Below are positions 1 to 45,483 of a stretch of DNA of 45,483 nt, piece by piece. The stretch comes from Lachnospiraceae bacterium (lineage in GTDB: Bacteria > Bacillota > Clostridia > Lachnospirales > Lachnospiraceae): contig SVEA01000073.1 of assembly GCA_015057615.1 (NCBI GenBank), positions 1-45,483 of the forward strand, given 5' to 3'. The notes under the pieces are model-generated. The model ran no database searches. It saw only the letters and a program-made list of their open reading frames with translations, and had not been told where the DNA came from. The position numbers were made by a program, and so were the translations under genes. Position 1 is the stretch's first letter. Every line of letters starts with the position of its first letter.

Positions 1-309
1 TAAGCAAAAGCGTCTCCGATTTGGATACATTTGACGAAATCATAGAATGTATGCATGGTAGGTGTGAACAGTAACGCAACACTTAAGTAATCGGGAACAA
101 TATTTTAATGCGCAACTGTTTGAAGTCGTTGGCACGTACCATTACGTACTTCAATCAAGTGCTGCGTTTTATAGTGCTTTGCATTACGTTTTACAGCACT
201 TTGTGGAACAACGTGTTGTAAATAAAACATTGTTTCCGATTACTTACCAATTCATAAATTATGCAAATTGATGAAGTTGGTTTATAAATTGGCTTTTGAC
301 ACTCAAATC
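1..309. repeat. Dispersed inverted-repeat element, copy A1 (left end at or beyond the window edge)
   Basis: This non-coding stretch aligns along most of its length with copies at 21017-21310 (same orientation) and 41499-41792 (opposite orientation). The shared core includes ACTGTTTGAAGTCGTTG and CCATTACGTACTTC. The right end, GACACTCAAATC, is the terminal inverted repeat seen in the other copies, with two bases changed. The first 85 bases align poorly, so the left end is degenerate or cut by the window. There is no open reading frame of its own. It ends 8 bp from the stop codon of the fucosidase gene. A non-autonomous transposable element (MITE-like) is the best reading. Confidence 0.7.
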
Positions 310-317
310 AATTATAA

Positions 318-1811
318 CTACTCTTCCAGCTTATATACTCTGGCAATCGGCGTTGCAGCTTTATCACCGCAAGGTGCTTTTACCATAATGCCGCCCGGCT
401 TGCGGGTAAATGAAACGGTTTCTTTTGTATCCACCATCGTCACAGTATTTACCTTTCCTTCGTAAGGAATCCATACCTCATCAGGAACAGTGGCTTCCTC
501 CTCAGTAAACATTTCCAAAGCGTATACGGTTTCCCCTTTTCTAGTGAAAGCGATATTCTCTTTCTTATAAGGCGCGCAGACTCTGGTACCATAGATTGCC
601 TCACCGAATACTTTCAGCCAGGCTCCCATTCCCTTTAAGGAAGCAGCTGCTCCTCTCGGAAGCCGTCCGTCCGGCTGAGGGCCTACATTGATTGCCAGAT
701 TGCCGCCCTTTGCAACGATATCTACCAGCAGGCAGATCACTTCTCTGGGTGATTTATACGTATCCTCATAAGCAAAGGAGAATGAGGTACCAAGAGTAAT
801 GCAGCTTTCCCACGGTACACCTAAGGGTTCCTCCGGCACGCACTGCTCCGGTGTAATATAATTCTCATAAGCACCGCCGATGGTTCTGTCCGCACACAGC
901 ATTCCGGGCTGCCATTTCCTTATTTCATCGATTATTTTACCAAGGTGGATATCCTGTCCTGCCTGCTCACATACCCAGCCGGCATCAAACCACATAATAT
1001 CCAGCTTGCCGTAATCGGTTGCCAGCTCTTTAATCTGATTCTCGGTAAATTCAACAAATTTCTCCCATTCCTCCGGATGCTCCGCCGGAACATAGGAAGG
1101 ACCTCTCCACATATAGTCTCCGCGTGGATACCCTTTTGCCCAGTAGCTGTCAATATGCCAGTCTGCCTTGGAGAAATATGCTGCAATGCCGATTCCCTTC
1201 TTCCGGAACGCCTCAAATAAATGCCCACAGATGTCCGCATATCGATTGGTATGGTAAGGGCAGTCTTCTCCCGTAATTTTATAGTCAGAATACTGAGTGT
1301 CCCACATACAAAAGCCGTCATGATGCTTCGTCGTGAATACCAGATAGCGAATACCTGCTTCTTCTGCTATATCCGCCCATTTTTCCGGTTCAAACCGGAT
1401 CGGGTTAAAGGTCTTATTCAAACCAAAATACTGCTCTTTGAACTCCTTCGCACTAACTCCCCAATCAACTCCTGTTCTGGACCATTCCGCATCCGCATCT
1501 GAGAGCGCCCAGGACTCCACAATTCCCAGCTGAGAATAGGGACCCCAATGCATCATTAATGCCAGCTTCTGATCCTGGAACCATTCCAGCTTTTTAAGAA
1601 CTCTTGCATCTGTCGGCCACACATATTCATCCGCGGCACTATAATTGTGCACGCCCTGCTTTATTTTTTCCTTCGGTTTCTCTTCCTGGGGCTGTTCTGT
1701 TCCATTCTCTGTTATCTTCTCTGTCTCGTCCACTTCCTTCGAAACCGCAGTTATCTCTTTATCCTTATCCATATCCGCAACCCGCTCCTTTTTTTCCGCT
1801 TTCTCGTCCAT
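318..1811 (-). CDS. GH29 alpha-L-fucosidase with an acidic/basic N-terminal extension
   Basis: Glycoside hydrolase family 29 enzyme releasing alpha-L-fucose from glycans. The catalytic (beta/alpha)8 domain starts near residue 75 (LEWFQDQKLALMMHWGPYS) and contains the substrate-binding HHDG at 163-166. The nucleophile is the Asp in the LDIMWFDAGW strand, about residue 276. A small beta domain follows to residue 497. Residues 1-55 are rich in Glu and Lys with no signal peptide, which is unusual for the family. The start is uncertain: the first ATG lacks a clear ribosome binding site, and Met14 (1772) has GGAG about 12 nt upstream. It is last in the minus-strand operon that begins with the permease at 6886, so the enzyme is probably cytoplasmic and acts on imported oligosaccharides. 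Confidence 0.9.
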   Translation of the reverse strand: MDEKAEKKERVADMDKDKEITAVSKEVDETEKITENGTEQPQEEKPKEKIKQGVHNYSAADEYVWPTDARVLKKLEWFQDQKLALMMHWGPYSQLGIVESWALSDADAEWSRTGVDWGVSAKEFKEQYFGLNKTFNPIRFEPEKWADIAEEAGIRYLVFTTKHHDGFCMWDTQYSDYKITGEDCPYHTNRYADICGHLFEAFRKKGIGIAAYFSKADWHIDSYWAKGYPRGDYMWRGPSYVPAEHPEEWEKFVEFTENQIKELATDYGKLDIMWFDAGWVCEQAGQDIHLGKIIDEIRKWQPGMLCADRTIGGAYENYITPEQCVPEEPLGVPWESCITLGTSFSFAYEDTYKSPREVICLLVDIVAKGGNLAINVGPQPDGRLPRGAAASLKGMGAWLKVFGEAIYGTRVCAPYKKENIAFTRKGETVYALEMFTEEEATVPDEVWIPYEGKVNTVTMVDTKETVSFTRKPGGIMVKAPCGDKAATPIARVYKLEE

Positions 1812-1833
1812 GCTTTTTTGAGCATGCTTTGAA

Positions 1834-1864
1834 GAATAGCCCGCATATTACTGCGGGACTATTC
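1834..1864 (-). terminator. Intercistronic hairpin between the two fucosidase genes
   Basis: On the minus strand GAATAGTCCCGCA pairs with TGCGGGCTATTC, apart from one bulged base, giving a stem of about 12 bp with a 6-nt loop. There is no U-run, so it is more likely an RNA-stabilising or weak attenuating hairpin than a full terminator. Confidence 0.45.
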
Positions 1865-1887
1865 AAATTTCACGCAATTTCGCCAAA

Positions 1888-3177
1888 TTAGTCGTTATTG
1901 GTTACCACTTCGCCGTGTCCAAGATTATAAGTAATCTCATCCTCCAGCTCTACTTTTATTACGGTAGCAAACGGATGGGTCTGCATCTCTCCAGCCCAGA
2001 TCCAAAGAGTGCCTGGGATACCGCTCCAAGGCAAGGATCCCGTATAGGTAAATTCAAGCTCCTCCTGGCTGTGAAGCACCGTGACCTTTTTCACCGGTGT
2101 TTTGATTCCCTTCAGGCATAAGGTTTCCACCGGCTTATCGTATACAAATAAGTAGATCGTCTTTTTATCTGCGGATAAGGTGCTGCCTCCCAGAAAATGA
2201 TGGTAGCTTAAGCCCTTACCTGTTCCATACACTGCTTCCTCATGATCATGAATCCAAGATCCCAGATCCAGAAGCACTTTTTCCTGACGTTCATCCAGAG
2301 TACCATCCTCTTTTGGTCCGATATCCAGAAGCATCTTGCCTCCCAGGGTGATGCAGTCACAGAACATTCGGACAATCTGCCCGCTGCTCTTGTAGCTGTT
2401 ATCCGACGGGCGGTAGCCCCAGGAATCGTTAATGGTGGTACAGAACTCCCATTCTCCCTTTGGTCCGTAGAGAGGAATTCCCTGCTCCGGTGTTTCATAA
2501 TCACCGTATCCCTGCATCCGTGAATTTAAAAGCACATTGGGATTGAGTGTATGAAGATATTCGCGGAACTCCGGCATCTTCCATTGAGCAGCACTTCTTT
2601 CCCAGTCTCCATCAAACCACAGAAGATCCACGGTCTTATAGTTCGTCAGCAACTCTTTTAGCTGATTATTATTAAACTCCAGAAATTCCTCCCACTTCCC
2701 GTAATCTTCTTCGCCGCCTGCCGGTGAACCATAGATATCCTTTAAGCAGTCCTCTTTTTTCATTCCTTCCGGATAGATACTCCGATAGCGGGGATCCGAC
2801 CAGTCAATCAGGGAATAGTAAAGTCCCACTTTCAAACCAGCTTCACTCATTGCATCAATATATTCCTTCACAAGATCTCTTTTTGCCGGTGTCTTCTTTA
2901 CCACGCTTAAATCACTGTATTTCGTATCAAAGAGAGCCATGCCGTCATGATGCTTTGAAGTCATAACTACATACTGTGCTCCTGCTTTTTTAAATAGTTC
3001 TGCCCATTTGTGGGGATCGAAACGGGAAGCGGTAAAGCCTTCACACTGCTTCATATAATCCTCATAAGAGATAAAACCGTTGTGGAAGGACCAGGATTCT
3101 GATACATCTCCCACCGCATAAATTCCATAGTGAATAAAAATTCCAAGCTTTGCCTGCTTGAACCATTCTTGCATCAT
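1888..3177 (-). CDS. GH29 alpha-L-fucosidase, compact form
   Basis: Second family 29 fucosidase, 429 residues, with no signal peptide and so probably cytoplasmic. The barrel begins at residue 3 (EWFKQAKLGIFIHYG), the HHDG motif is at 76-79, and the nucleophile Asp is in VDLLWFDGDW at about residue 189. A C-terminal beta-sandwich follows. A good AAGGAGG sits 8 nt before the first ATG. It differs strongly from its downstream neighbour (no N-terminal extension, different loops), so the pair is not a recent duplication and may split linkage specificity, for example alpha-1,2 versus alpha-1,3/4. That split is inference. It belongs to the importer operon and is separated from the binding-protein gene by a strong hairpin. 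Confidence 0.92.
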   Translation of the reverse strand: MMQEWFKQAKLGIFIHYGIYAVGDVSESWSFHNGFISYEDYMKQCEGFTASRFDPHKWAELFKKAGAQYVVMTSKHHDGMALFDTKYSDLSVVKKTPAKRDLVKEYIDAMSEAGLKVGLYYSLIDWSDPRYRSIYPEGMKKEDCLKDIYGSPAGGEEDYGKWEEFLEFNNNQLKELLTNYKTVDLLWFDGDWERSAAQWKMPEFREYLHTLNPNVLLNSRMQGYGDYETPEQGIPLYGPKGEWEFCTTINDSWGYRPSDNSYKSSGQIVRMFCDCITLGGKMLLDIGPKEDGTLDERQEKVLLDLGSWIHDHEEAVYGTGKGLSYHHFLGGSTLSADKKTIYLFVYDKPVETLCLKGIKTPVKKVTVLHSQEELEFTYTGSLPWSGIPGTLWIWAGEMQTHPFATVIKVELEDEITYNLGHGEVVTNND

Positions 3178-3201
3178 AGAAAATACCTCCTTTTAAAGTA
3201 A

Positions 3202-3240
3202 GAAAAGCATATTACTGCACGAAACCGTAATATGCTTTTC
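3202..3240 (-). terminator. Strong hairpin between binding-protein and fucosidase genes
   Basis: GAAAAGCATATTAC pairs perfectly with GTAATATGCTTTTC (14 bp, 11-nt loop), followed on the minus strand by a T-rich but broken tract. Its place just after the solute-binding protein gene suits a partial terminator or 3' stabiliser that raises binding-protein expression relative to the downstream fucosidases. Confidence 0.6.
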
Positions 3241-3291
3241 TTTGTTACTTCTTACTTTCCTGCTTCAACACCTATGCTGTCAAATTCAATG

Positions 3292-4923
3292 TTATTCTGC
3301 TACTGTTTCAATACCGCGAATCTGAAGCCAGTCTTCCAGTCCTAATGCATAGAGACCATCTACATAGCTCTTCCAATCCGCATCATTATTGACATCCAGC
3401 TCTCCTGTTACAAACAATGCCTGCTGCTGGCTGAAATAATCAACGACAGCCGTAGCAATATCGGAATACCGGTCAATACTGTCAAGACCAACCCAGAAAG
3501 AAGGAACTACACTCTCGGTCAGATCCGGCTCATAAATCTTCTCCATTGCCTTCTTCTCATCATATAGAGGATTATCCTCGATATATTTGAAACCGGATGG
3601 CATATATTTGGGAAGTGCCTGTGGCCATAGATTGCTCCAGCCTACTTTTTCCTGCTGGTCTTCCGGCAGAGTTTTGGAATCGATAGCGCGGTATCCGTCA
3701 CCTTCTTTAAAGGTAATTACATCTACCGGACCTCTACTACATCCGATTCCGTTTTCCAGTTCGAATGCATTATCAAACCAACGGCAGATTATCTCTGGAT
3801 TTTTTGCATTATCCGTAATAACCGCCTGTGCTCTGAATACGCTGAAGCCATTGGTATCTCTCATCCATTTGCCGCCCTTGTCTGTATTTAACACAGGAAG
3901 AACATCAAACTCACCTTTTTCTACCTCTTGCTCAATACCGGAGAATTCATTGCTTCCATAAGCAATGGATACGCCGTACATATCTTTATTTCCTTTACCT
4001 TCCCAGGTGGAGCTGTCCTGTGTGAAGATCTCTGTATCAATCAGTCCCTGCTCATAGAGAGTGTTAAACCAGCTTAAAAACTCTCGGTAAGTACTGCTGA
4101 TACCGCCGTAAACTACCTTCTCATCCTGTATAGCAACACCAAGCTTGTTCATCGGCATACCAAACCATCCAGCCATCGCTTCGATATGCAGGTTATTCGG
4201 ATCGGCAGAGAATGGAATCTCATCACTTGCATCACCATTTCCGTTCGCATCCTTTTCTTTGAATGCCTTCAGTACTGCTTCGAACTCATCGGTTGTCTTC
4301 GGCATTTCCATTCCCACATTCTCCAGCCATCTGCCGTTAATGTAAGGGGAATATCCTACGGTTGTATCATCACACACATAAGGAATTGTGTAGATATGTC
4401 CGTCCGGTGCTGTCATTTGCTCTCTTACACCCGGTAACTCTAAAATAGCGGAGATATTCGGGCAGTATTTTTCAAAATAATCTTCCAGAGGGATGAATAC
4501 GCCCTGCTGTACCCCGTAGGTCAAAAGCATACTGTCACTTAAGATCCAGCCACCGATAACATCGGAATAATCGCCGGAGTTCAGATCCAGATTCAGTCTT
4601 TCCTTCGCTGTTTCATTCGGGTAAAGCTTCAGAGTTACATCCACGTTTGTCTGTTTCTTAAATTCATCTATCATGTAGAATTCTCCTGATTCACTGGAGT
4701 CATCCACGAAGATGGAAAATCCATAAGTACCTTCATCGACCAGGGGAAGCCCCTCTTTGTACATCAGACCGTTTACCTTTCCGCTGTCATCAACGGTGTC
4801 TGCTGCCGCGCCTTCGGATGTCGATGGTTTGCTGTCTGCCGGATCTTTATCTTTTCCGCAGGCTGCAAAACTGATTGCGCACATTGCCATAGCTAGTATA
4901 AGTGCACTCTTCTTTCTTTTCAT
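3292..4923 (-). CDS. Sugar ABC transporter substrate-binding lipoprotein (LplA type)
   Basis: Extracellular solute-binding protein of a carbohydrate ABC importer, 543 residues. Residues 1-21 form a lipoprotein signal peptide, with lipobox SFAAC and the lipidated Cys at about 22; Phe at -3 is atypical. A Ser/Asp/Glu-rich linker leads into a family-1 binding fold. GAGGAGG lies 7-9 nt before ATG. It follows its two permeases in the same operon and precedes two fucosidases, so the cargo is probably a fucosylated oligosaccharide (inference). No ATPase gene is present; Lpl-type importers in Firmicutes commonly use a shared MsmX-like ATPase encoded elsewhere. Confidence 0.9.
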   Translation of the reverse strand: MKRKKSALILAMAMCAISFAACGKDKDPADSKPSTSEGAAADTVDDSGKVNGLMYKEGLPLVDEGTYGFSIFVDDSSESGEFYMIDEFKKQTNVDVTLKLYPNETAKERLNLDLNSGDYSDVIGGWILSDSMLLTYGVQQGVFIPLEDYFEKYCPNISAILELPGVREQMTAPDGHIYTIPYVCDDTTVGYSPYINGRWLENVGMEMPKTTDEFEAVLKAFKEKDANGNGDASDEIPFSADPNNLHIEAMAGWFGMPMNKLGVAIQDEKVVYGGISSTYREFLSWFNTLYEQGLIDTEIFTQDSSTWEGKGNKDMYGVSIAYGSNEFSGIEQEVEKGEFDVLPVLNTDKGGKWMRDTNGFSVFRAQAVITDNAKNPEIICRWFDNAFELENGIGCSRGPVDVITFKEGDGYRAIDSKTLPEDQQEKVGWSNLWPQALPKYMPSGFKYIEDNPLYDEKKAMEKIYEPDLTESVVPSFWVGLDSIDRYSDIATAVVDYFSQQQALFVTGELDVNNDADWKSYVDGLYALGLEDWLQIRGIETVAE

Positions 4924-5008
4924 AATAATTTCCTCCTCTTTTTATTTATTTATATACCGGTAATTATTAAGCAAACCGGTAAATAAACGTCTCCAATTGC
5001 TGTTCCTT

Positions 5009-5944
5009 TCAGCCCTTTACTGAACCGATCATGACGCCCTTTACAAAATGCTTCTGGATAAACGGATACAGAGCCAGTACCGGAATACTACTGATAATAA
5101 TCAGGGAATATTTCATAACATCAATTAATTGCTGCTTTTCACGAAGTGCTTCTCTGGCAGCTTTGGTAGTTGCCGACTGTGCCAGTGCTGTCTCATTTGT
5201 AATCAGGATATTACGTAGTACAAGCTGCAGCGGATAACGATCCTTATCCGAGATATATACCAACGCAGAGAAGTATGAGTTCCAATGTCCTACGCCATAG
5301 TACAATACAAGGATGGCAATGATTGCTTTCGACAGGGGAAGGGCTATTTTAAAGAAAAATTTTCCCTGGGTACAGCCATCAATCTCCGCTGCCTCATACA
5401 GTTCTTCAGAGATATTCGACTTGAAGAAGGTTCTTGCCACAATCATGTTATATACACTGAGACATCCCGGAAGGATAAGTGCCCACATGGTATTTAACAT
5501 CTGTAAGTTCTTAACTACCAGATAGGTAGGGATCAAACCACCGCCGAAAAACATCGTTATCATATAAAATAGGGTGATTGGTTTCTTACCGCTGAAATTA
5601 TTTCTGGACAATGCATATGCTGTAGGAAGGGTTACTGTTAAGTTAACCATAACTCCGCAAACTGTATAGATAAGAGAGTTTAAAAATCCACCCATAACTG
5701 CACTGTTCTTAAATACCTCCGCATAACCCTTCAAGGTAAATCCAATCGGTTTCCATATTACATCACCACTGGATACCGCACTAGGTTTACTAATGGATGA
5801 AATAATTACCCAATACAGGGGATACGCTACAATAAGTAATATAATTGTCAGAATAATGAACGTCACTGTATCAAAAATTACATCTTCCTTACAGCGCTTT
5901 GTTTTCTTTCTTCTGAAAGGTTGTACTGATTTTTCTTTCTTCAT
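5009..5944 (-). CDS. Carbohydrate ABC transporter permease (YtcP/LplC type)
   Basis: Inner-membrane permease of the MalG-like family, 311 residues with six predicted membrane helices, the first at about 27-47. The ATPase-contacting EAA loop reads EAAEIDGCTQGKFFFKIALP. The C-terminus KHFVKGVMIGSVKG is typical of the YtcP/LplC branch. It starts 12 bp after the end of the partner permease gene, with TAGGAGG before the ATG. It forms the channel with the product of 5957-6886 and takes substrate from the 3292-4923 lipoprotein. Confidence 0.93.
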   Translation of the reverse strand: MKKEKSVQPFRRKKTKRCKEDVIFDTVTFIILTIILLIVAYPLYWVIISSISKPSAVSSGDVIWKPIGFTLKGYAEVFKNSAVMGGFLNSLIYTVCGVMVNLTVTLPTAYALSRNNFSGKKPITLFYMITMFFGGGLIPTYLVVKNLQMLNTMWALILPGCLSVYNMIVARTFFKSNISEELYEAAEIDGCTQGKFFFKIALPLSKAIIAILVLYYGVGHWNSYFSALVYISDKDRYPLQLVLRNILITNETALAQSATTKAAREALREKQQLIDVMKYSLIIISSIPVLALYPFIQKHFVKGVMIGSVKG

Positions 5945-5956
5945 TCTTCTTTCCTC

Positions 5957-6886
5957 CTACCACAAGCTGTTGCCTGAAAGTTTATCAGCCGCTTTATTGA
6001 CAATGATAAGCATAACCAGGTTGATTAATGTATTAAAGAGGCCGATTGCCGTTGAATATGATATATCGTTATTAATCAGACCCACCTTATACACATACGT
6101 CGAGATAATCTCCGATACCGTCAGGTTCAGGTTATTCTGCAGCAGGTAGGCTTTTTCAAATCCGATCGAAAGAATACTTCCGCAGTTCATAATCATCAGG
6201 ATCGTTGCTGTAGGTAAGATAGAGGGAAGATCTATGTACCGTATCAGCTGGAACTTTGTCGCCCCGTCACAGCGGGCTGCTTCATGCAGCTCCGGACTGA
6301 TACCGGACAGGGCTGCGAAGTAAATAATCGAACTCCATCCGGTACCCTGCCAAACACCGCTCCATACATATATGTGTCTCCAATATTCTTTCTTTGCCAT
6401 GAAATTCACCGGGTCCATGCCCAAAAACTTCATGAAGTTATTTATAATGCCCACGTAGGGTGACAAAAACAGGATAATCATACCGCACATAACAACCGTA
6501 GAAATAAAATTCGGTGCATAGGTAACGGTCTGAATTACTTTGCGGTACTTTTTATGCCGGAACGAATTTAGCAATAATGCCAGAATAATCGGGATTGGAA
6601 ACGCTACGATTAATCCATAGAGACTCAAAACCAAAGTATTCCGGATCGTGGAAGCAAAGTAAGGGGATTCAAAGAACCTCTTAAAATAATACAAGCCCAC
6701 CCATGGACTGCCCCATATACCCGCTTTCGCGTTATACCTTCGGAATGCCAATTGGATCCCGTACATAGGAATGTAACTGAAGATGAAGGTAAATACGATA
6801 CCCGGAATGCAAAACATCCAGAGTGACGCATCTTTTTTTAATACCTGCCACAAGCTCTTCTTTTTCTTTTTTGTTTTCGTGTTCAT
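5957..6886 (-). CDS. Carbohydrate ABC transporter permease (YteP/LplB type)
   Basis: MalF/UgpA-like permease, 309 residues with six predicted helices. The Lys-rich N-terminus is followed by DASLWMFCIPGIVFTFIFSY. The EAA loop reads EAARCDGATKFQLIRYIDLP. The C-terminal ADKLSGNSLW is characteristic of LplB-like proteins. GGAGGAG precedes the ATG. It is the first gene of the fucose-glycan operon, transcribed from a promoter about 170 bp upstream and divergent from the CBM9-like gene. Confidence 0.93.
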   Translation of the reverse strand: MNTKTKKKKKSLWQVLKKDASLWMFCIPGIVFTFIFSYIPMYGIQLAFRRYNAKAGIWGSPWVGLYYFKRFFESPYFASTIRNTLVLSLYGLIVAFPIPIILALLLNSFRHKKYRKVIQTVTYAPNFISTVVMCGMIILFLSPYVGIINNFMKFLGMDPVNFMAKKEYWRHIYVWSGVWQGTGWSSIIYFAALSGISPELHEAARCDGATKFQLIRYIDLPSILPTATILMIMNCGSILSIGFEKAYLLQNNLNLTVSEIISTYVYKVGLINNDISYSTAIGLFNTLINLVMLIIVNKAADKLSGNSLW

Positions 6887-7054
6887 GTTGCTCTCCTCCG
6901 CTTTTTTCCTGCTAATATATTTATTATCATTAATCCTTTCTTTTTTGACATTTTGAACATTTTTAACACATTACTATATGTAAATCACCAATTTGTATAA
7001 TATTCATAAATGCCTTACTGTTTTTTACTGTTTCATTGTGGATTTGATGATTAA

Positions 7055-7083
7055 ATTTTAACAGCTGTTCACATTATTGTCAA
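7055..7083 (-). promoter_or_regulatory. Probable promoter and operator of the fucose-glycan operon
   Basis: On the minus strand TTGACA and TAAAAT are 17 nt apart, a near-consensus sigma-A promoter that leaves a leader of about 165 nt. The spacer holds the palindrome AACAGCTGTT (about 7060-7069), well placed for a repressor such as the LacI protein encoded at 8765. The rest of the divergent region 6887-7352 is AT-rich with no further gene. Confidence 0.6.
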
Positions 7084-7291
7084 TATGTTTTGTAAATTCG
7101 TTCTTTTATTTTTAGCATTAAACAGACTAATCTCTGCAAACCATTGTATTTTGTCACTTTCTGCTGATTTTTTTACATAAAAGAGATATAGATAACCCTA
7201 TTTTTTACGCTATTGTATCTTTCTTGCTATATTTAGTTTATCTAATTGTTCACGTTCTATAAGTTTATTGTTCAATAATGTTAATTTTTTA

Positions 7292-7320
7292 TTGCATTAA
7301 TGTAAACATAATGCTATAAT
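7292..7320 (+). promoter_or_regulatory. Probable promoter of the CBM9-like gene
   Basis: TTGCAT, a 17-nt spacer and TATAAT preceded by TGC (extended -10) lie 33-60 bp upstream of the gene start, facing away from the importer operon. Confidence 0.6.
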
Positions 7321-7364
7321 CAAAAATATAAAAAAATAAATTCCAAGCAGAAATGAGGAATGTT

Positions 7365-8432
7365 ATGAAGCCTATAAGAATACCCATCCCCGCAGCGGAT
7401 TTTAATCCCCCGGTTTACCATTGCCGCCGCGCCACAAAGCCTTTTCTTTTAAACGGAAGACTTGACAAGCCCTTTTGGGAGGATGCACCTTTCACCAGCG
7501 ATTTTTTGGACATTGAGGGGGAGCATATGCCCTGTCCGCGCTTTCTGGCCCGCGCCAAGATGCTCTGGGACGACGAGAATTTCTATTTTGGTGCCCAACT
7601 TGACGGTGATGAAATCTGGGGCTATGTCAGCGAACGGGACGCTGTCATTTTTCAGGACAATGATTTTGAGATCTTTATCGACCCGGATTCCGATACCCAG
7701 CAGTATTATGAATTTGAAATGAACGTTTTAAATACGATATGGGATTTATTCCTTCCCGTAGCATACCGGGATGGTGGCAAAGCCCTGAATGGCTATGATA
7801 TTAAGGGTCTGCGCACCGCCGTATATGTTGATGGTACCATTAACGACCCCTCCGCTTCCAACAAGAGCTGGTCGGTCGAGGTAGTGATCCCATTTGCCGC
7901 TCTCACAGAATGTCTGCCCCAGACATGGACTCCAAAAGAGGGCGAATATTACCGGGTCAATTTCTCCAGAGTGCAATGGAAAACCGATGTCATAGATGGT
8001 AAATACCAGAAACGAACCGATTCTTCCACCGAACAACCCCTTCCGGAAGATAACTGGGTATGGGCACCAACAGGGGTGATCAATATCCACTACCCTGAAT
8101 TATGGGGCTTCGTATTCTTTACCGGTACAGGAAAAGAATCCCCTGCATATACCATTCCGGAAGATGAATATCGGAAATGGGAATTAAGAAAGCTTTATTA
8201 TGCCCAGCAAATTTTCCTGGACTTGAATGGACATTATAGCAACCGTTTGGAGGAATTAATAAGTATTCTTGGGACATATGCTCCAAGTGACGCTAACCGG
8301 ACGGTAAAACCACTGCCTTACCGTATCGAGACAACCTCCCATACATTTGAGATTTCCTGTCCGTCTTCCGATAATAAGAAAAATATTCTGATTTATTCCA
8401 ACGGAAAGGTGGAAATAAAGGGACTGGTGTAA
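7365..8432 (+). CDS. Carbohydrate-binding family 9-like protein
   Basis: The protein of about 355 residues resembles the CBM9-like (DOMON-fold) proteins found with polysaccharide utilisation genes. The fold spans about residues 20-250 and includes DGRL-type and DENFYFGAQLDGDEIWG segments and a FEIFIDPDSDTQQYYEFE strand. There is no signal peptide, so it appears cytoplasmic, which is odd for a binding module. The ATG at 7365 is preferred over 7353 because GAGG lies 8 nt before it, whereas the upstream ATG has no ribosome binding site. It is divergent from the fucosidase operon, and a role in handling imported glycans is inference. No catalytic residues are recognised. Confidence 0.8.
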   Translation: MKPIRIPIPAADFNPPVYHCRRATKPFLLNGRLDKPFWEDAPFTSDFLDIEGEHMPCPRFLARAKMLWDDENFYFGAQLDGDEIWGYVSERDAVIFQDNDFEIFIDPDSDTQQYYEFEMNVLNTIWDLFLPVAYRDGGKALNGYDIKGLRTAVYVDGTINDPSASNKSWSVEVVIPFAALTECLPQTWTPKEGEYYRVNFSRVQWKTDVIDGKYQKRTDSSTEQPLPEDNWVWAPTGVINIHYPELWGFVFFTGTGKESPAYTIPEDEYRKWELRKLYYAQQIFLDLNGHYSNRLEELISILGTYAPSDANRTVKPLPYRIETTSHTFEISCPSSDNKKNILIYSNGKVEIKGLV

Positions 8433-8471
8433 GAGTGAAATGGACACGTTCACTTTGTTCACTTCTAATCA

Positions 8472-8619
8472 GGAAAGAGTTTCGCTTGCTAAACTCTAGC
8501 GCTGAGCGCGGCCAGCATCGCCGGCAAAATACAATACGTGCGAGTGCGTCATCCCAATGCGAACTATGTTCGCATGGAGCATTTTTAATTGAATAGGACG
8601 ACCCTTCCTATTCAATAAG
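8472..8619. repeat. Multi-hairpin intergenic repeat, copy C1
   Basis: About 148 bp, closely similar to 19172-19318; both contain GTGCGTCATCCCAATGCGAA followed by CTATGTTC. It folds as a chain of hairpins: GAGTTT/AAACTC, ATGCGAAC/GTTCGCAT, and GAATAGG/CCTATTC. It lies just after the CBM9-like gene and before lacI, filling most of the 8433-8764 gap. It has no coding capacity. Confidence 0.7.
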
Positions 8620-8764
8620 AAGGGTTGCTGCATTCCTAATTTTGCAGTAACCTCTCAGAGTTAAATAATTATTTGAAAATAATGGTATGAACTGGTATAA
8701 TAACAACAAATTAATAGATTTTAACTATATATTTCGCACAAAAGTGTGCAGATTGGGTGTAATT

Positions 8765-9796
8765 ATGAAAAAGCCTACGTTACAAGAAATTGCAAATTCT
8801 CTCGGCGTTTCCCGGACCACGGTCTGGAAGGTATTCAGTGGTCAGGAAGGCGTTTCCGAAGATCTTAGGAATAGAATTATTGCCAAAGCGCAAGAAATGA
8901 ATTATAAAATACCGGAAGGTATCCTCCCTTCTCAAACCTCCGCATCCGAGTCCCCTGTAAACATTGCCCTTGCCGTATGCCGCCCGGAGACCTCCGTCTT
9001 CTGGATGGATATCATTCATCAGATTGCCAAGGAGCTTTCCCGCCATAACGTTAATCTGGTCTATACCTACCTGCCTTCTTTCATCAGCGGCAATTACATA
9101 CTTCCTGCCTCCCTTACAAACGGCAATACCCACGGCATCATTATTATGAATGTATACAACGAACAACTTCTCCGTCTTCTGGCGGCGTGCCCTATCCCTA
9201 AAGTATTTTTTGATACCGCCACTGCCGTTTCGGCATCCGATTTGAATGGTGATTTAATTCTTACCGAAAACTATGCCAGTATGTCGAAAATTACGGAGCA
9301 TTTAATCAAAAAGGGCAGGAAATCTTTTGGTTTTATCGGTGATATCAATTACGCCAAATCAAATTGGGAACGTTATGACGGTTTTTCCAGAACCTTGCTT
9401 CAGTATGGCATGCCCGTTCATCCGGAGCTATGCCTGACAAGCTCCATTGGCATTGATACCTATAAGGAAGAGATTGAAGATTTTCTGGGCAGCCTTCCTT
9501 ATATGCCGGATGCTTTTGTCTGCGCCAACGACTATGTAGGCTGTATCCTGATGCAGCTACTATCAAAACGCGGAATTCGAATCCCTGAGGATGTCGCTCT
9601 CTCCGGTTTTGATGCGAACATGGAGAATCCTCTGGCAGAGAATCTGACCACGGTGCAGGTATTCAATCAGGATATCGGCTTTCGCCTGGCACTACAGATT
9701 CTCTACCGCATTCAACACCCGGATGTTCCATATGAAATCACCTATGTGGCCACCAGGATTATCTTCCGTAGCTCGACGGCTGATTTTGAAGCTTGA
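8765..9796 (+). CDS. LacI-family transcriptional regulator
   Basis: A DNA-binding repressor/activator of about 343 residues. The N-terminal helix-turn-helix TLQEIANSLGVSRTTVWKVF (about residues 5-24) is followed by a periplasmic-binding-protein-like effector domain (about 60-335) with typical SGFDANMENPLAENLTTV near the end. The ATG at 8765 is chosen because it begins MKKPTLQEIA, the canonical LacI start. An upstream in-frame ATG at 8687 would add 26 unlikely residues. A stem-loop with GCACA/TGTGC lies just upstream (see the hairpin-RBS motif). It probably regulates the adjacent fucose-glycan genes in response to a sugar (inference from position). Confidence 0.9.
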   Translation: MKKPTLQEIANSLGVSRTTVWKVFSGQEGVSEDLRNRIIAKAQEMNYKIPEGILPSQTSASESPVNIALAVCRPETSVFWMDIIHQIAKELSRHNVNLVYTYLPSFISGNYILPASLTNGNTHGIIIMNVYNEQLLRLLAACPIPKVFFDTATAVSASDLNGDLILTENYASMSKITEHLIKKGRKSFGFIGDINYAKSNWERYDGFSRTLLQYGMPVHPELCLTSSIGIDTYKEEIEDFLGSLPYMPDAFVCANDYVGCILMQLLSKRGIRIPEDVALSGFDANMENPLAENLTTVQVFNQDIGFRLALQILYRIQHPDVPYEITYVATRIIFRSSTADFEA

Positions 9797-9917
9797 AGCT
9801 TAACTGGAAGATACACTACAGGTCCCGGTTTCCGGAGATTCAAGGGGCAAGAGAGCGTTGCTTTGTCATAGCAAATATAAATAACGCAAAAAATACAACT
9901 AAAATGTAAATATAAAG

Positions 9918-9992
9918 ATAAGAGGGTCCGTGACCTTTCTTCGCACGCAGATCGAAAGACCGTGCATTACAGGAAAGTCAAGACCCTCTTAT
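9918..9992. terminator. Long three-tier hairpin after lacI
   Basis: ATAAGAGGGTC at 9918-9928 pairs perfectly with GACCCTCTTAT at 9982-9992. An inner pairing of GACCTTTC with GAAAGTC and a top hairpin GCACG/CGTGC sit inside. It may terminate lacI and, from the other strand, the peptidase operon, although the U-tract is weak. Parts of the top (GATCGAAAGAC, GTGCATTACAGGAA) recur at 26502-26555. The remainder of 9797-10120 shows nothing else. Confidence 0.5.
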
Positions 9993-10120
9993 ATTATGTA
10001 ATAATTCGTATTGCTTTACCATAGCTATCTCAGCTGTCCAAGTTCCTCTGTAAACGTTGATATGCTTTCATTGCATTGCATCATTCCCATTCGTTTTACA
10101 GCAACTCCTTGATTTCATTT

Positions 10121-11362
10121 CTACCGATCTCCAAAATAGACATCCAGTTTCTTCACAAATTCCTCTGGAACCTCTCTTTGAAAGGGCATAACCTCTGCCT
10201 GTGCCAGACGTTCGGCAATACACCCCAGCACGCAAGCACTCCTTTTTAAGGACCAGGGAGAAATGAAGTCGATCGTATCATAGCGTGTATGCATTCCAAA
10301 GCCGTCCCGGTTAAGCGTCATGGCAGGAATACCTTTCCATGCAAAGGTATTAGAATCGCTTCCCCATATCCCATTGATAAAAGAAACTCCCATCCCTTCC
10401 TCGTGAACCACATAAGAAAGCATCTGGCAGACAGCGGCATCCGCCGTAACACCGATTACGGTCCCGCCGATTAACTGCCCGGCAAGATCCACATTCATAT
10501 TAAACCGATGCCGTGGCAATTCCTCCTCATGCTCCCTAACATAAGCCTGACTTCCGCAAAGCCCTGTTTCCTCCGCACCAAACCAGATAAATTCCATGGT
10601 TCTCCGTGGTGGATTCTCTGTGAAATATTTAGCAACCTCCATGATTAAGGCAGCACCTGCCAGATTATCATATGCACCGGGACCCTGTGGAACCGAATCG
10701 TAGTGGGCACTTAGCGTTAGTATTTCCTCCGCCTTATCCGTCCCTTTGATCCTTGCCACGATATTTTGGGAGACACGAGTCACTTTCTTCTGCCGCAGGG
10801 TCAGCTTTACCCGAGAGGCTCCTTTTTCAACCAGCTCTACCGCATCCTTATAATGCAGATTCACTCCCTGAATAGGAGTTTTCTCCACGCTTCTAAGGGT
10901 ATATCCGGCAGGCTTTAAATCTTCTTCTGTATCGATCGGGGTGCCTGACACGGTCACAAATCCCACCGCCTGTGCGTTAACAAGCTTTTGATACATTTCT
11001 TTTCTTACCGGACCGTTTACCATAACGATCTTTCCCTTCGCATAGGAAAGGCTGATTTCATCTCCGTTCTCGATATAAAGAAACGGTGCCTCCACGCCTT
11101 CTCCCGGAGTATCCCCACATCCTTTATAGCCGGTCACACGGTATTCCTTCTCATATGGTTCGGTAACCACCAGGCATTCCTCCGTTACCTCATATGCAGA
11201 AAATTCAAATTCCTCCAAGCGTCCGGTAAGCCCCAGCTTCTGAAGGTCCTTCTGGATTTCCTCCGCTGCCCTTCGCTCTCCGGGAGTTCCCGCCTCACGG
11301 ATATAATGAAGCTTTTCTACAAATTCATACTGTCTTGATCCGCTGATTTTATTCCAGTCCAT
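10121..11362 (-). CDS. M28-family zinc aminopeptidase/carboxypeptidase-like protein with PA domain
   Basis: Metallopeptidase of about 413 residues. A PA-type insertion domain lies at about residues 85-195. The M28 metal site follows: His and Asp in SAHYDSV (about 220/222), the bridging Asp in GAYDNLAG (232), the catalytic and ligand Glu pair in GAEETG (264/265), Asp in NVDLAG (292) and His in GMHTRYD (358). All ligands are present, so it should be active. The start is the ATG at 11362, with GAGGAGG 6 nt upstream; two in-frame ATGs further upstream lack one. There is no signal peptide. It is 37 bp downstream of cutC and probably co-transcribed with it. The substrate is unknown. Confidence 0.88.
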   Translation of the reverse strand: MDWNKISGSRQYEFVEKLHYIREAGTPGERRAAEEIQKDLQKLGLTGRLEEFEFSAYEVTEECLVVTEPYEKEYRVTGYKGCGDTPGEGVEAPFLYIENGDEISLSYAKGKIVMVNGPVRKEMYQKLVNAQAVGFVTVSGTPIDTEEDLKPAGYTLRSVEKTPIQGVNLHYKDAVELVEKGASRVKLTLRQKKVTRVSQNIVARIKGTDKAEEILTLSAHYDSVPQGPGAYDNLAGAALIMEVAKYFTENPPRRTMEFIWFGAEETGLCGSQAYVREHEEELPRHRFNMNVDLAGQLIGGTVIGVTADAAVCQMLSYVVHEEGMGVSFINGIWGSDSNTFAWKGIPAMTLNRDGFGMHTRYDTIDFISPWSLKRSACVLGCIAERLAQAEVMPFQREVPEEFVKKLDVYFGDR

Positions 11363-11399
11363 TTCTGTCCTCCTCATAATTCGCAAATGATGTCTTGTT

Positions 11400-12146
11400 T
11401 TACATTTCCTCTAATGCTTTTCTTGCCTGCCGAATATTTTCCTCCCCGGTACGATAAATGGTATATTCACTGAGGGAGGGCAGCCCCATATTCACTTCCT
11501 TTTTACGGTAACGCATAGCGCTGTCCAAAGCTTCTTTTCCTGACATGTGATAGGCAGTCACACCGGAATCCGGATATACTCTGCGTATTGCATCGGCATT
11601 TACACCGCCCCCCGCCTGGATGCAGATTCGTCCCCCGCTCTTTTCCACCAGACATTTCAGAAGCGGGATCCCTTTTGTACAGGCATTTTTCTGCCCGGAG
11701 GTAAGAATCGTATCCATCCCCAAGCTTATCGCCTGTTCCATCGTCTCATAGGGATCCGTGCTCATATCAAATGCCCGGTGCAGCGTGACAGACATTCCTT
11801 CTGCCTCTTCCATCAGACCGGACATTGCCTTCATATCCAAAGTGCCCTCCGGATTCAGAATACCAATCACAACCCCTTCGGCTCCCAGTTCCCGGAACAT
11901 CCTAACTTCTTCCTTCATCACCAAATATTCATAAGCAGTATAACAGAAATCTCCAAAACGCGGACGGATTAATGCATGCATTCGGATTTGACTGTGTTTT
12001 CGGATCTCCTCAAACAGCTTGGGACTGGGCGTTGTTCCTCCGATCACGAGGTTTCCGCATAGTTCAATTCTTGTGGCACCGCCGCGCTCCCCTGCCAGAA
12101 CAGATTCCACCGAATCCGCACATACTTCCAATATAAAATCCTTCAT
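11400..12146 (-). CDS. cutC: CutC-family copper homeostasis protein
   Basis: TIM-barrel protein of the CutC family, 248 residues, the same length as E. coli CutC. It shows the family start FILEVCADSVESVLAGERGGATRIELC, then GGTTPS, RPRFGDFCY and LTSGQ motifs. The starting methionine at 12146 is preferred because GAGGAG lies just before it; an upstream in-frame ATG overlaps that site. The copper role in E. coli has been questioned, so the biochemical function is unsettled. It is the first gene of a pair with the M28 peptidase. Confidence 0.93.
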   Translation of the reverse strand: MKDFILEVCADSVESVLAGERGGATRIELCGNLVIGGTTPSPKLFEEIRKHSQIRMHALIRPRFGDFCYTAYEYLVMKEEVRMFRELGAEGVVIGILNPEGTLDMKAMSGLMEEAEGMSVTLHRAFDMSTDPYETMEQAISLGMDTILTSGQKNACTKGIPLLKCLVEKSGGRICIQAGGGVNADAIRRVYPDSGVTAYHMSGKEALDSAMRYRKKEVNMGLPSLSEYTIYRTGEENIRQARKALEEM

Positions 12147-12151
12147 ACTTC

Positions 12152-12178
12152 TCCTCATTTCTGCGCAGCTTTATGTAC
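12152..12178 (-). promoter_or_regulatory. Hairpin-RBS motif before cutC
   Basis: On the minus strand GTACATAAAGCTGCGCAG runs into AAATGAGGAG, whose GAGGAG is the cutC ribosome binding site. It matches units of the array at 36664-36823 and is one of the dispersed single copies. Confidence 0.45.
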
Positions 12179-12232
12179 GGCATAGAGTTTGCGGATGAAC
12201 GCGACAAACCCCTGCGAGTGAAAGCCGCTTTT

Positions 12233-12267
12233 AAAGCCGCTGCACAACTTAAGCCATGCAGCGGCTT
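12233..12267. terminator. GC-rich hairpin upstream of cutC
   Basis: AAGCCGCTGCA pairs with TGCAGCGGCTT around a 13-nt loop. The arms resemble the terminator after rpsR (17001-17056; both contain AGCCGCTGCACAACT), so it may be a dispersed terminator-type repeat. It has T-rich sequence on the plus-strand side. Confidence 0.5.
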
Positions 12268-12334
12268 CCATTTTTATTCTCTACCAAAAGTATGATTGAG
12301 GTCAAGCAAGCTTGGATCTCCTCATTCCGTTTGT

Positions 12335-12591
12335 ATTATATCATGAACTAAAAACATGTTCATGATCTTTGGCTCCGATCGCATATCGCAAGCGAGCTTA
12401 CATATGCTCACTACGCTGTTATTATATCATGAACTAAAAACTGTTCATGATCTTTGGCTCCGATCGCATATCGCAAGCGAGCTTACATATGCTCACTACG
12501 CTGTTATTATATCATGAACTAAAAACATGTTCATGATCTTTGGCTCCGATCGCATATTGCAAGCATGCTTGCATATGCTCACTACGCCGTT
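12335..12591. repeat. Tandem repeat, three units of 85-86 bp
   Basis: Units lie at 12335-12420, 12421-12505 and 12506-12591, nearly identical and abutting without spacers. Each contains TGAACTAAAAACATGTTCA (dyad) and a second palindrome around GCAAGC(G/A)(A/T)GCTT with flanking CATAT/ATATG. Unit 3 has the more perfect second palindrome. The array lies between cutC and the terminator of the second importer operon and codes for nothing recognisable. Confidence 0.85.
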
Positions 12592-12643
12592 ATTTATCAT
12601 ATTCAATTTTTCTTAACAATAAACGTTTCTCCCATAAAAACTA

Positions 12644-12682
12644 ATCCCACAAAAGCTGCTTAAAAAGCAGCTTTTGTGGGAT
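12644..12682 (-). terminator. Terminator of the second importer operon
   Basis: ATCCCACAAAAGCTGCTT pairs perfectly with AAGCAGCTTTTGTGGGAT around a 3-nt loop, and on the minus strand is followed by TAGTTTTTA. A textbook rho-independent terminator 11 bp after the lipoprotein stop codon. Confidence 0.85.
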
Positions 12683-12692
12683 CATATTATCT

Positions 12693-14345
12693 TTATTTAT
12701 TCTTTTCTTCAATAAAACTGTCTAATTGCTTATTTGCCTCTTTAACTACATTATCAATACCGTTGTCCTTTAGTTTCTGAATAAACTTCGGCAATGCATC
12801 ATCCGGATTTACGCTTCCTGTGTTAAGTGAAAGTGCATATTCCGCCGCAACATTCGCTAAAGCCCCCATTTGATCATTAACATCCGTTGAATCAAATGTC
12901 CATCCAAGAATAGGAATCTCACCGGCAGCACCATAATAAGCTTTATAATTATCCCAGAAGTCTCTTCCCTGATCTTCCAGTGGAGGTAGCTGGGTAATAT
13001 TACCCATACCGTTTGCCCATGGTTTATAGTCACTCCGTTTATCGGTGAATTTGACTTCGCCATCGTTAACTAATTCATAATGCTCCCCTTCGATACCATA
13101 ATCAAGCAGTGTAAATAAATACGGATCTGTATTTAATAAATCAAGGAACATCATAGCACGCTCCGGGTTTTTACATGTTGTAGAAATAGCCATCATAGCG
13201 CCTTGTGAAGATGTGGTATCAACATAAGCCGGTGTACAGGGAACCATTGCAACTTTAAAGCCACGTTCCTGTGTTGCCTGATCTTCATATCCAAGAGCAT
13301 AGCTCTGTGTACCAATGAGATATTTTCCGGTAAGCTGAGTGGCCTCACGTGCTGGAATTGCCTGGTCGGCATTTCCCATAGCGGGATCAATATATCCGGC
13401 TAAATAGTACTCTCTAGTCTTTTCTGTAAATTTCTTGTATTCCGGAGTTTCAAATTTACTTAAAATCTTGTTGCCGTAAGCGCCATCTGCTGCAGTATCC
13501 TTAGGGTTGATATAATAGGAAAGAATATTGTTGGATGATGCATCACCGGTAACCATGATCGAATTGGTAACCATTCTTTCAAGAACAGCGCCCTCGATTA
13601 AGAGTGGATAGAAGTCATCTCCCTCTCCTGCTTTTACCTTTGCAAAAATATCTCCAAAACCATAATAATCGGTATTTTTGATATCATCAAGGGTATAGCC
13701 GTATTTCTCCAGCAATGGTACGTTGACATCCCAGCAATTCTGCGTTGCGATATCTTTATAACCCGGTACCGCATAGGTACCAAGACCCTCCGCACCTTGC
13801 ACCACGGCTCCATTCGTCAGCACCTCAGGAAGCAGCGCCCATGTATCGGAAGCATATTTTTCAATCAGGTTGTTTTCCGGGTCATCCAGACGTACCCAAG
13901 ACCCCTTCTTTGCAAATTCATAGTACGCATTCGAAGTCCATGCGCTGGTGAAATAGATGTCTACATCGTCGCCGCCTAAGATTGAAAGTACAGCCTTATT
14001 CGTAGCAGTAGCGTCAAAGTCATCCCAAGATCCCCAGATTGGTTTCAGAGTAACATTCAGTTTCTCTTTCAGGTAGTCATTGGCTTTTGCTAGAACTGCG
14101 GTATCATCTGAGACATCACTGCCGCAAAGGAACCATGTTAGTGTTACAGGTTCAGAAATGTCAATTTCTGCTTTTGCATCATCCTTATCATCCGTTGCCG
14201 GTTCTGCATCGTCTTTGCTAGCCTCCGTTGTCGGTTTTGCGTTCTCTACATTTTTGTCAGTTTCCTTTTCTTTTGGAGAACAAGCAGTCAATAGCATTGT
14301 CAGCATTACGAGTGTAAGAAACATCGATAATACTTTTTTTTTCAT
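12693..14345 (-). CDS. Sugar ABC transporter substrate-binding lipoprotein with DUF3502-like C-terminus
   Basis: Extracellular binding protein of about 550 residues. A lipoprotein signal peptide ends in LLTAC (Cys at about 22), followed by a Lys/Asp/Glu-rich linker, a family-1 solute-binding domain from about residue 50, and a C-terminal stretch (about 415-548, ending KFIQKLKDNGID then a Lys-rich tail) that resembles the DUF3502 domain of LplA-like proteins. ATG at 14345 has AGGAGG 8 nt upstream; a TTG two codons earlier would overlap it less well. It follows its two permeases. The cargo is unknown; no glycosidase is in this operon. Confidence 0.9.
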   Translation of the reverse strand: MKKKVLSMFLTLVMLTMLLTACSPKEKETDKNVENAKPTTEASKDDAEPATDDKDDAKAEIDISEPVTLTWFLCGSDVSDDTAVLAKANDYLKEKLNVTLKPIWGSWDDFDATATNKAVLSILGGDDVDIYFTSAWTSNAYYEFAKKGSWVRLDDPENNLIEKYASDTWALLPEVLTNGAVVQGAEGLGTYAVPGYKDIATQNCWDVNVPLLEKYGYTLDDIKNTDYYGFGDIFAKVKAGEGDDFYPLLIEGAVLERMVTNSIMVTGDASSNNILSYYINPKDTAADGAYGNKILSKFETPEYKKFTEKTREYYLAGYIDPAMGNADQAIPAREATQLTGKYLIGTQSYALGYEDQATQERGFKVAMVPCTPAYVDTTSSQGAMMAISTTCKNPERAMMFLDLLNTDPYLFTLLDYGIEGEHYELVNDGEVKFTDKRSDYKPWANGMGNITQLPPLEDQGRDFWDNYKAYYGAAGEIPILGWTFDSTDVNDQMGALANVAAEYALSLNTGSVNPDDALPKFIQKLKDNGIDNVVKEANKQLDSFIEEKNK

Positions 14346-14406
14346 GAACAACTCCTCCTAATTAAATTATTTTATATGTAAGCAGCTGGCATATTACCAA
14401 CTGTTC

Positions 14407-15351
14407 TTACCCCTTTACAGAACCGATGGTGAGCCCAGATATGATATAACGTTGAAAGAAAGGATAGGCGCAAGCAATGGGTATAACAATTAATACCACC
14501 AGAGCCATACGCAGGCTGTCTTGCGGAAGATCTGCCATAATCTTTGCCGCTTCGGCACCGATCTGTGCGCTATTGCGCACCAGATAATCCACTTGATTTT
14601 GCATTTTCATCAGTAAATACTGCAGCGGAACATATTTTGCATCCTGTATATATAAACTTGCTATAAACCATTCGTTCCAGTATGCCAATGCATTTAACAA
14701 AGCAACTGTAGCGATACCGGGCTTTGCAATGGGTACAATAACTTTGAACAAGGTATTATACTCGCCGCTACCATCGATTGCAGCAGCCTCAATCAGCGAT
14801 ACAGGTACGGAGCTTTGAAAAAACGTTCGCATAATAATGAAGTTGAACGGATTCACCAGCATCGGTACAATCAGCGCTGCATAATTATCCTTGAGTCCCA
14901 GCAGACTTTTACACACCACATAGGTAGGAGCAAGTCCACCGCCGAACATCATGGTAAAGAAGCTGAAGAAAGTGAAAAATTTACGGTATTTAAAATCCAC
15001 ACGGAACAATGCATAGGAGTACAAGACGCAAATCAATACGCTTAGAATGGTACCCACTATGGTTACAAAAAAGCTGTTAAAGTAAGAACGCCAGAGCTGG
15101 TCTCCCAGATCAATCACGTACCGATATGCCTGCACTCCCCATTCAATTGGCCTAAAAGAGTATCCAATTTGCCGAATACTTTCTTCCGATGAAAAGGAAA
15201 TAATAACCACAAAGATAAACGGAATAATACAAAGGAAACAAAATAAACCAAGAATAATATGTATAATAACCTCTGATGGTATACTTACAGCATTGAGACG
15301 CCTACTGCGTCTATGTTTCAAGTAAACAACTTCATTTCTATTACGACTCAT
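14407..15351 (-). CDS. Carbohydrate ABC transporter permease (YtcP/LplC type)
   Basis: MalG-like permease, 314 residues with six predicted helices, the first at about 28-50. The EAA loop reads EAAAIDGSGEYNTLFKVIVP and the C-terminus RYIISGLTIGSVKG is family-typical. A GGAGGGGGAG tract precedes ATG. It lies 15 bp after its partner permease and upstream of the binding-protein gene. As with the first importer, no ATPase is encoded nearby. Confidence 0.93.
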   Translation of the reverse strand: MSRNRNEVVYLKHRRSRRLNAVSIPSEVIIHIILGLFCFLCIIPFIFVVIISFSSEESIRQIGYSFRPIEWGVQAYRYVIDLGDQLWRSYFNSFFVTIVGTILSVLICVLYSYALFRVDFKYRKFFTFFSFFTMMFGGGLAPTYVVCKSLLGLKDNYAALIVPMLVNPFNFIIMRTFFQSSVPVSLIEAAAIDGSGEYNTLFKVIVPIAKPGIATVALLNALAYWNEWFIASLYIQDAKYVPLQYLLMKMQNQVDYLVRNSAQIGAEAAKIMADLPQDSLRMALVVLIVIPIACAYPFFQRYIISGLTIGSVKG

Positions 15352-15366
15352 CCTTTCTCCCCCTCC

Positions 15367-16332
15367 CTAAAACAGACTGCTGTCTTCATCAATTCTGCGA
15401 ACAATCGTATTGGCTGTCATAATGCATACGAAGCCTACTATGTTTTGCAGCAAACCTGCTGCTGCACTCATACCGATATCGTTGGTAGCGGCAAGAGCTC
15501 GGTAAACATAGGTATCAATAACCTGCGTTACAGGGAACAGTGGGCCGGAATTCTTTGGCACCATATAGAACAAACCAAAATCTGCATTGAAAATCCTACC
15601 TACATTCATGATAAAAAGAATCGTAATCATCGGCCTTAGATGCGGCAGCGTTATATAACGAATCTGCTGCCATTTACTTGCACCATCGATACTTGCTGCT
15701 TCATATTGATTTGCATCAATTCCGGTAATAGCCGCCAGATATAAAATCGTAGAATAACCAGTGTACTTCCACACATTGGCAATTGTCAAAATGACTGGCC
15801 ACGGCTTCGGATCACTATACCAGTTATATCCCGTTATACCCTGATTTTTTTGCATATGTACGATAAGCCCCCTGGTAGGATCAAGGAATGCCAGAACAAA
15901 GTAACTGGCAACCACCCAGCTTAAAAAGTACGGAAAAAACATTAATGTCTGGTAGGTCTTTGCTACAAATTTATTCGTTACTTCATTTAACATAATGGCG
16001 AAGGAAACCGAAATCACAAGACCTAATACAATCCACAGTGCATTATATCCAATGGTATTCACAATCATCTTCAATGCATCTGAAGTAGCAAATAAAAATT
16101 TAAATTTATCTAATCCTACCCATGGACTATTTTTAATATTATTAATAAATGATGGTGCTTTTGTATAGATTCTGTAATCCTTAAAAGCAATTACAATACC
16201 GAGCATCGGTAGGTAACGCAGCAGAATGAGCCAAATCGTTCCAGGCGCAACCATACTGAGTAAAGATAACGTTTTTTTTCTACTGGCGAAACCCTGCGAT
16301 GCTGACTTTACCTTAGTTGACTTTTTAGACAT
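15367..16332 (-). CDS. Carbohydrate ABC transporter permease (LplB/YteP type)
   Basis: MalF/UgpA-like permease of about 321 residues with six helices. The Lys/Ser-rich N-terminus MSKKSTKVKSASQG is followed by a hydrophobic helix beginning LSLLSMVAPGTIWLILL. The EAA loop reads YEAASIDGASKWQQIRYITL and the C-terminus is VRRIDEDSSLF. The ATG at 16332 has AAAGGGGGGAG upstream; a longer reading from 16395 adds 21 residues without a ribosome binding site. First gene of the second importer operon; its promoter in 16333-16500 could not be assigned with confidence. Confidence 0.92.
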   Translation of the reverse strand: MSKKSTKVKSASQGFASRKKTLSLLSMVAPGTIWLILLRYLPMLGIVIAFKDYRIYTKAPSFINNIKNSPWVGLDKFKFLFATSDALKMIVNTIGYNALWIVLGLVISVSFAIMLNEVTNKFVAKTYQTLMFFPYFLSWVVASYFVLAFLDPTRGLIVHMQKNQGITGYNWYSDPKPWPVILTIANVWKYTGYSTILYLAAITGIDANQYEAASIDGASKWQQIRYITLPHLRPMITILFIMNVGRIFNADFGLFYMVPKNSGPLFPVTQVIDTYVYRALAATNDIGMSAAAGLLQNIVGFVCIMTANTIVRRIDEDSSLF

Positions 16333-16540
16333 AATAGATACTCCCCCCTTTAGTGTTCTCTGAATAATGTGCATTAAGTATAAAATTTTTGTCATTGGAA
16401 CTGTTTATTTATGTACATTTTACATAATCATAGAGCAAAAGTCACGGCATCAGGTTGCTATTATTTGTATATAATTGTCTTCTTCGAATAAAGGGAGAGA
16501 GATCCGTTACAAAACATACCGTATTATAGATATGTAAAAA

Positions 16541-16571
16541 AGCATCCTCCTTTCCACGTTAGGAGGATGCT
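16541..16571 (-). terminator. Terminator for a short minus-strand transcript
   Basis: AGCATCCTCC pairs with GGAGGATGCT (10 bp, 11-nt loop) and is followed on the minus strand by TTTTTT. No protein gene on the minus strand ends here before the rpsR terminator at 17001, so it implies a short transcript from 16571-17000. Confidence 0.6.
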
Positions 16572-16725
16572 ATCCACATAAAAACTATTATTAAGCTCTT
16601 ACGAAACATTATTATTAAAAAAACCCTACAGCATATCTTTACAATCACCTAAAATCATATTATGCTAAAGACAACAAAAGGAGTAACCGCCCACAAAGTG
16701 GTTAGCCTCCTATTAACAGCTTAGT

Positions 16726-16768
16726 AACTGCCCACAGGACCGCCAAGTCAGGGGGCAGCTATTTTTTA
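16726..16768 (+). terminator. Plus-strand terminator of a possible small RNA
   Basis: CTGCCC (16729-16734) pairs with GGGCAG (16753-16758), followed by TATTTTTT on the plus strand. Just upstream GAGTAACC and GGTTA can form another hairpin. A plus-strand small RNA ending here would overlap the minus-strand transcript ending at 16541, an arrangement seen in antisense-regulated loci. Confidence 0.45.
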
Positions 16769-16780
16769 TGCTTATTATTC

Positions 16781-16840
16781 CTATTGTTTAAGATAAGTAA
16801 AGCCAAGAATGGCTTGCAGTGCAATGATAATAAGTACGAA
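16781..16840 (-). pseudogene. Possible remnant of a small hydrophobic peptide gene
   Basis: On the minus strand 19 codons read FVLIIIALQAILGFTYLKQ then stop, one membrane helix with a Lys end. There is no start codon in this frame. An ATG in another frame at 16860 (MLHIVYF) could have been joined to it by a one-base shift. With terminators on both strands around it, a decayed type I toxin-like peptide is possible, but there is no family match I can name. Confidence 0.2.
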
Positions 16841-17000
16841 AGTAAACTATATGTAACATAATTTATCAATTCAGCATCGCTGAATTTCACCTCACTCCCT
16901 TCCGGGAGGCTAACGCACCCTGTCACGATTACTCCTAATTTTATTTTGCCATGTAATACCTATTGGTACAATTGAACATAATATTAATTCTCATATATGA

Positions 17001-17056
17001 CAAAAAGCCGCTGCACAACTCAAGTGAGATAATCTCGCCTAAGTCATGTAACGGCT
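17001..17056 (-). terminator. Terminator of the rpsF-ssb-rpsR operon
   Basis: On the minus strand a stem of about 24 bp (AGCCG...GAGA with TCTC...CGGCT, several G-U pairs, about two mismatches) is followed by TTTTTG. It lies 140 bp after rpsR and is the first good rho-independent terminator downstream. Confidence 0.75.
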
Positions 17057-17144
17057 ATTTTCATTTTTCTATGCAAAGTGTGTACAAGTCGTGTACTATA
17101 CAACCCTCCATACCCTCTGGAACCCTAGTAAAGCAAGGGTTTAG

Positions 17145-17172
17145 TCCATCGTGTAAGGCATTAAAGCAATAT
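17145..17172 (-). repeat. Partial duplication of the rpsR 3' end
   Basis: The 28 bases starting TCCATCGTGTAAGGCA match 24 of 28 bases at 17200-17227, the last codons of rpsR (PYTMD region), in the same orientation. The copy's last 9 bases form one arm of a hairpin with 17181-17189 (AAGCAATAT/ATATTGCTT), so it may add a transcript-end structure. Confidence 0.6.
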
Positions 17173-17195
17173 ACTGAGACATATTGCTTAGTAAC

Positions 17196-17462
17196 TTAAT
17201 CCATTGTGTAAGGCATAAGTGCAATATGTCTTGCGCGCTTAACAGCAACGGTTAAAGCTCTCTGATGCTTTGCGCAGTTACCGGTAATTCTTCTGGGAAG
17301 AATCTTACCTCTTTCCGATACATATCTCTTTAATTTATTTACATCTTTATAATCAATTTCTGTATGATTCTTATCTGCACAGAATACACAGATTTTCTTT
17401 CTTCTACGATTGAAAGGTCTTCTTCTCGAAGAATCGTTTCTATCATTTCTATTTGCTGGCAT
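17196..17462 (-). CDS. rpsR: 30S ribosomal protein S18
   Basis: Small-subunit protein, 88 residues, that binds 16S rRNA together with S6. It has the Arg-rich N-terminus, the CVFC motif, [19 protein letters not shown] and the C-terminal [20 protein letters not shown] core of S18. AAGGAGG precedes ATG by 7 nt. Last gene of rpsF-ssb-rpsR, 41 bp after ssb. Confidence 0.98.
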
Positions 17463-17503
17463 TTCATGACCTCCTTATCCCAAAAATTATCTAGATATTA
17501 CGT

Positions 17504-17953
17504 CTAGTTAAATGGTAATTCTTCGTCTATACCATCCGGAATATTCATAAATCCATCGCCCACTGCTGAGCTTGGCTCTGGTTTAAAATCATTATGCGAA
17601 CCGCTTTGTTTGTATTCAGATGCATTTTGAGCTGCTTTACTTTCAGCAAACTCAACCTCCTCTAATACAACATCGGTTGTGTAAACCTTTTGTCCGTCTT
17701 TATTCGTATAACTACCTGTTTGAATTCTACCAACAGCTGCCATCTTCATACCTTGTCGGAAATACTTCTCCACAAATTCTGCTGTCTTACCAAAAGTAAC
17801 ACAGCCGATAAAATCGGCATCCTGCGAGTCTGCTCTCTTGAACCTGCGATCCACCGCCAACGTAAATCTTGCAACTGCCGTCGCATTTTCCCCCTGTGAA
17901 TATCTCACTTCAGGGTCTCTGGTCAAACGGCCCATTAATATAGCTTTATTCAT
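17504..17953 (-). CDS. ssb: Single-stranded DNA-binding protein
   Basis: Essential replication, recombination and repair protein, 149 residues. The OB fold spans residues 1-105 (MNKAILMGRLTRDPEVRYS; then RIQTGSYTNKDGQKVYTTDV). A flexible linker follows, with the acidic protein-interaction tip DEELPFN at the C-terminus. Placement between rpsF and rpsR is the conserved Firmicutes order. AAAGGGAGG precedes ATG. Confidence 0.98.
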   Translation of the reverse strand: MNKAILMGRLTRDPEVRYSQGENATAVARFTLAVDRRFKRADSQDADFIGCVTFGKTAEFVEKYFRQGMKMAAVGRIQTGSYTNKDGQKVYTTDVVLEEVEFAESKAAQNASEYKQSGSHNDFKPEPSSAVGDGFMNIPDGIDEELPFN

Positions 17954-17998
17954 TAAATACTACCTCCCTTTCCATGCGCCTTAGGGGAGAAACTTGCA

Positions 17999-18286
17999 TT
18001 ACACATCCCGTCTAATGCACAAATATCTGATAACATTCTCCATGATACGAACTCTTTGTTCAATCTCACTCGGAACTGTTGATTCAGCGTCGAATTGGAT
18101 GAAATAGTAATAGCCTTCCTTCATTTTCTGAATTTCATAAGCTAATCTTTTCTTACCCCAGTCATCAACATTTGTAATTGTACCACCGAATCTGGTGATA
18201 AGTTCTTTCACTGATTCTAGCGTTGCTAATCTGGCTTCATCCTCGATTTTTGCATTTACAACTAAGGCTAATTCATATTGATTCAT
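17999..18286 (-). CDS. rpsF: 30S ribosomal protein S6
   Basis: Small-subunit protein, 95 residues, partner of S18. It shows MNQYELALVV, the central WGKKRLAYEIQKMKEGYYYF motif and the C-terminal RVRIMENVIRYLCIR. The ATG at 18286 is chosen because AAGGAGGT lies 11 nt upstream and the product has normal S6 length; the frame stays open to 18391 but that part lacks S6 similarity. Confidence 0.97.
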   Translation of the reverse strand: MNQYELALVVNAKIEDEARLATLESVKELITRFGGTITNVDDWGKKRLAYEIQKMKEGYYYFIQFDAESTVPSEIEQRVRIMENVIRYLCIRRDV

Positions 18287-18327
18287 AGTTGTCTTGCACC
18301 TCCTTTTGGTCTCTGGCTCTTCCCTTT

Positions 18328-18356
18328 GCATCCGGCCGACGAAGTAACCCGTCTGC
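18328..18356 (-). promoter_or_regulatory. Candidate S6:S18 autoregulatory leader motif
   Basis: In the rpsF leader, GCA and TGC form an outer stem. An inner hairpin GACG/CGTC is separated from it on the 3' side by a GGCCGGA bulge. The known S6:S18 leader mimics the 16S site with an asymmetric bulge carrying CCG, and this layout fits. It is assigned by shape and position only. Confidence 0.45.
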
Positions 18357-18482
18357 TTAGAAAGAACAAGGAAATTTGTATAACATATCACAGTTAGTTA
18401 TATTAACATAGTTTTGCAAATAATACAACCTGCATTTTTAACAATAATTGTTTGATTTCTCGACAATTTTACTATAGGAATG

Positions 18483-19004
18483 TTATTCATATAACCGGCT
18501 GTAGTCCGACAGCCTTTTTTGCAATAAGGTTAAGATATCCTCCGGCTCCATATCCTTCGCCAGATCCACCATAATTGCTACCGGCGGTAGGTTTAAGTGA
18601 ATATTTCGTTTTACCTGCCGTCTCTTCACGGTAGGCAATTTGGATAAAAAGGTATCTATGTTTTTTGGAATTACCGCAATAGCATTCTTATTATATAAGG
18701 TTATGATCTTAAATTCTTTTATGTCGTCAAAGGAGATAAACCCAACCGCTCCAAGGGAGGAGTTGTCAATGATTCCGTCCATCGTTATGGTAAGCAGGCT
18801 TTTAATTTTAGAGGCCTTGACAAAAGCCCAAAGAAACCCTATAAAAAATATAATCGCGACCGCGATTCCGATGAGCAGACATCCCTTTTTGTTTTTCGTT
18901 CCGCCTAAAATCGCTACCGAAACTGCTGCCACCAGCATAAATAAATATGCCATAGTTAGTGCAAATGCTTTATAATTCATTTCTTCAATGACTATTTCCC
19001 CCAT
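18483..19004 (-). CDS. Small membrane protein with PH-like domain (STM3941-like)
   Basis: 173 residues. Two membrane helices lie at about 10-33 and 42-65. A soluble C-terminal domain follows, with FISFDDIKEFKIITLYNKNA, resembling the PH-like domain of STM3941-family proteins. TAAGGAGG lies 8 nt before ATG. The function is unknown. It lies 92 bp upstream of the rpsF leader in the same direction but is probably a separate unit. The family assignment is tentative. Confidence 0.75.
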   Translation of the reverse strand: MGEIVIEEMNYKAFALTMAYLFMLVAAVSVAILGGTKNKKGCLLIGIAVAIIFFIGFLWAFVKASKIKSLLTITMDGIIDNSSLGAVGFISFDDIKEFKIITLYNKNAIAVIPKNIDTFLSKLPTVKRRQVKRNIHLNLPPVAIMVDLAKDMEPEDILTLLQKRLSDYSRLYE

Positions 19005-19171
19005 GGGGTGACCTCCTTAATAAGCTCACATTACTCTAATTGTATCTGTTTTATTTCCGAAATTCAAGCACCAAACCAGGTAATATTTATAGCAGTCTTT
19101 GTGAAAAAACCACGAAATTTGAGATAAAAACCGAGTATGGTAAACAGAACTTCTGTTTGCATTTCATAAAC

Positions 19172-19318
19172 AAGAAAGAGTATCGCTTGCAAAACTCTAA
19201 CGCCGAGCACGGTCAGCATCGCTGGCAAAATATAATACGTGTGAGTGCGTCATCCCAATGCGAACTATGTTCACATGGAGCATTTTTTATTGAATAGGAT
19301 GAACTTTCCTATTTAATT
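19172..19318. repeat. Multi-hairpin intergenic repeat, copy C2
   Basis: Second copy of the repeat at 8472-8619, same orientation, with several substitutions that weaken some stems. It lies just beyond the ppa terminator, in the gap between ppa and the small membrane protein gene, and has no coding content. Confidence 0.7.
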
Positions 19319-19351
19319 AAAAAAGCCCTAATCTTATAAGTAAAGACTAGG
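19319..19351 (-). terminator. Terminator of ppa
   Basis: On the minus strand CCTAGTCTT pairs with AAGATTAGG (one G-U pair), followed by GCTTTTTT. It lies about 32 bp after the ppa stop. Confidence 0.75.
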
Positions 19352-19382
19352 ACCTGAGAGTTCCCTCTGGGAGGATATCCTA

Positions 19383-19922
19383 TTAATGATATTTTGTAAA
19401 CTTTTCAATATAGTTATCAATACAGTGGTCGATAATTTTTCCGGCTTCCTCCGGCCCGCCGAACTCATTTACCGCCGTCTCCTTGTTCTCAAGCTCCTTA
19501 TAAACACTGAAGAAATGCCTCATTTCCGTAAAAATATGGCTTGGTAGTTCCTCAATATTCGTGTACATATTATAAGTTGGATCATTAAATGGTATCGCAA
19601 TTATTTTCTCATCTGACATACCATTATCGATCATCTTCATAACACCGATCGGAAAGCAGCGTACCAATGACATTGATTCAATCGGTTCCGAGCATAATAC
19701 TAATACATCTAACGGATCCAAGTCATCTCCGTAGGTTCTTGGGATAAATCCATAATTTGCGGGATAATGCGTAGAAGTATATAGAATACGATCTAGTATT
19801 ATTAAGCCCGTCTCTTTGTCCAGCTCATATTTCTTCTTGCTGCCTTTTGAGATCTCGATTACTGCAATAAAATCATCCGGTTTGATTCTGTCAGGATTAA
19901 TGTCATGCCATATGTTACTCAT
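19383..19922 (-). CDS. ppa: Inorganic pyrophosphatase, family I
   Basis: Soluble enzyme hydrolysing pyrophosphate to two phosphates, 180 residues. It carries the metal-binding signature GDDLDPLDVLVL, preceded by YPANYGFIPRTY, and IIAIPFNDP further on, all typical of family I. The ATG at 19922 has GGAG 6 nt upstream. The frame is open further upstream, but that part encodes a leader-like repeat (PAAQSLQ...KKG) that also occurs before an ABC permease at 38398-38448, so it is read as untranslated leader. Confidence 0.95.
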   Translation of the reverse strand: MSNIWHDINPDRIKPDDFIAVIEISKGSKKKYELDKETGLIILDRILYTSTHYPANYGFIPRTYGDDLDPLDVLVLCSEPIESMSLVRCFPIGVMKMIDNGMSDEKIIAIPFNDPTYNMYTNIEELPSHIFTEMRHFFSVYKELENKETAVNEFGGPEEAGKIIDHCIDNYIEKFTKYH

Positions 19923-20006
19923 TTTAATCTCCATGCCTTTCTTCGCAACCTGCAAACTTTGAGCCGCAGGCTCAAAGTTGCGTGTGAAAGATTTATCTTT
20001 CACGCT
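19923..20006 (-). promoter_or_regulatory. Two-hairpin leader of ppa (leader family, copy 1)
   Basis: On the minus strand GTGAAAGAT/ATCTTTCAC forms one perfect hairpin. CTTTGAGCC/GGCTCAAAG with loop TGC forms a second. These are followed by GAAGAAAGGCATGGAGATTAA directly before ATG. A homologous arrangement occurs at 38347-38448 and a more distant one at 42556-42657. Confidence 0.55.
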
Positions 20007-20220
20007 AGTACCTCTTTCTTCTAGCAAATTCTTATCCGATTGATACCTTATCTCTTAAATAAGTTTGCCCCAAATAATTAATTATAAGTCACTGTTTAAC
20101 TATATTGAATCCGGAACATAATTTCAAGTATTTTTTTGATTAATTTTCACGCAGACAGACATTTCACCTTTGCCACGGTTATTCCAGCAACAATAAGGCT
20201 CATTTACTGGAGATTTGCTT

Positions 20221-20973
20221 TCATTCAAAAAGCCTTAACCCATGCACAGTTTCTTTAGTTAACTTAATTTTTGATAAATCCACTTCTTTCCCATTCCCGG
20301 GAAGGAAGGTATTCTCTAGAATGCTGTCCTTTAAGATAAGCTCAAACCACGTTGCAGCAAGAGCATAGCGGCCATAAAGATAGCTCATATGAAAGCCGTC
20401 CCTACATAAGCTGATACCGCCATTGGCATAGTCAAATGCCGGTTCCATACGAAGCTTTTGAATTACTTCTCCGCTGGGAATTATCTTTAAGGAACGCTCC
20501 TTCGATAATTTGTGATAAGCTTCTACGATTGCCCGATACATTTCCCCCTGATCCTTATGATACTTTGTAAAATCCGGATGATCCGAATCGGTTTCATACG
20601 CCCAAGTCTGATGAAGAAGCTGTTCTGAACCCGGGGTATATTCCCTGACATATTCTGCGATATTCCCCAGATAGGGATAATAGGTACTGAAAATACCGCT
20701 GTCTCCGCTCACCTGCTGAAGCGTAACATAATCCCAGGCTTCCTCCTGCAGTGCTTGCTTAATCGAGATTTTTCTTCCCGTAGCCTGCCCATTCAACTCA
20801 TAATCATAAAGTGCTGCATCGGCAATAATATTGTTCCAGTGCGTCTCTAACGAGCATCCTCCAATATATAGATTTACCACTTTAACATCCTTACCTGCTG
20901 CCTTTGCAATATCATGCAGATAGACCGTTGCATCCTGAGAAAAGCTGTTTCCGATTGCTAAAATCTTTATCAT
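20221..20973 (-). CDS. DUF4886 domain protein (SGNH-hydrolase-like)
   Basis: 250 residues. The N-terminal IKILAIGNSFSQDA has the block-I Ser expected of an SGNH-type hydrolase, and the C-terminal DGFHMSYLYGRYALAATW carries a conserved Asp/His pair. This matches DUF4886 proteins often found in glycan utilisation loci, possibly as esterases. No signal peptide. GAGGAC lies before ATG. It is upstream of, and in the same direction as, the rhamnosidase operon's far side, but separated from it by element A2. Substrate unknown. Confidence 0.8.
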   Translation of the reverse strand: MIKILAIGNSFSQDATVYLHDIAKAAGKDVKVVNLYIGGCSLETHWNNIIADAALYDYELNGQATGRKISIKQALQEEAWDYVTLQQVSGDSGIFSTYYPYLGNIAEYVREYTPGSEQLLHQTWAYETDSDHPDFTKYHKDQGEMYRAIVEAYHKLSKERSLKIIPSGEVIQKLRMEPAFDYANGGISLCRDGFHMSYLYGRYALAATWFELILKDSILENTFLPGNGKEVDLSKIKLTKETVHGLRLFE

Positions 20974-21016
20974 ACTGTCGTCCTCTTTCCTTCTTTTGGT
21001 AGTGTTTTGTTAGAAT

Positions 21017-21310
21017 GATTAGCTCGACAAAAGCCTTCTTAACAAATCGTCTTCATCAATTTGCACAAAGGAAAACTTAGGTAATAGGAAACAATATTTT
21101 AATTCGCAACTGTTTGAAGTCGTTGGTACTTAGATCATATGTTTTATGATCTTATGTACCATTACGTACTTCGACCCAAGGATTGTGTATTGTGCAATGC
21201 TTTGCGGGACTGCGTGTTGCGAATGAAATTTGTTTCATATTACTTGTCAACACATATATCGTGCAAATTGACGACGTTGAGTTTATAAATCGGCTTTTGT
21301 CACTCCTATC
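21017..21310. repeat. Dispersed inverted-repeat element, copy A2 (294 bp, complete)
   Basis: Ends are GATTAGCTCGACAAAAGCC and, inverted, GGCTTTTGTCACTCCTATC. The outer 45 bases of each side are inverted repeats sharing CAATTTGCAC. It has the same length as A3 (41499-41792). Its right end touches the rhamnosidase stop codon. Internal palindromes (GTACCATTACGTAC region) suggest a long cruciform. There is no ORF. Confidence 0.8.
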
Positions 21311-23953
21311 TTAGATCTCCGTGGAGATCTCATAATGACCGGTCTTAAGAACCATCCTAATGGTCTTATCCTCCACCTGATATGGTAAACCGAATTTCTC
21401 CAAAGCCACGCCATTTATTATCAAGGTACTGCTATCCGCATTGGTTAGGACCAAATCTGCCTGTGCATGAAATGGTATAGAAAATGTATAATGCAGCTGA
21501 TTCTCTTCATATTTCCAGCCGCTTTCATATAATCCTGCCGCGGTATATATATCTGCTACGGCATATTGCAATTGTTTATCCGGCTGCGGTGCCAGGCGAA
21601 TCCTTCGAAAACCTGGATATTCTTCTAGCGGATTGATTCCGCACATATTGCGATACATCCATTCCACAATAGAACCGTAAGCATAGTGGTTCAACGAGTT
21701 CATACCAAGCTCGCCAAAGTTTCCATCCGGAAGCAGGGAGTTCCATCGCTCCCATATGGTTGTAGCGCCAAGCTTGACCTCATAGAGCCAGCTGGGAAAC
21801 TCTTCATTCAGTAAGAGGCGGTATGCCAGATTGTTGTATCCATTCTCCGACAGTACTCTGCATAAATACGACGTACCAACAAAGCCGGTCTTTAGATAAT
21901 ACTTGTTCTTTTCCAGATTGGCACGCAATCCCTCGATCATTCTGCCTTTATATTTCTCCGGTACCAGATCCATGAACACCACGAGGACGTATGCCGTCTG
22001 GGTGTCCACAGCTAACCTGCCTCGGGGCGATACGAATTCTTCACAGAAGGCTTCCTTTATTTCCATGGAAAGTTGATGATATTCCTTGGCTTCCTTTTCC
22101 TTTCCTAAGATTCTCGCCGCCTTTGCTACCAGCTCGGAGGAGTAAGCATAGTATGCCGTCGCGATCAGATCCGTCGGTGTTCCGCCAAAGGGATCATATT
22201 CGCCTGCTCCGTCCAGTGCCAGCCAATCGCCAAAATGGAAGCCGGTGTTCCAGAGTCTCTTACCGTCATCCTGCTTTCGAATGTAATCCACATAGGCTTT
22301 CATACTGTCAAATTGCTGCGTAAGGATCGTTTTGTCTCCATAATGAAGAAATAGGTTCCAGGGAATGACTGTCGCCGCTTCCGACCACGCACTGGATCCA
22401 CCGGACAGTGTGTCATTTCCCCCATGACTCATACCAAAGGTTGGCACCACATGGGGTACAATACCCGTTCCGATCCGGCTCTGCTCTTTCGCAAGGTCAT
22501 ATAGGAACTTATGATAAAAGGCATCGCAGTCCATATTAAAGCAGGCGGTTCCGGAAAATACCTGCGCATCACCTGTCCAGCCCATTCTCTCGTCACGCTG
22601 CGGGCAGTCCGTCGGAACATCCAGGAAATTCCCCTTCTGCCCCCATAATGCATTCTGAACCAGGCGATTCACCATCGGATTCGAGGTCTCAATATTTCCT
22701 CTCAGCTCCAGAGCGGAGTATACCACGCATCCGGTAAAATCTTCTGCATTGACCTCGCCGTGCCATCCCTCTACTTTAATATAGCGAAAACCATAGAAGG
22801 TAAAATGAGGCTGTACCTCCTGCGGCGTGCCATCCGAGATAAACTTAAATTCTGCCTTTGCCGAACGGAGATTCTCCCTGTAGAAGCAGCCTTCCTGCAA
22901 TTCTTCCCCATATTGAAGAAAGATAACGCTGTCCTTCGGCGCATGAATCTGAAAACGAACCCAGCCTACCATGTTCTGCCCCATATCAAGGACCGTTTCC
23001 TTCTTAGGCGTATGTATTACCTTCACCGGTTTCAGCTCTTCCATGATGCGTACCGGAATACTTCTCCTCGCCTCAAGGAGATTATAATCCATCTCTATAT
23101 AACGCACCTTTGACCAATTACCATCATCCAAAGAAGTACCAGACCAGCCTTTTCTATAGCGGTTGGCATCCTGGATCTCACCATCGTAGATATTGCTATC
23201 AAGGATATACGATGGAGCGGCTTTCCAATCAATATCCGAGCCAATGATTTCTGAGCTGCCATCGGTATATTGAACCACAAGCTCACAAAGTAAGGCAAAG
23301 GTATCCCCGTACACGCCGTCCTTTTTATTCTGAAAGCCAAAACGACCTTTATACCAACCATTACCAAGCATTACCCCGATTACGTTTTCCCCTTGATTAA
23401 CCATGCCGGTCACATCAAACGTCTGATACTGTATCCAGTTATTATAGCTGTTGCAATAGGGGGTGAAATATTCCTCTCCGACCCGTTTTCCGTTCACCTC
23501 TGCCTCATATAGACCCAGTCCGCAGATATAAAGTCTTGCCTGTAAGACTTCCTTCTTTAGTTCAAACCTTTTTCTTAACAGAGGATGAATGGACTTATCC
23601 TCCCAGCCCGGAGTAATCCATTTTCCGGTCCATGGCTCTTCCATCTTCGCAGTTTCAAACCATGCAACAGGACTTATAACCTCTCCGTTATCCGTCCATA
23701 CATGCACTCTCCAGTAATACCGAGTCCGGGGCTTCAATTCCATCGGCAGATAAAAACCGATGCTGTCCATATCCTCTCTCTTTCCGGAATCATACAGCAA
23801 ATGAATAAAATCTTTCTCCTGTGCGACCTGAATCTGGCATGCCTCCTGTACGGCAGCTCCCTCTACTTCCGTGATCCAGCTCAGCTGTGGCTTCCCCAGG
23901 GAATACCCCAGAGGATTTACCACATGGTTACATTTCATATCAACTATTCTCAT
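21311..23953 (-). CDS. GH78 alpha-L-rhamnosidase
   Basis: Removes alpha-L-rhamnose from pectic or flavonoid glycosides. About 880 residues, the usual length. It has an N-terminal Ig-like beta domain (1-110), accessory beta domains to about 330, a concanavalin-like domain (330-425), a catalytic (alpha/alpha)6 barrel (430-770) and a C-terminal beta-sandwich. The catalytic motif DCPQRDERMGWTGDAQ supplies the acidic residues (Asp453, Glu459 and Asp466, counting from the upstream ATG at 23965). TTIWERW supplies Glu739. No signal peptide, so intracellular. ATG at 23953 is preferred because MRIVDMKCNH is the typical start; 23965 is possible. It stands alone between element A2 and a 550-bp gap. Confidence 0.95.
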   Translation of the reverse strand: MRIVDMKCNHVVNPLGYSLGKPQLSWITEVEGAAVQEACQIQVAQEKDFIHLLYDSGKREDMDSIGFYLPMELKPRTRYYWRVHVWTDNGEVISPVAWFETAKMEEPWTGKWITPGWEDKSIHPLLRKRFELKKEVLQARLYICGLGLYEAEVNGKRVGEEYFTPYCNSYNNWIQYQTFDVTGMVNQGENVIGVMLGNGWYKGRFGFQNKKDGVYGDTFALLCELVVQYTDGSSEIIGSDIDWKAAPSYILDSNIYDGEIQDANRYRKGWSGTSLDDGNWSKVRYIEMDYNLLEARRSIPVRIMEELKPVKVIHTPKKETVLDMGQNMVGWVRFQIHAPKDSVIFLQYGEELQEGCFYRENLRSAKAEFKFISDGTPQEVQPHFTFYGFRYIKVEGWHGEVNAEDFTGCVVYSALELRGNIETSNPMVNRLVQNALWGQKGNFLDVPTDCPQRDERMGWTGDAQVFSGTACFNMDCDAFYHKFLYDLAKEQSRIGTGIVPHVVPTFGMSHGGNDTLSGGSSAWSEAATVIPWNLFLHYGDKTILTQQFDSMKAYVDYIRKQDDGKRLWNTGFHFGDWLALDGAGEYDPFGGTPTDLIATAYYAYSSELVAKAARILGKEKEAKEYHQLSMEIKEAFCEEFVSPRGRLAVDTQTAYVLVVFMDLVPEKYKGRMIEGLRANLEKNKYYLKTGFVGTSYLCRVLSENGYNNLAYRLLLNEEFPSWLYEVKLGATTIWERWNSLLPDGNFGELGMNSLNHYAYGSIVEWMYRNMCGINPLEEYPGFRRIRLAPQPDKQLQYAVADIYTAAGLYESGWKYEENQLHYTFSIPFHAQADLVLTNADSSTLIINGVALEKFGLPYQVEDKTIRMVLKTGHYEISTEI

Positions 23954-24138
23954 CTTATCCACCATTTCTGCGCTCGCTTGCGCTCTGAATTTGTGTTATA
24001 AGTACCCATGATAGAAATACAATGCTTCCCGTTTCTGGTAATAAAAGTTATTATTTTATAGTCATGTTATCATTACTGGTACAAAAGCTCAAGCATATTT
24101 TAAGCTAATTTTCTTCATCAAAAACAAGATTATTACCT

Positions 24139-24387
24139 GATATGAGTGCCATAAGTCATATAAAAACAATGAGCATGAATTGGACCTTATATATTCATTG
24201 GCTGCCTTACCTTCCTTGGCATATTCTCCTCCTTGTCTCAAAGCTTAGTGAAAATATAGCACAAGCAGGCTCTATTTTCACCTCAAATCGAACATAAGCA
24301 GCCGCCGTCAGTCAGTCTTAGCCAACCTGAATATATATAAGGTCCTATTCATATCAAAATCTTAAAGTGACTTATGACACTCATATC
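24139..24387. repeat. Dispersed inverted-repeat element, copy B1 (249 bp)
   Basis: The left end GATATGAGTGCCATAAGTCA is inverted at the right end (TGACTTATGACACTCATATC). A second inner inverted pair, GGACCTTATATAT/ATATATAAGGTCC, follows. The terminal 12 bases match those of family A, although the interior differs. It occupies the gap between the divergent rhamnosidase and isomerase genes, the only copy not close to a stop codon. The rest of 23954-24518 holds a possible -10 (TATAAT, 24463-24468) for the next gene. Confidence 0.75.
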
Positions 24388-24518
24388 TTACCTGCATTTT
24401 TGCAAAGCAAGATTTGCAATATTTACACCAAGAAAGGCGAAGACTTTTCCACATAAATTTACTATAATATAGGAGAATCCATAGGAAAATACATTGATAC
24501 TATGATTGGAGTGGAAAT

Positions 24519-25292
24519 ATGGGAAAACCGGTTATCGCAGTACAATTATATACGTTGAGAGATTTTTGCAAGACACCCGGAGACTTAAAGCAAACCCTTC
24601 ACCGGGTGAAAGCAATGGGTTATCATGCGGTTCAGGTATCAGGAATTGCTCCGATGGATCCACAGATTGTTAAGGATGCCACAGAGCAGGAAGGTTTGAC
24701 GGTCTGCGCGACTCACATCAGCTTTGACCGTCTGGGTAGCGACCTGGACGGGGTCATTCGTCAGCATAAGCTATGGAATTGCAGATATGTCGGCATCGGA
24801 AGCATGCCGGATAACTACCGGGAGAGCCGTGAGGGCTATATACAGTTTGCCAAAGAGACTTCCGAATATGGAAGACTTCTTGCGCAGGAGGGTCTGACCC
24901 TAATCTACCATAATCATAATTTCGAATTCAGAAGCTATGGCAAGGTTACCGGTATGGAGCTTCTATACGAAGAAAGTGACCCGGCGGCTCTGCAGTTTGA
25001 GATCGATACCTATTGGGTACAGGCTGGTGGAGCCGATCCCATCTGGTGGATTAGGAAACTAGGGGGACGTATGGATGTCGTTCATTATAAGGACATGGCG
25101 CTGAATGAGCAAAGCCAGCAGATCATGGCTGAGGTTGGTGAGGGAAATCTGAACTGGAAGGGTATTCTCGCAGCCTGTGAAGAGACCGGCGTGAAATGGT
25201 GCGCTGTAGAGCAGGATGTGTGCCGGAGAGATCCTTTTGAGGCCCTTAAGATAAGCAAAGATAATCTTGCTGCGATGGGCTGTCGCTTCTAA
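24519..25292 (+). CDS. Sugar phosphate isomerase/epimerase-like TIM-barrel protein
   Basis: 257 residues of the xylose-isomerase-like TIM-barrel (AP_endonuc_2) superfamily. It begins IAVQLYTLRDFCKTPGDLK and contains YHNHNFEF, FEIDTYWVQAGG, VVHYKDM and AVEQDVC, the segments that carry the metal-binding Glu, Asp and His residues in this family. GGAG precedes ATG. It starts a three-gene run with two Gfo/Idh/MocA oxidoreductases. Such sets act on keto-sugars or inositols, and some act in oxidoreductive deglycosylation; the substrate here is not known. The weak -35 upstream would suit an activator such as the AraC protein at 27744. Confidence 0.85.
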   Translation: MGKPVIAVQLYTLRDFCKTPGDLKQTLHRVKAMGYHAVQVSGIAPMDPQIVKDATEQEGLTVCATHISFDRLGSDLDGVIRQHKLWNCRYVGIGSMPDNYRESREGYIQFAKETSEYGRLLAQEGLTLIYHNHNFEFRSYGKVTGMELLYEESDPAALQFEIDTYWVQAGGADPIWWIRKLGGRMDVVHYKDMALNEQSQQIMAEVGEGNLNWKGILAACEETGVKWCAVEQDVCRRDPFEALKISKDNLAAMGCRF

Positions 25293-25335
25293 AGCTATTC
25301 CGGCTTTACAGTACATATTAGAGAGAGGAAATAGG

Positions 25336-26493
25336 ATGGAGAAAGTACGTTTTGGAATTATCGGTATTGGTAACATGGGAAGCTCCCATGCGATCAGCCT
25401 GTTAAAAGGAGATGTCCCCGGTGCAGTATTATCTGCCGTATGTGATATAAATCCATGCCGTCTGGACTGGGCAAAGGAGAATCTGGATGAAAGCGTTATG
25501 CTATATGATAATGCCGATGTAATGTTTGACACTGATGGAATTGACGCAGTTATTATTGCCACGCCGCATTATGATCATCCGGGGCTGGCGATTAAAGCAT
25601 TTGAACATAAGCTTCATGTAATGTGTGAAAAACCTGCCGGCGTCTATACGAAGCAGGTCCGTGAAATGAATGAGGCTGCGAAGGCTTCGGGCACGGTGTT
25701 TGGTATCATGTATAATCAAAGGACCAACCCACTGTACCAGAAATTAAAGGATCTGCTTGACTCTGGAGAATTAGGAGAAATTCGCCGAACAAACTGGATC
25801 ATTACAAATTGGTACCGTTCCCAAAGTTATTATAACTCCAGCAGCTGGCGGGCTACTTGGGCAGGGGAAGGCGGCGGGGTCCTTCTCAATCAGGATCCGC
25901 ATCAATTGGATCTCTGGCAATGGACCTGCGGAATGCCAAAGCGTGTAAGAGCTTTCTGCGGTTTTGGTAAATATCATGACATTGAGGTAGAAGATGACGT
26001 AACTGCTTATGTGGAATATGAAAATGGAGCAACCGGTGTATTTGTAACCTCGACCTCTGATACTCCCGGAACGAATCGTTTTGAAGTAAGCGGTGACCGC
26101 GGTAAAATCGTTATTGAGGATGAGAAGCTTACCTTCTGGAGGAACCGAATCAGTGAACCGGAATTCAATGCCACCTTTAAAGGCGGTTTTGGTTGTCCGG
26201 AGGTTTGGAAATGTGAGATCCCTGTTACAGGATCCAATCTCCAGCACATTGGTATCCTAAGGAACTTCGTGGATGCGATTACCAAAGGCTCCAAGCTCTT
26301 GGCTCCTGGGGAGGAAGGTATTCTTGGATTAACCATATCCAATGCCATGCACCTGTCTGCCTGGACGGATTCATGGGTGGATCTGCCAATAGATGAAGAA
26401 TTATTCCTGTCCAAGCTTCAGGAAAAAATACAAGGATCCACTTATAAAAAGACAACAATCGCAAAAACCCTGGATGTGCGGGGAACCCATTAA
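25336..26493 (+). CDS. Gfo/Idh/MocA-family NAD(P)-dependent oxidoreductase
   Basis: About 385 residues. The N-terminal Rossmann fold has GIIGIGNMGSSH. The conserved MCEKPAGV carries the catalytic-region Lys, and GGGVLLNQDPHQLDLWQW carries the catalytic His. A C-terminal beta-sheet domain follows. The ATG at 25336 is used because AGAGGAAATAGG lies just upstream and the Rossmann motif follows at once. It starts 43 bp after the isomerase gene. It probably oxidises or reduces a sugar or sugar derivative. Confidence 0.92.
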   Translation: MEKVRFGIIGIGNMGSSHAISLLKGDVPGAVLSAVCDINPCRLDWAKENLDESVMLYDNADVMFDTDGIDAVIIATPHYDHPGLAIKAFEHKLHVMCEKPAGVYTKQVREMNEAAKASGTVFGIMYNQRTNPLYQKLKDLLDSGELGEIRRTNWIITNWYRSQSYYNSSSWRATWAGEGGGVLLNQDPHQLDLWQWTCGMPKRVRAFCGFGKYHDIEVEDDVTAYVEYENGATGVFVTSTSDTPGTNRFEVSGDRGKIVIEDEKLTFWRNRISEPEFNATFKGGFGCPEVWKCEIPVTGSNLQHIGILRNFVDAITKGSKLLAPGEEGILGLTISNAMHLSAWTDSWVDLPIDEELFLSKLQEKIQGSTYKKTTIAKTLDVRGTH

Positions 26494-26631
26494 GAATGAA
26501 GGGATCGAAAGACATCTTATTCTCTTTCAAACAGTGCATTACAGGAAGACTATAGATTCTCTTTGAATTTACATTGTTTTGTAGTAACCCCACATAGAGT
26601 TTGTATCTGCATGGCACTGCAAATTGAATTA

Positions 26632-26658
26632 CGCACAAAAGTTGTGAAGAAATGAGAT
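26632..26658 (+). promoter_or_regulatory. Hairpin-RBS motif between the two oxidoreductase genes
   Basis: CACAA/TTGTG stem-loop followed by AAGAAATGAGAT, about 40 bp before the second oxidoreductase. The upstream part of this 202-bp gap (26502-26555) shares GATCGAAAGAC and GTGCATTACAGGAA with the hairpin at 9918-9992. Confidence 0.4.
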
Positions 26659-26695
26659 AAAAATCAATTTAATCGAAAGGTATGGACGAAGAATA

Positions 26696-27787
26696 ATGAA
26701 AGAAATACTGGGTTTTGGTATCATCGGCTGCGGTAACATTAGCGGCACCCATGCTGCTGCCATAAGTGAGCTTGCGGATGCAAGGTTAATATCCGTATGC
26801 GATATCCTGCCGGAGAAAGCGAAGAAGCTGGCGAATAAGTATAACTGCCTGTATGATACAAGTATTGAAAGCCTCCTAAATAGAGAGGACATTGATGTTA
26901 TCTGTGTATGTACTCCCAGCGGAATGCATGCTGATCACGGTATCCTTGCCGCCAAAGCAGGAAAGCATGTCATCGTAGAGAAACCCATCGAGGTAACCCT
27001 TGAGGCTGCGAATGCTTTGATTACTGCCTGCCGTCAGGAAGGTGTTGAATTAAGCGTAATCTCTCAACACCGTTTTGATGATGATATCGTAAAATTAAAG
27101 GAAGCCATCCGGGAAGGCAAGCTAGGACAGCTTAATTTCGGGGGCTCGCATACCAAGTGGTTTCGCAGCCAGAAATACTATGACAGCGGGGATTGGAGAG
27201 GCACCTGGGAACTTGACGGCGGCGGTGCCCTGATGAATCAATCCATCCACTATATCGACCTGCTTCAATATATTATGGGACCTGTGGAAGAGGTCTTTGC
27301 TTATTGTGCTACCAGAGCGCATACGAATATCGAGGTCGAGGATATCGGTATCGCAACGGTCCGATTCGCAAGCGGTGCAGTTGGAATCATCGAAGGCAAT
27401 ACGGCAGCCTTTCCCGGCTATTATGCAAGACTGGACATCTACGGCAGTGATGGCAGTGCTGTCATAATCAACGATAAGATACAGAATTGGAACTTAAAAT
27501 GCGAAGGCGTGACCGAGGCTGATTTCGGTAATACCCGAAAGGAAGATACCTATTCCAATTCCGGGGCGATTAAGGGCTGGGCATCCACACCGGGCGTATG
27601 GCACACTTCTCACTTAAGACAGATTGCAGATGTGATAGCGGCTGTCAAAAGCGGAGCATCCCCGAAGATTACCGGGGAAGAAGGTTTGAAGCCTTTGTCT
27701 ATCATACTTGCTATCTATGCATCTGCAAGGACCGGAAAACCGGTTACTTTGCATAATCCTTCGGAGAGCAGCCGACAATCCTCTTAA
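26696..27787 (+). CDS. Gfo/Idh/MocA-family NAD(P)-dependent oxidoreductase
   Basis: 363 residues. Rossmann motif GFGIIGCGNISGTH, conserved VEKPIEV, and catalytic-region GGGALMNQSIHYIDLLQY. It is clearly related to its neighbour at 25336 but diverged, so the two probably do successive or opposite oxidation steps. The ribosome binding site before ATG is weak (AAAGG, 14 nt away). Its last 44 bp overlap the 3' end of the convergent AraC gene. Confidence 0.92.
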   Translation: MKEILGFGIIGCGNISGTHAAAISELADARLISVCDILPEKAKKLANKYNCLYDTSIESLLNREDIDVICVCTPSGMHADHGILAAKAGKHVIVEKPIEVTLEAANALITACRQEGVELSVISQHRFDDDIVKLKEAIREGKLGQLNFGGSHTKWFRSQKYYDSGDWRGTWELDGGGALMNQSIHYIDLLQYIMGPVEEVFAYCATRAHTNIEVEDIGIATVRFASGAVGIIEGNTAAFPGYYARLDIYGSDGSAVIINDKIQNWNLKCEGVTEADFGNTRKEDTYSNSGAIKGWASTPGVWHTSHLRQIADVIAAVKSGASPKITGEEGLKPLSIILAIYASARTGKPVTLHNPSESSRQSS

Positions 27788-28580
27788 AGGCTTTGTAAAA
27801 GTTTGAATAATCTCCAAAACCTATGGCATAGGGAATCTCCAGTACCGGTACCCTCTTCTTAAGAAGCTCCTGCGCTTTTATAATCCGTTTATAGGTAAGG
27901 TACTCATTGATTGTAAATCCCGTGCTTTTCTTAAAAATATGGGACAGGTAGAACTTACTAATATAGAATTTATTTTCAAGGAGATCCAGGCTGATTTTTT
28001 CATCCATGTGATGATTCATGTACTCCAGAATATCAACAATCTTTTCATTATTCCCTACCGGAACCGTGACAATATCCTTATTCCTGGAATATATCTTGTT
28101 AATCTCAATCAACATCTGCAGGAACAAAAGCTTAATCATAAAATGATTCTCCGGTGTATCCTCCTGGGACAGCTCTTCTATTCTGTCCCAGAGCTCTGAG
28201 ATATTACTTGCCAGGGCTTCTTTACCATCGATCCGGTTAAAGAAGCCAAGCTTTCTGTGCTCCAGGTAATAGAATGGATTAAAGGTCTCCCCCTGTAGGA
28301 AAGAGGAAGCAAATTCCGGTTTGAAATGAATGAATTTACGCTCATAAGCCTCCTTAGAATGGAAGATGATCCGGTGCAGCTCCCGCCGATTCGTAATAAT
28401 AATATCATGGGGCTTTAGCTGATAAGCCTGCCCTTCGATATAGTAGGTCAGATCACCGGATATATAGTAATACAGCTCATAGCAGTCATGGATATGCGTT
28501 GTAATATCATTCGGTGACGGATTATAAGAATGATCATACACAAACCCATTCATACGAAAACCATAATGGATATTCTTCAT
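27744..28580 (-). CDS. AraC-family transcriptional regulator
   Basis: 278 residues. The N-terminal cupin sugar-sensing domain (HIHDCYELYYYISG, about 28-41) is followed by a linker and a C-terminal double helix-turn-helix (about 180-278), with ISLDLLENKFYISKFYLSHIF and the closing GFGDYSNFYKAFKRIVGCSP. A GGGGGCAGGAAC tract precedes ATG. Convergent and overlapping with the oxidoreductase gene, so it likely controls the 24519-27787 genes. Effector unknown. Confidence 0.92.
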   Translation of the reverse strand: MKNIHYGFRMNGFVYDHSYNPSPNDITTHIHDCYELYYYISGDLTYYIEGQAYQLKPHDIIITNRRELHRIIFHSKEAYERKFIHFKPEFASSFLQGETFNPFYYLEHRKLGFFNRIDGKEALASNISELWDRIEELSQEDTPENHFMIKLLFLQMLIEINKIYSRNKDIVTVPVGNNEKIVDILEYMNHHMDEKISLDLLENKFYISKFYLSHIFKKSTGFTINEYLTYKRIIKAQELLKKRVPVLEIPYAIGFGDYSNFYKAFKRIVGCSPKDYAK

Positions 28581-28679
28581 GTTCCTGCCCCCTTCCTCTT
28601 CTTCCTCTGTATATTCTGATTATACTATAAACAAAATCACGATTCTATCTCACTGCTTGGTAAAATGATCATTGTTTCT

Positions 28680-30067
28680 CTATTTCTTCGATTTATTCTG
28701 CATATTGACTCTACCTGCCAAATAATTTCGCAAATCCTTTGCGTCAATGGTAATCTGTTTCATCGTATCACGTTCTCGCATCGTGACTGAACCACTTTCC
28801 AGCGTATTATTATCTATTGTTATTGCAAATGGGATACCAATTGCATCGCCTCTGCGATATCGCTTTCCGATATTACCCGCATCATCATAGGACACCATAA
28901 AGTACTTCTTTAGCTCCTTATAAATTTCAATGGCTTTTTCCGAATGCTTTTTCTTCATCAGCGGGAGAATATTCGCTTTGATAGGAGCAAGAAAAGGATT
29001 TATTTTTAACAGCTGCCTCGTGTCTCCGCCTTCCATTTCTTCTACGGTAAGTGCTTCAAATAAAACAGCTAAGAATATTCGATCCAATCCATACGTAGAC
29101 TCAATTATATACGGAAGATATTTTTCATTTAAACTTGAATCAAAGTATTCCATGCTCCTTTTTGAAAATTCCTGATGTCTTTGTAAATCAAAATCCGTTC
29201 GGTTATGCGTTCCGTTAACTTCTCCCCAGCCAAACGGGAATAGATACTCAATATCACACGCCGCTTTTGCATAATGTGCCAGCTTTTCATGATCATGAAA
29301 GCGCAAATGCTCCTTATCAAGTCCGATAAATTGGAAAAATCCCATTCCATAGTTCTTAAAATATTCGTACAATGCATCATCCTTGCCCTTCTTGCAGAAG
29401 GTTTGATATTCCATCTGTTCAAACTCAATTGTTCGGAAAGTAAAATTACCGGGAGTGATTTCATTTCGGAATGCCTTTCCGATTTGCCCGATACTAAATG
29501 GAAGCTTCGTTCTCATCGTACGAAGTACATTATTATAGTTAACATATTCACCCTGCGCATTTTCCGGTCTTAGATAAACCGTATTCGAAACATCCTGTGT
29601 CACTCCGCGTTGTGTGGCAAACATTAGATTAAATTGCCGAATATCCGTGAAATTCGATTTGCCGCATTTGGGGCAGAGGACTTTTTTCAATCGGATAAAC
29701 TCTAGCATCTCCTCTTGAGACATGGCATCCGCATTTACTGTGGAATCAAAATTTTGAATTAATTATCGGCTCTGTGCCTTGTCTTACATTCTTTGCAGTC
29801 CAAAAGCGGGTCGGTAAAGCTGTCTAAATGACCGCTTGCTTTCCATACCATCGGATTCATCAAGATATCGGAATCCACTTCATAGCTATTGTCTCTTGTT
29901 TGAATAAAATAATAGCGCCATGCATCCTTCAAGTTGTTTTTCAGCCTTGTTCCAAGGGGACCGTAATCCCACGTGTTTGCCAATCCGCCATAGATTTCAC
30001 TACCCTGAAATATAAATCCGTACTGGTTACAATAAGCCATCATCTCTTCCATCGTTACATTACCCAT
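28680..30067 (-). CDS. glyS: Glycyl-tRNA synthetase, interrupted by a one-base frameshift
   Basis: Class II, alpha2-type GlyRS charging tRNA-Gly. The first part (30067-29759) has GSEIYGGLANTWDYGPLG and CKECKTRHRAD, then runs into a stop. The second part continues in another frame from NADAMSQEEM to 28680 with the full catalytic core and anticodon-binding domain. The total span corresponds to 462 residues if one base is restored, the normal length. The lesion is near 29763, where GCCGATAATTAATTCAA would read RADKLIQ if one A were added. No other damage is visible. For an essential gene, a sequencing error in an A-run is the likeliest cause; a true mutation with a second copy elsewhere is the alternative. 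TAGGAGG precedes ATG. Confidence 0.9.
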
Positions 30068-30127
30068 TGTCGCTACCTCCTAAAATTTAATTTTTATAAT
30101 CAGCAATCCCTTTACTTTTTCCGAATC

Positions 30128-30385
30128 AAAAAGTCCGCTCCAAGCTTTATGCTTAGGGCGAACTTTAAATTTTACGTCCGTGGTACCACCTAAATTCAGT
30201 AAGAATATTACTACTCCTATCTGCTCTCTGCCAGCACGAGATTAATCTTTATGCTGCTTCCCTGATAACGGCGGAAACCCCGGTGTAATCTACTCGGAAT
30301 CCTTTCAATTAACGACTCAAAGGTGCCTTCTATAGTTTTGTTATGAAGATTCTCACCACCCATCTTCTCTCTGAAAATAACGCCA
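30128..30385 (-). promoter_or_regulatory. T-box leader of glyS (glycine specifier)
   Basis: On the minus strand the stem I region (AGAGAGAAGATGGGTGGTGA) leads to a GAAGGCACC specifier loop with the glycine codon GGC at 30325-30327. The T-box sequence GGTGGTACCACG is at about 30178-30190. A terminator hairpin follows (AAAGTTCGCCCTAAGC with GCTTGGAGCGGACTTT), ending in TTTTT at about 30128. Uncharged tRNA-Gly should stabilise the antiterminator and allow glyS expression. Confidence 0.92.
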
Positions 30386-30428
30386 ATATATACTATTCCT
30401 TCTCATAGCCTTTGCTGTATTTTTATAT

Positions 30429-30457
30429 ACAATAGCCCATTGGGATGTCTTTGTCAA
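30429..30457 (-). promoter_or_regulatory. Promoter of the glyS transcript
   Basis: TTGACA, exactly 17 nt, TATTGT on the minus strand, about 40 nt before the T-box stem I. A near-consensus sigma-A promoter. Confidence 0.75.
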
Positions 30458-30544
30458 CTAGAAAATTGTCTTACTTCCCCTATACTATCGTTCACCCATT
30501 CAAAGGGCTTTCCACTGCTCTTGTCACAAAGCATCCGTGAAAGT

Positions 30545-32395
30545 TTAATCTCTCTTAAATAATGCCACGAATCTGTCCCAGACCGTTTCGTCCTGATCTG
30601 CTGCGACCAGTTCTTCCGTTTCTCTTATCTTTGGCAGCTTAATTTCTTCACATCTTAGGACAAACTGAACCAATCCAACATTCTTATTTTTCGATGACAC
30701 AAAGGAGACCGCCTCAAAATCCGTACCTCTGTAATCCTCCGTCAGTTTATCAATCTCCTCTTGGATTCGATCCGGCATCTGTGAGGTCTCATCCTCTAGC
30801 CGTGCCGTGCCGTCATGCAGATCGGATATTCCATTGCTCAGACTGCCAACTCCATCGGCAAATTCGGAAATTCCGGTATTAAATGTATCGTATCCATCGG
30901 ACATTTTTCCGACACCCTTCATATATTCTCGGAGACCTTGATCAAACTTTGTATATTGACCGGACAGCTCCGAAAGCCCCTTCGATAACTGCTCCAGCTG
31001 CGCCGTGATATCCGTACTGGACATGGAGCCATTCATTTTATCCGAAATCCCATCCAGTGCTCCCGAGATTCTACCCAGATTCACAGTCACATTTTCAAGT
31101 GCAGGTGCAACCGAGGCAAATGCGGGTTTCACCTGACTATAGGCTCCCTTCACCGCTTGCCCTGCCATATAGGAGGCGTAAAGCCGGTTTAGCAGCTGGC
31201 GCTGGCTATCATTTGCATCCGAAAACTCTGCACGGATCATCTCCTGCGTAATTGCATCCTTCGGAATATTTTGCATCGTCGTATCCAGAGCGCTATAAGC
31301 CAGCGCGTATCCATCCTTAAGATCATTAAGGCCGCCGGAGATTCCCTTAAGACCCTGCGATAACTCTTTAAGTGCCGGCGGAAGCTGTGTCAGATCACCC
31401 ATGTCCGCTCCGTCAGAGCCCTTTAACGCTGCGGATATGGTAGCAAGGGCTTCCTTTATCTGAGAGGATGCGCTTGTAATCTGCGATGAATTCTTCTTTA
31501 ACTCGGATAACCCATTCTTAAATTCAAGAGATCCATCTTTTAAGCCGTCCGCACCTTTTTTCAGTGCATTTGTACCTTCCGATAATTTTCCAACCCCATC
31601 ATTCAGATCCGCAATTGCTTCCGGAAGCTTATTCAAATCCTCCAGCATTCCGTCCATATCCGGAAGTTCCAGACTCATGGAGAATGGCACAGCTGACAGC
31701 TCAATTCCGCTCATAGAAAAGTCATTCATATCGGCTTTTACCCAAAAATCTGCGTTATTTTTTGGAAGAACTGTATAGGAAAGGACCGTATTCTTACCCG
31801 CATAGGCAACGGTAGCACCCGGAGCACTGATTTCACTACTCTTATCCGAAGCTAAGGTCAATGTTATCTGCATCATATAATGAGTAAAGAAAGCCGGATC
31901 TACGGCAGGATTTTGTTTGGTTTGAATATGAATACCCAGCTCTCCCGATTTACCTGCCAGATCCTGCGGTAAGATACCGGTCCCATCAAGCTCATAGGAT
32001 ATTTTAACGACCCATGGTAAATCACGTGCTTTCTGATTACCCTGGTAGTAGAAGTTCCCCTCGTCTGCCTGGAAAGAAACCTCATCTTCATTTTGTATGA
32101 TCGGCTGGCTCTTGGTTAGGTTCTGCACCGATTTATAATCCCCATAATCGGTTATACTGCCTCCTTTTTCTACTTCAAAATGATTAACAACATATACCGC
32201 ATCTATATTGCCATCTGCCGCAAGCTTTGCGTAAACCACTTCATTTTTATTTTTAACCTCTGCTGCACCCTGATCCGCCACCGCAGTCGAATTCGTCTTA
32301 GCATTTTCTTCGGCTGCATTTATGGTTCCCGGTACCGCAGCAGTAATCCATAAAATGGCTGCCAACCAGGTAGAAATCATTTTATTTTTTTTCAT
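30545..32395 (-). CDS. Secreted/anchored heptad-repeat protein (YhgE/Pip-like) paired with MMPL exporter
   Basis: About 617 residues. A signal peptide (KKNKMISTWLAAILWITAAV) is likely cleaved near INA-AEE. A beta-rich domain follows to about 250. The long remainder consists of Leu/Gly heptad-like repeats (LNDGVGKLSEGTNALKKG; FNTGISEFADGVGSLSNG) that form extended helices like those of YhgE/Pip proteins. No C-terminal membrane anchor is seen. The ATG at 32395 is chosen because the signal peptide begins there and AAAGG lies upstream; the frame is open to 32527. It lies 336 bp downstream of the MMPL gene and probably works with it outside the membrane (inference). Confidence 0.8.
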   Translation of the reverse strand: MKKNKMISTWLAAILWITAAVPGTINAAEENAKTNSTAVADQGAAEVKNKNEVVYAKLAADGNIDAVYVVNHFEVEKGGSITDYGDYKSVQNLTKSQPIIQNEDEVSFQADEGNFYYQGNQKARDLPWVVKISYELDGTGILPQDLAGKSGELGIHIQTKQNPAVDPAFFTHYMMQITLTLASDKSSEISAPGATVAYAGKNTVLSYTVLPKNNADFWVKADMNDFSMSGIELSAVPFSMSLELPDMDGMLEDLNKLPEAIADLNDGVGKLSEGTNALKKGADGLKDGSLEFKNGLSELKKNSSQITSASSQIKEALATISAALKGSDGADMGDLTQLPPALKELSQGLKGISGGLNDLKDGYALAYSALDTTMQNIPKDAITQEMIRAEFSDANDSQRQLLNRLYASYMAGQAVKGAYSQVKPAFASVAPALENVTVNLGRISGALDGISDKMNGSMSSTDITAQLEQLSKGLSELSGQYTKFDQGLREYMKGVGKMSDGYDTFNTGISEFADGVGSLSNGISDLHDGTARLEDETSQMPDRIQEEIDKLTEDYRGTDFEAVSFVSSKNKNVGLVQFVLRCEEIKLPKIRETEELVAADQDETVWDRFVALFKRD

Positions 32396-32665
32396 AAAAT
32401 CCTTTCCTTTCATTACTTTTATTTTAATAGGCGTTTGCGAAACGCTGTAATGCGCATAAATACTGGATATTAATAAACATATTATTTGGTATCTGATCAC
32501 CATTTTTAAGATGAAATAAGTATTCATGTTTCAAAACAATAATCATTAAGCCAAAATAGCATTGATAATGGTTAAATATTAGTGTTTTATCTTAAAATGT
32601 GGATAACCACTCCAGTAAATATAAATTATTCAAGAAATAGTTTCACAATTACCTATTTTAATTAG

Positions 32666-32716
32666 GATTAGCCCGACAAAAGCCTTCTTAATAAATCATC
32701 TTCATCAATTTGCACA
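32666..32716. repeat. Remnant of family A element (A4)
   Basis: GATTAGCCCGACAAAAGCC and the following 30 bases match the left end of A2 almost exactly (both continue to CATCAATTTGCAC). The rest of the element is absent. It lies 16 bp from the stop of the MMPL gene. The remaining 32396-32665 sequence shows no gene. Confidence 0.75.
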
Positions 32717-32731
32717 ACACTTTCGTTTGAT

Positions 32732-34777
32732 TCACAATCTTCTTTTTAAAGTCGTTTCGCTGATTCCCCGGTCAAAAAGGAGCAGCATCGCCGGTAAGAA
32801 GCTGAGAACCATAATGAAGGAGAAAATGGTTCCTCTTCCAAGCAGTCGTCCGATGTCCGCTGCGGCTGAATTGGATGATGTTTTATATAAGGTAAAGCCT
32901 GCAATGGACAAGGTCGAGGCGGATACCAGGATGGATTTGAAGGTTTCTCCTAAGGACTTATGAATTGCTGCTTTCTTCGGCAGCTCTCTTCGGTTAACCA
33001 GATAATGATCGGTAAGCAAAATCGCATAGTCTACCGTTGCTCCCAATTGCACGGTACTTAACACCAGATATCCGATAAAATTGATCTCCGTTCCCATAAA
33101 ATATGGTATCGATAAGTTAAACCATATCCCCGCCTCAATAGTAATCAGTAAAATAAACGGCAGCGTAAGTGACTTGAAGGAAAACAAAAGAACCAAGAAA
33201 ATCGATATAATGGCAATCAGATTCACCAGAGTATTATCCTTTGCAACAACATTTTTCATGTCGTACAGATTCGTACTTTGCCCCAGGGAATAAACCGTAT
33301 CACCATAATAGGACTTTGCGATATTCTGTATTCTTTCTACCGTATCAAACGCTGCGGCTCCCTCCTCCGCTGTATCGGTATAGACGATAATTCGTGCATA
33401 ATTCTCCGAATAGAACTGGCCAACAATATCCTCCGTAAGGAACGAAGCAGGTATCGCAGTACCTACGGTATTGGCATAGGATATCACACTTGTAACATGG
33501 GGTATCCCGCTGATATCCCGGGTCAGATTCGCTTCCTTGGTAATGTCCCCGCGTGGAACCAGTAAAACCATTACGGTCGATTTGCCAAATTCCTTCTCAA
33601 TTTCAAGCCGGTCCTGCCCGCTTTTGTTGTTCCCGGCTGTAGCTGCATTTCCATACAGAAAGCCCGTTTTCCTCTGTCCCAAAAAGCCAGGTACGATCAG
33701 CAGAATAACCAGAAGAACAACCGGAATCGAGAGCTTTGACAAAACTTTATATATATTTGTAAAACCAGGCATAAACGGACGGTGCCGTGTCTTATCGATC
33801 AGCTTATAGACGGAAAGCGTCAGTGCCGGCATGAAAATCATTGTTGTGACAAAGCTCAATATAATTCCCTTTGCCAGATTAAGACCTAAGTCAGCTCCTA
33901 TGCCGAATTTCATAAATGCCAGGGCAATGAAGCCGAACAAGGTGGTCAATGCGCTTGCCGCCACGGTTACAATGGAAGACCGGATCGCATGATGCATCGC
34001 CTCATGAACGTCCGAATACTTCTCCCGGTTATCGGTAAAGCTATGCAGCAGAAAAATAGCATAGTCCAGAGAAACCGCCAGCTGTAGGATCGGACTGATC
34101 GAATTTGTCATAAAGGATATCTCGCCGAAGAAAATATTGGTTCCCAGGTTTATCAGTATTGCTACACCGATCGTCACAAGAAAGAGTAGAGGCTCGATCC
34201 AGGAGGTCGTTGACAAAATAAAAATCAGAATTACGGCGGGAACGAGAATCATCATTGCACCCGCTACTTCGGAAACTGTATTTTCCTGCATAGATGCCAA
34301 ATCCGGAGCTTCTCCCGCTAGGGAATTATCCTCTCCGATAAATTCCCGAATAGCTGCGCATGTCTTTTCTTCTGCTCCTTTTCGAATGGTAATTGAAAAT
34401 AGCGCATTTCCGTTTTTATAAAAACTTTCCACCGTATTCGGATCACTCATTTCCAGCGGCTGCTTTATATCGATCTGGTCATCCAGCCAGATGACCTGGG
34501 TTATTCCGTCGATTCTTGCCAGCTGGTACTTATACTCCAGCGCCTCTATAATGGATACATTTTTAATCATGACGTTCGCATTCGGCATCGGTTCTGCGAA
34601 TTCCTGATTCATGATTTTCAGTGCTTTGGTTGATTGCGATTCCTGCGGAAGATAATCCACCATATCGTAATTTTTCTTAACAAACGACTGAAGGACGGCA
34701 CTTACCAGAGCAGTAAGAATAAAAATGATTAGAATCATTCTTTTGTGTTTAATAATAAAATTAACTATTTTGTCCAT
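32732..34777 (-). CDS. MMPL-family (RND superfamily) transporter
   Basis: About 681 residues in two homologous halves, each with one helix, an extracellular loop domain and five helices. The MMPL signature in TM4 appears twice: SLDYAIFLLHSF (about 240) and GATVDYAILLTDHY (about 590), whose Asp-Tyr pair couples to the proton gradient in this family. ATG at 34777 has GAGGA upstream; the earlier ATG at 34789 overlaps that site. It is divergent from a TetR gene with shared promoter region, and its likely partner is the heptad-repeat protein downstream. Export of a lipid or drug is plausible; the substrate is unknown. Confidence 0.9.
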   Translation of the reverse strand: MDKIVNFIIKHKRMILIIFILTALVSAVLQSFVKKNYDMVDYLPQESQSTKALKIMNQEFAEPMPNANVMIKNVSIIEALEYKYQLARIDGITQVIWLDDQIDIKQPLEMSDPNTVESFYKNGNALFSITIRKGAEEKTCAAIREFIGEDNSLAGEAPDLASMQENTVSEVAGAMMILVPAVILIFILSTTSWIEPLLFLVTIGVAILINLGTNIFFGEISFMTNSISPILQLAVSLDYAIFLLHSFTDNREKYSDVHEAMHHAIRSSIVTVAASALTTLFGFIALAFMKFGIGADLGLNLAKGIILSFVTTMIFMPALTLSVYKLIDKTRHRPFMPGFTNIYKVLSKLSIPVVLLVILLIVPGFLGQRKTGFLYGNAATAGNNKSGQDRLEIEKEFGKSTVMVLLVPRGDITKEANLTRDISGIPHVTSVISYANTVGTAIPASFLTEDIVGQFYSENYARIIVYTDTAEEGAAAFDTVERIQNIAKSYYGDTVYSLGQSTNLYDMKNVVAKDNTLVNLIAIISIFLVLLFSFKSLTLPFILLITIEAGIWFNLSIPYFMGTEINFIGYLVLSTVQLGATVDYAILLTDHYLVNRRELPKKAAIHKSLGETFKSILVSASTLSIAGFTLYKTSSNSAAADIGRLLGRGTIFSFIMVLSFLPAMLLLFDRGISETTLKRRL

Positions 34778-34848
34778 AGCTTTCCTCATTTCTATATGGT
34801 TTCTTATTTACAATTTTTTATAAACCATTGAAAATTATACCTATTTGA

Positions 34849-34890
34849 ATTATAATAAACACACTGTAGTTTTACAACCAACACTGTTGG
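34849..34890. promoter_or_regulatory. Overlapping divergent promoters and operator between MMPL and TetR genes
   Basis: Minus strand: TTGTAA (34872-34877), 17 nt, TATAAT (34849-34854). Plus strand: TTGAAA (34828-34833), 17 nt, TATAAT (34851-34856). The two -10 boxes overlap. The dyad CCAACACTGTTGG (34878-34890) touches the minus-strand -35, and a half site CCAACACTAT is repeated at 34907-34916. This is the expected layout for TetR autorepression and repression of the exporter. Confidence 0.65.
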
Positions 34891-34969
34891 AGAAAAAGTC
34901 AGATATCCAACACTATTCTTTCAATGTGATGGAAATTCAGAAAAATTTAATATTTGGAAAGAAGGAGCT

Positions 34970-35521
34970 ATGAGCAATACAAAAACAGACCAGCGGGTCA
35001 AATTAACCATCCAAATTTTACAGAACGCTTTGATCAAATGTATGCTGGAAAATCATATTTCCAAAATATCCGTCAAGCGCATTTGTGAGATAGCGGGTAT
35101 CAACCGGAGCACCTTTTATTCCCATTTTCAGGATCAATATGACCTCTTAGATTATACCTGCAATGAAGTAATTGAAAATATCAAAAAGTACATGGATGAA
35201 TATCCCAATGAAATAAAACCGATTTCTCATTCGTCATTAACCCGGATTCTGGATTATGTCAAAGAGGATGCCGATCTTTTTAATGCTCTGCTCAGTGATA
35301 ATAGTGATCTTGATATTCAGAAGAAGATTATGAAAGAATTTATTACCTATCAACCGTATAACGGGCTTGACTTAAGGACAAAGGAGTACTTTTATGCCTA
35401 CGGGCAGGCAGGTTGTATCAGCATAATTCAAAAATGGCTGAAAGACGGCATGCCCGAGACAACAGCAAGAATGGCAGAAATTATATTACACGCTCTTGAT
35501 AAGGGAATTAACCGGTTATAA
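34970..35521 (+). CDS. TetR/AcrR-family transcriptional regulator
   Basis: 183 residues. The N-terminal helix-turn-helix SVKRICEIAGINRSTFYSHF (about 39-58) is preceded by the family's first helix. The C-terminal ligand domain contains FFYAYGQAG-like sequence and QKWLKDGMPET, as in the DhaS/TetR_C_8-like branch. AAGGAG precedes ATG. It faces away from the MMPL operon and probably represses it by binding CCAACACTGTTGG. Confidence 0.9.
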   Translation: MSNTKTDQRVKLTIQILQNALIKCMLENHISKISVKRICEIAGINRSTFYSHFQDQYDLLDYTCNEVIENIKKYMDEYPNEIKPISHSSLTRILDYVKEDADLFNALLSDNSDLDIQKKIMKEFITYQPYNGLDLRTKEYFYAYGQAGCISIIQKWLKDGMPETTARMAEIILHALDKGINRL

Positions 35522-35540
35522 TTATCTGTTTGTAATATAA

Positions 35541-35591
35541 AAGGATGTATTGTAACTCTAACCGATTATCGTTAGAATACAGTACATCCTT
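35541..35591 (+). terminator. Terminator of the TetR gene
   Basis: AAGGATGTA and TACATCCTT form the base of a long hairpin with CTCTAAC/GTTAGAA pairing above it, followed by a short T-rich tract. Confidence 0.65.
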
Positions 35592-35605
35592 CTACTGCTA
35601 CTACT

Positions 35606-35702
35606 GATAGGAGTGTCGTAAGTCATATAATAACTATAAACATCCGTATTTATGTGATCCTATTCCTATCAAAATCTTAAAATAACTTATAACACTCCTA
35701 TC
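35606..35702. repeat. Dispersed inverted-repeat element, copy B2 (97 bp, internally deleted)
   Basis: Ends GATAGGAGTGTCGTAAGTCAT and, inverted, ATAACTTATAACACTCCTATC. Both halves match the outer parts of B1 (24139-24387), but the centre is missing. Its right end lies 1 bp from the stop codon of the lipoprotein gene. Confidence 0.75.
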
Positions 35703-35703
35703 A

Positions 35704-36654
35704 CTATTGTTTAGTAAAAATATAGATCTCATTATCTTTTTGATTGGAAGCATAGATTTCTTCGTCTTCATTCATCGTTATATAGTAAAAATCCAATTTG
35801 GGATCATAAACATCCCCTTTATATAAGGTTTCTAAATATTCACCGTCCAGATTGAAAGTTTCTACCTGATGGGTAGCACAGCTGAATATGTATATGATAT
35901 CATCTCGAACAACTAAATCGGAAGGTCCATAATGCCCGCTATTTAGCTTCTCTATTTTACTGATTTTTTTATCTGTTATTTTCGCTAAGAAGGATTGTCC
36001 GGTATATATAGAATTTTTATCATAATCATAGGTTTGTGCATAATATATCTGATCGTTCTGCAAATCCCTCCCCATAATACCGTTTAAATCATTTCCAATT
36101 AACTTATTCGTTCCATTCTCCTCAATTATAAGAATCCTAGCTTTTTTGGATTTTAATGTCCGAAAGGAAAGATAGATATTTTTATCTGCATCAACCTCCA
36201 TATCTAATAAATCACAATCAAACTTATCTACCTGCTTGATCGGATATTCTTTTACATACTCAAAGTTCTTATTAAACACCTGAACTCTGGCATTTCCTTC
36301 TTCGGCTATATAGAAATTACCCTCCGGATCAGTTACGATGAGTACAGGAGATATAAATTCACATTCCCCGTTTCCCGTCTTTCCGATTTCCTTTAGAAAA
36401 GTGCCATTGCTATCGTATTGACCGATGGTATCAGAGCCTTTATTCACCACATAGAGCATGGAATTTGTATAAAGGATTCCGGCAGGATTATCTAAGTGAT
36501 TATTACCTTCTATGAAAACTTTTTTATCATACCGATTGGTAACATTCGTTCCGGTTTTGATTGTTTCTAAATTATCTTCTTTTAGGCTGCAAGAAGTCAG
36601 CGATAAAAGAAGAATACTTATTGTAATTATTTTCAGCCTTGCTAGATTATTCAT
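35704..36654 (-). CDS. Lipoprotein with NHL-like six-bladed beta-propeller
   Basis: About 316 residues. A lipoprotein signal peptide ends LLLSLTSC (Cys at about 22). Repeated blade sequences follow, such as NPAGILYTNSMLYVVNKGSD, FNKNFEYVKEY and NLDGEYLETLY, and suggest a 6-bladed propeller exposed on the cell surface. No catalytic residues are recognised, so binding is more likely than catalysis. ATG at 36654 has AAAGGAGG 7 nt upstream. It is preceded by a tandem array of five 32-bp hairpin-RBS units, the last of which supplies this ribosome binding site. Confidence 0.82.
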   Translation of the reverse strand: MNNLARLKIITISILLLSLTSCSLKEDNLETIKTGTNVTNRYDKKVFIEGNNHLDNPAGILYTNSMLYVVNKGSDTIGQYDSNGTFLKEIGKTGNGECEFISPVLIVTDPEGNFYIAEEGNARVQVFNKNFEYVKEYPIKQVDKFDCDLLDMEVDADKNIYLSFRTLKSKKARILIIEENGTNKLIGNDLNGIMGRDLQNDQIYYAQTYDYDKNSIYTGQSFLAKITDKKISKIEKLNSGHYGPSDLVVRDDIIYIFSCATHQVETFNLDGEYLETLYKGDVYDPKLDFYYITMNEDEEIYASNQKDNEIYIFTKQ

Positions 36655-36663
36655 TTTGTAACC

Positions 36664-36823
36664 TCCTTTCTGTGTGGTTTTTGGATTCTTTTCCTCATTT
36701 CTGAGCAACTTTTTGCATTCCTATTCCCATCTTCTGCACAACTTCTGCAATCCTGCCCCCATTTTCTGTACAACTTTTGTATTCCTGTCCTAATTTTTAG
36801 CATAGCTTTTTGCATTTTGTCCC
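36664..36823 (-). repeat. Five tandem 32-bp hairpin-RBS units upstream of the lipoprotein gene
   Basis: Full 32-bp units lie at 36792-36823, 36760-36791, 36728-36759 and 36696-36727, and a fifth, diverged one at about 36664-36695 ends in the gene's own AAAGGAGG. On the minus strand each reads roughly RGGAYAGGAATGC, then AAAAGTTGTGC, then AGAAATG. Within units short stems covary (TACAA/TTGTA, GCAA/TTGC). The units abut with no spacers, so this is not CRISPR. Beyond it, 36824-37125 shows no gene. Confidence 0.8.
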
Positions 36824-37125
36824 ACATATACCCTGTATTGTAATTATATTACACATATAAACAAATTAAGTCAACCCTGGTTCAGCTCCATCAAACCCGA
36901 ACCCCTTTCTCCCCTTATATAGTGGAGTTAGTGGAGGATGACGACTCAACAACTATATATTGGCTATCGTTTCTAATGAAAAAACAAATATAGTGTTTAG
37001 TTTCTCCTTTGGGTATAAAAAACACACTATTTCATCGTGATTTAGCGATAAAACAGTGTACCTTTACGTGGCGAAGTATTTAAGATTAAATCTTAAATTT
37101 CATTTAATGTCGTAAGTATAGATTT

Positions 37126-37151
37126 AAGGAGGGAGTTCATTTCCCTCCCTT
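37126..37151 (-). terminator. Hairpin after the GNAT gene
   Basis: AAGGAGGGA pairs with TCCCTCCCTT around an 8-nt loop. It lies about 38 bp beyond the acetyltransferase stop. The U-tract is weak. Confidence 0.5.
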
Positions 37152-37188
37152 ACTTCACAATTGTGAAAGTTTATTAACTAAGGTAGTC

Positions 37189-37716
37189 TCATTTGATGAG
37201 GTTAATCCAAAATATTTGTTGTTCTTTATCTTTAAAATAATTTTCGCAAGTTAATATCCCACCACAACTAATTGCTGTTCGGCTTGAAGCTATGTTATCT
37301 TTATCACAGGAAATCATCACCTTTGGTAATTTCATTTCTCTTGCTGTTTCTAAAGCAAGTAATAATTGTTGTTTACCATATCCCTTTTTTCGTTCTGTCG
37401 GGCGAATTCCATATCCAATATGACCACCATTCATTTCTAAATCCTCTGTGAGAAAATGTCTTAATTGAATAGAGCCTATAATTTTATTGTCAGATTTTCG
37501 TACTGAAAAAAATGTGCTTGCATGAACATTATCTCTTGACAACTTGTCTTTTTCAATAGAGAGAACAATATTAAGCCATTCGTTAAAATCATTATAGTAT
37601 GCTATACCACAGCTACCATTGATATGTGTTTCACCAAAATTGAAGTATTCCTGGCGATATTCCAAAATGCTTTTTTCTAATTCCTTTGATGGTTTAACTA
37701 ATATCAAAGTACCCAT
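37189..37716 (-). CDS. GNAT-family N-acetyltransferase
   Basis: About 175 residues. The core acetyl-CoA fold has FSVRKSDNKIIGSIQLRHF, then HIGYGIRPTERKKGYGKQQL, whose R-x-x-G-x-G-like pyrophosphate loop is RKKGYGK, and the ISCDKDNIASSRT segment typical of RimJ-like or YjaB-like GNATs. ATG at 37716 is used, with GGGG 8 nt upstream; a TTG two codons earlier is less likely. Single gene with its own terminator; substrate unknown. Confidence 0.88.
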   Translation of the reverse strand: MGTLILVKPSKELEKSILEYRQEYFNFGETHINGSCGIAYYNDFNEWLNIVLSIEKDKLSRDNVHASTFFSVRKSDNKIIGSIQLRHFLTEDLEMNGGHIGYGIRPTERKKGYGKQQLLLALETAREMKLPKVMISCDKDNIASSRTAISCGGILTCENYFKDKEQQIFWINLIK

Positions 37717-37802
37717 TTTCAATCCCCTTTACAAAAAGTAATCTACATCGTAATTATAAACAATAGCAAATTAAATGTATGGTAATATCATACATTATAT
37801 GA

Positions 37803-38054
37803 TTACTTAAAATCAATATATTTGAAGATTATATTCGCTTCCAGAAATACATGCAGAGCATAGCTACATACTAATGACCCTTTATTTTCTATGCTAATTT
37901 CTGTGAATGAGCATAGAAAATGTCCAGTATTGTCAATTGCGGTTGTAACCGTTACGAACTCAGGTCCCATAATACGAAGCTTAGATGGGCAGTATCCATA
38001 ACGGGAGGTAATGATTACCCCTACCACTTCCAAACGCTTTTGAAAGTCAGTCAT
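37803..38054 (-). CDS. Unrecognised 83-residue open frame
   Basis: The product starts MTDFQKRLEVVGVIITSRYGYC and ends ANIIFKYIDFK, with two internal Cys-containing beta-like stretches. No ribosome binding site precedes the ATG and no family is recognised. It fills most of the gap 37717-38318. The other notable item there is an inverted pair GTTCTGGT (38116-38123) and ACCAGAAC (38161-38168) around a TATAAT (38137-38142), a possible regulated plus-strand promoter for the ABC genes. Confidence 0.2.
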   Translation of the reverse strand: MTDFQKRLEVVGVIITSRYGYCPSKLRIMGPEFVTVTTAIDNTGHFLCSFTEISIENKGSLVCSYALHVFLEANIIFKYIDFK

Positions 38055-38318
38055 TGTAAGTGGTTAAGTTCATTTTCAAAAGATACTTTATGGTATAACC
38101 TCCTTTCGAATACGCGTTCTGGTGATATAAGCCTATTATAATACATCTCTGATAATTTCAACCAGAACGGGAACAAGTGTTTGCTAATATTTGTAGAAGT
38201 GCTTATAAATACTATGATTAATGTCATCATCCGATTTCACCACTATATAATTCTCCCCAGTAGGAATTGACATATTTAAACATATGGAATACAATTGGAA
38301 AAGTAATACTTATAGAAA

Positions 38319-38448
38319 GCGTAAAAACCGCACAGAAATGAGGATAGTGTGAAACATAAATCTTTCACCAAGCGAATTAATTCGCTTTGCAAATATTGTG
38401 CCTGCCGCGCAAAGTTTGCAGACTATGAAGAAAGGTACGGTTATTAAA
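38319..38448 (+). promoter_or_regulatory. Hairpin-RBS motif plus two-hairpin leader (leader family, copy 2)
   Basis: GCGTAAAAACCGC followed by ACAGAAATGAGGA (38319-38344) is a dispersed copy of the 32-bp unit. Right after it 38347-38448 repeats the ppa leader: GTGAAA/TTTCAC hairpin, then TTGTGC/GCGCAA around CTGCC, then GAAGAAAGG and ATTAAAATG. The hairpin 2 arms differ from the ppa copy but still pair. Confidence 0.5.
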
Positions 38449-39541
38449 ATGAAATACAATTTGAAAATCTCATTCTTAAATTTAGTAAGGCACAAATCTT
38501 TAATTACATTACAAATCGTATGCTTATCCTTAAGTATGATTACCGTGACATTTTTCTTAAGTCAGGCAAATGGTGCCATTGAAAACGTAAAAAAGGATAT
38601 TGCTATAAATCGTCAGAATAGCCTGGTACGCTTGGATCATAATATATTTTCAGAGGGAGAAGAAATTCATTTACAGGATATTGAATATTTTGGTGCGAAT
38701 GATAATGTTTTAAATGCAGAGTACTCTATTCGGTATTTTCCAGATCAAATTCTATCAGATAACAAATATATGTCTTTCCGCCAATGTCTATATCGTAAGT
38801 AAAAATTACTCGAAAATTTATACGAAAGATACCATTCACGGCAGCTGGATACAAAAGGACAATGAGTGCGTAATTGCGAAATTTGTTGCAGAGCTATATC
38901 ATTTAAAAATCAATGATAAAATCTATATTAATTCAAAGGAGTTCGTTATAAAGGGTATTCTTAATATCGAAGATCATAAAGATATCTTCATTTTATTTCA
39001 GGATGATTTTGATATCCATATGAATGACTATACCATATATCTATTTTCAGATGATCCGGATACCCTTGCGAGAAAACTGGGAGAATTTAGCGGAGAGTAT
39101 AGTATTCAGACCTCTAAAGAAATCGTAGATCAGGCATACAATCGTTTAAAAAGGGGATGGTCTTATACCATCTTCATCTGTTTATTATCTATGTCTTACG
39201 GTTTTTTTGCAGTAAATAATATCATTCGATTTTACATAAATAAACGCATGAGAAAAATTGCAATCATGCTAGCTTATGGAGCTACAAAAAGAGATATCTT
39301 TGCTCAATTATTTATAGAATTACTGACTGTAAACTTTATTTCCATCTCTTTAATCAGTATAATAGTGAAGCTAATCAATAATTATGCCGTAAAGTTAAAC
39401 ATCTACATTTTAACGGACTATAAGGTTTTTCTCGTCAGCCTGTTACTCGCAATTTTACCCTCTTTTCTTATTATTAATTCAACCGTAAACAAAATATTTA
39501 AAAACAGTATTGTAAGTATATTTAAGGAGAAATCTCTGTGA
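38449..39541 (+). pseudogene. FtsX/MacB-type ABC transporter permease, frameshifted
   Basis: Restored length about 363 residues. It has an N-terminal membrane helix (SLITLQIVCLSLSMITVTFF), an extracytoplasmic MacB_PCD-like domain and a C-terminal three-helix FtsX core ending IFKNSIVSIFKEKSL. The frame breaks near 38779: TCTTTCCGCCAATGTC should probably read TTC GCC AAT GTC, so one extra C is present. After it the second frame continues without further lesions to 39541. ATG at 38449 is the likely start, although its ribosome binding site is weak. It pairs with the permease at 39538 and the ATPase at 40830. A base-call error is an alternative to true loss. Confidence 0.8.
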
Positions 39542-40737
39542 AAATTTATTTAGTTGAAAAAGTACTTAAGAAATTAAAATCAAATATGAAGTTGTATATA
39601 ATGATCGGTATTCAGCTGATAATCGGTTATATTATACTATCCATTTTTCTATCCTCTAATTTACAGTTCAACCGCCAATATCGGGATATGGTGGAAAGCG
39701 GCAATCAGGAAAGCTACGCCCTAAAACCTAAGCTTCGGGATACCTCTCTCTATGACACTGAAAATTTCAATTTAATCTCCTGGGGAAAATCAAAACCAGT
39801 GCCAAAGGAATGCACCGATTATTCTATAACGGATGCGGATATTGCTTATTTACAGGAGAAGTATAAAATCGACATTCATGTGAAAGTAAAGGTACCCATT
39901 TTTTATATGAAAGCACCGGAAGGCAGTAACCTTGTGCCGGACTATACGCTATACTATGATTCGTCACAAAAGAATATCGCCGTCTCCGATGGTTTCTATG
40001 AAATGCTATCCGATATAGAAAGTCTTCTTACCATCAATCCAAGGGATTTTCCATTTGCATTAGATTTAGACAATAACAATTTTATTTATCATAGGCAACC
40101 AATACCGTTTGAAAGATATCAAAGCGATTTAAATGAAGCCTACCTACCTCTTACTATGTATTATGATTACTTTCATTATAAAGATATTATAGACACTTCA
40201 ATCTATATTAATTTTGGAAGCAGTGATGCGAAGGAGATGGCAAATATCACCTATGGAATTAAAGAATATTTGCAGAGTATACATTCGAATTATCAATATA
40301 ACTTTGATGATCCGATTTACAATTTTATTTCCTTAGTCGATGACAAAAAATCCGAAGCAAATATCGCTATTTTCATATCTATGCTGTTGATGCTGACAAT
40401 CACCATTGGATTATCCGGTGTCTTTATTATGATGGTTGATGAACGAAAAAAGGAAATTGCGATCAGCTGTTCCCTGGGTTGTACCAAATTTAATATCATA
40501 ATGGAAATCCTTCTTGAATTAACGATTGTAATCGCAGCAAGTACCCTCCTCGGATTAAGCATTAGCTACTTGATTTTACGAAACGGGCTGGACATGGATG
40601 GCATTATCATCTATATGAATAAAATGACACCGATTATACTTGTAGCACTCTCCATTCTGTTTGAAATGATTGTAATTATTCCATCCGTATGGATGATAAA
40701 CAAATTTACCCCGATTGAGATATTAAGAAATGCATAA
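39538..40737 (+). CDS. FtsX-like ABC transporter permease
   Basis: 399 residues, GTG start overlapping the previous stop by 4 nt (GTGA), with AAGGAG upstream. N-terminal helix at about 17-40, an extracytoplasmic domain to about 275, then three helices including MLLMLTITIGLSGVFIMMVD followed by ERKKEIAISCSLGCTKFNI, the hallmark coupling segment of FtsX/MacB permeases. The C-terminal FTPIEILRNA is also typical. With 38449 and 40830 it forms a peptide- or lipid-extruding ABC module, similar to antimicrobial-peptide resistance or bacteriocin-associated exporters. Confidence 0.9.
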   Translation: MKIYLVEKVLKKLKSNMKLYIMIGIQLIIGYIILSIFLSSNLQFNRQYRDMVESGNQESYALKPKLRDTSLYDTENFNLISWGKSKPVPKECTDYSITDADIAYLQEKYKIDIHVKVKVPIFYMKAPEGSNLVPDYTLYYDSSQKNIAVSDGFYEMLSDIESLLTINPRDFPFALDLDNNNFIYHRQPIPFERYQSDLNEAYLPLTMYYDYFHYKDIIDTSIYINFGSSDAKEMANITYGIKEYLQSIHSNYQYNFDDPIYNFISLVDDKKSEANIAIFISMLLMLTITIGLSGVFIMMVDERKKEIAISCSLGCTKFNIIMEILLELTIVIAASTLLGLSISYLILRNGLDMDGIIIYMNKMTPIILVALSILFEMIVIIPSVWMINKFTPIEILRNA

Positions 40738-40749
40738 ACCAAAATACTT

Positions 40750-40808
40750 GATATGAGTGTCGCTCCTATTCATATTCATTGTTTTGATTGACTTATGGCA
40801 CTTAAATC
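40750..40808. repeat. Short inverted-repeat remnant B3
   Basis: Begins GATATGAGTGTC, 12 bp after the permease stop, then matches short pieces of B1/B2 (CCTATTCATAT, TTGACTTATGGCACT). The right terminal repeat is degraded. Confidence 0.6.
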
Positions 40809-40829
40809 AATACTTAAGGAGGAATTTAT

Positions 40830-41492
40830 TTGATTGAGCTGAAGAATATTTGTAAATCCTATCAGACAAAATCACAGAAGGTAGATGCCTTAAAAAATAT
40901 ATCGTTTCTTATAGATAATAAAGATTATATTGCAATCATGGGACGATCCGGCTGCGGCAAAAGCACACTTTTGAATATTCTTGGATGCATGGATAAATAC
41001 GATTCCGGCGAATACCTTTTTGAAGGAAAAGATATCAAAAGCTTATCCGGTAAAGAATTGGCTTATTTTCGAAATAAGGAAATTGGCTTCGTCTTTCAAG
41101 CCTTCAATTTAATCGATGATATGACGGTGCGTGAAAACATCGAGGTGCCTTTAGGATATGCCAATGTGCCGAAAAAGAAGCGCAAAGCCCGGGCACTAGA
41201 ATTACTGTCTCAGGTGGATCTGTATGAAAAGGCAAACAACTATCCTTCCCAGCTATCTGGGGGACAGCAGCAAAGAGTTGCCATTGCAAGATCACTAGCA
41301 AACAATCCGAAAATTATCTTAGCAGATGAACCCACCGGTAATCTTGATTATCATTCCGGGGTTGATATCATGAATTTGTTATCGGAATGTAACGCTCTGG
41401 GGACAACGATCATTTTAGTAACCCATGACACATCCATCGCAAGCTATGCTAAGAAAACCGTAAATATGTTTGATGGAAACTTTATAGATTAA
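40830..41492 (+). CDS. ABC transporter ATP-binding protein (LolD/MacB/FtsE type)
   Basis: 220 residues. Walker [10 protein letters not shown] (38-46), Q-loop Gln90, signature LSGGQQQR (142-149), Walker B IILADEP (162-168), D-loop NLD, H-loop His199. All ATPase motifs are intact. Start codon is TTG, with AAGGAGG 7 nt upstream. It energises the two FtsX-like permeases just upstream. Confidence 0.94.
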
Positions 41493-41498
41493 ACCTAT

Positions 41499-41792
41499 GA
41501 TATGAGTGTCAAAAGCCGATTTATAAACCAACTTCATCAATTTGCACAATTTATGTGTTGACAAGTAATAGGAAACACATTTCATTCGCAACCCATTGTC
41601 TCACAAAGCACTGCATAAAACGCAGTACTTGGGTTGAAGTACGTAATGGTACATAAGATCATAAAACACATAATCTAGGTATCAACGACTTCAAACAGTT
41701 GCTCATTAAAATATTGTATCCTGTTACTTGAGTTTTTTGATTTGTGCAATTGAAGAAGGCGATTTTTTTAGGAAGGCTTTTGGTCTCATATC
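41499..41792. repeat. Dispersed inverted-repeat element, copy A3 (294 bp, complete, inverted)
   Basis: Left end GATATGAGTGTCAAAAGCC, right end GGCTTTTGGTCTCATATC. It reads as the reverse complement of A2 and A1 throughout and has exactly the same length as A2. It starts 7 bp after the ATPase stop codon and separates the two ABC export modules. Confidence 0.85.
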
Positions 41793-41833
41793 GATCTATC
41801 AATATAATAAACCCACGGTATAAGGAGAAGCAT

Positions 41834-42562
41834 ATGCAGGTAAAAATTGAAGGCATTACTAAAAAATTAGGACAAAGAGAAGTGCTAAATAATATATCCT
41901 TTGTTGTTCCAGATAATAAATGTGTAGGATTAATTGGTCCGAATGGTGCTGGAAAAACGACGATCCTTCGTTTGATTCTTGGGCTTTATATCGAAGACAG
42001 GGGAAGGGTTCTCTTTGACGATAAGAAGAGGGAGCAGCTTAATTTGGCAGATCCTGATACATGCATTACCTTTCTGCTGGATGCCTCCGGACTTATGAGG
42101 TTATTGACGGTTCGGGAAAACATTGAGTTTTACCATAGGTTTTATTGCAGAAATGAAAGCTCAGACAAAAGAAATGAAGAAATTGATAATATCCTAAAAA
42201 GAATTAATCTCTATGATTATCGGAATGCAGGTATTAAAGAGCTTTCACGTGGAATGAAACAGAGATTGTCTATCGGTAAAACAATGGTTGCACATCCCCG
42301 GTTTTTTGTAATGGATGAACCGTATTTAGGTCTCGACGTGGAAGCGCAAATTTTTTTATCAGACTACATACAGGAGTTAAAAGCAAGCGGTTGTACCATC
42401 CTGATTAGTGCACATGACTTGGGACATCTGGAAAAGATCTGTGATGAAGCCGTATTTATCAAGAATGGAACTATCGTAGCTCATATCAATATTCCTGCTG
42501 ATTGTAAACGAGACTATTTAGAGGATTTATACAAAGAATATATTATTGAGGGAAAAGGTTGA
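41834..42562 (+). CDS. ABC-2 type transporter ATP-binding protein
   Basis: 242 residues. Walker A GPNGAGKT (35-42), signature LSRGMKQRL (about 137-145), Walker B FFVMDEP (157-163), H-loop in ISAHD. The Q-loop position reads FLLDASGL, with Asp in place of the usual Gln, a variant also seen in some ABC-2 bacteriocin-type ATPases. ATG at 41834 has AAGGAGAAG upstream; an upstream in-frame ATG at 41744 lies inside element A3. It is first in a module with membrane genes at 42658 and 43273. Confidence 0.93.
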   Translation: MQVKIEGITKKLGQREVLNNISFVVPDNKCVGLIGPNGAGKTTILRLILGLYIEDRGRVLFDDKKREQLNLADPDTCITFLLDASGLMRLLTVRENIEFYHRFYCRNESSDKRNEEIDNILKRINLYDYRNAGIKELSRGMKQRLSIGKTMVAHPRFFVMDEPYLGLDVEAQIFLSDYIQELKASGCTILISAHDLGHLEKICDEAVFIKNGTIVAHINIPADCKRDYLEDLYKEYIIEGKG

Positions 42563-42657
42563 AAGAAATACACTTTCAACCACAAGTTTTTGTGCCTGCG
42601 AAATCCTCGGCATAAATTCGGATGCACAGAAATACATGCGGGGGAATGGAGTTAAAA
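42556..42657 (+). promoter_or_regulatory. Two-hairpin leader (leader family, distant copy 3)
   Basis: GTTGAAAG/CTTTCAAC hairpin followed by TGTGC/GCACA pairing around an ATCC/GGAT stem, then CAGAAATAC and GGAGTTAAAAATG. Order and spacing resemble the leaders at 19923 and 38347, with little primary similarity beyond GTGCCTGC. Confidence 0.35.
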
Positions 42658-43276
42658 ATGAATGCATTTCAGTGGTTATTAAGGATATTAAATCATAAAT
42701 TTAAAAAGAAGCTTCAACTGATTAACCTAATAGCAGTTCTAATAACCCTATTACTGTATAACCTTGCTATGATTCCTTCTTTTATTATAGCAGCGATATC
42801 CGTAGTCATCATGGTAAATCGGATTTATTTTAACTTATTCATAACAAATAATATAGCGCCTGTGATAATCCTATCCCATGATCTTAAGAAAGTCATTCTG
42901 ATTTATTTAAAAAAATGGCTTTAAGCTATGCTTTATACCGATAAATCTTCTTTTATTATGTGATTTCATGATAAAATTATTACGATCAAAGCTCAATATT
43001 AACCTCAATATACTTATCGGTATTATTCTCAGCTATGCCTTTATCATCCTGTTTCTTTGGACTTACATGATTCTTCTTTTTTGTATCCGAGATACCTTCG
43101 GAAAATTACTGGACATTTGAGTGATTATGATAAGTGCGGTACTTGGTACGTTATATTCCCCGCAAAATAGTATCTATTTAGCCTGTATTGTAATAGGAAT
43201 TATCCTTTGCATTATTCTCGACGGGCTTTGCCTTAAATATATCAATAATGAAAATTTAATCCGGAGGCTATCATGA
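42658..43276 (+). pseudogene. ABC-2 type membrane protein, broken by a frameshift and an in-frame stop
   Basis: From ATG 42658 (GGAG upstream) the frame reads a membrane protein to KKWL-stop at 42924. Removing one T near 42921 (CTTTAAG to CTTAAG) continues it as KLCFIPINLLLL and on to GKLLDI. A TGA at 43118-43120 then interrupts the same frame, which resumes VIMISAVLGTLYS and ends at 43276, overlapping the next ATG by 4 nt (ATGA). The intact product would be about 205 residues with several helices. Two independent lesions argue for real decay rather than a reading error. Confidence 0.75.
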
Positions 43277-43944
43277 ACCTGATTCTATGGAAAAAATTTA
43301 AGGAAATAAAGAAAACGCCGACAAAAATTATTGCTGCCATACTAACTCCCTGCATATTACTGAGTCTATATACCTTATTAGATATCGAAGTTAATGTAAT
43401 ATTTCGATTATTGCCGCTGGTCTCCACTTGCTTTTCCACCTGCCTATTCTTTAATATCGACGAAATAACATACGCCAGCTGGTATATCATCTTCGGTTTA
43501 AGGATGAGAACTATCTGGCTTGCCAATATTTTATTCCAATTAGTATTCGAATTTACATTAACGGAAATCGTACTAATCATTTACGATGTCCTATTCCGAC
43601 CAGGCATATCAACCGATTCCCTGCTCGTTAATTTATCAACATTTTTTATCGCTTTCTGCTTGCTGGGATTAAGTACGATTCACTACTCCAGTAGCAGTAA
43701 ACGTTCTGTAATTATTGCAAGTATCTTTGCCATAATTAATTTCCTGCTATTCGGATTTCCGCTGCTTTATCCCTTTCTACCGCCCCATTTCCTTGAACAT
43801 ATATATCCCTATGCCTTGGCAATTTCGATTGTTTTAACTTTGGTAGCATATCTTTATATGAATATCGACCGAAGAGAGCTCTTAGCCAGAAATACGCAAG
43901 AATATTTAGACGGTTTTGATACCAAATTCTTTGAGGAGGATTAA
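43273..43944 (+). CDS. ABC-2 type transporter membrane protein
   Basis: 223 residues with about six hydrophobic helices (for example ITYASWYIIFGLRMR flanked by helices, and a SVIIASIFAIINFLLFGFPL helix). The charged C-terminus ends DGFDTKFFEED. It starts with ATGA overlap to the broken upstream gene and a GGAGG site. No sequence family is certain, but the context (ATPase at 41834, paired membrane gene) makes it the second channel subunit. Substrate unknown; immunity or peptide export is a reasonable guess. Confidence 0.75.
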   Translation: MNLILWKKFKEIKKTPTKIIAAILTPCILLSLYTLLDIEVNVIFRLLPLVSTCFSTCLFFNIDEITYASWYIIFGLRMRTIWLANILFQLVFEFTLTEIVLIIYDVLFRPGISTDSLLVNLSTFFIAFCLLGLSTIHYSSSSKRSVIIASIFAIINFLLFGFPLLYPFLPPHFLEHIYPYALAISIVLTLVAYLYMNIDRRELLARNTQEYLDGFDTKFFEED

Positions 43945-43945
43945 A

Positions 43946-43960
43946 ATGAAGTGGCTCTAA
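43946..43960 (+). pseudogene. Start stub of a lost downstream gene
   Basis: GAGGAGGAT overlaps the previous stop, then ATG AAG TGG CTC TAA. This is an excellent ribosome binding site and start followed by a stop at codon 5. It looks like the left edge of a deletion that removed the next operon gene. Confidence 0.4.
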
Positions 43961-43963
43961 TCA

Positions 43964-44152
43964 TTATCTTTTTTTACTGCAATCGTAAATTGTATAGATT
44001 AGTTTTGATAAAATCACCATGATAACATAAACCAAAGACATACTTGTAAAGGCAGCTGATTTAAATACAAGGCTCAATATAATAGTTATGCTAAAATATA
44101 TTACTAGCATTATAATAAGCTCTTTAAGATTTTTTAGAATTTTTTCTTTCAT
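43964..44152 (-). CDS. Small two-helix membrane protein, unknown function
   Basis: 62 residues. The basic N-terminus MKEKILKNLKEL is followed by two hydrophobic helices (about 12-30 and 36-54) and a CSKKR tail. GAGGTGA lies 8 nt before ATG, which supports translation. Opposite in direction to the ABC genes and almost touching the stub at 43946. No family recognised. Confidence 0.6.
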   Translation of the reverse strand: MKEKILKNLKELIIMLVIYFSITIILSLVFKSAAFTSMSLVYVIMVILSKLIYTIYDCSKKR

Positions 44153-44366
44153 AATAAATCACCTCATTTAATTATTTCTTCAATGGCTGACTATAATTAT
44201 CAAATTATGTCTTCAAATTATGTTGCGTTATAGTAATCGTAGGTGTCATTATGAATCCCAATTATATATAAAGAAAAGATGCTTACCATCTCAATTTTGT
44301 TAAAGTACAAGGCAAGAAGATAAGTATTAACCACATTTTCGGTCCTGTCAACTATCTGGATAAAAA

Positions 44367-44404
44367 GCGACATCCAGATTTAATAATAAGTTCTATTCAT
44401 CTCA
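44367..44404. repeat. Composite repeat: tRNA-Cys 3' fragment joined to a 24-bp direct repeat
   Basis: GCGACATCCAGATTT at 44367-44381 is identical to 45097-45111 inside the tRNA-Cys gene (T-arm and acceptor 3' side, same orientation). The adjoining TAATAATAAGTTCTATTCAT with its last four bases CTCA (44381-44404) recurs at 44920-44943 with one mismatch. The fragment could be an integration scar. It also pairs with ATCTGGAT just upstream. The rest of 44153-44548 shows no convincing gene. Confidence 0.5.
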
Positions 44405-44548
44405 CGAAAAGCCTTACTTTAGTCATTTAAATTCTAATTTATTTAGCTGAATTAACGTATCTTTTGACTGATATGATGTGGGCTGATTTAATAGTCATCT
44501 CTTTGACTATAAATAATTCTTATATATAAATTATATGTAATAGTTCAA

Positions 44549-44893
44549 CTATAAATTGGAGTTTGTAAATTTCTGATTGCGCTTATTTTGACTATTGGAT
44601 ATACGTCTTAAAAGGTATCTAAATCCATCTAAAATCAAACCATAAATAATTAAAGTTACAATTGAACCGATGTACCAATATATTGAAATATGACCGATGA
44701 TTGTTCCAGAAGATACTTGTAGCCCTGAGTTCATAAAAGCACTTACTATATCAGAACGAGATATAATCCTTAAAACCGGATTTAGGTGAATCAAAACAAT
44801 ACTTTTTGAATCCTGTCCTATTTGATGCATGTATATTTCCAATACGGCTAATATAATAGACCAAAAGACAAAGGATCTAAATGTTTTTTTCAT
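44549..44893 (-). CDS. Small membrane protein, unknown function
   Basis: 114 residues with two helices (FVFWSIILAVLEIYMHQIG near the N-terminus and ISIYWYIGSIVTLIIYGLIL at about 69-88) and a basic, Asn-rich tail. GGAGG lies 9 nt before ATG. It lies between the two copies of the 24-bp direct repeat, so it may have arrived with that segment. No family recognised. Confidence 0.65.
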   Translation of the reverse strand: MKKTFRSFVFWSIILAVLEIYMHQIGQDSKSIVLIHLNPVLRIISRSDIVSAFMNSGLQVSSGTIIGHISIYWYIGSIVTLIIYGLILDGFRYLLRRISNSQNKRNQKFTNSNL

Positions 44894-44919
44894 TTAGTAA
44901 TTCCTCCATAAAATACAAA

Positions 44920-44943
44920 TAATAATAAATTCTATTCATCTCA
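44920..44943. repeat. Second copy of the 24-bp direct repeat
   Basis: TAATAATAAATTCTATTCAT followed by CTCA, one mismatch from 44381-44404. Together they bracket 44405-44919. Confidence 0.6.
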
Positions 44944-45094
44944 TCTTTCTACTCTATCTTACCACAATATTACCTTTAGGTAAATTTATTCCACCAAAAG
45001 TATACCCCCTCTTACAAAGTGTAATCCATACATTTCTTTCCATAAAAAATCTCTAAACCTTCAGAATACTAAGGTTTAGAGACCATTCTTTGAG

Positions 45095-45165
45095 AGGCGA
45101 CATCCAGATTTGAACTGGAGATCAGGGTGTTGCAGACCCATGCCTTACCACTTGGCTATGTCGCC
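45095..45165 (-). tRNA. tRNA-Cys (GCA)
   Basis: On the minus strand the acceptor stem GGCGACA/TGTCGCC, anticodon loop CTGCAAC with anticodon GCA, and T-loop GTTCAAATC are all present. CCA is not encoded. The top pair of the anticodon stem is irregular (T-T), otherwise normal. Confidence 0.95.
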
Positions 45166-45253
45166 ATATTTAATTATTTCTGATGCTATTTTATTATATC
45201 AACCATTATATTATACGTCAAGTATAAGTGTTTATATTGATTAAGATATTAAA

Positions 45254-45325
45254 CTCCCCGAGTAGGGCTCGAACCTACAACATCACGGTTAACAGCCGTG
45301 CGCTCTACCATTGAGCTATCGAGGA
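45254..45325 (-). tRNA. tRNA-Asn (GTT)
   Basis: On the minus strand the acceptor TCCTCGA/TCGGGGA, D-loop AGCTCAATGGTAGAGC, anticodon loop CTGTTAA (anticodon GTT), and T-loop GGTTCGAGCCC. CCA is not encoded. It lies 88 bp upstream of tRNA-Cys, probably in one transcript. Confidence 0.95.
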
Positions 45326-45344
45326 ATAGTAAAATGCTAATATA

Positions 45345-45378
45345 GAAAAAACAGAAAACCGTTTATAAATTTTCTGTT
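45345..45378 (-). terminator. Terminator of a gene beyond the right edge
   Basis: ACAGAAAA pairs with TTTTCTGT, and on the minus strand a run of six T follows. It would end a minus-strand transcript entering from the right, or sit just upstream of the tRNAs. 45379-45483 shows nothing else. Confidence 0.5.
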
Positions 45379-45483
45379 CTATAAAATCAGCAATTAACTC
45401 ATCCAATTGACTTTCTTCTACACACGAAAATGTGATCATCCATAAGTGCTAAAGCATTTCTAACTAGGTAGAAATACCTCGCA

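Follow-up and report, generated by a model that had tools for sequence, protein, structure and literature searches.

A dispersed pseudoknot repeat with a ribosome-binding-site-like box at gene starts in Lachnospiraceae

Background

The hosts of MIRU elements belong to a different phylum from the Lachnospiraceae. MIRU are reported to be short, apparently mobile repeats that insert at start codons and scarcely affect the gene, to which they couple through an ORF at a spacing of -4 nt (PMC12548453). The Lachnospiraceae element described below likewise sits at start codons, 63 of 85 copies lying 2-10 nt before one, but it differs in having a Shine-Dalgarno (SD)-like box some 5 nt upstream of the start, together with a pseudoknot. 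REP/BIME and ERIC elements are not known to be tied to start codons or to carry a ribosome-binding site (RBS), in contrast to the start-codon position and RBS-like box found here. According to the available part of one paper, both are interspersed repeats of small size that take effect once transcribed, while the pneumococcal BOX element is modular, structured and present in many copies, may form co-transcribed 5' leaders and is likely to affect the genes with which it is co-transcribed (PMC3049150). BOX differs in its host and in its boxA, boxB and boxC modules, that same part describes no fixed position of an SD sequence relative to the start (PMC3049150), and the likeness drawn here is one of description.

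H-type pseudoknots are known at translational riboswitches, and in the accessible sections of two papers the preQ1 and SAM-V riboswitches appear as small pseudoknots controlling translation (PMC11625349, PMC6061858). The present element is similar in placing a pseudoknot beside an SD-like box. In riboswitches of the preQ1 and SAM-V type the SD sequence usually lies within the fold, whereas here it lies just outside the knot, and the element differs further in standing before unrelated genes, in tens of copies, and in having no Rfam match at threshold in nine loci.

Results and discussion

Box and element copies in the window

The window, i.e. the whole 45,483 nt stretch analysed, contains the 11-mer AGAAATGAGGA, in which GAGG is SD-like, five times against an expectation of 0.05, and none of 100 shuffles reaches five, in keeping with the above-chance frequency asserted in the preliminary description. 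Genome-wide there are 52 exact copies versus 4 of a reversed control. Across 200 genomes, a reversed control gave nine matches, in eight of them. The repeat exists, and it exceeds in size what was first described. The box had been placed always near a gene start; this holds strictly for three of the five copies (7349, 34783 and 12152), where an ORF of 60 aa or more has its start codon 6 nt after GAGG, but not for those at 36692 and 38334, which are not themselves at a start codon. Similarly, short paired stems 5' of the box are present as proposed (GCACAAAAGTGTGC, GCGCAAGCGAGCGC), but they are not the main stems, and what is conserved in the long copies is an H-type pseudoknot.

The covariance model (R1) reaches two copies in the window, of which the one before cutC is the sole strong element copy (Table 1). 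The frame that follows it encodes CutC (PF03932). In the degenerate copy before the oxidoreductase gene, S1 is kept in part, S2 is unreadable and there is a local stem, CACAA/TTGTG. The remaining sites show the box or its accompanying hairpins in various combinations. Each 32-nt unit of the tandem array consists of a local hairpin and a box variant; one carries the exact box (36692-36702), but it is a later AGAAAGGAGG that precedes the ATG of the lipoprotein-like gene. Beyond the hairpin that follows the box at 38334 there is another hairpin module, before the permease-side ORFs, and the gene there probably starts at an ATG near 38449, roughly 100 nt downstream of this box. At single sites with a box only, an ordinary RBS consensus may be all that is present.

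Table 1. Element copies, boxes and related modules in the window
Feature	Position	Strand	Remarks
Pseudoknot element before cutC	12152..12213	-	R1 match, E 4e-10, 48.2 bits; 3' end is the box
S1 of cutC copy	~12204-12212 with 12184-12192	-	Helix positions by eye
S2 of cutC copy	12199-12202 with 12163-12166	-	Reduced, ~4 bp; by eye
Box AGAAATGAGGA of cutC	12152..12162	-	SD-like GAGG; cutC ATG 5 nt on, at 12146
Degenerate copy before oxidoreductase gene	26595..26657	+	R1 match, E 1.5e-5; ~38 nt upstream of ATG 26696
Box alone, RBS-like, before CBM9-like gene	7349..7359	+	ATG 6 nt after GAGG; without model match
Box (34783-34793) and upstream hairpin before MMPL gene	34783..34827	-	Start 6 nt after GAGG; hairpin TGGTTT/AAACCA with 19-nt loop, by eye; without model match
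Tandem array before lipoprotein-like gene	36679..36797	-	~3.7 copies of 32-nt mini-unit
Box (38334-38344), then P0-type hairpin GTGAAAC..CTTTCAC (38349-38368)	38334..38368	+	
Putative related module, assigned by eye	19944..20003	-	P0 hairpin GTGAAAGATAAATCTTTCAC (19984-20003), long hairpin CGCAAC..GTTGCG, then AAGAAAGG
Mini-hairpin GCACAAAAGTGTGC before lacI-type gene (name from the preliminary description)	8736..8749	+	Box not conserved
Mini-hairpin GCGC..GCGC (GCGCAAGCGAGCGC) and AGAAATG before rhamnosidase gene	23963..23983	-	Rhamnosidase domains identified in downstream gene

A search of the window against Rfam 15 at the gathering score returned only a T-box and two tRNAs, and nine loci with a box, eight of which also hold a copy of the pseudoknot, gave four matches at E ≤ 5, all far from gathering. 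The earlier suggestion of an undescribed kind of element is supported to the extent that no Rfam family matches at threshold in the window or the nine loci. No description of it was noticed among the papers listed from an open-licence library, in which most subscription journals are missing, including those listed for the sequence word GAAATGAGG; the available portion of PMC5171806 holds nothing on it.

Pseudoknot fold and covariation

In the best copies the element is an H-type pseudoknot of about 66 nt with the box at its 3' end, in which S1 is GAGTTTGTG/CACAAACTC and S2 pairs the S1 loop with the strand adjoining the box (GCGCGGC/GCCGCGC, GCGCTGC/GCAGCGC). A typical RNA copy would comprise an S1 of 9-11 bp, a 3-nt loop, an S2 of 7 bp and about 13 A-rich nucleotides; the last strand of the knot would adjoin the box AGAAATGAGG, with its GAGG as the putative SD sequence. 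The preliminary description had reported the box and minor hairpins and missed this pseudoknot.

Covariation of the stems, claimed on the strength of the short hairpins, is borne out for the long copies. In an alignment of 23 selected sequences (25 candidate pseudoknots minus the window copy and one with another loop length), 94.3% of S1 and S2 cells are paired versus 27-50% with slid partners, a figure biased in favour of pairing because rows were picked for it; the two tests that follow are less biased. S2, which was not entered as pairs in R1, pairs better with the loop of its own copy than with swapped loops (5.90 vs 5.68, sd 0.05, 0 of 200 shuffles; 83 of 85 copies, two having been dropped for an unreadable box). 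Of 79 sites in named contigs, 40 lack a readable loop partner; at 38 of the 39 readable ones the variable pair of S2 is matched, several of these sites coming from shared genomes. Two of five measures on the alignment are no better than shuffles; pairs changed on both sides number 6 vs 4.1 (55 of 500 shuffles as high) and further pair types 19 vs 17.9 (151 of 500).

The knot is dispensable at some sites, because in 15 of 85 copies S2 retains at most four of its seven pairs. An upstream hairpin, P0, is optional, since a stem of at least 8 is found in 37 of 85 copies, and at a control position in 14 of 84 (at least 7: 49 copies vs 32). A two-state switch, in which TGCGC of the A-rich loop would pair with GCGCA of the last knot strand, is not claimed: all five pairs are possible in 37 of 85 copies at the best of nine offsets, and the trade-off with S2 is weak, both among 83 copies (Fisher p 0.03, rank correlation p 0.07) and with one copy per locus (p 0.18 and 0.17).

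Position relative to start codons

Placement was studied in 85 copies, i.e. 89 model matches minus four same-site repeats in overlapping loci, comprising the 84 best of 152 matches and one weaker tandem neighbour. Of these, 63 are followed by a start codon at a distance of 2-10 nt, compared with 4 of 85 in antisense and 160 of 1700 random points, bearing in mind that the model includes the box and so favours RBS-like sites. The spacing from element to start is exactly 5 nt in 42 of the 85, and in the most frequent layout GAGG+1 is separated from the start codon by 5 nt. Enrichment at starts (63 of 85 vs 160 of 1700) and covarying stems, on which the preliminary description had staked its reading, are therefore both found.

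The SD is predicted to be more open than in shuffled sequences, clearly so with the knot strands blocked (0.54 vs 0.38 in equally blocked shuffles, p 1e-5, 61 elements) and slightly with them unblocked (0.43 vs 0.37, p 0.03). Pairing of the S1 3' strand with the SD does not go beyond shuffles (-3.75 vs -3.66 kcal/mol; swapped copies -4.00). Single sites hinted at copies landing just after an old SD, but the count is negative (5 of 20 vs 12 of 60).

Distribution among genomes

The covariance model detects 145 copies at E ≤ 0.1 in the genome that holds the window. Among 33 congeners there are 0-109 copies each, one genome having 109 and the remaining 32 having 0-21, such that at least two species of the genus each exceed 100 copies. 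Matches occur in at least 31 of 199 other genera sampled from Lachnospiraceae, and at least three marginal ones among 298 in the rest of the phylum sample; these are lower bounds, with 26 and 17 candidates respectively scored per genome under stricter filters. It is hardly credible that the family represents an ordinary strong RBS consensus accompanied by chance hairpins. GAGG is indeed an SD sequence, and some sites, such as 7349, have the box only; however, the 52 copies vs 4 of the reversed control, the strong matches to the 66-nt model in Lachnospiraceae, as against three marginal ones among 298 others sampled, and the matched S2 pairs across named contigs lead to the rejection of chance or a plain SD consensus for the long copies.

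Eight of ten element sites in three stretches of the same genome were compared with congeners, one genome per species. Six are clearly without the knot, one is shared and one is ambiguous, a run of N in the congener contig lying exactly there. At these sites neither an exact insertion boundary nor a target duplication was found, the empty sites being too diverged for exact junctions; the DNA absent from congeners often exceeds the element in length, and conservation outside the model is weak (about -10 to +3). The copies were probably acquired in this genome and not lost by its congeners. The suggestion of a dispersed repeat carrying an RBS-like box agrees with these data: 145 copies in the genome itself, 0-109 in 33 congeners and six of eight sites empty in a congener.

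A repeat that is mobile at the level of DNA, MITE- or REP-like, whose single-stranded palindromes would be recognised by a transposase in trans and for which the RBS would be a passenger and the RNA fold without a role, is a possibility of some substance, if an unlikely one. The patchy copy number, the empty sites, the ability of units to stand in tandem and the inversion, judged by eye, of a related module at one locus would all be expected of it. Against this stand the strong orientation and start-codon distance (63 of 85 sense vs 4 of 85 antisense), and the covarying crossing helix and fixed box spacing suit RNA better, though single-stranded DNA could form the knot too.

Downstream genes and proposed role

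Ten downstream proteins, picked by eye rather than randomly, all fall in unrelated Pfam families. This argues against a leader governing a true regulon, either as a riboswitch or through a bound protein, in which the knot would sense a global signal and control access to the RBS, as do the spread from 0 to 109 copies among congeners, the orthologous genes without the element and the failure of the S1 3' strand to pair with the box better than shuffles do. Such a leader is improbable, even though the helices covary and H-type pseudoknots occur at translational riboswitches (PMC11625349, PMC6061858).

The observed family, its position, its covarying helices, its presence and absence among congeners and the unrelated genes behind it are probably best read as an interspersed repeat, amplified by lineage, that sits at gene starts and provides an RBS, comparable to MIRU and BOX. 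Small interspersed Lachnospiraceae elements would lie in leaders and intercistronic gaps with their 3' end at the translation start. New copies would arise beside existing genes, whose translation would then initiate from the built-in RBS; because they bring it with them, insertion would be tolerated and copies could spread in some lineages. The box is likely to be a working RBS, and the knot would act in RNA, where it would hold the SD accessible and might also protect the cistron's 5' end.

A bolder and rather doubtful version is a self-spreading initiation cassette, in which a mobile RNA pseudoknot docks beside the SD and frees any gene from its old leader; the knot would hold the RBS open and block 5' decay or upstream ribosomes. 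If this were true, a single genome would have dozens of unrelated genes sharing a common initiation module. On the preferred reading, that of an amplified repeat supplying an RBS, what is described is a covarying RNA pseudoknot to which a ready-made RBS-like box is attached, amplified within one genus. Should the knot affect initiation or decay, insertion would rewire the expression of many genes at once, and the patchy copy number and empty orthologous sites provide natural pairs with and without the element. The genes behind the copies include basic ones, such as those for ribosomal protein L9 and SAM synthetase.

Structure and covariation

The 11-mer AGAAATGAGGA (the box), which contains the Shine-Dalgarno (SD)-like motif GAGG, occurs five times in the window against 0.05 expected, confirming its reported excess, and 52 times in the 4.07-Mb source genome, against four for the reversed pattern. 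The preliminary description placed it always near a gene start; a start codon follows immediately at three of the five window copies, but not at the other two. Inspection of the 110-150 nt 5' of boxes revealed a longer element of about 66 nt, ending in the box, in which the helices S1 and S2 cross and which is therefore an H-type pseudoknot (see table). Across 103 box sites, pairing scores of at least 14 were found at 20, versus 0.7 in shuffles, and of at least 9 at 41, versus 10.7; the pseudoknot is absent from some boxes. The final 11 letters vary among 85 copies from the source genome (AGAAATGAGGT in 24, AGAAATGAGGA in 21, AGAAATGAGGG in five). By eye, other bodies carry the same terminal box, for instance CCGAAAGAACCTG..CAGTTTCTTTCG followed by a TGCCRCC..GGCGGC hairpin and GAAATGAGG, and the box seems, from such sequences, to be common to several unlike structured modules, some of them arrayed.

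Parts of the element and coordinates of related features
Feature	Location	Sequence or spacing	Basis
P0 hairpin, optional	5'-most part	GTGAAAG..CTTTCAC	
S1 5' strand	after P0	GAGTTTGTG; then TCT	
S2 5' strand	within S1 loop	GCGCGGC or GCGCTGC; then ATC	
S1 3' strand	after ATC	CACAAACTC	
Linker	after S1 3' strand	~13 nt, often with AAAAA at its end	
S2 3' strand	after linker	GCCGCGC or GCAGCGC	
Box	after S2 3' strand	AGAAATGAGG[A/T]; ~5 nt, then ATG	
Tandem copies	contig C214:13234/13327/13420	93-96 nt	R1
Tandem copies	contig C90:25012/25106/25200	93-96 nt	R1
Tandem copies	contig C74:2958/3054	93-96 nt	R1
Other bodies with box	locus L346, about 4130-4200 and 9600-9700; locus L019, about 1250-1500		by eye
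T-box leader	window 30151-30415, minus strand		RF00230, 109.8 bits
Dispersed repeat, ~150 nt	window 8466-8616 and 19167-19317		88.7% identical to each other
Tandem array, 85-bp unit	window 12334-12600	3.1 copies	95% matches
Repeat	L346:11197-11400		

In an alignment of 23 sequences selected for pairing, 94.3% of S1 and S2 cells are paired, against 27-50% with slid partners. This percentage exceeded 500 of 500 shuffled-partner sets, as did the number of cells with both sides changed (24 versus 10.0) and the covariation score (0.285 versus 0.211). GC/AU exchange at S1 pair 3-34 is seen in nine of these sequences, UA/CG at pair 10-27 in four and GC/UA at S2 pair 20-53 in eight; no clear excess was found among them in pairs with both-side changes (6 versus 4.1 shuffled) or in further pair types (19 versus 17.9). 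As the rows had been selected for pairing, two extra covariation tests were added. The covariance model, R1, encodes the pairs of S1 alone, leaving S2 unpaired. In 83 of the 85 source-genome matches, S2 strands fit their own loop better than those of other copies (5.90 versus 5.68 of 7; sd 0.05), with none of 200 shuffles as high. In named contigs the fetch pattern left one S2 base unfixed; its loop partner was readable at 39 of 79 sites, which are not fully independent because some come from one genome: a 3'-strand A accompanied loop T in 33 of 34 and C accompanied G in 5 of 5 (Fisher p 1e-5). The proposal of covarying stems is borne out for S1 and S2, for S2 also by own-loop pairing and at 38 of the 39 readable sites; the short stems first named are not the main ones.

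Position and possible function

Whether model matches concentrate before starts had been raised as a check, and they do: 63 of the 85 distinct copies are followed within 2-10 nt (exactly 5 nt in 42) by a start codon that opens an ORF of at least 60 aa, compared with 4 of 85 on the antisense side and 160 of 1700 points drawn at random from those loci. Inner units of tandem arrays account for some of the other 22; in tandem copies such as those at locus L183, P0 of the next unit (GTGAAG) occupies the place of the start codon after GAGG. Three loci without an ORF start within 10 nt (L126, L160 and L184) have about 200 nt around the pseudoknot in common, at about 84% identity, and may be part of a longer repeat. 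For 39 of the 85 copies, the preceding 200 nt contain the end of an open stretch of 80 codons or more on the same strand, so both intercistronic and leader placements seem to occur.

The downstream genes examined are, as first described, unrelated. Ten proteins chosen from the 85 loci all fall into unrelated families (phosphoribosyltransferase, WG-repeat protein, ABC ATPase, ThiI, a ThrRS-like class II tRNA synthetase, ribosomal protein L9, OMP decarboxylase, endonuclease III, amino-acid kinase and SAM synthetase), and window genes after boxes or related hairpins include CutC, MMPL, CBM9-like, Gfo/Idh/MocA oxidoreductase, rhamnosidase and FtsX-like permease. This makes a ligand-specific regulon unlikely.

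Sequence comparison places a conserved, predicted knot directly 5' of the SD-like box at initiation spacing, where it would tie up strands otherwise able to pair with the start region. Across 61 elements, blocking the knot strands gave a predicted SD openness of 0.54, compared with 0.38 for shuffles blocked in the same way (p 1e-5); with nothing blocked the values were 0.43 and 0.37 (p 0.03). Pairing of the S1 3' strand with the box did not exceed shuffles. These predictions lend modest support to a role in keeping the ribosome binding site open. Shielding of the cistron from 5' exonuclease and halting of ribosomes from upstream are possible putative roles.

Distribution and probable gain of copies

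Searched with R1, whose E-values are approximate, the source genome yields 152 matches at E<=10 and at least 145 at E<=0.1, a lower bound because 150 candidates were scored. Tandem neighbours are spaced 93-96 nt in three places; at two further places the spacing is 102 and 125 nt. With one genome compared per species, 27 of 34 genomes of the genus match, the source included, with at least 145 copies in the source, 109 in relative G206, then 21, 17, 13 and 11, and 0-6 in the remainder. Among 200 family genomes, each of a different genus by label and the source counted in, 32 match at E<=0.001, and four relatives have 24-26 matches among the best 26 candidates per genome, hence at least 24-26. 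The 13-mer GCAGAAATGAGGA is found in 60 of the 200 (24 copies in the source, at most 13 in any relative), and its reversed control nine times in eight. Only three of 298 other genomes of a phylum sample match R1, all at E about 2e-4 to 6e-4; none of the few genomes from the same family within that sample did. As far as sampled, therefore, the element is confined to Lachnospiraceae, and it is amplified in some lineages. Box-pattern loci in named contigs (80 among the matches listed, possibly without the source genome) are mostly from Lachnospiraceae or other Clostridia, a few being titled just 'bacterium', 'Bacillota' or Ruminococcaceae.

Three source stretches with ten element sites were set against related genomes, and eight of the sites could be assessed. 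At five of them the same gene start is preceded in a congener by an ordinary SD-like stretch, with no pseudoknot (AGAAAGGAGTTTATCATG, for instance, versus GCCGCGTAGAAATGAGGTTAATCATG in the source); at one of these, site 4, relative G217 carries the box-like AGAAATGGAG. At the sixth, G206 has the box and a short hairpin without the pseudoknot; at the seventh, an array in the source, G206 shows the box without the array, but 31 N in its contig just there make the absence uncertain; the eighth element is common to both. The congener gap often exceeds the element length, and at individual sites the congener may have lost the element; the copy-number pattern favours gain in the source lineage.

Relationship to other repeats

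The nearest known system in way of life is MIRU, apparently mobile and located at start codons with small effect on the gene (PMC12548453), and the nearest in build is BOX, which is modular, structured and co-transcribed (PMC3049150); unlike the present element, neither has a pseudoknot with built-in SD in the parts of those descriptions covered. No match to the element was found in Rfam for the window or for nine box loci, eight of them with a pseudoknot copy. On these grounds we class it as an interspersed repeat at gene starts, with the pseudoknot and its built-in SD as a feature new to the part of the literature covered.

Other repeats were also seen. The ~150-nt dispersed repeat is separate from the element and has further matches in several other source loci. 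The 85-bp array lies just 5' of the cutC element, and the L346 repeat has many copies in relatives G202, G204, G206 and G222.
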